Positions 1 to 27,624 of a stretch of 27,624 nucleotides of DNA are shown in pieces. Under the pieces are notes generated by a model. That model worked only from the letters and a program-made list of their open reading frames with translations. It did no database searches and was not told the origin of the DNA. The stretch's first letter is position 1; each line of letters begins with the position of its first letter. The position numbers were made by a program, and so were the translations under genes. Origin of the DNA: a virus; IMG/VR virus record IMGVR_UViG_3300027631_000104, positions 1 through 27,624 of that record; one strand, written 5' to 3'.

Positions 1-998
1 GTAGCATCTGCTGCTGCTGTTGCTTCTGCTGCTGCTTGAGCGGCGTTAGCCTTAGTTGTAGCATCTGCTGCTGCATTTGTTGCAGCTGTTGCTAGGCTTG
101 AAGTAACATCGGCTGAATTAGCCTTTGTTCCAAGGGCGGTTGTAATAGTTGTTGTGTAATTAGCGTCATCGTTAATTGCTGCTGCTAATTCATTTAATGT
201 ATTAAGAAGTGCTGGTGCGCCGTCTACTAATGAATCTACTGCAGTTGAAATTGCTGTATTACGATTTGAAACTTCTGTCGATATTGCAGATGATAGAGCT
301 GCTGCTGCTGTTGCTTCTGCTGCTGCTTGAGCGGCGTTAGCTTTTGTAGTAGCATCAGTTGCTGCTGCAGAAATTGCTGCTGCTTGAGCGGCGTTAGCCT
401 TAGTTGTAGCATCTGCTGCTGCTGCAGAGATTGCCGCTGACTGAGCTGAACCAGCTTTTGTAGTAGCATCAGTTGCTGCTGCAGAAATTGCTTCTGACTT
501 GGCAGTAGCAATTGCTGAATTTCTATCAGTAACTTCTGTTGCAATTGCTGCTGCAATTGCTGAGGTACGTGCTGTTGCTTCTGCTGCAACCTTTGATGTT
601 GCATCTGTTGCTGCATTTGCTTGTGCGCTTGATGCTGCACCTGCTGCATCGTATGCGGCTGCTGTTGCAGCTAATGCACGAGCATTTGTGAAATATAGAT
701 TTGATCCTTCTGCAAGATCTCCAGTATCATGGTTTGAAAGACTTGAAACTGTTCCTGTTACGTTACCAGTTAAGTTACCAACGATAGATGCTGTAATTGT
801 GCCTGCTGCAAAGTTTCCTGAGCCGTCACGCTTTACTACAGTATTAGGAGTATTGGCTGTATCTGCTGATCCGCCAACTGTGCTGATGATAAAGGCTGTT
901 GATGCCTCTGTTAATACGTTATAACCATTTACCGTTGCGACGGAACCGTCGACGATAAGGCCATTTTTTACTCTAAAGTTTTTATTTACAATTGCCAT
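1..998 (-). CDS. Tail-fibre-like Ala/Thr-rich repeat protein (C-terminal part off the window)
   Basis: The frame is open from an ATG at 998 down to the left edge, so the C-terminus is missing. AGAGGAG lies about 10 nt upstream of the ATG, which supports this start. The N-terminus begins MAIVNKNFRVKNGLIVDGSV, a pattern typical of fibre proteins, followed by LYFTNARA-like segments and a long Ala/Thr/Asn region with repeated TDATTKANAAQAAA blocks. These probably form a trimeric coiled or helical shaft. The same LYFTN and AKSEAISAAATDAT segments recur in the 768-residue fibre at 3600-5906, which suggests shared origin within this module. It is the most downstream structural gene of the minus-strand block seen here. 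The role (host binding or shaft) is inferred; the receptor is unknown. Confidence 0.8.
   Translation of the reverse strand, partial: MAIVNKNFRVKNGLIVDGSVATVNGYNVLTEASTAFIISTVGGSADTANTPNTVVKRDGSGNFAAGTITASIVGNLTGNVTGTVSSLSNHDTGDLAEGSNLYFTNARALAATAAAYDAAGAASSAQANAATDATSKVAAEATARTSAIAAAIATEVTDRNSAIATAKSEAISAAATDATTKAGSAQSAAISAAAADATTKANAAQAAAISAAATDATTKANAAQAAAEATAAAALSSAISTEVSNRNTAISTAVDSLVDGAPALLNTLNELAAAINDDANYTTTITTALGTKANSADVTSSLATAATNAAADATTKANAAQAAAEATAAADA
20..460. repeat. Imperfect direct repeats in Ala-rich fibre gene
   Basis: A block of about 40 bp beginning GCTGCTGCTTGAGCGGCGTT occurs near positions 29, 320 and 381, separated by diverged copies. It encodes the repeated Ala-Asn-Ala-Ala-Gln-Ala-Ala shaft segments on the minus strand. 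Such repeats allow length change by slippage or recombination. Confidence 0.75.
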
Positions 999-1021
999 AA
1001 TTTATGACTCCTCTTACTGCT

Positions 1022-1576
1022 TTATTTTAACGCTGTTCTGAAATATCTTACAGTTACTTCGCCTGATACTGGGGTGACTGTTAAACTAATTATACCATTC
1101 GCAGATTCAAAAGCGGTTGTTGCAATTGATGAATTAGCGTTTGTTACAATGTTAGACTCTGATACATATATATCAGAAGATCCTCTTAATGCGGTTATGT
1201 TAGAGAAATATGATTCTCCAGTGGATGCCTTTACAATCTGCAAAGCATATGATGCCGTCCGATAATCTGCTGAGGCATATGAGTCTATAGTTGTCTTATT
1301 CTGAATTCCTGCGATTGTTAGATCATTATTTCCTTCTAGACCCATTAAGGTTTCAATGCTTGTTGAGGTGTTAGAAAGAGTTGTGACTGATGCTGACAGC
1401 TGGTTGACTTTATAGGTCAAAGAATCTGAATCTGCAGAGTTTGTTATACCTACTACATTTTCTAATGCTTCAATTGCGTCATTTGCGTTAGCATGTTGTG
1501 CTGCGTGTCCAGATAACTCGTCTGTTGAAAGAGGGTTAGCTAGGTTGTCTTTGCTTACTGGGAAATTGCTTGCCAT
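1022..1576 (-). CDS. Putative tail-fibre/appendage protein
   Basis: 184 residues; the start MASNFPVSKD is preceded by AGGAGGC, 7 nt before ATG. The N-terminal ~70 residues are helical and polar (LSTDELSGHAAQHANANDAI, then a Ser/Thr-rich coil), and the rest is a beta-rich Ser/Thr/Asn domain ending in VRYFRTALK. The N-terminal AQHANANDAIEALE pattern resembles segments found in phage structural proteins that join fibre subunits. No enzymatic motif is visible. The gene sits between two other fibre-type genes in the same orientation, so a structural accessory or adhesin role is inferred from context. Confidence 0.65.
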   Translation of the reverse strand: MASNFPVSKDNLANPLSTDELSGHAAQHANANDAIEALENVVGITNSADSDSLTYKVNQLSASVTTLSNTSTSIETLMGLEGNNDLTIAGIQNKTTIDSYASADYRTASYALQIVKASTGESYFSNITALRGSSDIYVSESNIVTNANSSIATTAFESANGIISLTVTPVSGEVTVRYFRTALK

Positions 1577-1623
1577 GTTGCCTCCTGGCGATACTGCATT
1601 TACTAATTATATCTTATTAAAAT

Positions 1624-1803
1624 TTATAATTGAGATAAAATTTGAACATATGTGTTTTTTTCAATAATATGATTATCTAAAATTGATTGGTTGGATGGCT
1701 TTTCTTCTGGCGCCTCATCTTTCCATGGCTCAATTTCAGCAATCAAAAAGCTTAGTCTTTCTATTTTACCATTTAGAATTTCTTTTTGTTCATCTATTGT
1801 CAT
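1624..1803 (-). CDS. Small coiled-coil protein of the fibre module
   Basis: 59 residues from ATG at 1803, beginning MTIDEQKEILNGKIERLSFL. The upstream fibre gene stops at 1805, so the two are nearly contiguous, with GGATGGG about 7 nt before this ATG. A longer start at 1842 would overlap the fibre gene and has no good ribosome-binding site. The sequence is charged and helical with a heptad-like Leu/Ile spacing and no Cys or membrane segment. It may be a fibre chaperone or a small structural part, judged only from position. Confidence 0.6.
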   Translation of the reverse strand: MTIDEQKEILNGKIERLSFLIAEIEPWKDEAPEEKPSNQSILDNHIIEKNTYVQILSQL

Positions 1804-1804
1804 A

Positions 1805-3592
1805 TTATGCCCATCCAGTCGATGTAGTTCCTGAACTACCATATGAGTTGCTTGCTGATATGTTTACCCATCTTGCCCAACTATTTGTTGCATCATTTCT
1901 TGTAACAGTTACAGAGCCTCCTGCTGGTATTGATCCGCCTGTGCCATTTGTTGATGCATTGACAGTTCCACCACTTGAATTAGAGAATTGAACTCCCCAT
2001 GCATAGGATGTTGCTGCTGTTGAAGATGTATTTGTAATTGTTAAAGTCCATTGATATTTTCCACCAATCTGACCATCATAAGTATTAGATACTGATAGTG
2101 TTGGTGCGCTACCTGAAACAACTGCGGTCCATCTTGCATACATTGTTATATTTCTTGCAGGTGGGGTCCAAGTTCCTCCTGCTCCAACATAATATGTATA
2201 GTCAAGAGATCCTGTATCATACCATCCATTAAACGTATATCCTGATCTTGATGGAGCTCCTGGAGCTGTTGAAGTTCCTGTAGTAAATGATACGTCTCCG
2301 CCACCAGACCCTCCGTTTGCATTGTATGAAATTGTATATGTAGTTACTGGAGGAACATATGGAGTTGATGTAACTGTATTTGACTTAACCCAAGAAGACC
2401 ATCCTCCAGCATTATATGCTCTACCAAAAGCAGCAAATTGATCTGGGGTTCCAGATGCTTCTGAGTCTGTTATAACATGGCTTGTAGCAGATGATGATGA
2501 TAATGCTACTTGGGTTCCAGAATTTTCATCTGCTGGTGACGAACCAGTTGCTTTTCTTATTTGAATTTCATATGCAGTTGGGCTTCCAGTGCTAAATGAT
2601 GTGCTTGCATTAATAGTGGTCCGTGCCTGGACGGTGCCAGATGGTGAAAGTGAAGCTGAGCCTCCGCTAGGGACTGCTACAACAGGGACTGCAGTAAGTG
2701 ATGCTGATGCTGATCCAGCAGTTCCAGTTTTATTAGAAACTGTTACGGATTGCGACATTCCGTAGCCCTGATATCCCGAAGGTGATTTTGGATATACGGT
2801 AAATTGGTTTGTTTCATTTCCATCTGCAATTGACCAACTATAGCTTGTTGATGAAGAAGGAACATTCACGGTTGTAGTGACTCCATTGCCAAGTTTTACA
2901 ATATCGTAAGAAGAAGCTCCAGTTGCTGCTGACCAAAAAATATAAACTGTTTTATTTGTGTTAATTGGAGTTACAGAAACTGTTACCGATCCTACCGAGC
3001 CAGAACCAGAAAATGTTTGTCCAGAAGGGGACACAGAGCCATTATTTGTAGAAACAGAATATGTTGTTGCATTTGAAGAAGAAGTCCATGAACCGCTGTA
3101 ATTTAAATAATTTGATGAGATTGAAACTGAGGGTTGGCTAGGGGTAGCGGTGGAATCATAAGCAGACATTGATGATATTGTTGGAAGAGTAACTGACCCA
3201 GTGCTTTGGCTAACAGTTGTATTTCCTCTTTCGTTTGTTGCAACTACTGTTACTCCTATAGTCGAATCAACATCGGATGCTGTTGTTGTATAGGTTGATG
3301 ACGTTGCTCCTGAAATATCTATTCCACCACGCTTCCATTGATATGTAAATGAGACTGGTGCGTAGGCAGGATTTGTATTCCAATTTCCATTTATAGACCA
3401 AGTTGTTGGTATAGAAGGATATGTTGTGCCAGAATATAACATTGTAAGACCTGATGACTGTGGCAAATTTGGATAAGCTATTTTCCAGCCATTATCATAT
3501 ACGTAAGCTTTTTTTGCAGATAGCCAAGTGGCACCGTTATGTATTCTTAACGATTTTGCTTCTTGCCAACTAGATCCATCATTTATTTTCAT
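1805..3592 (-). CDS. Large Ig-like/InlB-repeat tail-fibre or adhesin protein
   Basis: 595 residues, start MKINDGSSWQEAKSLRIHNG with AGGAT 6 nt upstream. Order: an N-terminal segment with two Trp-containing repeats (SSWQEAKSLRIHNG, ATWLSAKKAYVYDNG) typical of phage appendage proteins; several Ser/Thr-rich beta-sandwich (Ig/FN3-like) regions with FTYQWKRGGIDISGATSSTY (Ig-like fold signature); around residue 430-490 a repeat of the InlB B/Flg_new type (YTISYNANGG ... GYTFNGWYDT ... ITMYARW); then a further Ig-like domain. InlB B-type repeats are common in Gram-positive surface and phage adhesion proteins. It begins 7 nt after the stop of the collagen-like fibre gene, so they share a transcript. 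Likely function: binding of the host surface (inferred). Confidence 0.8.
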   Translation of the reverse strand: MKINDGSSWQEAKSLRIHNGATWLSAKKAYVYDNGWKIAYPNLPQSSGLTMLYSGTTYPSIPTTWSINGNWNTNPAYAPVSFTYQWKRGGIDISGATSSTYTTTASDVDSTIGVTVVATNERGNTTVSQSTGSVTLPTISSMSAYDSTATPSQPSVSISSNYLNYSGSWTSSSNATTYSVSTNNGSVSPSGQTFSGSGSVGSVTVSVTPINTNKTVYIFWSAATGASSYDIVKLGNGVTTTVNVPSSSTSYSWSIADGNETNQFTVYPKSPSGYQGYGMSQSVTVSNKTGTAGSASASLTAVPVVAVPSGGSASLSPSGTVQARTTINASTSFSTGSPTAYEIQIRKATGSSPADENSGTQVALSSSSATSHVITDSEASGTPDQFAAFGRAYNAGGWSSWVKSNTVTSTPYVPPVTTYTISYNANGGSGGGDVSFTTGTSTAPGAPSRSGYTFNGWYDTGSLDYTYYVGAGGTWTPPARNITMYARWTAVVSGSAPTLSVSNTYDGQIGGKYQWTLTITNTSSTAATSYAWGVQFSNSSGGTVNASTNGTGGSIPAGGSVTVTRNDATNSWARWVNISASNSYGSSGTTSTGWA

Positions 3593-3599
3593 TTATATC

Positions 3600-5906
3600 C
3601 TAATACTGTATATAAATATCTCCAGCAACCATACCAGTAGTAGGTAGTGTGCCAGTGTTATTATAGAATGTTTTTGCTCCTACGGGAATTGTTATTACTT
3701 GACCTAAATAAACAGCATTTCCATTAATTCCTACAAATGAGTTTGCAAGCATTGCATTTGTTACAGATGCAGTGTCTGCTAAAGTAACTGCTGTTCCAGC
3801 AATTTTAGTTTTATCTATTGCGGCAGATGCATTAATGTCTATATTCATTATAGCGCCATCTAGAATTTTTGCAGAAGTTATAGAGCTATCTGCTATTGTG
3901 GTTGTTAAACCAGTTACTGTAGCACCAGAAAAATCTACTGTGCCAGTAAATACTGGTGAAGCTTTTGTTGCATAGCTTGTTAAGTTTAGTGTTGCCCATG
4001 AAGCAGATGTTCCATCTGTAGTTAAATATTTTCCACTGTTGTTAAGCTGCGCTGGAAGTGTGCTCAGTCCAGTTACTGTCGCACCAGAAAAATCTACTGT
4101 TCCAGTAAATGCTGGTGATGCAAGAGGTGCTTTCAATGCTAAATTTGATATTGTTGCATATGTAGATGTTGCTGTTGTTGTGGACAGCTTTGCATCTAAT
4201 GCTGTCTGGGTTGCTGCCGAAACAGGCTTTGAAGAATCTGATGTGTTGTCTACATTAGCAAGTCCTACCATTGACTTTGTAATACCAGAAACTGTTCCCG
4301 TAAATATTGGAGAAGCAAGTGGAGCATATGTTGATGCAGCTGTTTCTGAGGACAGCTTGGTTCCAACTAGCGTAGTCAGTGAAGATGCAGCTGTTTGGTC
4401 TGTAGCAATATAGTCTGCAATTTCTTTAAGTGTATCAAATGAAGCTGGTGCCCCATTAACAACAGTTGCTATTTGGGCTGCTATATCAGAAGTTCTTGCA
4501 ATTGTAGTAGGAATAACTGAGTCTAATATCTTACCGCTGGCGACTCCAATTTTTGCATATCCTCCTGATAGGTCAGCATCGGCTTCCATAACATATCCAT
4601 CTAATCTGTTATCTAGGTTTGATATTGTTACATAGTTATTTGCTGTGTATGCAAGTATTTCGTCTGTGGCTGCATTGATGTTTACGTAGACGTCTGTAAA
4701 TCTTTGATTATTTGCTGACGAAGCCCTTTCGTTTGTAAAATAAAGGTTTGTTGTTCCTTCTGTGACGCTGTCGGAGTTACCAGTAAAACTTGATCCACCT
4801 GTTCCGTCTGCTCCTTTTGGAATCGTAAAGTTAAGGACTGCTGCAGAAGTTGTACCAGAATTTATTACGGAAGCAGATGAGCCTGCTGCGCCAGTTGTAA
4901 CTGTTCCAACTGTAACTGTAGCCGCTAATCCATTTGCGCCATTAGTTCCATTGGTTCCGTTAGTTCCGTTAGTGCCTGCGGCTCCTGCGGCTCCTGTATC
5001 GCCCTTTAATCCTTGTGGACCATTTTCTCCTGCTGGCCCAGTAAGACCAATAGTGCCTGCGGCTCCTGCGGCTCCTGTATCGCCCTTTAATCCTTGTGGA
5101 CCAACATCTCCACGAGGAATTGTAAAATTAAATAGTGGGGCAGTAGCTGTTCCAGTATTTGTAATAGAGACAGATGTCCCTGGATTTCCCGTAGAGACTG
5201 TTCCGAGTGTTATAGTTGAGGAACTACCGCCTGGTATTGCAGAAACTGCTGCATTGATTGCAGTATTTCTATTTGTAATTTCAGTTGATATTGCAGTATT
5301 AATTGCGTTATTTCTATTTGAAGTTTCTGCTGCAACCTTAGTATCTGTATAAGAATTAGCCGAAGATACTGCAGCTGCTGCTGAAACTGTATCTTTTGTA
5401 TCTGCTGCGGCTGCGGCTGCTACTATTGCTTCTGATTTGGCTGTAGCGGATTTATTAGTTGCGTCAGTGGCTGCTGTACTGATTGCTTCTGATTTGGCTG
5501 TAGCGATTGCTGTATTTCTATTTATTGACTCAGTTGCAATTGCAGAAGATATTGCTAAAGATACTGCATCAATTGCTCTTTGATTAGTAAAATATTTATT
5601 AGTAGATCCTTCTGCAATAGAATTAGTTGTTAGAGCGGCAATTGCCGCTGCAAGATCTGCTGAAACAGACATTGAGTCTGGTAATTGTGATGTTGGTATT
5701 TTACCAAGGGAATTAAGCGTAGCAAGGCCATTAGCCTCTCCAGCCTTTAATGCATAGGAGGTTGTAGCATTCCATCTTGAACCATTACCAATTTTAAACT
5801 TAAGGGTATCTGTTTCAATTCCAAGTTCACCTGATAATAGTATTGGGTTGTTGGACACCCAGTTTGCTGCTGTGTCTCTTCTAAGTTGTATTCTTAATGA
5901 TGCCAT
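3600..5906 (-). CDS. Long collagen-like tail fibre with tropism-type N-terminus
   Basis: 768 residues. The start at 5906 (MASLRIQLRRDTAANW) has AGGAGG 9 nt upstream; the ATG at 5930 would lie inside the preceding gene. The N-terminal ~60 residues (RRDTAANWVSNNPILLSGEL, ETDTLKFKIGNG) match the short domain found at the N-terminus of many phage fibre/tropism proteins. Then come an Ala-rich AKSEAISTAAT shaft, two collagen-like stretches (GPQGLKGDTGAAGAAGT and NGTNGTNG), LYFTNERA segments, and beta-repeats with PASPIFTGTV and DFSGATVTGL motifs. Collagen-like phage fibres form trimers; here the shaft is inferred to project a distal receptor-binding tip. It lies in the middle of the fibre operon. 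Confidence 0.85.
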   Translation of the reverse strand: MASLRIQLRRDTAANWVSNNPILLSGELGIETDTLKFKIGNGSRWNATTSYALKAGEANGLATLNSLGKIPTSQLPDSMSVSADLAAAIAALTTNSIAEGSTNKYFTNQRAIDAVSLAISSAIATESINRNTAIATAKSEAISTAATDATNKSATAKSEAIVAAAAAADTKDTVSAAAAVSSANSYTDTKVAAETSNRNNAINTAISTEITNRNTAINAAVSAIPGGSSSTITLGTVSTGNPGTSVSITNTGTATAPLFNFTIPRGDVGPQGLKGDTGAAGAAGTIGLTGPAGENGPQGLKGDTGAAGAAGTNGTNGTNGTNGANGLAATVTVGTVTTGAAGSSASVINSGTTSAAVLNFTIPKGADGTGGSSFTGNSDSVTEGTTNLYFTNERASSANNQRFTDVYVNINAATDEILAYTANNYVTISNLDNRLDGYVMEADADLSGGYAKIGVASGKILDSVIPTTIARTSDIAAQIATVVNGAPASFDTLKEIADYIATDQTAASSLTTLVGTKLSSETAASTYAPLASPIFTGTVSGITKSMVGLANVDNTSDSSKPVSAATQTALDAKLSTTTATSTYATISNLALKAPLASPAFTGTVDFSGATVTGLSTLPAQLNNSGKYLTTDGTSASWATLNLTSYATKASPVFTGTVDFSGATVTGLTTTIADSSITSAKILDGAIMNIDINASAAIDKTKIAGTAVTLADTASVTNAMLANSFVGINGNAVYLGQVITIPVGAKTFYNNTGTLPTTGMVAGDIYIQY
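4971..5022. repeat. 52-bp direct repeat, copy 1 (collagen-like shaft)
   Basis: Identical to 5052-5103 over 52 bases; it encodes the repeated GPQGLKGDTGAAGAAGT segment on the minus strand. Identity at third codon positions indicates a recent duplication. Confidence 0.85.
5052..5103. repeat. 52-bp direct repeat, copy 2 (collagen-like shaft)
   Basis: Second exact copy of the repeat at 4971-5022, with 29 bp between the two. Confidence 0.85.
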
Positions 5907-5907
5907 T

Positions 5908-6366
5908 TTATGAACCTCCTGCATCAACAATTATACCATCGTTGTCTGCAGAACTTCCTCCTTCTAGAACTTCGTCTTGTACTTCTATAACACTGCCTTC
6001 TGGGTTTCCTCCATCAAGCAATGTTTGGTTTTCAAATGTTCCGCCTTGGTTTGATATTGAAGGACTTTGTCCATCGTATCCGACTACAAGCGGCAATACT
6101 AGATTGGGAGAATCAGAAGTATTTGTTTCCTTGAATGTAATCTTATTCTGAACATCAATTGTATGAACATTTCCATCAAATGTATGGGTGTGCATGTAAA
6201 ATGGTGTTGGATCTGTGCTGGGAGGGGTTAGTTCTACCCAGACAATACCATTATATATTCTTAAATTCTTGCTTACTACGTTAAAATAAATATCTCCAAC
6301 TGTGGCTATATCAGGATTCTCCATAGAAGTAAGAAGATTAAGTGCAACCTTCATTTGTCTGGACAT
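5908..6366 (-). CDS. Tail-fibre-associated structural protein
   Basis: 152 residues, start MSRQMKVALNLLTSMENPDI with AGGAT upstream. The N-terminus contains GDIYFNVVSKNLRIYNGIVW, the same type of 'display' motif (YFN...LRIYNG..W) seen in the neighbouring 399- and 144-residue proteins (YYNSGDNVMYYYNG; FYFDTNTTRFWGP). The middle has a HTHTFDG His-rich segment, and the C-terminus is acidic and Gly-rich. The ribosome-binding site of the following fibre gene lies inside its last codons, so the two are translationally close. The HTHTFDG stretch could bind metal as in some fibre tips; this is inference. Confidence 0.65.
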   Translation of the reverse strand: MSRQMKVALNLLTSMENPDIATVGDIYFNVVSKNLRIYNGIVWVELTPPSTDPTPFYMHTHTFDGNVHTIDVQNKITFKETNTSDSPNLVLPLVVGYDGQSPSISNQGGTFENQTLLDGGNPEGSVIEVQDEVLEGGSSADNDGIIVDAGGS

Positions 6367-6370
6367 TTTA

Positions 6371-7570
6371 TTATCCTACAACTACTACTTTATATTCTCC
6401 AGCTGACGGGGCTATTGCAAAGTCTACTGTTACTGTATTTGAGCTAGTTCTTTTTACATCAGCTTCGACTTGTGCAAATGGGGATGCCGCTTCAAATATT
6501 TGAACTGTTACATCGGCTGTGCCTAAGTTGTGTGTTATTGTATAGGATGTGGCAGATGCACCAAGTGTTTCTGCATACTTTCTAGCAATTGCATGGTAGG
6601 CTGTTCCATTATTAGTTAATGTCCATGTATCAGATGTTTCATTCCATAGAATTTCTACGTCTGTCTCTAGTCCACGCTCTACTGTTATTCCTGCGTCTGT
6701 TGTTGGGGTGCCAGCAAAATTACTATTTAGCTTTACCTTATTATCTTCAATATTAATCTGCGTAGTGTTTACAGAGTTAACAGTTCCAATAACATTTAGG
6801 TTTCCGCCAACTTGTAAATTACCAGCAATCTCTACGTTGTCTGGCAAACCTACGGTTACGGCTGCGTTGTGTCCGCTGTTTGGAGAAACAGTAATTTCAT
6901 TTGCTGTTCCTACAATAGTTGCTACATAGTCGCCAGTTGTTTGTGAATCTAAATTAATATCTTTTACAGATACTACGCCAGCATTTACATTAAAGTCTGC
7001 TGCATCAAATGAAGCTACGCCTTTATTTGTTGTTGAGGCGTCTTCTGCTGAAATTGTTATTGCATTATTTGTTACGGCAACATCAATTCCTTCTCCACCA
7101 CTTACAGTTAATCCTTCTGTAAGTAATGAAATAGATGTGCTTCCAGCATCTCCAGTTATTGCAAGCTCTGTCGCTACATCAACTTCACCAGCTGCAGTTA
7201 GTCTACCTTGCTGATCTACTGTGAATGTTGGTATTTTTGTTTGTGATCCATATGAACCAGTTGTTACTGCTGTGTTGTCTAAATCTATTGTTGTGATTCC
7301 TGTAGAATCAACGTACGTTTTTGTTAAGCCAACTCCGCCTTCAATAGATGCGCCAATTGCATCTTGAATTACTTCTTGCGAACCACTCATTGACTGCCAT
7401 GGACCATTTGGTGATGCTAGTCCATTGTAGTAGTACATAACATTGTCGCCACTGTTATAGTAAATTTGACCAATTACTGGATTTGATGGGGCTGAGCCTA
7501 AATTCTGGATTCTAGCATTTAAAAGCTCATTCTTATTGAGATCAATGCTAACTAAAAACTTTTTTGCCAT
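6371..7570 (-). CDS. Tail-fibre protein with beta-helical shaft and C-terminal fold domain
   Basis: 399 residues; start MAKKFLVSIDLNKNELLNAR with GGGAG 9 nt upstream. The N-terminal ~70 residues carry the LNKNELLNARIQNLGSAPSN and GQIYYNSGDN motifs typical of phage fibre N-termini. The central region is Ser/Thr/Val/Gly-rich beta repeats (e.g. IAGNLQVGGNLNVIGTVNSV, a known fibre shaft pattern). The C-terminal ~70 residues contain SYTITHNLGTADVTVQIFEA, a small beta-domain also found at the end of the 144-residue neighbour (VQINHNLGFNPNVTV). It is part of the same minus-strand fibre operon. Confidence 0.8.
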   Translation of the reverse strand: MAKKFLVSIDLNKNELLNARIQNLGSAPSNPVIGQIYYNSGDNVMYYYNGLASPNGPWQSMSGSQEVIQDAIGASIEGGVGLTKTYVDSTGITTIDLDNTAVTTGSYGSQTKIPTFTVDQQGRLTAAGEVDVATELAITGDAGSTSISLLTEGLTVSGGEGIDVAVTNNAITISAEDASTTNKGVASFDAADFNVNAGVVSVKDINLDSQTTGDYVATIVGTANEITVSPNSGHNAAVTVGLPDNVEIAGNLQVGGNLNVIGTVNSVNTTQINIEDNKVKLNSNFAGTPTTDAGITVERGLETDVEILWNETSDTWTLTNNGTAYHAIARKYAETLGASATSYTITHNLGTADVTVQIFEAASPFAQVEADVKRTSSNTVTVDFAIAPSAGEYKVVVVG

Positions 7571-7582
7571 TTTCTTTCTCCC

Positions 7583-8017
7583 TTATGACAGATATGCTGT
7601 CCCTGAAAACGGTTGCGCCATAGTCAGTGTTATTTGATTAATACTATTATAGTCTATTCCAGTTTCTAATATGTCTCCAGCACTAGATTTCACGGTTACA
7701 TTTGGGTTGAACCCAAGATTATGATTTATCTGAACTGAATATATGCCATTAACTGGGCCGACTATTTGTGCCATTTCCCATGGATAGGTCAAAGAAATTT
7801 GCTTATCCAATATGAAGCTATTATTTATATTCCAAGTATTTGTTAAAGCCTTTGGACCCCAAAACCTTGTTGTGTTTGTATCAAAATAAAAATCTCCTGG
7901 GACTCCCAACGTATTGTCTGGATTTCCGCCTCCACTTATTATTGTTCTTCCAGGGGCGCCAGAAGACCTTACAACAACAAGAGGGTTATTCTCTGTAACT
8001 ATCAGTCTTGTAGCCAT
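7583..8017 (-). CDS. Small tail-appendage protein with 'HNLG' C-terminal domain
   Basis: 144 residues; start ATG at 8017 overlaps the stop of the preceding gene by one base, indicating coupled translation. It has a display-type motif (GDFYFDTNTTRFWGP) and a C-terminal domain YSVQINHNLGFNPNVTVKSS that matches the C-terminal domain of the 399-residue fibre. It appears to be a minimal version of that fibre: N-terminal attachment plus tip, lacking the shaft. Structural role by similarity and context. Confidence 0.65.
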   Translation of the reverse strand: MATRLIVTENNPLVVVRSSGAPGRTIISGGGNPDNTLGVPGDFYFDTNTTRFWGPKALTNTWNINNSFILDKQISLTYPWEMAQIVGPVNGIYSVQINHNLGFNPNVTVKSSAGDILETGIDYNSINQITLTMAQPFSGTAYLS

Positions 8018-8361
8018 TATACGGTTACCGCCCTATTTAATGTCATATAACCTTCTAGCAATCTTGTTTTGTTTACACTTGGATCAACTAAAACTAGGTC
8101 ATATGCGGATTTTGGAAAAAACATTTTATTTGTTCTATCTGCAGATATTGATATTTTTATCTTGCCTTCTACTGAACTTATTGTAAGTCCGTCTTGCTCT
8201 GTTAATGTAAACGCTAGCTTTTTTCCGCCTTGAGTATCTCTAACTTGAAGTTTTGCTGTGTGGTTATGAAGCTGAATAGGTGTTTGATCTTCGTCTAGGT
8301 ATTGAACCTCAAACGTAAACGTTGTATTTTGATCAACTTCAAAATTCTTTTGCGCTGCCAC
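8017..8361 (-). CDS. Tail/baseplate-associated protein, BppU N-terminus-like
   Basis: 114 residues. The start codon is GTG at 8361 with AGGGG 7 nt upstream; the ATG at 8363 is in another frame. The sequence FEVDQNTTFTFEVQYLDEDQ ... TAKLQVRDTQGG ... YDLVLVDPSVNKTRLLEGYM follows the pattern of the small beta-sandwich domain at the N-terminus of phage baseplate upper/fibre proteins, here as a free-standing protein. It would connect fibres to the tail tip. First gene after the terminator at 8377-8408, so it is either read through or has its own promoter. Confidence 0.55.
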   Translation of the reverse strand: MAAQKNFEVDQNTTFTFEVQYLDEDQTPIQLHNHTAKLQVRDTQGGKKLAFTLTEQDGLTISSVEGKIKISISADRTNKMFFPKSAYDLVLVDPSVNKTRLLEGYMTLNRAVTV

Positions 8362-8376
8362 ATTTACCCCTAAATT

Positions 8377-8408
8377 AGAAAAGCCCTTATGCCAATTTTA
8401 GCATAAGG
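8377..8408 (-). terminator. Intrinsic terminator between holin-like gene and fibre operon
   Basis: The stem CCTTATGC/GCATAAGG (8 bp, 8-nt loop) is followed on the minus strand by GCTTTTC. It separates the holin-like gene from the fibre genes. Read on the plus strand it has no T tract, so it acts only on leftward transcription. Confidence 0.65.
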
Positions 8409-8429
8409 ACCTTCCCAATCAACTACAAC

Positions 8430-8669
8430 TTAGGCTTTGTTAACAAATCCAAAATTCTTATCGTTTGGATTTAATGCCTTTAAAATTACGGGTGCGACTG
8501 CTGCAACTCCGCCGAGCAATAAATCTCTAGGATTTGTATTGCCTGTCATATATAGCGCTAGTGCTGCTGAAAGAAATGCTCTTCCGTAGCTTGCTAATGC
8601 TGCTAGTATCTGTTCTTGCATAGTTACCTTTCCATCTTTGTTTAAATCTGCTTTTGCAAATTTAGCCAT
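8430..8669 (-). CDS. Holin-like membrane protein with an EF-hand loop
   Basis: 79 residues; start MAKFAKADLNKDGKV with AAGGAG 10 nt upstream. Residues 8-19 are DLNKDGKVTMQE, a complete 12-residue EF-hand loop (Asp1, Asn3, Asp5, Gly6, Thr9, Glu12). Then come two hydrophobic helices, roughly residues 24-42 (ALASYGRAFLSAALALYM) and 50-66 (LLLGGVAAVAPVILKAL), and a short polar tail. Size and two-helix topology fit small phage holins of the r1t type. It sits between the fibre operon and the ribonucleotide reductase and near the transglycosylase at 10876. A plain membrane structural protein cannot be excluded. The calcium-loop assignment is seen; calcium control is inference. Confidence 0.65.
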   Translation of the reverse strand: MAKFAKADLNKDGKVTMQEQILAALASYGRAFLSAALALYMTGNTNPRDLLLGGVAAVAPVILKALNPNDKNFGFVNKA

Positions 8670-8706
8670 TTTATTATCTCCTTGTGGGCAATTTACCCTT
8701 GGAATT

Positions 8707-8722
8707 TTCGGCCTTGGCCGAA
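8707..8722. repeat. Perfect inverted repeat upstream of the holin-like gene
   Basis: TTCGGCC-TT-GGCCGAA, directly at the predicted transcription start of the minus-strand promoter at 8730-8758. It would form a 5' hairpin in the mRNA, or serve as an operator. There is no T tract, so a terminator is unlikely. Confidence 0.6.
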
Positions 8723-8729
8723 TACTATA

Positions 8730-8758
8730 ATTCTACCACTATGCTGAAATATCTACAA
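8730..8758 (-). promoter_or_regulatory. Candidate minus-strand promoter for the holin/fibre block
   Basis: TTGTAG-N17-TAGAAT with TGG just before the -10 (extended -10). The -35 lies inside the 3' end of the reductase gene. It would start RNA around 8723, at the inverted repeat. The match to bacterial sigma-70-type promoters is moderate. Confidence 0.5.
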
Positions 8759-10673
8759 GCTCGCAATTACCGTCTGAGCTGCAGGCAAGGGTGGCAGAGG
8801 GTGAAGTTCCATCTTCTGTCTCATAAAATGAAAGGTCTTCCCAGCGAATGCTCTTTGGCATTTTCCCCAAAAGGTTTTCATATTCTTCTTTTGAAACCTC
8901 TTGATATGGCGCCTGCTTGTATGTGTGATCTGAGTGAGGTAGGAATGAAATTCCAGAAACCTCATCAAAATTCTTGTATACCCAAGCACCGACTTCCATC
9001 CACTCTTCTTCTTTTACAGAAACAGTAATAGATGGCTTATGCTCGCACCAAGCACGTTGATAGACTAGCCATATATCTAAGTGCTGAATAGCTGTTAAAT
9101 CATTTCTAACAATTGCACCTTCTGGTGCTTTTACAGGAAATGAAAATACATAAGTGTCGTTTGGCTTCATTACGTCATCTTCTACTGGAATTCCAACTTC
9201 CTTTAGAAATGTAGAGATAGGATCTCCTTTTGAGCCACGAACTGTGCGGATGTAATACGGTGAATGCCATGGATGCATTCCTGAAGATACCCCGACCAAT
9301 TGAGATACTGTTCCAGAAGGTTTTACGCAAGTAATGGCGGCAGACTCAGGAATCCCAATTTTCCCAGCCTCTTCTCTATTAACTTCTCTTGCTCTTTCAC
9401 GCATTGTCATTAAGAATGACTCAAGCATTACTAGATCTTCTTTGCCAGACATAAATTTGTGCCCGAACTGTCCAGTTAACGATACCCCAAGCAGTCTTTC
9501 TTCTTCAGTGTTGTCTTTCCATATTTTACGAAGATACTTAAAGTCTGTTAGTGTTGATTGCCAGGTACCAAGAATTGTAGCAAGTTCAACCTTGCGTTCA
9601 ATATCTTTCTTTGTGTCATTTTCACGTAATACGACTTCTGAAAGGTTACAAAACTGATAAGGACGTAAAATAATTTCTGAGCACGGGTTAGTTCCGTAGT
9701 GTATATCTGGATCTCTTCTTCCAAACTTGGCTGCCTGGGCTTGAGCTGCGGCCACATTGTATATACCTCGTTCTCCCGATTTTGAATCATAAAGAGATTT
9801 CCATTCTGCAATAAATTGCTCCATCTCTGGCTTGCGTGAGTATGCAACAGAGTTATTTGATAATGCACGTTGTGGGCTTTGCTCCCACCAGTTTCCAGAC
9901 TTAGCTTGCGCCATTTCAATATCGTTAATATTAGAAAGAGAAATCATTGCTGATCGTCTTACACCGCCAACAACAACGACTTCACCAATTTTACACATTA
10001 TGTCGTGACATTCAATTGGCTTAAGATTTCTTCCTGCCGCATTTTTAAATTTTGCAATTGTAAAATCAAAAAGATTTATAAGTGGTTGTGGTCCAGAAGA
10101 TCTTCCGCCCATTGTCTTAAGTCTTGCTCCAGCGGGTCTAACTTTAGAAACATCAATCGCTGGGATATGTCCAGTCCATAGTAACGCAAGTAATTCACGG
10201 TAAGCTTTAGCCCAACCTTGTTTTGAATCTTCGACAACAATTACAGTATCTGATTTTTCAAGTTTTTCTGGTACTGCTGGAAGTTTATTGATGTACTTGT
10301 ATTCAACTGAGAATCCAACACCAGTTCCACACATAAGCACATACATTGTTTCATCAAATGAGCGAGGGGAATCAACTGGGAGAAAAGCACAGTTATATCC
10401 AGCAACATTATCTCTTTCTAAAGCAGCTCCTGAAGTCATTACTGATCTCATGGATGGCATTACATTTCGTTCAAAAACAAACTCTTTTAATTCCGCAACA
10501 AGCTTTTCATTTGGAATATAATTATGGTTTGTCTTTAAATGATTAGTCATAAATGTAAAATATCTATCTACTGTTTCTCCCCATGTTTCTCTACGACCTT
10601 CTGTTTCTACCCATTTTGCATATCTAGATAGAGCAATAAAGTTTTCATAAGGATTTTCAATAGTTTGTGACAT
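8739..10673 (-). CDS. nrdJ: Ribonucleoside-triphosphate reductase, adenosylcobalamin-dependent (class II)
   Basis: 644 residues. It reduces ribonucleotides to deoxyribonucleotides through a thiyl radical generated from coenzyme B12, supplying dNTPs for phage DNA synthesis in the cytoplasm. Family residues are visible: Cys95 in GYNCAF, the Asn329-Pro-Cys331-Ser-Glu333 active-site motif, Cys342 in FCNL (11 residues after Cys331, as in the monomeric Lactobacillus-type enzyme), the PSGTVSQL segment at ~452-459 and a C-terminal Cys631/Cys637 pair for reductant relay. RRSAMISLSN at 239-248 is also typical. It is shorter than the ~740-residue bacterial enzyme. It has its own promoter (10726-10754) with only a short leader, so no B12 riboswitch fits. 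Transcribed divergently from the transglycosylase gene. Confidence 0.93.
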   Translation of the reverse strand: MSQTIENPYENFIALSRYAKWVETEGRRETWGETVDRYFTFMTNHLKTNHNYIPNEKLVAELKEFVFERNVMPSMRSVMTSGAALERDNVAGYNCAFLPVDSPRSFDETMYVLMCGTGVGFSVEYKYINKLPAVPEKLEKSDTVIVVEDSKQGWAKAYRELLALLWTGHIPAIDVSKVRPAGARLKTMGGRSSGPQPLINLFDFTIAKFKNAAGRNLKPIECHDIMCKIGEVVVVGGVRRSAMISLSNINDIEMAQAKSGNWWEQSPQRALSNNSVAYSRKPEMEQFIAEWKSLYDSKSGERGIYNVAAAQAQAAKFGRRDPDIHYGTNPCSEIILRPYQFCNLSEVVLRENDTKKDIERKVELATILGTWQSTLTDFKYLRKIWKDNTEEERLLGVSLTGQFGHKFMSGKEDLVMLESFLMTMRERAREVNREEAGKIGIPESAAITCVKPSGTVSQLVGVSSGMHPWHSPYYIRTVRGSKGDPISTFLKEVGIPVEDDVMKPNDTYVFSFPVKAPEGAIVRNDLTAIQHLDIWLVYQRAWCEHKPSITVSVKEEEWMEVGAWVYKNFDEVSGISFLPHSDHTYKQAPYQEVSKEEYENLLGKMPKSIRWEDLSFYETEDGTSPSATLACSSDGNCELVDISA

Positions 10674-10725
10674 TTACTATACGACCTTTTCTCCGCCTTG
10701 CGGTGCTAATTTTAAGTGAAGTCCT

Positions 10726-10754
10726 AGTGTATCAAACTTTTATTTAATGGTCTA
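10726..10754 (-). promoter_or_regulatory. Promoter of the class II reductase gene
   Basis: TAGACC-N17-TACACT on the minus strand, about 50 nt before the ATG at 10673. The leader holds a small CCGC-AAG-GCGG hairpin and AAAAGG. Spacing is ideal; the -35 is a 4/6 match. Confidence 0.55.
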
Positions 10755-10812
10755 GGGGCTAAAAATATTTTTAATAATATCATTATGTGAGATAGTGTTT
10801 TAGTCAACTAAC

Positions 10813-10840
10813 TTGACAGTTGTTTGTATTTAATGATACT
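10813..10840 (+). promoter_or_regulatory. Promoter of the transglycosylase operon
   Basis: TTGACA-N16-GATACT, with AGGAGG and the ATG at 10876 downstream. The perfect -35 and strong ribosome-binding site point to high expression. The region 10674-10875 is a divergent promoter region for nrdJ and this operon. Confidence 0.65.
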
Positions 10841-10875
10841 CTTAGAGTTCGTTATCTCTATAGGAGGAAATGCCA

Positions 10876-11418
10876 ATGGAGAATATAAAGCAACAGTTTA
10901 GCGATTTGGTTCGTGACTGGACAATAATAGCAGTAACAATGTTATTTTTGTTTGGTAACTCAGCAAACGCTTTACCTGTAGTAGCACCTTTAGTGAAAAC
11001 TGAAGCCCAATTAAAGCAAGAAGTTTTAGATAGTTTTAGTAAAGAAATTTACAAACCATCTGAAATGCTTACAGACGAAGAGTTGAAAGTATTACTTGAG
11101 ACTGTAGGATTCGAAGGAGTAGGCCTTAAAAAAGCTTGGTCCATAGCAAAGCGTGAATCTAATGGAAGACCGCTTGCATATAACGGGAATAGGAATACAG
11201 GAGATAGTTCTTACGGATTATTTCAGATAAATATGATCGGAAATCTTGGTCCTACAAGACTTGAGAAATTTGATCTGCAGAGTAACAAAGAGTTATTCGA
11301 CCCAGTAACAAACGCAGAGATAACGTACTACATGACTGATGGCGGTATTGATTGGTCAGCTTGGAAGGGTATGACCCCAAGAGCTAAGGAATTTTATTTA
11401 AAATTTCCGACAAAGTAA
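10876..11418 (+). CDS. Membrane-anchored or secreted lytic transglycosylase (SLT-like)
   Basis: 180 residues. ATG 10876 is chosen because AGGAGG ends 8 nt before it; the ATG at 10870 is only 2 nt from it. A hydrophobic segment at residues 16-27 (TIIAVTMLFLFG) followed by NSANA looks like a signal peptide or anchor. The catalytic domain spans ~80-165: Glu94 in AKRESNGRP is the expected general acid, followed by SSYGLFQINM at 111-120 and NAEITYY and WSAW as in soluble-lytic-transglycosylase/lysozyme-like domains. It would cleave peptidoglycan glycan strands, either as an exported endolysin or to help entry. It heads an operon with two or three small ORFs of unknown role and lies near the holin-like gene, which supports a lysis function. 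Confidence 0.8.
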   Translation: MENIKQQFSDLVRDWTIIAVTMLFLFGNSANALPVVAPLVKTEAQLKQEVLDSFSKEIYKPSEMLTDEELKVLLETVGFEGVGLKKAWSIAKRESNGRPLAYNGNRNTGDSSYGLFQINMIGNLGPTRLEKFDLQSNKELFDPVTNAEITYYMTDGGIDWSAWKGMTPRAKEFYLKFPTK

Positions 11419-11428
11419 AGGAGATGGG

Positions 11429-11638
11429 ATGAGGATACAATACGTATCAACTTACATCTCCATGTCAGAAGATGGATTGGTTGAAAAGCTTTTATGCCCA
11501 GTAGACCAGTCCATTCTTTTTTGTAATCAGAGTCTTTTAGACGAGATATACTTATATTGCATTGAGTGCGATTATAAAAAATTACTTGGCTTATCTACAT
11601 ATCAAAAAATTGTTAAAGAGGTAGATAAAAATGTGTGA
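11429..11638 (+). CDS. Small putative zinc-binding protein
   Basis: 69 residues, with GGAG 5 nt before the ATG. It contains CPVD at 23-26, Cys32 and CIEC (44-47), a spacing compatible with a treble-clef-like zinc site. No known family is recognised. It follows the transglycosylase stop by 10 nt and overlaps the next microORF by 8 nt, so it belongs to the same operon. Confidence 0.6.
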   Translation: MRIQYVSTYISMSEDGLVEKLLCPVDQSILFCNQSLLDEIYLYCIECDYKKLLGLSTYQKIVKEVDKNV

Positions 11639-11741
11639 TAAAAATTGTATTTGTAATTTAGAAAATGAGTCTGTTCCGATGCAGGTAACTGACGCAATGG
11701 GTAGAGAAATTTGGTGGAAAGATGCAGGAAGACCTGAATAA
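11631..11741 (+). CDS. 36-residue Cys-containing microprotein
   Basis: ATG 11631 overlaps the previous stop (ATGTGTGA arrangement) and the frame ends at TAA 11741. It begins MCDKNCICNLENESV and ends EIWWKDAGRPE. Three Cys near the start (2, 6, 8) may bind metal. It overlaps the next ORF by 20 nt. The tight overlaps support translation; function unknown. Confidence 0.5.
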   Translation: MCDKNCICNLENESVPMQVTDAMGREIWWKDAGRPE

Positions 11742-11934
11742 TAAAAATTCAAATGACCTAGAAGACAATTTGCCTATGGTCAACTATATTATGCTTCATA
11801 GGATATATGACATGATGTCGCTTATAGCAAAAGGATCTGTAGGACAAGAAGAGACAAGCAAAATGATTGCTTATCACGAGCAGGGATATTTATTAGGACC
11901 CGCACCCTCTTATTCTCCTCCAGAAAATGATTGA
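11722..11934 (+). CDS. Hypothetical phage protein
   Basis: 70 residues, MQEDLNNKNSNDLEDNLPMV..., acidic N-terminus, a helical middle (YIMLHRIYDMMSLIAKGSVG) and a Pro-rich tail. It overlaps the microORF before it; GGAAAG lies just before the ATG. Its stop codon lies inside the -35 box of the sRNA promoter at 11931. No family recognised. Confidence 0.6.
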   Translation: MQEDLNNKNSNDLEDNLPMVNYIMLHRIYDMMSLIAKGSVGQEETSKMIAYHEQGYLLGPAPSYSPPEND

Positions 11935-11959
11935 CATATAATTTAAAGTATTTTATACT
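11931..11959 (+). promoter_or_regulatory. Strong promoter of a putative small RNA
   Basis: TTGACA-N17-TATACT: consensus -35, ideal spacing and a near-consensus -10. It is the best sigma-70-type promoter in the window, and no ORF starts within ~140 nt downstream. Confidence 0.75.
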
Positions 11960-11965
11960 TTAAAT

Positions 11966-12049
11966 CGGGTAGAGCATTTATGTTCCCCGTGTGCTTACGC
12001 ACGTACAAAGCCTAAATGGATCCGCCTCCGTTTAGGCTTTTGTATTTTT
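11966..12049 (+). ncRNA. Putative ~85-nt phage small RNA
   Basis: The expected start near 11966 is 7 nt after the consensus promoter at 11931-11959, and transcription would end at the strong terminator at 12007-12049. Between them is a GUGC-UUAC-GCAC hairpin and a CU-rich loop, with no start codon that has a ribosome-binding site and a frame of useful length. Promoter and terminator enclosing a short non-coding segment is the classic layout of a small RNA gene. It could instead be an attenuated leader of the oxygenase gene at 12103, but that gene has its own extended -10 promoter after the terminator. Confidence 0.65.
12007..12049 (+). terminator. Intrinsic terminator of the small RNA
   Basis: A perfect 10-bp stem AAAGCCTAAA/TTTAGGCTTT, 14-nt loop, then TGTATTTTT. 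The flanking A and T runs make it potentially active on both strands. Confidence 0.8.
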
Positions 12050-12069
12050 AAAACAATATAATGTGTGCG

Positions 12070-12078
12070 TGGTATAAT
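12070..12078 (+). promoter_or_regulatory. Extended -10 promoter of the oxygenase gene
   Basis: TGGTATAAT, a TGn-extended perfect -10, with no clear -35, 24 nt before the ATG at 12103; AGGGG is the ribosome-binding site. Confidence 0.6.
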
Positions 12079-12102
12079 TACTAATATAGATTAGGGGTAA
12101 AA

Positions 12103-12975
12103 ATGAATTTTTATGATAGAGAAGACTGCATTAATATATCTCCTTACGTAGATGCGTATGGGACTAAAAGCGGTATATTTGTTTTTAAGAACGCTATCCC
12201 AGAAGAGCTAATGCAAAAAATTGAAAAAGATGCAAAGGCCAAAGAAAAACCAATTGATTTTGAAAAAACTTTAATAAGCTGGTATTCAGAAAAAGTAACT
12301 CCTCATATTGAAGGATTGCATGAACTGTGGGAAATGATTAGTGAAATTCTTTCTCCAGGATGGGTAATCCATCCTGCATTAAATCTTTTAAAAGTTGTTC
12401 CTGGAGATCAGGGAATGTTTACTCATTCTGACTCACCTGGCAAAAATATGTGCCACTTACTATCTCAGCTAGACATCTGGAGCAGCTGTTGCGAGCTTGA
12501 CTACGGAATAGTCGCATACGTTGGAGAATGGGAAGGCGGAGCAATCTTCTACCCAAATATCGATGTAAATGGAAACGTAAAAGAAAGACCTGGGGACATT
12601 AATGACCCTTGTTTTGAATACAGTCCACAAAGAGGCGACATAGTTATTCATAGTGCGTTTAAACCTTACGAGCATGGTGTGAGAGAAGTTACATCTGGAG
12701 TAAGATATGCATTCTCTAACTTCAGCATGAAGGCAGAAGATAACCCTGGAACATTTTACAACTATGGCACCCCAGAATACATTGAGCAGGTTGGAGACAA
12801 GAGCATTGATGCATTGTCAAAGAGCTGGATATACCCTCTAATTGAAAACCCACACTTTTCTTCCGATAACGTAAAGAAGTATCAGGAGTCAGGCCTTACA
12901 GGTGAAGAATTAACATCAGAATTCTTCAAAGATATACCTCATGAAGAATTTAAGTCTCATTTAAAAAGCATATAG
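12103..12975 (+). CDS. 2-oxoglutarate/Fe(II)-dependent oxygenase (prolyl-hydroxylase-like)
   Basis: 290 residues. The double-stranded beta-helix signature is visible: His108-x-Asp110 (FTHSDS), distal His191 (YEHGVREV) and Arg201 in SGVRYAFSNF, the residues that bind Fe(II) and the 2-oxoglutarate carboxylate. GGAIFYPN at 145-152 and PQRGDIVIH at 175-183 are the usual core strands. Such enzymes hydroxylate proteins, peptides or nucleobases; the substrate here cannot be told. Known phage members are often called 2OG-Fe(II) oxygenases of the P4H type. It is followed by a microORF and a methyltransferase, suggesting a small modification cassette. It has its own extended -10 promoter. Confidence is high for the fold, low for the substrate. 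Confidence 0.85.
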   Translation: MNFYDREDCINISPYVDAYGTKSGIFVFKNAIPEELMQKIEKDAKAKEKPIDFEKTLISWYSEKVTPHIEGLHELWEMISEILSPGWVIHPALNLLKVVPGDQGMFTHSDSPGKNMCHLLSQLDIWSSCCELDYGIVAYVGEWEGGAIFYPNIDVNGNVKERPGDINDPCFEYSPQRGDIVIHSAFKPYEHGVREVTSGVRYAFSNFSMKAEDNPGTFYNYGTPEYIEQVGDKSIDALSKSWIYPLIENPHFSSDNVKKYQESGLTGEELTSEFFKDIPHEEFKSHLKSI

Positions 12976-13025
12976 TGCGAAAGTGAAAAAGTGCGGCGGT
13001 AGAAGACACAATTTGGAGGATATAA

Positions 13026-13178
13026 ATGCCTAGACATTTTAGCAAGATGATGCAGTCCCCATATTTTCAAACAGATCATTATAAGAATGAATCTAATGAA
13101 GCTTTGATGGAAGCACGTATAGAAAAGAAAATTGCTTCTATATTAAACAAGATTATGTTTTGGCGTGGAAGTAAATAA
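13026..13178 (+). CDS. 50-residue basic protein
   Basis: ATG 13026 is preceded by GGAGG 7 nt upstream, a strong ribosome-binding site. It starts MPRHFSKMMQSPYFQTDHYK and ends KIMFWRGSK, helical and positively charged, no Cys or membrane segment. Its end overlaps the methyltransferase start (GTG 13165) by 14 nt, implying coupling. No family recognised. Confidence 0.6.
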   Translation: MPRHFSKMMQSPYFQTDHYKNESNEALMEARIEKKIASILNKIMFWRGSK

Positions 13179-13806
13179 AGAATACAGAGCATTCAGACAC
13201 AATGATGCCATAAACTATCAAACATTTGATGATACCTATTGTGTCGATACATCTCATCCAGTTTCGATAAAAGAAGATGGCATGGTTGGTCCAGGATATA
13301 TAGACAATTCGGACATATACCCCAATTCAATAGGATTTCAGAATGCTACGTTACACGAGCTAAATGAAATCAATAATTTTTTGCGGGAAGAACCAGGAAT
13401 CGGCTCATATAAATTCATAGACATAGGTTCTGGTAAGGGAAGAGTCATTCTATACAACATGTCTCAAAAAGCTCCCTATGGCTCTTACATGGGCATTGAG
13501 ATAGATCAGAGATTACACCGTGTGGCTGAATTGAATATGATGTCTACTAATATAGATCTGAATAAGGAAGTAGTTTTGGTCAACCAGGATATATTAGACT
13601 ATTCTATTCCATATGAGCCTTGTGTTTATTTTTTATTCCACCCGTTTTCAAGTGAAGTATATAATAAGTTTATAGAAAAAAATATTGAGATCATTAATCA
13701 GACTGACTCTTATATTGTGTTTGTTTCTCCACAAGAATATGATCTGTCTAAAGTAGTTGACAAGGATATTGTATTTAGCTCAATATCAGTATGCATATAT
13801 AAATAA
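13165..13806 (+). CDS. Class I SAM-dependent methyltransferase
   Basis: 213 residues from GTG 13165; no in-frame ATG occurs before residue 40, so GTG is the likely start. Motif I is FIDIGSGKGR at residues 84-93, followed by the acidic motif II Glu112/Asp114 (GIEIDQ) and an acidic motif near NQDILDY around 140-146, the core of a Rossmann-type methyltransferase. The C-terminal half lacks an obvious target-recognition motif (no DPPY/NPPY), so DNA adenine methylation is not supported; FLFHPFSS occurs where motif IV would be. Substrate unknown: protein, small molecule or cell-wall component. It overlaps the 50-residue ORF and follows the 2OG oxygenase. Confidence 0.8.
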   Translation: MEVNKEYRAFRHNDAINYQTFDDTYCVDTSHPVSIKEDGMVGPGYIDNSDIYPNSIGFQNATLHELNEINNFLREEPGIGSYKFIDIGSGKGRVILYNMSQKAPYGSYMGIEIDQRLHRVAELNMMSTNIDLNKEVVLVNQDILDYSIPYEPCVYFLFHPFSSEVYNKFIEKNIEIINQTDSYIVFVSPQEYDLSKVVDKDIVFSSISVCIYK

Positions 13807-13849
13807 TATATAAGATACCATTAGGACCCATGCAAGTATTGCGACTGAC

Positions 13850-14002
13850 TTATAGAGCTGAGAGTTCTTCATTGTCTATATCTTCACTTAGGTCAAAATC
13901 AAAGATTTCTCTTTCGCCCGCCCAATTTAAAAATTTAGACAGCATAGCTCCAGAAAGAATTGCTGTCGCAATTAGAACTATCAATGCCCATACTTTTTTC
14001 AT
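13850..14002 (-). CDS. Small membrane or exported protein
   Basis: 50 residues on the minus strand, start MKKVWALIVLIATAILSGAM with AAGGAG 7 nt upstream. A Lys-Lys start, one hydrophobic helix (residues 4-20) and a long acidic tail (EDIDNEELSAL) suggest a single-pass membrane protein or a lipid-free signal peptide. It is immediately downstream of the tRNA-Ile gene, whose 3' end precedes its ribosome-binding site, so they are probably co-transcribed. Function unknown; an accessory lysis role is possible. Confidence 0.6.
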   Translation of the reverse strand: MKKVWALIVLIATAILSGAMLSKFLNWAGEREIFDFDLSEDIDNEELSAL

Positions 14003-14013
14003 ATATCTCCTTG

Positions 14014-14088
14014 TAGGGATACTGGGATTTGAACCCAGAATCTATTGTATATAAGACAAGTGCTTTAACCAGATTAAGCTATATCCCC
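14014..14088 (-). tRNA. tRNA-Ile (anticodon UAU)
   Basis: All four arms fold on the minus strand: acceptor GGGGATA/TATCCCT (one G-U at the end), D arm GCTT/AAGC, anticodon stem TTGT/ACAA around loop CTTATAT with anticodon TAT at the standard place, and T arm CTGGG-TTCAAAT-CCCAG. The discriminator is A, and CCA is not encoded. UAU reads AUA directly, without needing lysidine modification of a CAU anticodon. Many phage genes in the window use ATA. Translational supply for AUA-rich genes is the likely role. Confidence 0.9.
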
Positions 14089-14094
14089 TAGGGA

Positions 14095-14211
14095 CTAGCG
14101 TATTCGGTTTGCTACTAATTTTTCGATGCAATTTGTGCAAAAGTTTTCAAGTATGCCCTTAGCGTTAATACGCTCTACATACTTTGGGTTTTCGCAAAAG
14201 TCACATTTCAT
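14095..14211 (-). CDS. 38-residue zinc-ribbon microprotein, leaderless
   Basis: MKCDFCENPKYVERINAKGI... with CDFC (3-6) and CTNC (25-28), a compact CxxC-x18-CxxC zinc ribbon. No ribosome-binding site precedes the ATG; instead TATACT lies 6 nt before it with TTGCAG 17 bp further upstream, so the transcript would start at the ATG. It lies between the SGNH-like gene and tRNA-Ile. Function unknown; such ribbons often mediate nucleic-acid or protein contacts. Confidence 0.65.
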   Translation of the reverse strand: MKCDFCENPKYVERINAKGILENFCTNCIEKLVANRIR

Positions 14212-14217
14212 ATTTAC

Positions 14218-14246
14218 AGTATACTATATATTCTAGTCAACTGCAA
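14218..14246 (-). promoter_or_regulatory. Leaderless-type promoter of the zinc-ribbon/tRNA-Ile unit
   Basis: TTGCAG-N17-TATACT on the minus strand, with the -10 ending 6 nt before the ATG at 14211. It overlaps the end of the SGNH-like gene and would also express tRNA-Ile and the small membrane protein. Confidence 0.55.
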
Positions 14247-14916
14247 TATTTAATACTTTACAAGCTTCTGAAATGAATAAGTCATATATAGGACCATTTA
14301 GATCAACTGGTAAACAGTCCACAGGATGTGGTCTATCTTTTGGAGTAATGTCCGCAGTAAATTCTACATTGCCAATTGCAGCACGTATCTGATCCTGCGT
14401 AACAACTCTTTCTAGACCATATTGCTCTGCATATTTTCTGAGAGATTCGCAGAACTCTTTATTCTGCTCTTGTCTTTCCTCATATGTGTATGATGGAGAA
14501 ATTCCTTCGTATTTTAATAACATCTCAGTAAACTGTGGTAATGGTTCTATAAATTGAATTTTAGATTTTGGATAGAATCTTGAGAATTTGTCGACAAGTA
14601 TCTTTGCAACAGCGTCTGCATCTTTATGTACTGGTAGGAACTGTCTTACATCTACATAACCTAGCCATACCTGAATTAAACCATCATCTTTTATATCCGC
14701 CCAGTTTAGCTGTAGCTTACTATCTTTTACATATAGGCTAGACATCTCTGTGCCTGAAGATATCTCGTTTTCTTCCGTTTTTTTATTGAGATCTATTCCC
14801 CATGCATATGTTCCGCCCTTGCCCCATGCCTTAAAATCTACTGGACATGTTTCTGGGTTCCAGTGTTCTAAAATTCTTGCTGTGTGGCAATCGCCTACGA
14901 GATATACTTTTTCCAT
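14233..14916 (-). CDS. SGNH/GDSL-hydrolase-like protein
   Basis: 227 residues, MEKVYLVGDCHTARIL... The first strand plus GDCHT (8-12) is in the place of the GDS motif of SGNH hydrolases but with Cys10 for Ser. Gly35 in KGGTYAWG and LGYVDVR (85-91) fit blocks II/III, and Asp194-x2-His197 in KDRPHP fits the catalytic Asp/His block V. If active it would be an esterase/deacylase with a Cys nucleophile; an inactive binding protein is also possible. The ribosome-binding site is weak; TATAAT (14930-14935, minus strand) lies 13 nt before the ATG. No recognised partner. Confidence 0.55.
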   Translation of the reverse strand: MEKVYLVGDCHTARILEHWNPETCPVDFKAWGKGGTYAWGIDLNKKTEENEISSGTEMSSLYVKDSKLQLNWADIKDDGLIQVWLGYVDVRQFLPVHKDADAVAKILVDKFSRFYPKSKIQFIEPLPQFTEMLLKYEGISPSYTYEERQEQNKEFCESLRKYAEQYGLERVVTQDQIRAAIGNVEFTADITPKDRPHPVDCLPVDLNGPIYDLFISEACKVLNIAVD

Positions 14917-15235
14917 ACTTTATTGTATCATTATACTTATCACTTGATCTTAGGTCTTAGGTCTTACTATATATTTAATATTTATTATTTATTGATTTAC
15001 TGACCCCCCGACCCCCCTAGAAAAATTATACTATTTATAATTTCGATGTCAAGCTTTTCTGATCAACTGCTTTTTTAGATTTCAGAAAATGTTAATATAT
15101 TTTTATCTTGTACGATACACACCACAGAAAAATTCGGACATTTTGGATAGACCGCACATATTGAGCGTGAGTGTGTCCCATATCACATGGGTTTTCTAAG
15201 ATTTATTTGCGACACGCCCGAGAAACACCTCTAAA
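14917..15235. other. Divergent intergenic region
   Basis: No gene is seen in 14917-15292. The left part holds the minus-strand -10 of the SGNH-like gene and a CTTAGGT tandem repeat (14949-14966); the middle has C-runs (ACCCCCCG, ACCCCCCT) and AT-rich DNA. The right part holds the first CRP-like site (15172-15187), an inverted copy of GGGCGTGTCG (15210-15219) and the first TGTCAG promoter. It is the switch point between the minus-strand block and the plus-strand microprotein region. Confidence 0.6.
15172..15187. promoter_or_regulatory. CRP/GlxR-like site 1 (TGTGT-N6-TCACA)
   Basis: One mismatch to TGTGA-N6-TCACA. Centre 72.5 bp before the -10 of the promoter at 15236-15257. Confidence 0.6.
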
Positions 15236-15257
15236 TGTCAGTCCCCCCTGCTACAAT
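15236..15257 (+). promoter_or_regulatory. TGTCAG-N10-TACAAT promoter 1
   Basis: First of sixteen copies with invariant 10-bp spacing; TGC precedes the -10. It drives the 58-residue ORF at 15293 through an AACGAAAGGAG leader. Confidence 0.8.
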
Positions 15258-15292
15258 AATAATATAACGAAAAACAAACGAAAGGAGTCACT

Positions 15293-15469
15293 ATGACTCA
15301 ACTTACAGAAACACTATATAGCACGATTGTCCACGATTTTCACAATGGTGGAGTAAAGTCCTCTTATGGACTCAATGCCTACACACGCAAGGCTCTATTG
15401 CGTGACCTACTCTCTAGCAAGGCTTGCTATTGTATCGAGTGCGTGTGTGAGGTATCTCACACCGCATAA
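15293..15469 (+). CDS. 58-residue Cys-rich microprotein
   Basis: MTQLTETLYSTIVHDFHNGG...; the C-terminal end has a Cys cluster (CYCIECVC, residues 46-53). The ribosome-binding site is AAAGGAG, 6 nt before ATG. It has its own TGTCAG promoter. The middle (LNAYTRKALLRDLL) is basic and helical. A CRP-like palindrome serving the next promoter overlaps its last codons. The 3' end carries regulatory DNA and coding sequence at once. Function unknown. Confidence 0.65.
   Translation: MTQLTETLYSTIVHDFHNGGVKSSYGLNAYTRKALLRDLLSSKACYCIECVCEVSHTA
15446..15461. promoter_or_regulatory. CRP/GlxR-like site 2 (perfect TGTGA-N6-TCACA)
   Basis: Inside the last codons of the 58-residue ORF. Centre 62.5 bp before the -10 of the promoter at 15500-15521. 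Confidence 0.7.
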
Positions 15470-15499
15470 GGCACACGCTACGGCGTGTCGGCTTGATAA

Positions 15500-15521
15500 T
15501 GTCAGCCCAATAGGCTACAAT
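15500..15521 (+). promoter_or_regulatory. TGTCAG-N10-TACAAT promoter 2
   Basis: A GGCGTGTCG repeat copy (15481-15490) precedes it and TTGATA lies 17 bp before the -10, so this copy also has a usable -35. It drives the five-gene operon 15557-16211. Confidence 0.8.
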
Positions 15522-15556
15522 TCCATTATAACCAACTAACGAAAGAAGAACAGACA

Positions 15557-15706
15557 ATGACAATCACATACTCACTATGGGACGGGGCACAATTCCTCGG
15601 TTTCTTTACCGCTACTAGCGCAGATGAAATGCTAAAGGTAGTAAGCGACTTACAAAAGGTTTCTAAAAATGTTGTAGCACACATGCGAAAGGTAGAACAG
15701 AACTAA
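15557..15706 (+). CDS. 49-residue microprotein
   Basis: MTITYSLWDGAQFLGFFTAT... then a helical, basic C-terminus (KVSKNVVAHMRKVEQN). The leader AACGAAAGAAG precedes the ATG. The beta-then-helix pattern and EML/VVSDLQ helix suggest a small folded domain. Its stop overlaps the next ATG by one base (TAATG). First gene of an operon of five; function unknown. Confidence 0.6.
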   Translation: MTITYSLWDGAQFLGFFTATSADEMLKVVSDLQKVSKNVVAHMRKVEQN

Positions 15707-15888
15707 TGTCATACGCATACTCTTACCAAACTAACTCAATAGATAAATACGCCTCTATCCAATCAGATGTCGCAGACGCATACGCATACCTTGATGAGGT
15801 AGATGAGGAACAACCTCCACTTGATGACTTTGATGACTCAGATGATGAGCAACTAGCAAAACTATACGCACTAACTTGGGAGGGCTAA
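15706..15888 (+). CDS. 60-residue acidic protein
   Basis: MSYAYSYQTNSIDKYASIQS..., then a strongly acidic run (DEVDEEQPPLDDFDDSDDEQ, residues 31-50) and a short C-terminus. No Cys. Such DNA-mimic-like acidity is sometimes seen in phage inhibitors of DNA-binding proteins, but that is only a possibility. One-base overlap with the previous gene shows coupling. Confidence 0.65.
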   Translation: MSYAYSYQTNSIDKYASIQSDVADAYAYLDEVDEEQPPLDDFDDSDDEQLAKLYALTWEG

Positions 15889-15891
15889 TAA

Positions 15892-16086
15892 ATGACTATT
15901 GAACTAAACGAATACGGCTTTATGTTCGACATGGGCGACTTTATCTATCTATCACTATCATGGGCGTTCATTATCTTGACCGCCGTTATTATTGTCGGTG
16001 CTAAGGTATACAATAAGATAAAGAATAAGCGAGTATTGGATACACTAGTAACCGATACAACTACTAACGATTTATGGAGTAACTAA
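15892..16086 (+). CDS. 64-residue single-pass membrane protein
   Basis: One strong hydrophobic helix at about residues 18-39 (YLSLSWAFIILTAVIIVGAK), followed by a basic stretch (KIKNKR) and a polar tail. The positive-inside rule puts the C-terminus in the cytoplasm. Overlaps the next gene by one base. Possibly a superinfection-exclusion or lysis-timing protein, but no family is recognised. Confidence 0.65.
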   Translation: MTIELNEYGFMFDMGDFIYLSLSWAFIILTAVIIVGAKVYNKIKNKRVLDTLVTDTTTNDLWSN

Positions 16087-16211
16087 TGACTACTAATCGC
16101 ATACTAACTACACTAGTCCAATTAGGTATCGGTATCCCCGCCCTACTTATGCTCCGCCTTGTATGGCGTGAGATCGTGTCCGATTATAGGGAGTGGGCTA
16201 ACTCACACTAA
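16086..16211 (+). CDS. 41-residue membrane microprotein
   Basis: MTTNRILTTLVQLGIGIPAL... with a hydrophobic helix at residues 6-26 and a charged tail (VWREIVSDYREWANSH). Its start overlaps the stop of the preceding membrane protein, so the two may act together. A composite repeat follows directly after its stop. Confidence 0.6.
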   Translation: MTTNRILTTLVQLGIGIPALLMLRLVWREIVSDYREWANSH

Positions 16212-16212
16212 C

Positions 16213-16280
16213 GCTACGGCGTGTCGGCTTGACAAAGTCAAGCTGGCCCGCAAAGGCACGGGGTCGGGCGTGTCGTTACG
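16213..16280. repeat. Composite intergenic repeat, copy A
   Basis: CGGCGTGTCG (16217-16226), then the perfect hairpin GCTTGAC-AAA-GTCAAGC (16227-16243), GGCCCGC-AAAGGCACGGGG and a second GGGCGTGTCG (16266-16275). It matches the copies at 17232, 18475 and 19721. Placed directly after a stop codon, it could act on RNA (terminator-like or protective hairpins) or bind a protein. Confidence 0.75.
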
Positions 16281-16306
16281 GGCACCTACTACGACCCCTG
16301 GAATTT

Positions 16307-16322
16307 TGTGAGATTTATCACA
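16307..16322. promoter_or_regulatory. CRP/GlxR-like site 3 (perfect TGTGA-N6-TCACA)
   Basis: Preceded by the conserved CCCTGGAATT. Centre 73.5 bp before the -10 at 16388. Confidence 0.7.
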
Positions 16323-16371
16323 TAGGTTGAGCGTCTTACTATGTGGAATTACTCGCTAGTAGGTAGATAAA

Positions 16372-16393
16372 TGTCAGCCCCCTAATGTATAAT
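16372..16393 (+). promoter_or_regulatory. TGTCAG-N10-TATAAT promoter 3
   Basis: Perfect -10. It drives the six-gene operon beginning at 16427 through an AACGAAAGAAGG leader. The upstream block TTGAGCGTCT...GGAATTAC.GGCTAGTA is shared with promoter 4. Confidence 0.8.
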
Positions 16394-16426
16394 GTCTACT
16401 ATAACAACAACGAAAGAAGGTCACTA

Positions 16427-16555
16427 ATGAACCTAGATGAATACAAGGCGCACGTTGAGGCGCAACGCAAGGCTAGCCTACTAAAGGCTATCGCAACAAT
16501 GTCAGAGGCTAATGATAAGATGTCCTCACTATTCAATACTAAGGAGGCTAACTAA
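16427..16555 (+). CDS. 42-residue helical microprotein
   Basis: MNLDEYKAHVEAQRKASLLK..., almost entirely helical and charged. Ribosome-binding site GAAGG with the AACGAAAG leader. A TGTCAG-N10-TAAGAT sequence inside it (16500) is a weak promoter-like match. Stop and next ATG overlap (TAATG). Function unknown. Confidence 0.55.
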   Translation: MNLDEYKAHVEAQRKASLLKAIATMSEANDKMSSLFNTKEAN

Positions 16556-16680
16556 TGGGTTATGTAGAAATCTTTCGCCTAGATGATGAGGGTGCTGGCT
16601 GGGTAGATTTATCCGAGGCAACACCTGATGAATTATTCAACATTGAATTAGGATTACTAAATGAGGGGGCGTTTGAATAA
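16555..16680 (+). CDS. 41-residue acidic microprotein
   Basis: MGYVEIFRLDDEGAGWVDLS..., acidic, beta-strand start followed by a helix (TPDELFNIELGLLNEGAFE). AAGGAGG precedes the ATG within the upstream gene. One-base stop/start overlap on both sides argues strongly for translation. Function unknown. Confidence 0.6.
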   Translation: MGYVEIFRLDDEGAGWVDLSEATPDELFNIELGLLNEGAFE

Positions 16681-16805
16681 TGGCTAGTAATTGGACAACA
16701 TTCGCAACTGTAAGAGATTACCCTAGCGGGCTAATGAATGAATGCGTATGCGGGCAAGTAGTCCTTGCGCCAAAAACACGACACGAGAATTGCGAGAATA
16801 AATAA
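16680..16805 (+). CDS. 41-residue Cys/His microprotein
   Basis: MASNWTTFATVRDYPSGLMN, then CVCGQ (22-26), an HENC end (35-38). The pattern CxC...HxxC may bind one zinc. Stop/start overlap with the previous gene and directly abuts the next ATG. Function unknown. Confidence 0.55.
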   Translation: MASNWTTFATVRDYPSGLMNECVCGQVVLAPKTRHENCENK

Positions 16806-16958
16806 ATGAAAAGATACACATTCGGCGTTTGGCTAGACATAGACGCAGAGGACGAAAATCAGGCGGTGTCTTTATTTGATAGCGTTGTGAAAAACACTTT
16901 TGTTTCAGACTCTTATTGTTTTGAATGGAAAGAGGTCGCAGATGAAATCGCAATTTGA
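16806..16958 (+). CDS. 50-residue microprotein
   Basis: MKRYTFGVWLDIDAEDENQA..., a beta-alpha-beta pattern (RYTFGVWLDI; ENQAVSLFDSVV; YCFEWKEV) that resembles a small ferredoxin-like half domain. The ATG follows the previous stop with no gap. The next gene begins within its end. No family recognised. Confidence 0.55.
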   Translation: MKRYTFGVWLDIDAEDENQAVSLFDSVVKNTFVSDSYCFEWKEVADEIAI

Positions 16959-17136
16959 AAAAGATTTAGAAATAAAAGAAAGTTTTATTGATTTACTAAA
17001 TGATGTTTATCCTACTGTAAAGATTGGCTACTCTACTTTTACACCCGCCGAAATTTTAGAATGTTGCGACCCAGTAGCATTTGCGATTGGCTTAGTTGAA
17101 CACGAGGATTATTTAGCAGAAATGGAAAATGAATGA
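16942..17136 (+). CDS. 64-residue hypothetical phage protein
   Basis: The start MKSQFEKDLEIKESFIDLLN is chosen because AAAGAGG lies 7 nt upstream of this ATG; a start at 16900 would lie deep in the preceding gene. Helical, acidic, ends EHEDYLAEMENE. The phrase FTPAEILECCDPVAFAIGLV is a pattern seen in small conserved actinophage proteins, but the function is unknown. The next gene overlaps it by four bases (ATGA). Confidence 0.6.
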   Translation: MKSQFEKDLEIKESFIDLLNDVYPTVKIGYSTFTPAEILECCDPVAFAIGLVEHEDYLAEMENE

Positions 17137-17231
17137 GCGACTTATTCGGATTTGAAAAAGCAATTCAATTAGATCACCTAACCGATGAGCAAATAAATCA
17201 GCTAGAGGAAATACTAAAAGATTATCAATAG
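17133..17231 (+). CDS. 32-residue helical microprotein
   Basis: MSDLFGFEKAIQLDHLTDEQ..., an ATGA overlap with the preceding gene. Helix-turn-helix-like length and acidic composition, but too short for a firm statement. Last gene of the operon; a composite repeat follows its stop. Confidence 0.5.
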   Translation: MSDLFGFEKAIQLDHLTDEQINQLEEILKDYQ

Positions 17232-17300
17232 ATAGCGGCGTGTCGCCTTGACAAAAGGTGATCCGCCCGCAAAAGCACGGGGTCGGGCGTGTCGTTATGA
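17232..17300. repeat. Composite intergenic repeat, copy B
   Basis: CGGCGTGTCG (17236-17245), then a hairpin whose stem is CGCCTT/AAGGTG here instead of the GCTTGAC/GTCAAGC stem of copies A and D, so pairing is kept while the bases differ. CCCGCAAAAGCACGGGGTCG and GGGCGTGTCG (17285-17294) follow. A third GGCGTGTCG copy lies at 17328-17337 followed by ATTTGACA. Confidence 0.75.
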
Positions 17301-17364
17301 AAGAGTTATAAAACCCCTGGAATTCTACGGCGTGTCGATTTGACAGACAAAACGGACATATCTA

Positions 17365-17380
17365 TGTGATTAGTATCACA
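17365..17380. promoter_or_regulatory. CRP/GlxR-like site 4 (perfect TGTGA-N6-TCACA)
   Basis: Centre 72.5 bp before the -10 at 17445, the same distance as site 1. Confidence 0.7.
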
Positions 17381-17428
17381 CCGCTTGAGCGTCTCAATAT
17401 TTGGAATTACTGGCTAGTAATGTGAAAA

Positions 17429-17450
17429 TGTCAGCCCTATCCGCTATAAT
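17429..17450 (+). promoter_or_regulatory. TGTCAG-N10-TATAAT promoter 4
   Basis: Perfect -10. Drives 17482 onward through AACGAAAGGTG. Confidence 0.8.
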
Positions 17451-17481
17451 TGCGGTATAACCAAACGAAAGGTGACAACTT

Positions 17482-17682
17482 ATGTCAGCAAATGTCTATT
17501 CCGTAGCAAACCTACTTGTAGGAAAAATGTATTACTCTCGCTCAGTATCGGGCGAAATTATTGACGCAGAAAAAACCGATAAGGTATGGTATGCGGATTG
17601 CGATAGTTACCGAATTCAGGTAAGGTCGCAAAATACTTTCAGAGATACTTATCGCTATGTAGCCGTAAAGGTAGGTGAATAA
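17482..17682 (+). CDS. 66-residue hypothetical protein
   Basis: MSANVYSVANLLVGKMYYSR..., beta-rich (VWYADCDSYRIQVR; RDTYRYVAVKVGE), resembling a small SH3-like barrel. The leader AACGAAAGGTG precedes it. It is adjacent to the next ORF with no gap. Function unknown. Confidence 0.6.
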   Translation: MSANVYSVANLLVGKMYYSRSVSGEIIDAEKTDKVWYADCDSYRIQVRSQNTFRDTYRYVAVKVGE

Positions 17683-17853
17683 ATGTTAGATACAAAATAC
17701 ATTGACGAAACCGAATTCTATTTCATAAAAGATGAAATAAAATTTCATTGTGACGAAAGCCAATTTGTTTATGTGTGTAAAGCACACGGCGAGCAAATGG
17801 GTTGCTATTATTGCCAATTTGACTACGATACGAAATGCGAGTGTGAAGGATAA
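17683..17853 (+). CDS. 56-residue putative zinc-binding protein
   Basis: MLDTKYIDETEFYFIKDEIK... with Cys23, Cys32, a CYYC pair (41-44) and CECE near the end (52-55). His and Cys spacing suggests a zinc finger. Overlaps the next ATG by one base. Function unknown. Confidence 0.6.
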   Translation: MLDTKYIDETEFYFIKDEIKFHCDESQFVYVCKAHGEQMGCYYCQFDYDTKCECEG

Positions 17854-17981
17854 TGAGCGAAATTGCTGGAATGTGGATTTGCGATAAATGCGATACTCTT
17901 GCCATTGTGTCAGTGGAAACTGATACAATACTAGTAACACAATGTAAATGCGTAACCAACGAAAGGGAAACTAATGTATAA
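17853..17981 (+). CDS. 42-residue zinc-ribbon microprotein carrying the next promoter
   Basis: MSEIAGMWICDKCDTLAIVS..., with CDKC (10-13) and CKC (31-33). Its coding sequence contains a full TGTCAG-N10-TACAAT promoter (17908-17929), and its last codons contain the AACGAAAGGG leader and the next start codon (17974, 8-nt overlap). A similar layout (Cys-motif peptide, embedded promoter, then leader) occurs at 22993-23197. Confidence 0.6.
   Translation: MSEIAGMWICDKCDTLAIVSVETDTILVTQCKCVTNERETNV
17908..17929 (+). promoter_or_regulatory. TGTCAG-N10-TACAAT promoter 5 (inside a CDS)
   Basis: Lies wholly within the 42-residue ORF; TGA precedes the -10. It would start RNA near 17936 and supply 17974 and 18177. 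Confidence 0.7.
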
Positions 17982-18180
17982 ACTAACTTGCGCCTATGAC
18001 TCAAATGCTCCGCATTGGTCAGCGGAATACGAAAACGAATTTGGTGCGTGGGAAAACTTTTTCCTATTCACCGATTGGGGATTTGCTAATGAATACTCAA
18101 CTGTAAATCTTTACACGCCAACAGGCAAATGCCATACACGAGTTTTTTATCGTGAAGGACGAAAGGTCGTAACAAAATGA
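17974..18180 (+). CDS. 68-residue hypothetical protein
   Basis: MYKLTCAYDSNAPHWSAEYE..., beta-rich with aromatic residues (WENFFLFTDWGFANEYSTVN), ends basic. AACGAAAGGG leader 8 nt before the ATG. Overlaps the next gene by four bases (ATGA). Function unknown. Confidence 0.6.
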   Translation: MYKLTCAYDSNAPHWSAEYENEFGAWENFFLFTDWGFANEYSTVNLYTPTGKCHTRVFYREGRKVVTK

Positions 18181-18368
18181 TGACAAGAAAAGACTATGTC
18201 GCAACCGCAGAAATTCTAAAGTATGCTAGCGACAAAGCGCACCCCGCTTTATTTTCTAAAATCGTAAATGATTTCGCTGAAATGTTTGCGAAAGATAATG
18301 AGCGATTTGATGTAACACGATTTCACGAAGCGAGTGGATACAATGTTCCTAAATTCACTTCAAGATAA
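18177..18368 (+). CDS. Conserved small phage protein (63 aa)
   Basis: MMTRKDYVATAEILKYASDK ... VNDFAEMFAKDNERFDVTRF ... The pattern TRKDY..A..L......F..DNxRFDxxRFxxASG is found in many small phage proteins of unknown function. Two helices followed by a basic end. The four-base ATGA overlap shows coupling with the preceding gene. Confidence 0.7.
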   Translation: MMTRKDYVATAEILKYASDKAHPALFSKIVNDFAEMFAKDNERFDVTRFHEASGYNVPKFTSR

Positions 18369-18474
18369 AGTAAAACGAATTCAGGAATTGCGCCGCAGTA
18401 ATGCGGCGCAACCTGTTCGTAATAAAAAAAAATACACACGCAAAATAAAACATAAGAATAAATTTGATCAATAG
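18343..18474 (+). CDS. 43-residue very basic microprotein
   Basis: MFLNSLQDKVKRIQELRRSN..., with a Lys/Arg-rich end (RNKKKYTRKIKHKNK). It overlaps the previous gene by 26 nt; the ribosome-binding site is weak (GAGTGG), so translation is moderately supported. Strong basicity suggests nucleic-acid binding. A GNRA-capped hairpin sits inside its coding region. Confidence 0.5.
   Translation: MFLNSLQDKVKRIQELRRSNAAQPVRNKKKYTRKIKHKNKFDQ
18390..18409. repeat. Perfect 8-bp hairpin with GTAA loop
   Basis: GCGCCGCA-GTAA-TGCGGCGC, a GC-rich stem with a GNRA-type tetraloop, in otherwise AT-rich DNA. No T tract follows. It could be an RNA-stability, RNA-processing or protein-binding hairpin. Confidence 0.7.
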
Positions 18475-18520
18475 CCCACAGCTCGGCCCGCAAAGGTACG
18501 GGGTCGGGCGTGTCGTTAAG
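18475..18520. repeat. Composite intergenic repeat, copy C (half unit)
   Basis: CAGCTCGGCCCGCAAAGGTA, then CGGGG and TC, then GGGCGTGTCG (18506-18515) and TTA. It keeps only the second half of copies A, B and D. Confidence 0.7.
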
Positions 18521-18522
18521 AC

Positions 18523-18538
18523 TGTGATTTAAAACACC
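18523..18538. promoter_or_regulatory. Degenerate CRP-like half-palindrome (TGTGA-N6-ACACC)
   Basis: Only the left half is perfect. Centre 51.5 bp before the -10 at 18582, which fits the helical phasing of the other sites. Weak by itself. Confidence 0.3.
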
Positions 18539-18565
18539 CTGGAAAATTGGGCGTGGCGTGGAAAA

Positions 18566-18587
18566 TGTCAGTCCGATCTGCTATAAT
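18566..18587 (+). promoter_or_regulatory. TGTCAG-N10-TATAAT promoter 6
   Basis: Perfect -10 with TGC extension. Drives 18618 through an AACGAAAGAGG leader. Confidence 0.8.
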
Positions 18588-18617
18588 TCCAATATCTACT
18601 AACGAAAGAGGTCCATT

Positions 18618-18827
18618 ATGGAACTATTTACTGTCGCTTGCTTGAACTATGAAATTTGTGGTGCTCAAGAAACTTTTGAAACTGAATCAGAATACGAAAT
18701 TCTTGGTGATGACTATATTTGCGCTGAATGCTATGCGTCTGATGAAATGTCATTCTTTGAAACTATTGGCTGGGCTGATAGCGACGCTCTTGCATCCGCT
18801 GGCCATGGTATGGATGAGGATTACTAA
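18618..18827 (+). CDS. 69-residue acidic putative zinc-ribbon protein
   Basis: MELFTVACLNYEICGAQETF..., with Cys8, Cys14 and CAEC (35-38), giving a C-x5-C...C-x2-C zinc ribbon, and an acidic C-terminus ending GHGMDEDY. Its own promoter and AACGAAAG leader precede it. The Gp88-like gene follows at once with its own promoter. Confidence 0.65.
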   Translation: MELFTVACLNYEICGAQETFETESEYEILGDDYICAECYASDEMSFFETIGWADSDALASAGHGMDEDY

Positions 18828-18829
18828 TA

Positions 18830-18851
18830 TGTCAGACGTCACCGCTATAAT
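18830..18851 (+). promoter_or_regulatory. TGTCAG-N10-TATAAT promoter 7 (leaderless type)
   Basis: The -10 ends 7 nt before ATG 18859 (TATAAT-N7-ATG), so the mRNA would begin at the start codon. No AACGAAAGG leader is present, unlike most sister promoters. Confidence 0.7.
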
Positions 18852-18858
18852 TACCCCT

Positions 18859-19578
18859 ATGAAACTAAAACGTTCTAATGATAGAAAGGTGGCTAACCTT
18901 GTCACAAAAAATGGAAAGCAAGCCGCAATTGCGAACACGTTCGGTCTCCCTGCTGGAAAGGCTTACTCATGCCCTGGTGCCACTAGTATTTGTGAGAGTG
19001 TATGCTACGCGGGAAAACTTGAAAAACTATTCCCAGGAGTAAAAACTAATCTGTTACACAATTGGGAATTGCTACGCAATGCAGACAATGACACAATGGT
19101 GCGCCTACTAGAAGAAATGATTGTTGATTTTGTTGCTGATTGTGATAAGAAGAATGCGCCTAAGTTATTCCGTATCCACTGGGACGGAGATTTCTTCAAT
19201 GATACTTATACTTATGCCTGGAAGAATGTTATCGATAACCATTCCGATATTCAATTTTGGGTTTACACACGTGTAAAGTCTGCAGCGCTTATTCTAAAGG
19301 ATGTCTCTAATTTATCTCTTTACTATTCAACCGATGATGATAATAAAGAAATAGCATTCGATTTGAAAACTAATTCTAAGGTCCGCCTTGCTTATCTAGG
19401 CAAGACATTCGCTTCAACCGAAGACACGATGAAAGAATTGACTGGCAAGCCTGGTGCTAAGTGCCCTGAGAATATGAAATCAATTCCACTTATTAGCAAT
19501 GCAGGGTCCGCATGTGTATCATGTGGCCTATGTGTCTACGGTAAAGCGGATATTAGATTTTCTGCGAGTAAAAAATAA
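18859..19578 (+). CDS. Gp88-like phage protein
   Basis: 239 residues from ATG 18859. This start is chosen because TATAAT ends 7 nt before it; the in-frame ATG at 18829 overlaps the TGTCAG box (it would add MSDVTAIITP). Family signatures: PAGKAYSCPGATSICESVCY at residues 31-50, IHWDGDFFN, WVYTRVKS and a C-terminal C-x2-C-x2-C cluster (CVSCGLC). These match the Gp88-type domain of actinobacteriophages, whose function is not established; the conserved Cys may bind metal. A small membrane ORF overlaps its end. Confidence 0.8.
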   Translation: MKLKRSNDRKVANLVTKNGKQAAIANTFGLPAGKAYSCPGATSICESVCYAGKLEKLFPGVKTNLLHNWELLRNADNDTMVRLLEEMIVDFVADCDKKNAPKLFRIHWDGDFFNDTYTYAWKNVIDNHSDIQFWVYTRVKSAALILKDVSNLSLYYSTDDDNKEIAFDLKTNSKVRLAYLGKTFASTEDTMKELTGKPGAKCPENMKSIPLISNAGSACVSCGLCVYGKADIRFSASKK

Positions 19579-19721
19579 TGTATGACGTTATCGGATCCAT
19601 TCTTGGAATTTGTTTAATTGCATTCTTGTGCTCACCAATTGTGCTAGCCGTGTACATGTGGAATGGTGCAAAATTTGATGATGATAATGACGGAATAGAA
19701 GATTTGCCTAATCGTTGGTAA
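19578..19721 (+). CDS. 47-residue membrane microprotein
   Basis: MYDVIGSILGICLIAFLCSP... A single hydrophobic helix at residues 4-28 and an acidic tail (FDDDNDGIEDLPNRW) whose DDDNDGIED run resembles a thrombospondin-3/EF-hand-like calcium loop. Start overlaps the Gp88-like stop by one base. Function unknown. Confidence 0.6.
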   Translation: MYDVIGSILGICLIAFLCSPIVLAVYMWNGAKFDDDNDGIEDLPNRW

Positions 19722-19800
19722 CGGCGTGTCGGCTTGACAAAGTCAAGCTGGCCCGCAATGTTGTGGGGGTTATCCACAGGCTTACGAGAGTTATCCACAA
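19721..19800. repeat. Composite intergenic repeat, copy D, with DnaA boxes
   Basis: CGGCGTGTCG (19722-19731), the GCTTGAC-AAA-GTCAAGC hairpin (19732-19748), a CCCGCA/TGTGGG hairpin, then two DnaA boxes in place of the CGGGGTCGGGCGTGTCG part of copies A-C. An inverted GGGCGTGTCG copy lies at 19834-19843. Confidence 0.75.
19770..19799 (+). promoter_or_regulatory. Two direct DnaA boxes
   Basis: Two exact copies of TTATCCACA (19770-19778 and 19791-19799) in the same orientation, 21 bp centre to centre (two helical turns), separated by a segment holding GGCTTACGAG that recurs in the second DnaA-box module. They match the consensus bacterial DnaA box. Confidence 0.75.
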
Positions 19801-19810
19801 CCCCTGGAAT

Positions 19811-19826
19811 TGTGAGAAATATCACA
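19811..19826. promoter_or_regulatory. CRP/GlxR-like site 6 (perfect TGTGA-N6-TCACA)
   Basis: Follows CCCTGGAATT as at site 3. Centre 57.5 bp before the -10 at 19876, off the helical series of the other sites. Confidence 0.65.
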
Positions 19827-19859
19827 AAAGCTGCGACACGCCCATAATGGATTAGGTAA

Positions 19860-19881
19860 TGTCAGTGGCAACTGCTATAAT
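19860..19881 (+). promoter_or_regulatory. TGTCAG-N10-TATAAT promoter 8
   Basis: Perfect -10 with TGC. Drives 19910 and 20116 through AACGAAAGG. Confidence 0.8.
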
Positions 19882-19909
19882 ACTCTTATCCAACAACGAA
19901 AGGTAACAA

Positions 19910-20116
19910 ATGACACCAGTAGAACACTCACTCAAATTCGTAACTGAGTTTGACGAAACACATCCTATCGCTCAAAGATTTTTACAATTAGATGAGCAAT
20001 CACAAATTGCTATGCTAGAGTCAATGCTAAAAGATTTACTAGTATCTGCTATCCAACCAGTAATTGACCACATAAACGAAAATGGCTCTTACGCAATTCT
20101 AAAGGTGGCTAACTAA
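19910..20116 (+). CDS. 68-residue acidic helical protein
   Basis: MTPVEHSLKFVTEFDETHPI..., helical and acidic (QRFLQLDEQSQIAMLESMLK). AACGAAAGG leader 7 nt upstream. One-base overlap with the next gene. No family recognised. Confidence 0.6.
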   Translation: MTPVEHSLKFVTEFDETHPIAQRFLQLDEQSQIAMLESMLKDLLVSAIQPVIDHINENGSYAILKVAN

Positions 20117-20382
20117 TGGGAAGCAATACAGCGTTAGATTTAGCAAGCGAGTTTGATTTAGAACAAGGTATTGCTTATCACTTACAGGGTAATCATTACC
20201 CGCCCGTTCCACTTTCTATGGTGAAGCCGTGTATCGATGCTATCGATGCTTGGTGGGATGAGGATTCAGATAGGTTGATCGAAATGCCTGAAGGCGTATC
20301 TTATCGAGGAGATAAGTTTGCCCCCGCTCACGCAATAATTGACCAACACCACTTACACGCTTGGCTACAAGAAAGTGATTAG
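20116..20382 (+). CDS. 88-residue hypothetical protein
   Basis: MGSNTALDLASEFDLEQGIA..., several Trp/His residues (AWWDEDSD; DQHHLHAWLQESD). Its stop codon lies inside the CRP-like site 7. The N-terminal DLASEFDLEQGIAYHLQ pattern is found in small phage proteins, but the function is unknown. Coupled to the preceding gene. Confidence 0.6.
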   Translation: MGSNTALDLASEFDLEQGIAYHLQGNHYPPVPLSMVKPCIDAIDAWWDEDSDRLIEMPEGVSYRGDKFAPAHAIIDQHHLHAWLQESD

Positions 20383-20389
20383 CATCACA
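20374..20389. promoter_or_regulatory. CRP/GlxR-like site 7 (AGTGA-N6-TCACA)
   Basis: One mismatch. Overlaps the stop codon of the 88-residue gene. Centre 62.5 bp before the -10 at 20444. Confidence 0.55.
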
Positions 20390-20427
20390 CAATAACTTTC
20401 TCAAATACTGAGATAGGGCTAGACTAA

Positions 20428-20449
20428 TGTCAGACCCCAATGCTATAAT
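20428..20449 (+). promoter_or_regulatory. TGTCAG-N10-TATAAT promoter 9
   Basis: Perfect -10 with TGC. Drives the ORF at 20479; the leader is slightly changed to AACAAAGAAAAGAGG. Confidence 0.8.
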
Positions 20450-20478
20450 TACAACCCTAACAAAGAAAAGAGGCAAAA

Positions 20479-20658
20479 ATGACAATAGATAATCATCTCT
20501 ATCAGGTTGGCGATTTATTCACCACCCTAAAGTCAAAAAAGACAGGTGTTATCAAAGAGATACACCCACAGGCATCTGGCTCGGTGCGTGTGCTACTGGA
20601 ACTACCTAGCAAGGAAACTCGCTGGACTTCAGTATCAGCCAAGACACTACTTGGCTAA
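20479..20658 (+). CDS. 59-residue basic beta protein
   Basis: MTIDNHLYQVGDLFTTLKSK..., beta-strands with a basic face (KKTGVIKEIHPQASGSVRVL, ETRWTSVSAKTLLG), resembling an SH3/KOW-like barrel with the VGD...G.I.EI pattern. The ribosome-binding site is AGAGG. Function unknown; nucleic-acid binding is possible. Confidence 0.65.
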   Translation: MTIDNHLYQVGDLFTTLKSKKTGVIKEIHPQASGSVRVLLELPSKETRWTSVSAKTLLG

Positions 20659-20766
20659 TAAGACGGAGGCATACACCATAATCGGGTGCTAAGCCACGAA
20701 ACAGGGACAGTTTAGGAGAGTATCTAGTCCAATGTCGTAAGTAAGAACTCTCCCCCCTTCGGGGGA
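20659..20766 (+). other. Non-coding segment with UUCG hairpin, possible structured 3' RNA
   Basis: No ORF. GGAGAGT pairs with ACTCTCC around a loop; then CCCC-TTCG-GGGG (20754-20765) forms a UUCG-capped stem just before promoter 10. The core CGTAAGTAAG followed by AACTCTCC resembles the CTGAGTAA elements at 21248 and 22762. It may be a terminator without T tract or an RNA structure. Confidence 0.45.
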
Positions 20767-20768
20767 AA

Positions 20769-20790
20769 TGTCAGACCCCCCTGCTATACT
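20769..20790 (+). promoter_or_regulatory. TGTCAG-N10-TATACT promoter 10
   Basis: Starts 4 nt after the UUCG stem. No CRP-like site is seen upstream. Drives 20829 through an AACGAAAGAGG leader. Confidence 0.8.
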
Positions 20791-20828
20791 ACAACTAACA
20801 ACAACCAACCAACGAAAGAGGAAAATAA

Positions 20829-21251
20829 ATGGCTAGAGGAAAAGCAATCTCAGTAAAAATCGCAACACCTAAAATCATCAAGGCACTAGAAACTAAGTTA
20901 GCACAACTAAACAAAGACTATGCCTCACAAGAAGCAAATGAAGCAAAGTATCAGAAGGCTTACAAGGCGTGGCAAAAAGAAATTGGTAAGTGGGCTATTG
21001 CTAATTTCTCAAAGGCAGAGAACCTTCGCACAAACTATCGCTCTTGGAACAAGACTCTCAATGTTGATTTTGACATCATCACAGAGGAAAGTTCTTTCCC
21101 AGTAGAACCTGAAAAGGACTACGAGGTAATTCATCAGCACTCTTATCGTGAGATGAAGCAGGAAATCGAAAACGCAATTCGTATCCTAAAAATGACAGAT
21201 GAGGAAACTGTAAATACTAGCACATACAATGCGGTTGCTCAGTATCTCTAA
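20829..21251 (+). CDS. 140-residue coiled-coil hypothetical protein
   Basis: MARGKAISVKIATPKIIKAL..., a long charged coiled coil (ETKLAQLNKDYASQEANEAK YQKAYKAW) with a Trp-rich middle and an acidic end. Ribosome-binding site AGAGG. The pattern ATPKIIKALE.KL resembles small phage proteins of unknown function. The stop leads into a conserved 3' element. No enzymatic motif. Confidence 0.65.
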   Translation: MARGKAISVKIATPKIIKALETKLAQLNKDYASQEANEAKYQKAYKAWQKEIGKWAIANFSKAENLRTNYRSWNKTLNVDFDIITEESSFPVEPEKDYEVIHQHSYREMKQEIENAIRILKMTDEETVNTSTYNAVAQYL

Positions 21252-21299
21252 ATAAACCAACGACCTGAGTAAGTCGCCAAACTGCTCTCCCTTCGGGGA
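21248..21299 (+). other. Conserved 3' RNA element (CTGAGTAA stem-loop), copy 1
   Basis: After the stop: CTAAATAAA, stem CGAC/GTCG around CTGAGTAA (21261-21276), CC, then AAACTGCTC, and a TCCC-TTCG-GGGA hairpin (21288-21299). The second copy at 22762-22800 has a different stem (AATC/GATT) and the same loop. Confidence 0.6.
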
Positions 21300-21322
21300 C
21301 AACTACTAACAAAGGTAATACA

Positions 21323-21583
21323 ATGGCAAATCGTTTCAGAGTAGAAATCTACGATGCTAACAAAGCAAATGACATCACGATTTATTCGGATCAAGGTGTT
21401 GATAAAGAGTATCTAACTGAATTAGTATTCAGTAACATCAGAAACTTTAGCGGAAAAATAAATGCTTATGTTTTTGATAACGTAAAGAAAAAGAAAACAA
21501 CTGCGATGTTTCTTGATGAGAGCACAGTTGAATTTAATAAAAATCTAATTAGCAATGCTAAAAAGGTAGAGGTGGGGATTTAA
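21323..21583 (+). CDS. 86-residue hypothetical protein
   Basis: MANRFRVEIYDANKANDITI..., beta-alpha-beta start with a basic stretch (VKKKKTTAMF) and a helical end. The ribosome-binding site is AAAGG with AACAAAGG instead of the usual leader. No own TGTCAG promoter; it is likely read from promoter 10. Function unknown. Confidence 0.6.
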   Translation: MANRFRVEIYDANKANDITIYSDQGVDKEYLTELVFSNIRNFSGKINAYVFDNVKKKKTTAMFLDESTVEFNKNLISNAKKVEVGI

Positions 21584-21650
21584 TCCTCAGCTCGGCCCCC
21601 GCTTTTGTGGGGTTATCCACAGGTTTACGAGTGCTTGTGGATAACCCTGA
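21584..21650. repeat. Composite intergenic repeat, copy E, with DnaA boxes
   Basis: CAGCTCGG, a CCCCGC-TTTT-GTGGGG hairpin, then two DnaA boxes facing each other and the CCCTGAAA block. It corresponds to the second half of copy D. Confidence 0.7.
21613..21644. promoter_or_regulatory. Two inverted DnaA boxes
   Basis: TTATCCACA (21613-21621, plus) and TGTGGATAA (21636-21644, the same box on the minus strand). The spacer begins GGTTTACGAG, matching GGCTTACGAG between the boxes at 19770-19799. Confidence 0.75.
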
Positions 21651-21655
21651 AAGTT

Positions 21656-21671
21656 TGTGAGAATGATCACA
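21656..21671. promoter_or_regulatory. CRP/GlxR-like site 8 (perfect TGTGA-N6-TCACA)
   Basis: Centre 62.5 bp before the -10 at 21726. Confidence 0.7.
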
Positions 21672-21709
21672 CCGCACAATTCGGACAAATGACTATCTAA
21701 TCTAGACAA

Positions 21710-21731
21710 TGTCAGTGCCACCTGTTATACT
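21710..21731 (+). promoter_or_regulatory. TGTCAG-N10-TATACT promoter 11
   Basis: TAGACA lies 17 bp before the -10, so this copy also has a fair -35. Drives the DUF932-like gene through AACGAAAGGA. Confidence 0.8.
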
Positions 21732-21760
21732 TACAACTAATCAAACGAAAGGAAATAAAA

Positions 21761-22765
21761 ATGGCTCATAATCTAGAAATGGAAAACGGCGAAGTTGCTT
21801 TTGCTCTTCGTGGTGCTCCTGCTTGGCACAATCTAGCAAATCGCATCTTTACACAAGATGAGGAAGTTACAACTGCAACAATGCTTGAAGAGGCAAAGTT
21901 AGCAAATTGGAATGTTCGTCTATCTCCAATCACCGAGCACATTCCAGAATCTTGGAATGATGTTTCAAGCGCATCTCTTGTCATTCGTGACAATCCATTC
22001 AAAAAGGGCGTAGATGTTCTCGCCACTGTTGGTAAGCGATACAAGCCAGTTCAAAATGAAGAACTGTTTGCGTTTGCTGATGCTATTCACGATGCTAACG
22101 CTGATTGCCGTTGGGAATCTGCTGGCTCATTGAAAAAGGGTAAAGTAGTTTTCGGAACTGTAGACATTCCCCGCACAATGGTTCTTGACCCACAAGGTGC
22201 CAATGATGAAACTAAACTCTATCTAATTGTTTGGACATCTCACGATGGTTCTGTTGCTGTTCAGGCAGCCGTTACACCTGTTCGTGTTGTATGCCAAAAC
22301 ACACTAAATCTTGCGATGCGTAATGCTAAGCAATCATTCAAGATTCGTCACACACAATCTGTTGAAGGTCGTATTCAAGTTGCTCGTGAAACTCTTGGAA
22401 TGGCTCTTGGTTATTTTGATGAGTTTGAAGTTGAGGCTAAGGCTCTATACGCTCAAGCAATTACCGATTCAGAATTTTCTAAATTGGTTCAATCAATTTA
22501 CCCAAAGCCAGAAAAAGATGCTAAGGGCGCAATCAAGAAATGGGAAAACAAAATTGTTCTCCTTGATGAGTTGTATCATAACTCACCAACTAACGCTACA
22601 ATCAAGGGAACAAAGTGGGGTGCGTTCAACGCACTTACTGAGCGCCTTGATTATTATCGTTCAGGTCGTGGCAACGGCGAAACTCTTATGGCTGGCGCAT
22701 CAGGGTTTGACCCAGTTCTAACTGCTGAGAAAAACAAAATCAAGAAATTGGTTTCTGCTTTCTAA
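21761..22765 (+). CDS. DUF932 phage/plasmid-like protein
   Basis: 334 residues, MAHNLEMENGEVAFALRGAP. The start of the family (GAPAWHNLAN...), KGVDVLATVGKRYKPVQNEE at about 86-105, KGKVVFGTVDIPR, TPVRVVCQNTLNLAM (168-182) and the RHTQSVEGRIQVARETLG segment are typical of the DUF932 (phage/plasmid TIGR03299) family, normal in length. Molecular function is unknown; members are common on phages and plasmids, sometimes near replication or recombination genes. Own promoter, strong leader; a structured 3' element and tRNA-Asp follow. Confidence 0.9.
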   Translation: MAHNLEMENGEVAFALRGAPAWHNLANRIFTQDEEVTTATMLEEAKLANWNVRLSPITEHIPESWNDVSSASLVIRDNPFKKGVDVLATVGKRYKPVQNEELFAFADAIHDANADCRWESAGSLKKGKVVFGTVDIPRTMVLDPQGANDETKLYLIVWTSHDGSVAVQAAVTPVRVVCQNTLNLAMRNAKQSFKIRHTQSVEGRIQVARETLGMALGYFDEFEVEAKALYAQAITDSEFSKLVQSIYPKPEKDAKGAIKKWENKIVLLDELYHNSPTNATIKGTKWGAFNALTERLDYYRSGRGNGETLMAGASGFDPVLTAEKNKIKKLVSAF

Positions 22766-22800
22766 ATAAATAAAATCCTGAGTAAGATTCTAAACTGCTC
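22762..22800 (+). other. Conserved 3' RNA element (CTGAGTAA stem-loop), copy 2
   Basis: CTAAATAAA, stem AATC/GATT around CTGAGTAA (22774-22789), CT, then AAACTGCTC, followed by ACAATTTTTTTC. Stem bases differ from copy 1 but still pair, a covariation sign of RNA structure. Confidence 0.6.
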
Positions 22801-22814
22801 ACAATTTTTTTCTT

Positions 22815-22888
22815 GGTCTGTTAGCTCAGTTGGTTAGAGCGCTACCCTGTCACGGTAGAGGTCGACGGTTCAAGTCCGTTACAGATCG
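22815..22888 (+). tRNA. tRNA-Asp (anticodon GUC)
   Basis: Complete cloverleaf: acceptor GGTCTGT/ACAGATC (one G-U), D arm GCTC/GAGC, anticodon stem CTACC/GGTAG with loop CTGTCAC (anticodon GTC), T arm GACGG-TTCAAGT-CCGTT. Discriminator G as expected for Asp; CCA is not encoded (GCA follows). It sits between the DUF932 gene and promoter 12 on the plus strand. Confidence 0.93.
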
Positions 22889-22920
22889 CAAAGCGCCCCC
22901 AAAGGTAAGGGATCAAAAAG

Positions 22921-22936
22921 TGTGTTACGAATCACA
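22921..22936. promoter_or_regulatory. CRP/GlxR-like site 9 (TGTGT-N6-TCACA)
   Basis: One mismatch. Centre 51.5 bp before the -10 at 22980. Confidence 0.55.
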
Positions 22937-22963
22937 AAAAAAATCCCTGAAAGCTATTGTAAA

Positions 22964-22985
22964 TGTCAGTGGGCTCGTGTATAAT
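22964..22985 (+). promoter_or_regulatory. TGTCAG-N10-TATAAT promoter 12 (leaderless type)
   Basis: Perfect -10, ending 7 nt before ATG 22993 (TATAAT-N7-ATG), without a ribosome-binding site. Same layout as promoter 7. Confidence 0.75.
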
Positions 22986-22992
22986 TCTCATC

Positions 22993-23649
22993 ATGACCAA
23001 CGAACTAGTATCAAGTAAATATACATTTGTCTGTGACCCAGATGAATGTGACTGCCTAATTGAATTAACATCATCTGACGGGTTTGGATTCCCATCAGGT
23101 GTGACAGAACTCACATGCCCGTGTGGTCGTAAGACCACCTTGGTGTCAGTGGTCAATGCTACAATTGCTCCTATAACCCAAACGAAAGAGGAAAAAATGG
23201 AACCAACAACAACACCAATCCCTGAGTCATATAACTCTAATCTATTGGTAACCTACAAAGTTATCCGTGGATTCTCAGATGCAGAATATGCAACTGACAA
23301 GATTACAAGTCTTGAGTGGGACCTACACAATGGACGCCAATCTCAGAAGACTGTCGGCGTTCTAAATAGCAAGATTGATTCTGCTAAAGAAATTATCTGC
23401 GAAGCATATGCAGACTCACAAGACCAAGACACATTGCGTGAAATCGCTGAGGCGCTTGGTATTGAACTTATCAAAGAAGTTGAATGGTCTGCATCTATTG
23501 AAGTTAGCGGAACATATTCATATAACATTCTTGAAAACGATTATGACTTAGACCTTGAGTCAGAAATTACAGATGCAATCTTTGCTGATTCACATAACGG
23601 TAACATTGAAATCAATGACCAAGAAGTATGTAATGTGCGTGAGAACTAA
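22993..23649 (+). CDS. Zinc-finger-led protein with nested downstream start
   Basis: 218 residues from ATG 22993, which is leaderless downstream of promoter 12; an upstream in-frame ATG at 22963 overlaps the TGTCAG box. Residues 1-60 hold Cys14, CDC (19-21) and CPCG, a probable zinc ribbon. Inside the frame lie a second promoter (23144-23165), an AACGAAAGAGG leader and ATG 23197, giving a 150-residue short form starting MEPTTTPIPESYNSN. The C-terminal part is acidic and helical (EAYADSQDQDTLREIAEALG). It could be one gene with two products or a recent fusion of two genes by loss of a stop. Function unknown. Confidence 0.6.
   Translation: MTNELVSSKYTFVCDPDECDCLIELTSSDGFGFPSGVTELTCPCGRKTTLVSVVNATIAPITQTKEEKMEPTTTPIPESYNSNLLVTYKVIRGFSDAEYATDKITSLEWDLHNGRQSQKTVGVLNSKIDSAKEIICEAYADSQDQDTLREIAEALGIELIKEVEWSASIEVSGTYSYNILENDYDLDLESEITDAIFADSHNGNIEINDQEVCNVREN
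23100..23115. promoter_or_regulatory. CRP/GlxR-like site 10 (perfect TGTGA-N6-TCACA, inside CDS)
   Basis: Overlaps codons of the zinc-ribbon part. Centre 52.5 bp before the -10 at 23160. Confidence 0.65.
23144..23165 (+). promoter_or_regulatory. TGTCAG-N10-TACAAT promoter 13 (inside CDS)
   Basis: TGC precedes the -10; AACGAAAGAGG and ATG 23197 follow. It would express the short form without the zinc ribbon. Confidence 0.75.
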
Positions 23650-23852
23650 TGTACTTTGAGTTGACCGCTCCCGATAGGCTATCTCTTGAGATGGCTTATT
23701 GGGATGCACAAATCACAGGGCTCGACCCTGAATTTATGCCGCCATTGACATTCAACATTGGAACTGGTAGTATTGAGAAAGTTAGTCGCATTCGTGATAA
23801 GTATAATTTAAAAGAATCATACTGGTCAGACAAAGAAGCGACAGGATACTAG
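23649..23852 (+). CDS. 67-residue hypothetical protein
   Basis: MYFELTAPDRLSLEMAYWDA..., ends LKESYWSDKEATGY. Start overlaps the previous stop (TAATG). Mixed alpha/beta with GLDPEFMPPLTFNIGTGSIE. No family recognised. Confidence 0.6.
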   Translation: MYFELTAPDRLSLEMAYWDAQITGLDPEFMPPLTFNIGTGSIEKVSRIRDKYNLKESYWSDKEATGY

Positions 23853-23860
23853 GAGAGATA

Positions 23861-24007
23861 ATGTCAGACTACAAAGATGGATTTCAAGACGGGTATAAGT
23901 TTGCTCGTGAAGAGATGATGGAAAAGTTATCAGAGATTGATATCGCTGACATCGATACTTGGATCCTTGACCGTCTTTCAGAAATGATTGAAGGTGGAAC
24001 ACTGTGA
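23861..24007 (+). CDS. 48-residue acidic microprotein
   Basis: MSDYKDGFQDGYKFAREEMM..., helical, ending IDTWILDRLSEMIEGGTL. AGGAGAG lies 5 nt before the ATG. The DGFxDGYxFAREE pattern occurs in small phage proteins. Stop overlaps the next ATG (TGATG). Confidence 0.6.
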   Translation: MSDYKDGFQDGYKFAREEMMEKLSEIDIADIDTWILDRLSEMIEGGTL

Positions 24008-24192
24008 TGGCTGAATGGCTTAAGTGTGATCAGTGTGCAGCTCAGGCAATGTGGGAAGCAAAGAAAGATGAGATGTCTCTTTATTTTTGTGGACATCATA
24101 AAAATTCACAGGGCGAGTCTCTTGTAGACTGGGCCCATGAAATGGTACAATTACTAAACTACGAGCAAGACCAACTAACAAAGGCGGAATAA
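24007..24192 (+). CDS. 61-residue putative zinc-binding protein
   Basis: MAEWLKCDQCAAQAMWEAKK..., with CDQC (7-10) and CGHH (28-31), a CxxC...CxHH zinc site like those of small phage zinc-finger proteins. ATG 24007 overlaps the previous stop (TGATG); a GTG at 24004 would add one Met. Directly before the conserved 122-residue gene. Confidence 0.65.
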   Translation: MAEWLKCDQCAAQAMWEAKKDEMSLYFCGHHKNSQGESLVDWAHEMVQLLNYEQDQLTKAE

Positions 24193-24193
24193 A

Positions 24194-24562
24194 ATGGGCG
24201 ACAGAGCAAACTTTGGATTCAGAGATTCCAAGGAAAATATTGTATTTCTATACGGCCACTGGGCTGGACATCGCATGCTAGAACAATTGGCGGATGCTGT
24301 TGCTGCAGCAGAGCCAAGGTGGCAGGATGAATCATATGCAACACGTATTGCTATTTCTAATTTAATTAAAGATGAGTGGGCTAGCGAAACAGGTTGGGGC
24401 ATATACGTAAATCAACTTGGGGACAATGAGCACAAGGTCCCTATTATTGATTGGAAGAATAAAACGTTTACATTAATGGAAGAAGACCTAGAAACTGTAG
24501 TGTTTAGTACGAGCCTTGAGGCATTTGTTGCTAAGTATTCCAGTCAACTAAGTATGGTATAA
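24194..24562 (+). CDS. Conserved actinophage protein (MGDRANFGFR family)
   Basis: 122 residues, MGDRANFGFRDSKENIVFLYGHWAGH... The motifs LYGHWAGH, RWQDESYATRIAISNLI and ETGWGIYVNQLGDNEHKVPI are widely conserved in phages of actinobacteria; the function is unknown. Beta-alpha mixed fold; no catalytic motif can be named. The AAAGG of the preceding gene's last codons is the ribosome-binding site. An extended -10 promoter of the downstream ncRNA overlaps its 3' end. Confidence 0.75.
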   Translation: MGDRANFGFRDSKENIVFLYGHWAGHRMLEQLADAVAAAEPRWQDESYATRIAISNLIKDEWASETGWGIYVNQLGDNEHKVPIIDWKNKTFTLMEEDLETVVFSTSLEAFVAKYSSQLSMV

Positions 24563-24563
24563 T
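24555..24563 (+). promoter_or_regulatory. Extended -10 promoter of a putative ncRNA
   Basis: TGGTATAAT (perfect extended -10) at the end of the 122-residue gene; no clear -35. Expected start at about 24570. Confidence 0.55.
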
Positions 24564-24569
24564 TAATCT

Positions 24570-24720
24570 AGGACTTTGGTCCTGGTTTTAATACAGAAAT
24601 GAAAATGGTGCGTCTAACTAGTCTACGGGCCAGGCGCTAAGTAAAGCGGTTTATTTCTTTCGTTGGAAATCAGCAGCCATATTCATTAACCCCCCAGCTT
24701 TTGTTGGGGGGTATTTTTTT
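24570..24720 (+). ncRNA. Putative ~150-nt phage ncRNA with 5' hairpin and terminator
   Basis: Starts 7 nt after the extended -10, exactly at the hairpin AGGAC-TTTG-GTCCT, and ends at the strong terminator 24689-24720. Internal segment GCGCTAAGTAAAGCGG resembles the CTGAGTAA elements. The only short frame inside (ATG 24600, 13 codons) lacks a ribosome-binding site, so coding is unlikely. It could alternatively be the 3' UTR of the operon ending at 24562. Confidence 0.55.
24689..24720 (+). terminator. Strong intrinsic terminator
   Basis: ACCCCCCA/TGGGGGGT 8-bp stem, 8-nt loop, followed by ATTTTTTT. The strongest terminator seen in the right arm; it closes the operon/ncRNA and insulates the Api92-like gene. 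Confidence 0.9.
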
Positions 24721-24782
24721 GCCCGCAAGGGCGAGGGTAACATATCTCTTTTACGAGGTCAATAGCAAAACTCCTGAAAATT
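24721..24782. repeat. Degenerate composite repeat, copy F
   Basis: GCCCGCAAGGGCGAGGGTAA, then TTTTACGAGGTC and CTCCTGAAAATT. It keeps the GCCCGCAA, TTTACGAG and CCTGAAA blocks seen in copies A-E, without a GGCGTGTCG copy or DnaA box. Confidence 0.55.
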
Positions 24783-24825
24783 TGTGATCTTGACCACAAA
24801 GCTTGGGGATGTGGTGTGTATCACA
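24783..24825. promoter_or_regulatory. Two CRP/GlxR-like sites (11 and 12)
   Basis: TGTGA-N6-CCACA (24783-24798) and TGTGG-N6-TCACA (24810-24825), one mismatch each. Centres 69.5 and 42.5 bp before the -10 at 24860. Confidence 0.5.
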
Positions 24826-24843
24826 CGATATTCTCTTCCCAAA

Positions 24844-24865
24844 TGTCAGTGGTCCATTGTATAAT
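24844..24865 (+). promoter_or_regulatory. TGTCAG-N10-TATAAT promoter 14
   Basis: Perfect -10. Drives the Api92-like gene through an AACGAAAGGA leader. Confidence 0.8.
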
Positions 24866-24892
24866 TAGAACATATCAACGAAAGGATATAAT

Positions 24893-25630
24893 ATGCCAAA
24901 TTGGGTGTATAACGGTTTAACAATTGAAGGTAATCCTGAGCAAGTAAAGGCTTTAATCGAGCAGATGAATAAGCCATTTGTTTATTCTATTACTGCAGTA
25001 GGTGATTTAGCATATGATGTTAAGCAGACTAAGTATGTTAATCCTATCTTTGCTTTTCATAATATCTATAACTATAGAGATGCTGGTATTACTGATGAGG
25101 TATATCATGGACAACCGCCTCGTTCTGATGTGACAATGAAAGAATGGTTTAAGTTTGCTACCAATGATTGGTACAACTTTAATGTCCGTGAATGGGGAAC
25201 CAAATGGGATGTAGCCGTATCTGAAGATAATAAATATCCTGATACTACTATTGAAGAGGCAGAGAATGGCGAGAACTATGTAGTCCATTATAACTTTAAT
25301 ACTGCTTGGTCCCGACCTATGCCTGCCCTCCAAAAATTATCTGCACAATACCCAACATTACTCTTTACTTTATCATATGAGGAAGAGACAGGTTGGGGTG
25401 GGGAATTAGAAATTCTCCGTGGTGTAGTTATATCAGAATCAGAATATGACAATATGTGTCGTGACTGTGATGCAACAGACCAAATGGAATACTGCGAAAA
25501 TGAATGTGGCGAAATCTGTGGCAACTGCCATTGGCTTGGCGAGGCAGACCTAGAGGCTGTAGCAAAATGTCAGTCCCATAGTATATACTTAGCAACTAAA
25601 GTACCCGAATATAGAAAGGTGGAATCGTGA
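24893..25630 (+). CDS. Api92-like (DUF1281-type) phage protein
   Basis: 245 residues. MPNWVYNGLTIEGNPEQVKA is the typical start of Api92-like ferredoxin-fold proteins of phages and mobile elements, with FNTAWSRPMPALQKLSAQYP (about 140-160) and a YEEETGWGGE segment (164-173) as usual. The C-terminal ~60 residues carry an extra Cys-rich zinc finger (CRDC, CENEC, CGNC; about residues 185-210). Promoter 15 lies within its last codons. Function of the family is unknown. Confidence 0.8.
   Translation: MPNWVYNGLTIEGNPEQVKALIEQMNKPFVYSITAVGDLAYDVKQTKYVNPIFAFHNIYNYRDAGITDEVYHGQPPRSDVTMKEWFKFATNDWYNFNVREWGTKWDVAVSEDNKYPDTTIEEAENGENYVVHYNFNTAWSRPMPALQKLSAQYPTLLFTLSYEEETGWGGELEILRGVVISESEYDNMCRDCDATDQMEYCENECGEICGNCHWLGEADLEAVAKCQSHSIYLATKVPEYRKVES
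25568..25589 (+). promoter_or_regulatory. TGTCAG-N10-TATACT promoter 15 (inside CDS)
   Basis: Lies in the last codons of the Api92-like gene; AGAAAGGTGG and GTG 25627 follow. No CRP-like site is seen upstream. Confidence 0.65.
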
Positions 25631-25860
25631 GTAGTTTCTTAGAAAATGAAAATGAAATGTTGATTGACGCAATCTATTCTGAAATTGGAGAACAACTCGT
25701 TGAAGATTGGGTCAACTCTAATTTAGATGAAGGGCAACTATATGCCGATTGGTGTGTTGCCGATATGTCCAATAGCAATTATCTAAAGGGCAGGTTCAAT
25801 CAGTTTCATAATTTAAGTCCAACAGATAATTATTATCTACAGTGGGATGAGGAGGCATAA
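25627..25860 (+). CDS. 77-residue acidic hypothetical protein
   Basis: GTG start at 25627, overlapping the previous stop (GTGA), with AAAGGTGG upstream. MSSFLENENEMLIDAIYSEI..., acidic and helical, ends NYYLQWDEEA. One-base overlap with the next ORF. Function unknown. Confidence 0.6.
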   Translation: MSSFLENENEMLIDAIYSEIGEQLVEDWVNSNLDEGQLYADWCVADMSNSNYLKGRFNQFHNLSPTDNYYLQWDEEA

Positions 25861-26036
25861 TGTTAGGTTATTCTAAAGAAGATATCGATCAGATGTCTAA
25901 TGCTATTCATGATGCTAAATTGTTTTACATTATGAAATCAGATGTTGAGCAAGTAGACAAAGACCCTTTAGTTGAAGGTTTATTGAAAGCAAATGATTTC
26001 CTCCAGGGATTATGGGCGGAGGGTTATTTTGACTAA
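25860..26036 (+). CDS. 58-residue hypothetical protein
   Basis: MLGYSKEDIDQMSNAIHDAK..., helical, ends LQGLWAEGYFD; GAGGAGG lies 4 nt before the ATG. Overlaps both neighbours by a few bases. The helix-turn-helix-like start (SKEDIDQMSNAIHDAK) is suggestive but no fold is claimed. Confidence 0.6.
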   Translation: MLGYSKEDIDQMSNAIHDAKLFYIMKSDVEQVDKDPLVEGLLKANDFLQGLWAEGYFD

Positions 26037-26235
26037 GTCATCACACTTCATCGAATACATGAAGATTCATTTAATTAGTCTTAACCAAGATTGGGAGGCT
26101 ACTAAAAATGGAGAGCCTTTGAAGGATGATGAGTATGACCCTTCAGATGATTACTTCCAAGGAGCAATTGAAGCAACCGAACATTTATTGTCAGTGGCTA
26201 CTGATATAATGAATGACAACGAGAGGATATATTAA
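26029..26235 (+). CDS. 68-residue hypothetical protein (TTG start)
   Basis: The TTG at 26029 is preferred (GGAGGG 6 nt upstream), giving MTKSSHFIEYMKIHLISLNQ; the in-frame ATG at 25993 would overlap the previous gene by 44 nt and lacks a ribosome-binding site. Helical, acidic (DDEYDPSDDYFQGAIEATEH). It contains promoter 16 near its end. Function unknown. Confidence 0.55.
   Translation: MTKSSHFIEYMKIHLISLNQDWEATKNGEPLKDDEYDPSDDYFQGAIEATEHLLSVATDIMNDNERIY
26189..26210 (+). promoter_or_regulatory. TGTCAG-N10-TATAAT promoter 16 (inside CDS)
   Basis: TGA precedes a perfect -10; AACGAGAGGA and ATG 26235 follow. No CRP-like site is seen. Confidence 0.7.
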
Positions 26236-26504
26236 TGAATGCTGAAGACATTGGGCTCCCGCCCCATTTGCAACGTATGGTCAATGCTGGAGTATCGGGC
26301 CTTGACATCATGCACGGAGAACTAAAGAATCTAATGCTCATTGCTGAACAAGATTTAGCGGACGCATTAGAACAGGAAACATTATCTGAAGAGGCAATGG
26401 ATTCCATGGTCCGCACAGAATGTGAAGGACGACTAGACATCTTGGTCGAACTGTATCAACTTACATATCAACTGTCATTTGCGATTGGAGCACGTACACT
26501 ATGA
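26235..26504 (+). CDS. 89-residue helical hypothetical protein
   Basis: MNAEDIGLPPHLQRMVNAGV..., mostly helical and acidic (EQDLADALEQETLSEEAMDS), ends QLSFAIGARTL. AACGAGAGGA leader. It overlaps the next gene by four bases (ATGA). Function unknown. Confidence 0.6.
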   Translation: MNAEDIGLPPHLQRMVNAGVSGLDIMHGELKNLMLIAEQDLADALEQETLSEEAMDSMVRTECEGRLDILVELYQLTYQLSFAIGARTL

Positions 26505-26821
26505 AGCCTGAAGACAAAGATAAACTAAACGAATGTTTAAAAATTCTAGACACTACGGACCTAGGCCTTTCCCTTGTTTGGCTGTGGACGTGGTCAACAA
26601 TCAACAACATCTTTGAGGATGAGACCTACAAGCAGAACTGCACCATAGACGACATGTGGGGGCACCTCTGCGAGGCTGTGGAGGCTGGCCAAGGCTTCTC
26701 CCTAGAGTACGGGGCGGAACAGCACAATGATGATGTACTTGAATGGATGATGAATCGTGAATACATTGTAGACACAATGTTTGAAGAAGAAGAGGAAGAA
26801 GACGAAGATGAGGATGAGTGA
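26501..26821 (+). CDS. 106-residue acidic-tailed protein
   Basis: MKPEDKDKLNECLKILDTTD..., helical with Trp residues (LVWLWTW) and a long acidic tail (EEEEEDEDEDE at the C-terminus). The acidic tail resembles those of DNA-mimic or chaperone-like proteins; function unknown. Codons such as CTG/GTG/GGG are more frequent in the middle than in neighbouring genes. Coupled by ATGA overlap. Confidence 0.6.
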   Translation: MKPEDKDKLNECLKILDTTDLGLSLVWLWTWSTINNIFEDETYKQNCTIDDMWGHLCEAVEAGQGFSLEYGAEQHNDDVLEWMMNREYIVDTMFEEEEEEDEDEDE

Positions 26822-26954
26822 CAATTACCTGAATGATCAGTTAAACACAGCCCAAAAGCTTTTATGGGGCGGATCTGAAACTGAGAATATTGAGGCACAC
26901 AACATCATTGCTAAATTGATCAGTGATCGTATTGAGCAAGCAGATCTTTCGTAG
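26814..26954 (+). CDS. 46-residue microprotein
   Basis: MSDNYLNDQLNTAQKLLWGG..., helical, ends SDRIEQADLS. Starts within the acidic tail of the preceding gene (8-nt overlap) with GATGAGG upstream. Function unknown. Confidence 0.5.
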   Translation: MSDNYLNDQLNTAQKLLWGGSETENIEAHNIIAKLISDRIEQADLS

Positions 26955-26998
26955 GGGCCAAATTCGGCGGTTACGACACAACTAAATAAACTCCTGAA

Positions 26999-27031
26999 AC
27001 TATTTACAAAATTGCAAATAGTTGATATACT
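26999..27031 (+). promoter_or_regulatory. Promoter with embedded 24-bp palindrome (Lsr2-like gene)
   Basis: TTTACA-N17-TATACT (27003-27031). Its -35/spacer overlaps the near-perfect inverted repeat ACTATTT-A-CAAAATTG-C-AAATAGT (26999-27022). No TGTCAG box. The palindrome is a strong operator candidate, possibly for the downstream protein itself. Confidence 0.6.
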
Positions 27032-27061
27032 AAATAAAACATCTCTTGAAAGGGGATTCAA

Positions 27062-27211
27062 ATGACAACAAAGCGTGAATATCTAAAGCAGCAAGGCATC
27101 ACAGTAGGTGTACGTGGGCGCTTCTCAGGAGCAGCCAAGGTAGCTCTAGCGGAAGCTGTAGCAAAGGGCCTAACATTTACTGCAGAGACTCCAGCCAACA
27201 AGGCTAAGTAA
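27062..27211 (+). CDS. Lsr2 C-terminal-domain-like DNA-binding microprotein
   Basis: 49 residues, MTTKREYLKQQGITVGVRGR. The pattern [KR]E..L.xQGI.V..RGR.....xVxEA resembles the C-terminal DNA-binding half of actinobacterial Lsr2, with the Arg18-Gly19-Arg20 minor-groove clamp; the N-terminal dimerisation half is absent. Lsr2 binds AT-rich DNA and silences foreign genes; a lone DNA-binding domain could compete with host Lsr2 (inference). Own promoter and terminator; AAAGGGG ribosome-binding site. Confidence 0.6.
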   Translation: MTTKREYLKQQGITVGVRGRFSGAAKVALAEAVAKGLTFTAETPANKAK

Positions 27212-27216
27212 TCCAG

Positions 27217-27264
27217 GGTGGAGGTCGGGGCTTCGTTGGTCCTTGACCTCCTCTCTTATTTTTG
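27217..27264 (+). terminator. Intrinsic terminator after the Lsr2-like gene
   Basis: GGAGGTC (27220-27226) pairs with GACCTCC (27245-27251), followed by TCTCTTATTTTT. Its 3' arm contains the -35 box of the next promoter. Confidence 0.75.
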
Positions 27265-27271
27265 GTACAAT
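27243..27271 (+). promoter_or_regulatory. Promoter of the last gene, overlapping the terminator
   Basis: TTGACC-N17-TACAAT, with TGG directly before the -10 (extended). Expected start near 27278. Confidence 0.6.
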
Positions 27272-27296
27272 TGACAGTTAGGCGGAAGGCGGACGA

Positions 27297-27624
27297 ATGA
27301 GTAAAACACAAGAAATCAAAGTAGCAGAATCATTAGTTAATCTAATGGATGACCATTGGTTTAATCCAACTATCTTTGGTCGATATCTGGCGGAACAGCC
27401 AATCTATACAATTGACCGAGTTATGGAAATGATTGTTTCAGTAATTGCTGAGCAAGCAAAGATGTATGATGTATATTCAAATCAAGGTACATATACAGAA
27501 GGTCTAATGTTAGCCAATGAACTGAATGAATGTATCAAGGCATATCAGCAAGATAACAACTTAGTTAATCTTAAGTTGCCGTCCCGTTCTTACAAAGTAA
27601 AACGGGAGGAACCAGCAGAAAGAA
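27297..27624 (+). CDS. Hypothetical protein (incomplete, runs off the right edge)
   Basis: 109 codons are visible. MSKTQEIKVAESLVNLMDDH..., helical, with no Cys or membrane segment; ends within the window at KVKREEPAER. The ribosome-binding site GGCGGA lies about 6 nt before the ATG. Own promoter. The family is not recognised. Confidence 0.6.
   Translation, partial: MSKTQEIKVAESLVNLMDDHWFNPTIFGRYLAEQPIYTIDRVMEMIVSVIAEQAKMYDVYSNQGTYTEGLMLANELNECIKAYQQDNNLVNLKLPSRSYKVKREEPAER

Follow-up and report, generated by a model that had tools for sequence, protein, structure and literature searches.

The window, by which we mean the whole analysed stretch of 27,624 nt, comes from virus record IMGVR_UViG_3300027631_000104. 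Its right-hand part appears to be a block of small, probably early operons that would be transcribed from TGTCAG-N10-TATAAT promoters. Many of these promoters are preceded by a putative binding site for host Crp/GlxR, mostly at a distance of whole helical turns. The features of the block are:

15172–15187, + strand: CRP-like site, one mismatch, centre 72.5 bp before the -10 (window scan)
15236–15257, + strand: promoter TGTCAG-N10-TACAAT (window scan)
15446–15461, + strand: CRP-like site, perfect, centre 62.5 bp before the -10 (window scan, orthologue comparison)
15500–15521, + strand: promoter TGTCAG-N10-TACAAT (window scan)
16307–16322, + strand: CRP-like site, perfect, centre 73.5 bp before the -10 (window scan)
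16372–16393, + strand: promoter TGTCAG-N10-TATAAT (window scan)
17365–17380, + strand: CRP-like site, perfect, centre 72.5 bp before the -10; duplicate of the 16307 segment
17429–17450, + strand: promoter TGTCAG-N10-TATAAT (window scan)
18830–18851, + strand: TGTCAG promoter of the GP88-family gene, without site; its cluster is site-less in 44 of 47 promoters
18859–19578, + strand: GP88-family protein (PF17338), 50–53% identical (five best matches) to a Streptomyces phage gene in the first 6.2 kb
19811–19826, + strand: CRP-like site, perfect, centre 57.5 bp before the -10 (half-turn class)
19860–19881, + strand: promoter TGTCAG-N10-TATAAT (window scan)
20374–20389, + strand: CRP-like site, one mismatch, centre 62.5 bp before the -10 (window scan)
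20428–20449, + strand: promoter TGTCAG-N10-TATAAT (window scan)
20769–20790, + strand: TGTCAG promoter without site; cluster site-less in 71 of 72 promoters
21656–21671, + strand: CRP-like site, perfect, centre 62.5 bp before the -10, at the DUF932 promoter (window scan)
21710–21731, + strand: promoter TGTCAG-N10-TATACT of the DUF932 gene (window scan)
21761–22765, + strand: DUF932 protein, about 50–52% identical to its best relatives among Streptomyces phages, which carry the gene close to the genome end
22921–22936, + strand: CRP-like site, one mismatch, centre 51.5 bp before the -10 (window scan)
22964–22985, + strand: promoter TGTCAG-N10-TATAAT, near-leaderless, with ATG 29 nt past the promoter's first base
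23100–23115, + strand: CRP-like site, perfect, centre 52.5 bp before the -10, within an ORF (window scan)
23144–23165, + strand: promoter TGTCAG-N10-TACAAT (window scan)
24783–24798, + strand: distal CRP-like site, one mismatch, centre 69.5 bp before the -10 of the 24844 promoter
24810–24825, + strand: proximal CRP-like site, one mismatch, centre 42.5 bp before the -10 of the 24844 promoter
24844–24865, + strand: promoter TGTCAG-N10-TATAAT, two sites upstream (window scan)
25568–25589, + strand: TGTCAG promoter without site; cluster site-less in 36 of 40
26189–26210, + strand: TGTCAG promoter without site; cluster site-less in 77 of 79

Rescanning the window for TGTGA-N6-TCACA recovered all six perfect and five one-mismatch palindromes that a sequence-only reading had placed upstream of TGTCAG promoters, and reproduced every distance it gave from site centre to -10. 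One further one-mismatch site, at 12678, had been missed; no TGTCAG lies within 1 kb downstream of it. The window total of 12 matches with at most one mismatch was not reached in any of 100 dinucleotide shuffles, which averaged 1.24 (sd 1.13).

The TGTCAG promoter element is real: among TGTCAG..TATAAT pairs with spacers of 4–24 nt in viral loci, the spacer is exactly 10 nt in 169 of 177. The promoter logo has no -35. T4 middle promoters, which consist of a MotA box and a -10, likewise use an element other than a -35 at a fixed spacing before a consensus -10, whereas here the element is TGTCAG at 10 bp and is known from sequence alone. When 12 long records were searched with PF08281 as the sole sigma region 4 model, the four matches obtained were all below threshold, so a phage sigma factor that reads TGTCAG is unsupported.

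The window phage probably infects an actinobacterium. whiB is present in 11 of 12 long relatives, and four of the 32 window ORFs tested have a match. Three window genes (one near 11.7 kb, GP88 and DUF932) have the same order as at Streptomyces phage genome ends, and NrdJ gives a match at 66%. These homologous genes in equal order, DUF932 and GP88-family genes among them, indicate kinship with the Stanwilliamsviridae (Streptomyces cluster BE). Genome-end promoters in that family also have upstream palindromes, many centred 43–46 or 51–54 bp before the -10. Unlike those of the window, the palindromes there are GC-rich and genus-specific, the promoters have a TTG-type -35 as judged by eye, and GC content is about 53–55% in the three stretches measured. 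Named phages show no excess of Crp sites, with 0 perfect sites in 11 stretches; the stretches of Rhodococcus phage Dorin and of Annadreamy have 0 perfect sites and 0 and 2 one-mismatch sites, respectively. Scanning bacterial genome contigs with the composite promoter pattern gave 0 matches, and a WhiB query on genome contigs gave 53 stretches by pattern, none confirmed as a relative.

To follow the sites in relatives, we used viral loci picked by DUF932 similarity (≥90% identical) and not by sites. Two possibly overlapping DUF932 queries matched 280 and 391 stretches before a limit of 80 was applied. Set A has 80 loci, all of which carry site-bearing TGTCAG promoters. A site with at most one mismatch precedes 480 of the 769 unique promoters at site-to-promoter gaps of 0–111, and 473 do so at gaps of 0–99, where permuted palindromes give means of 0.27 perfect and 2.25 one-mismatch promoters. 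Together, the permuted palindromes and the dinucleotide shuffles rule out a chance origin. At 43–56% DUF932 identity, 115 of 139 loci and 358 of 963 promoters still bear a site. Counted de novo, TGTGA-N6-TCACA is the commonest dyad seen at least three times per locus in 79/80, 25/61 and 65/80 loci of three sets. The sites are confined to one promoter region: in 12 long records, 71 perfect sites fall within the 192 kb of that region, against 2 in the other 1120 kb. The contig sequence of record G039 has the same three sites at its two ends, a possible trace of a long direct terminal repeat comprising the promoter block.

Not every promoter has a site. Half of the unique TGTCAG promoters (751 of 1502) are without one, and the absence is consistent gene by gene. 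The sequence-only reading had named promoters kept with palindromes lost in related phages as evidence against itself. This pattern occurs in part in one lineage, where six records keep the TGTCAG promoters and perfect sites number none in five and one in the sixth.

Within the window, helical phasing is by itself modest, with R=0.67 and P=0.017 for a period of 10.1 bp. Because the 55 nt from 16307 and the 55 nt from 17365 share 80% identity, 17365 can be dropped as a duplicate, which leaves P=0.043. The strong evidence comes from relatives. Among the 480 sites of set A, 400 lie within 1 bp of gaps 18, 28, 38, 48 or 59, 47 lie half a turn off at gaps 32–34 and 33 lie elsewhere; gaps 20–26 and 50–57 are empty. 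Across relatives, 162 cluster-gap pairs give a best period of 10.1–10.3 bp (R=0.60), so the comparison of site-to-promoter distances in related phages upholds the proposed phasing.

E. coli class I CRP-dependent promoters have palindromes upstream at whole-turn steps, and the phasing had been described as that known for class I. The period fits: upstream sites lie mostly on one helix face, as expected for a period near 10.5 bp. The absolute register appears not to, since the distances are phased mutually but lie about 2–3 bp farther from the -10 than in E. coli lac. Canonical class I centres are -61.5, -72.5 and -82.5; with the -10 assumed at -12 to -7, and so with an assumed start site, the phage centres fall near -54.5, -64.5, -74.5, -84.5 and -95.5, with a half-turn class at -69.5. 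The phage promoters also differ from class I in their TGTCAG element spaced by 10 bp, in a logo that lacks a -35, and in this extra half-turn class. The 57.5-bp distance, earlier set aside as an exception, belongs rather to that conserved class: gap 33 occurs in 37 of the 53 promoters of its cluster, and 58 promoters have gap 33 or 34. A one-mismatch site at gap 49 is present in just 9 of the 58, so a hidden in-phase site does not explain them. The half-turn class does not fit a single helix face, and neither do the gaps of 63–68 that 15 of the 55 classified set C loci show at this distance-variable DUF932 promoter.

Other elements occupy the same slot elsewhere. In the site-poor lineage, part of the promoters have another repeat at phased distances, and the DUF932 promoter orthologue has, instead of a Crp site, an 11-bp-pitch GTTA direct repeat in a phased slot. 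Direct repeats of this kind are read by OmpR/PhoP-type response regulators. The spacing could in principle be a functionally meaningless legacy of a few ancestral promoters, as the duplicated 16307 and 17365 segments and the gaps often shared by orthologues might suggest (all 80 set A loci have 37 or 38 at the DUF932 promoter). We consider this very improbable, because orthologous promoters within a cluster show gaps about one helical turn apart, the site at 15446 has an orthologue in locus L230 that lies a clean 10 bp nearer the promoter with similar flanks, the GTTA repeats, though unrelated in sequence to the palindrome, stand at nearly identical distances, and gaps 20–26 and 50–57 are empty in set A.

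The palindrome itself matches actinobacterial Crp/GlxR, as had been proposed. The phage site logo, TGTGAt.ta.aTCACA, agrees with the Corynebacterium glutamicum GlxR consensus TGTGANNTANNTCACA (PMC4254451), although the commonest central letters, T and A, are weak (A 0.5 bit, T <0.3 bit). Of 317 sites with one mismatch, 129 are changed at the A of TGTGA, compared with 2 and 1 at its third and fourth letters and 0 at the third letter of TCACA. The consensus is shared with the GlxR regulon, but here the predicted sites are in a phage, at many promoters of one block. No sign of a phage-encoded Crp emerged in the records searched: HTH_Crp_2 was found in 0 of 30 phage records and the cNMP domain in 0 of 25 (controls 14 and 10 of 14).

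The palindrome could instead serve as operator for a DNA-binding protein outside the Crp family that the phage encodes, its likeness to Crp sites being coincidence or mimicry. Coruscantvirus, Tomasvirus, Karimacvirus and Samistivirus, all isolated on Streptomyces, differ from one another in the palindrome upstream of genome-end promoters, and differing operators in one slot resemble diverging phage specificities; by analogy, these GC palindromes at comparable distances could mean a phage factor. We think this unlikely given the agreement with the GlxR consensus. The palindrome also persists in metagenomic relatives at 43–56% DUF932 identity to the window, as distant as the Streptomyces phages (50–52%), where the specificity of a phage factor would be expected to drift.

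We consider it likely that host Crp/GlxR activates these promoters through the predicted sites. Consensus, confinement, phasing and relatives favour this reading; register, the 57.5-bp class, the site-less lineage and the site-less half of the promoters qualify it. Host Crp, probably with cAMP, would bind the upstream sites and contact RNA polymerase from upstream, most simply via the alpha C-terminal domain. The contact would raise expression and tie the block to the carbon and energy state of the cell. GlxR is described as mostly activating, by recruiting RNA polymerase (PMC4254451). Crp might instead repress or silence the promoters, as cAMP-CRP does at coliphage T1 promoters (pir control; PMC6737242), or the sites might be decoys that titrate Crp from host genes, about ten being brought by each infecting genome. 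Either seems quite improbable, as the sites lie upstream of promoters and are mostly phased, and decoys would need neither phasing nor a gene-by-gene pattern of presence and absence. Under activation by host Crp/GlxR, the placement of the sites suggests that host state helps set the virus's opening moves.

The replacement of the Crp site by a GTTA repeat, and the genus-specific GC palindromes at similar distances in Streptomyces relatives, are newly found here. A broader reading, which we judge about evenly balanced between right and wrong, is that widespread probable actinophages share a modular control in which TGTCAG promoters carry a helically stepped activator slot. Lineages would fill it with sites for different host regulators (Crp/GlxR in most metagenomic relatives examined, a GTTA repeat in another lineage, GC palindromes in Streptomyces phages) and thereby switch host signal.

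Use of host regulators by phages is known for a few genes. Cyanophage genes come under host PhoBR, with a putative Pho box at 7 of 14 up-regulated genes (PMC10976474). Both this case and T1 resemble the one predicted here from sequence, in that a host regulator serves phage genes or phage promoters answer host cAMP-CRP. In contrast, few promoters are repressed in T1, where many are probably activated here, and the cyanophage genes differ from a promoter block with helically stepped sites. The titles and abstract openings returned by a literature search describe no Crp/GlxR-phased early promoters in actinophages. In the present phage group, with relatives numbering in the hundreds across the viral collection, a host global regulator seems to control a whole gene block. 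The regularity of spacing amounts to a natural experiment on activator–polymerase geometry. If the reading is true, host carbon or energy state would tune infection, and operator swaps would let one read off how phages change the host signal on which they rely.

Eleven TGTGA-N6-TCACA palindromes (Crp sites) claimed in the sequence-only reading were all recovered by a pattern scan of the window, and their distances from site centre to -10, when recomputed, were identical. The virus record of 27,624 bases contains 12 sites with at most one mismatch against 1.24 expected, a count reached in 0 of 100 shuffles; no TGTCAG lies near the twelfth, at 12678. The other eleven have gaps, counted in bases from the end of TCACA to TGTCAG, of 48, 38, 49, 48, 33, 38, 38, 27, 28, 45 and 18. 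Their promoters have the form aaTGTCAG-N10-TATAAT. In loci from a composite-pattern scan, the spacer is 10 in 169 of 177 TGTCAG..TATAAT pairs (spacers of 4–24 bases counted), and the promoter logo has no -35 hexamer and often a TG just before the -10. At 18830–18861 and 22964–22995 the ATG follows the first base of TGTCAG by 29 nt, so near-leaderless transcripts are predicted there.

Other repeats accompany the promoters. A CCCTGGAA/CCTGAAA block lies immediately 5' of four Crp sites (16296, 19802, 21645, 24772; repeat family D9), and blocks containing GGCGTGTCG and GGCCCGCAAAGG blocks recur between operons at 15480–19758 (families D4, D7, D8); these last are perhaps terminators or replication elements. 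The window also carries two tRNA genes, the second within the promoter block shortly before the 22921 site:
14013–14088, minus strand, tRNA-Ile(tat)
22815–22889, tRNA-Asp(gtc)

At least 119 stretches in IMG/VR carry a perfect site 28–58 bp before TGTCAG-N10-TANNNT. Since this composite pattern selects for sites, sets A, B and C were instead gathered irrespective of sites, using the DUF932 protein of the window and two diverged versions (90–100%, 43–56% and 50–53% identity to the window, respectively; two loci are common to B and C). Among the loci listed, at least one promoter bears a site in 80/80 (A), 42/61 (B) and 75/80 (C). The 769 unique promoters of set A include 286 with a perfect and 194 with a one-mismatch site (gaps 0–111); permuted palindromes gave means of 0.27 and 2.25 promoters (gaps 0–99). 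An unbiased dyad count ranked TGTGA-N6-TCACA top in all three sets (79/80, 25/61 and 65/80 loci).

The claim of helical phasing is suggestive from the window, where it falls short of proof (R 0.67, P 0.017 compared with randomly placed sites, the period being allowed to vary over 9.5–11.5; P 0.043 after leaving out one of two duplicated segments). Related phages bear it out. Of the 480 sites in set A, 400 are at gaps 18, 28, 38, 48 or 59, give or take 1 bp, 47 are at gaps 32–34 and 33 elsewhere. To limit the effect of inheritance, we grouped 1502 unique promoters (751 with a site) by the protein encoded downstream into 120 clusters and counted each cluster-gap pair once; because the clusters are not fully independent, the nominal p-value is not to be read at face value. 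The 162 pairs from these partly dependent clusters give a best period of 10.1–10.3 bp with R 0.60, or 0.71 leaving out gaps 31–35. Orthologues also differ by helical-turn steps: in a single cluster the gaps fall close to 18, 28, 38 and 48. At the 15500 promoter the gap is 38 in the window versus 28 in a relative (L230) whose flanks are similar and whose intervening stretch is 10 bp shorter. Gap 33, found in 37/53 promoters of the window 19860 cluster and in other clusters, and gaps of 63–68 at the DUF932 promoters of set C (15/55 classified loci) count against a single helix face. The Crp site of E. coli malT lies near -70.5 and may be a parallel for half-turn positions. The sites are real, conserved and phased with promoters.

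In twelve records of 98–116 kb there is one dense promoter region each: the densest 16 kb of each record hold 162 of 173 TGTCAG-N10-TANNNT matches, and 71 perfect sites versus 2 in the other 1120 kb. Record G039 has one set of three Crp sites repeated at its two contig ends (448, 1159, 2371 and 109190, 109901, 111113), indicating a terminal or assembly repeat inside the promoter region. For the BE1 phages, among the Stanwilliamsviridae, the terminal repeats are described as about 11 kb long (PMC5764925). Only 4 of 32 window ORFs have hits in named phages; three of the four (near 11.7 kb, a GP88-family gene and DUF932) match genes that follow one another in the same order within the first 13 kb of Stanwilliamsviridae phages of Streptomyces. 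Because terminal repeats are a frequent location of early genes, we infer that the promoter block is likely early.

A site is lacking at half of the TGTCAG promoters, in a gene-specific way: in four clusters containing window promoters, 71/72, 77/79, 44/47 and 36/40 are site-less. Among 20 records searched whole are twelve site-bearing relatives (4–11 perfect sites each, the 11 including three duplicated at both contig ends) and six CRP-poor relatives, which retain TGTCAG promoters: perfect sites number zero in five of the six (46–102 kb) and one in the other (94 kb). Two Streptomyces-phage-like records also have zero perfect sites in the whole-record search.

Other motifs take similar positions. 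In 27 loci picked by hand from the CRP-poor and L009 types (e.g. L303, L312, L351), GTTA-N7-GTTA is the commonest direct repeat 5' of 187 unique promoters (27/187). Its gaps are 17, 28–29, 38–40 or 49–50 in 25 of 27, nearly the same slots as Crp sites, though 9 of the 10 at 49–50 come from the DUF932 promoter and hence are not independent. At the stringency used, at least 135/187 promoters have neither the repeat nor the Crp motif. The DUF932 promoter (window 21710..21731 and orthologues) offers a direct view of exchange between the two: a Crp site lies at gap 37–38 in 80/80 listed set A loci, and in the L009 type (15 of 17 loci classifiable) 12 have the GTTA repeat at gap 49–50 and 3 a Crp-like site at gap 27. 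The Streptomyces PHO box shares the form of an 11-nt direct repeat, with GTTCACC units (PMC6988585); this makes a response regulator a reasonable guess, and no more, for the reader of the GTTA repeat.

Upstream of genome-end promoters, every Stanwilliamsviridae genus examined (L207, L209, L212, L213; first 11 kb) has a genus-specific GC palindrome, its centre often 52–54 bp before the -10. The distance is 53.0 bp in 12/14 for Coruscantvirus, 52–54 bp in 8/14 for Tomasvirus, 43–46 or 51–53 bp in 36/50 for Karimacvirus (three phages), and 43–46 or 52–54 bp in only 11/25 for Samistivirus (four phages). L347, a relative without Crp sites, has the palindrome GTTGC-N3-GCAAC six times (e.g. 1338, 2004, 2752, 6177), at variable distance to promoters.

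The logo of the Crp sites is TGTGAt.ta.aTCACA, with weak central letters; the GlxR consensus published in PMC4254451 is TGTGANNTANNTCACA. In 317 one-mismatch sites, 129 changes fall at the A of TGTGA, 2 and 1 at its letters 3 and 4, and 0 at letter 3 of TCACA; part of the changes are shared by descent among related promoters. With positive controls included, searches found neither a Crp-type HTH (30 phage records) nor a cNMP-binding domain (25 records). Metagenomic relatives with the Crp site have a DUF932 as distant as that of Streptomyces phages, and conservation over such a distance favours a sequence set by the host. The simplest candidate reader would be host Crp. Low-GC actinobacterial hosts are plausible, no more, given the literature, a G+C of 35–40% in the long records, and WhiB, which is present in 11 of 12 long relatives and described as exclusive to Actinobacteriota (PMC10202952). 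Activation of the site-bearing promoters by host Crp/GlxR is the best explanation of the sites, and a probable one.

That one promoter geometry might accept, from one phage lineage to another, sites read by different regulators is, in our judgement, evenly balanced, and is strengthened by the Crp/GTTA exchange at the DUF932 promoter. Phages are known to use host regulators (PMC10976474, PMC6737242); compared with such use, the extent and regularity here are unusual.

Follow-up and report, generated by a model that had tools for sequence, protein, structure and literature searches.

A putative small RNA gene of freshwater phages with an antisense match to the ribosome-binding motif of phage genes

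The segment that follows a 122-aa gene in this phage DNA raises the question of whether it encodes an RNA of its own and, if so, what that RNA would act upon. The window, which is the whole stretch of 27,624 nucleotides that was analysed, is one IMG/VR virus record (IMGVR_UViG_3300027631_000104). The initial annotation had proposed a ncRNA gene at positions 24555–24720 and, judged from sequence alone, the segment is indeed a gene for a structured RNA, one that had not been catalogued before. The RNA-bearing phages are a family of freshwater phages; the ribonucleotide reductase predicted in the window is closest to those of Streptomyces phages (~66% identity), from which we infer that the host is probably an actinobacterium.

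The putative RNA gene and its distribution

The predicted parts of the gene are listed here, with the elements of the core named P1 to P3.

24555–24563, + strand: promoter of the RNA gene, an extended -10 TGGTATAAT; relatives conserve its TATAAT with TG
24570–24583, + strand: 5' hairpin where the transcript is predicted to begin, AGGAC-TTTG-GTCCT; another clade has one of AGGCC..GGCCT type, and clades with the promoter directly next to the core have none
24606–24679, + strand: structured core, a three-way junction
24606–24609 with 24676–24679, + strand: P1, GGU/GCC
24610–24615 with 24632–24637, + strand: P2, GCNNCU/AGNNGY; its exchanges include C-G to G-C and C-G to A-U
24621–24623 with 24628–24630, + strand: P2b, variable
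24638–24645, + strand: junction UAAGUAAA, consensus UAARUAAN
24646–24674, + strand: P3 arm, closed by GC/GC, with CUUUCGUUGG as its tip
24657–24666, + strand: P3 tip CUUUCGUUGG, nearly invariant, the proposed antisense seed for CCAACGAAAG
24689–24720, + strand: intrinsic terminator, a 10-pair stem (24689–24712, seven pairs G-C) followed by a T-run

The extended -10, the AGGAC-TTTG-GTCCT hairpin and the C/G-rich terminator with its Ts, all claimed in the initial annotation, can each be located and are conserved among relatives. The ncRNA gene itself is supported by a promoter of its own placed to match the structure, by covarying helices, by the terminator and by the presence of one copy per genome, with expression remaining inferred. 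The stop codon that ends the 122-aa ORF (24194–24562) falls within the promoter (ATG GTA TAA, ending at 24562), and the 152-nt segment has a folding energy of -51.6 kcal/mol (z = -3.74), which none of 200 shuffles equalled.

The distance between promoter and core differs among clades. In that of the window, TATAAT with TG lies ~42 nt 5' of the core with the hairpin in between, and in other clades the -10 (TATAAT) is only 8–11 nt 5' of the core, so that transcription would start at P1; the hairpin of the clades with a distant promoter is a covarying one (AGGAC..GTCCT vs AGGCC..GGCCT). A promoter-like score of 10 or more is reached by 54% of loci and by 5% of shuffled sequences, with some loci having only a weak match. 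Within the loop class of the window, every one of the 47 distinct loci has the terminator 3' of the element; over all classes the count is 82 of 108, leaving 26 (about a quarter) without an evident one, and one loop class has none evident in 22 of its 49 distinct loci. Beyond the terminator, at 24721–24770 in the window and at the same place in relatives, there is a conserved stretch, GCCCGCAAAA..(T)GAGGGTA..ATAT..TTTTACG..GTCAATA, which is retained even where the terminator is missing.

A covariance model built from an alignment of 42 distinct cores has only one strong match in the window (24599–24686, 71.7 bits; next best 17.0). Each of the 21 long phage records searched (97–117 kb) likewise has one strong copy, with no additional copy above 16.8 bits in these records. 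The element is also present in many further IMG/VR contigs: 49 are matched by a core 23-mer, 67 by a core pattern and at least 119 by a looser pattern, and of 65 related loci found through the neighbouring 122-aa protein nearly all have the element directly 3' of that gene. Membership of a known RNA family was rejected, as among the 4227 Rfam models the element reaches no family's gathering threshold (only tRNAs do); sub-threshold Rfam scans of the element in three sources gave weak matches only. A host copy or host origin was rejected on the GTDB genomes, where two core-motif patterns returned 0 and 6 stretches, all six at or below 18.1 bits and none credible. No annotated phage relative was found through DNA similarity over the region, the element giving only a chance-level match. 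A small peptide encoded within the RNA was also set aside, since by eye the short-form relatives do not retain the ATG-initiated frames seen in the window.

A covarying core with a variable arm

The core pairs in 92.8% of alignment cells compared with 82.3% in shuffles, contains 88 double-change cells compared with 27.3, and has a covariation score of 0.299 compared with 0.112; no value was reached in any of 500 shuffles, and the covariation signal is destroyed when the partner is slid by one column. Within the fold the P3 tip is partly closed by three weak pairs. By eye, columns 50 and 54 of the alignment also covary across a UAA triloop (C50-G54 in CUAAG, U50-A54 in UUAAA), the exceptions being a few members with U and C; this pair is perhaps part of a base triple with G12.

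Five divergent contigs (L307–L311) retain the core but have a P3 arm that is different or short and lack the antisense tip; in four of the five the core sits behind TTGACA-18-TAAAAT. One of these is placed as follows.

L310, 6225–6284: divergent RNA member whose P3 arm is short or different; it follows the Api92-like gene and does not precede it

In these five contigs and in L130 the RNA is found at another genomic place with its own promoter. The arm differences suggest that P3 can be swapped while the core is conserved. Because members without the loop still have the core, it must have a role besides antisense pairing, perhaps in binding a protein or ligand. For L309, with P3 loop CCUCGAAAA, no matching recurrent ribosome-site motif is evident in its 21-kb contig.

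The window contains a further kind of conserved structure, the CTGAGTAA elements at 21265 and 22778 (full elements 21253–21297 and 22766–22810), which precede an 86-aa ORF at 21323 and a tRNA-Asp at 22815. Each has a hairpin NNNN-CCTGAGTAAG-NNNN followed by AAACTGCTC, with 31 distinct versions in related loci showing compensatory stem changes, and constitutes a second conserved RNA element with a possible GAG-CUC pseudoknot. The likeness of a piece of the RNA gene, GCGCTAAGTAAAGCGG, to these elements that had been suggested earlier did not hold up: GCGCTAAGTAAAGCGG is present and its resemblance is superficial. Kinship was rejected because the covariance model has no match at the elements and their conserved hairpin is a different one.

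Antisense match to a shared ribosome-binding motif

The P3 tip CUUUCGUUGG is a perfect reverse complement of CCAACGAAAG, and the commonest initiation-region 8-mer of the rightward genes in the window is AACGAAAG. Eleven copies of it are found on the + strand, each within ~16 nt upstream of an ATG, and they define the predicted targets.

24877–24884, + strand: AACGAAAG before the Api92-like ORF 24893–25630
23181–23188, + strand: AACGAAAG before the start at 23197
21744–21751, + strand: AACGAAAG before the DUF932 gene at 21761
20811–20818, + strand: AACGAAAG, within a full CCAACGAAAG, before the 140-aa gene at 20829; ddG -12.0
19895–19902, + strand: AACGAAAG before the gene at 19910
18601–18608, + strand: AACGAAAG before the gene at 18618
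17958–17965, + strand: AACGAAAG, within a full CCAACGAAAG, before the gene at 17974; ddG -10.0
17464–17471, + strand: AACGAAAG before the ATG at 17482
16409–16416, + strand: AACGAAAG before the gene at 16427
15538–15545, + strand: AACGAAAG before the gene at 15557
15277–15284, + strand: AACGAAAG before the gene at 15293

Besides the DUF932 and Api92-like genes, the predicted targets include several small ORFs. Counting both strands of the window there are 14 copies where 0.77 are expected, and none of 100 shuffles had as many. When the 8-mers of the RNA are ranked by antisense recurrence on the + strand, that of the P3 tip stands at 11, the next at 6 and the median at 0. Among related genomes, G005, G014 and G013 carry 14, 11 and 10 copies of AACGAAAG on the RNA strand (11, 7 and 10 of them near an ATG) and only 1–2 on the other, though that strand carries most of the genome. 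AACGAAAG is the top RNA-strand initiation-region 8-mer in most loop-bearing genomes, and of the 640 distinct RNA-strand contexts that the loop-bearing loci provide in total, 618 adjoin an ATG.

Most genes with AACGAAAG have their own TGTCAG-N8-13-TATAAT promoter, and the motif most often starts 14 nt after the -10, which places it inside a short leader. Promoters of this class (e.g. 24845–24865 and 22966–22986) precede most genes of the rightward block, with 14 on the + strand and one on the - strand of the window; the -35-like TGTCAG is too near the -10 for standard sigma-70 spacing.

Several comparisons tie the motif to the loop, and relatives with a loop-less RNA have hardly any copies of it. 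On the RNA strand of loop-bearing genomes, 65 of 112 GAAAG-type Shine-Dalgarno sites are preceded by the trinucleotide AAC. The opposite strand of these genomes, whose genes are translated by the same ribosomes, has AAC at no more than one of 57 such sites, and loop-less relatives have it at about 5 of 71. After promoters of the TGTCAG..TATAAT class, AACGAAAG is found in 70 of 118 cases with the loop and in two of 23 without it, the latter from G028 (RNA not found) and from G024–G027 and G029 (RNA without loop). The P3 loop has the forms UCUUUCGUUGG and UUCCUUUCGUUUG; G022 and G023 carry UUCCUUUCGUUUG, and 14 of their 16 targets read AACGAAAGGAA, extending the match, such that loop form UUCCUUUCGUU accompanies targets AACGAAAGGAA. 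Because the genomes share ancestry, the loop-less, promoter-class and change-in-step comparisons lend support without being independent of one another. Within each genome, the ~10 targets are separate genes.

Interpretation and relation to known systems

The explanation that we favor, with a probability of roughly 0.68, is a stand-alone sRNA of the phage that acts on ~10 phage mRNAs by pairing over their Shine-Dalgarno region, most likely as a repressor. A transcript of ~150 nt, made from its own promoter at the end of the 122-aa gene, would fold into the 5' hairpin, the three-way-junction core and the terminator, and would present the P3 tip as an antisense to CCAACGAAAG, which about ten genes of that strand, each transcribed separately, share as their Shine-Dalgarno region. 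Pairing in trans with the short leaders (CAACGAAAG) would begin at the loop UUCGUU against AACGAA, and the resulting duplex would cover the Shine-Dalgarno sequence and block initiation. Translation of the gene set would most likely be shut down, or else tuned, once the different promoter of the RNA becomes active, the inferred timing resting on the absence of a TGTCAG element from that promoter. The structured RNA gene with its promoter and terminator, the antisense match, the one-strand gene block and the matched change of loop and target are well supported as sequence features; pairing in vivo, repression as its outcome and early-to-late timing are inferred, without expression data. Nested co-folding of the full RNA with its targets gives a mean of -6.0 kcal/mol vs -4.3 with shuffled leaders, and P3 is not used in every case. 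The preference is modest owing to the partial closure of the tip, which a kissing interaction, outside the reach of a nested method, would avoid; we do not take the preference as proof of pairing.

The same RNA and pairing could instead activate or protect, with the leaders stabilised or opened, or with the mRNAs acting as sponges that titrate the RNA. This is unlikely, even though the antisense recurrence, strand limit and loop/target change speak for it equally and the motif lies near the leader 5' end, mostly 14 nt after the -10, where a duplex could protect that end: the antisense covers the GAAAG(G) Shine-Dalgarno itself, a few nt from the ATG, and pairing over a Shine-Dalgarno normally blocks ribosomes, as is established for bacterial sRNAs. 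It is quite unlikely that the stand-alone RNA has another job, such as binding a phage or host protein, and that its match is merely a general anti-Shine-Dalgarno-like loop with no regulated pairing. CUUUC does resemble the 16S anti-Shine-Dalgarno sequence, and loop-less members keep the core, but the match runs beyond the Shine-Dalgarno into AAC/CAAC, which 16S rRNA leaves unexplained, and the motif is confined to one strand despite the same ribosomes and changes with the loop.

An aptamer-like core that is followed, in a conserved arrangement, by a terminator and a gene is also what a riboswitch or attenuator acting in cis from the leader of the downstream Api92-like gene would present. We give this little credence, as that gene has its own promoter-like site 3' of the terminator (TATAAT at 24860–24865), some loci have no terminator, and in L130 and L310 the RNA lies elsewhere, before a different gene and with its own promoter; a riboswitch or attenuator would be expected to stay at one place in the leader of a single regulated gene, which is not the case here. 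Hardly tenable is an effect at the DNA level, with CCAACGAAAG as a protein-binding site upstream of genes that occurs reversed in the RNA gene; the sequence does recur on DNA at a fixed place near starts, but it occupies the Shine-Dalgarno position before the ATG, mostly downstream of the predicted transcription start, and in the RNA gene it forms the tip of a covarying arm.

Repression by antisense pairing can be placed among known systems. GOLLD and ROOL are conserved structured phage ncRNAs from comparative sequence analysis and are several hundred nt long; the element described here is of this general kind, but is shorter and matches no Rfam family. It meets the test of an independent transcript with its own promoter and terminator, insofar as predicted features allow and apart from the loci without an evident terminator, and that of a conserved seed complementary to the initiation regions of mRNAs encoded elsewhere. 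The P1/P7 c4 and P22 sar RNAs block translation initiation by pairing near the ribosome-binding site, with the c4 antisense in loops (PMC12197685). They act on the ant mRNA, whereas this RNA matches about ten unlinked leaders and has a three-way-junction scaffold of its own. VpdS of VP882 and PreS of lambda are trans-acting phage-encoded sRNAs, described as Hfq-bound, of which VpdS affects phage and host mRNAs and PreS targets host dnaN (PMC12197685); unlike these, the predicted targets here are a phage gene set with one common motif. In a limited search of the open-access literature we found no phage sRNA reading a motif common to a phage regulon, the others differing in targets or Hfq dependence. 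We class the trans-acting antisense RNA itself as a known kind, with the scaffold and the shared-motif regulon being new.

The T4 RegA translational repressor acts on about 30 phage mRNAs (PMC3014915). Like the RNA described here, it is a phage factor acting on the initiation regions of many mRNAs of its own phage, but RegA is a protein competing with the ribosome, and here an RNA is predicted to base-pair with a common motif, with repression inferred. Membership of the RegA protein family is not met, the factor being an RNA, and the mode of action alone is compared. We see an even chance that about ten separately transcribed genes with a common promoter class (TGTCAG..TATAAT) and ribosome-binding motif form a regulon whose translation is ended by one structured RNA with a swappable antisense P3 arm, the arm and targets coevolving, as an RNA counterpart of RegA. 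Since loop and targets change together between clades, the system is directly testable with reporters. The RNA represents a previously uncatalogued structured family present in many environmental phage contigs; if the proposed pairing is true, one small RNA would control a set of the phage's own genes post-transcriptionally through a common ribosome-binding motif, an RNA solution to a job done in T4 by a protein.
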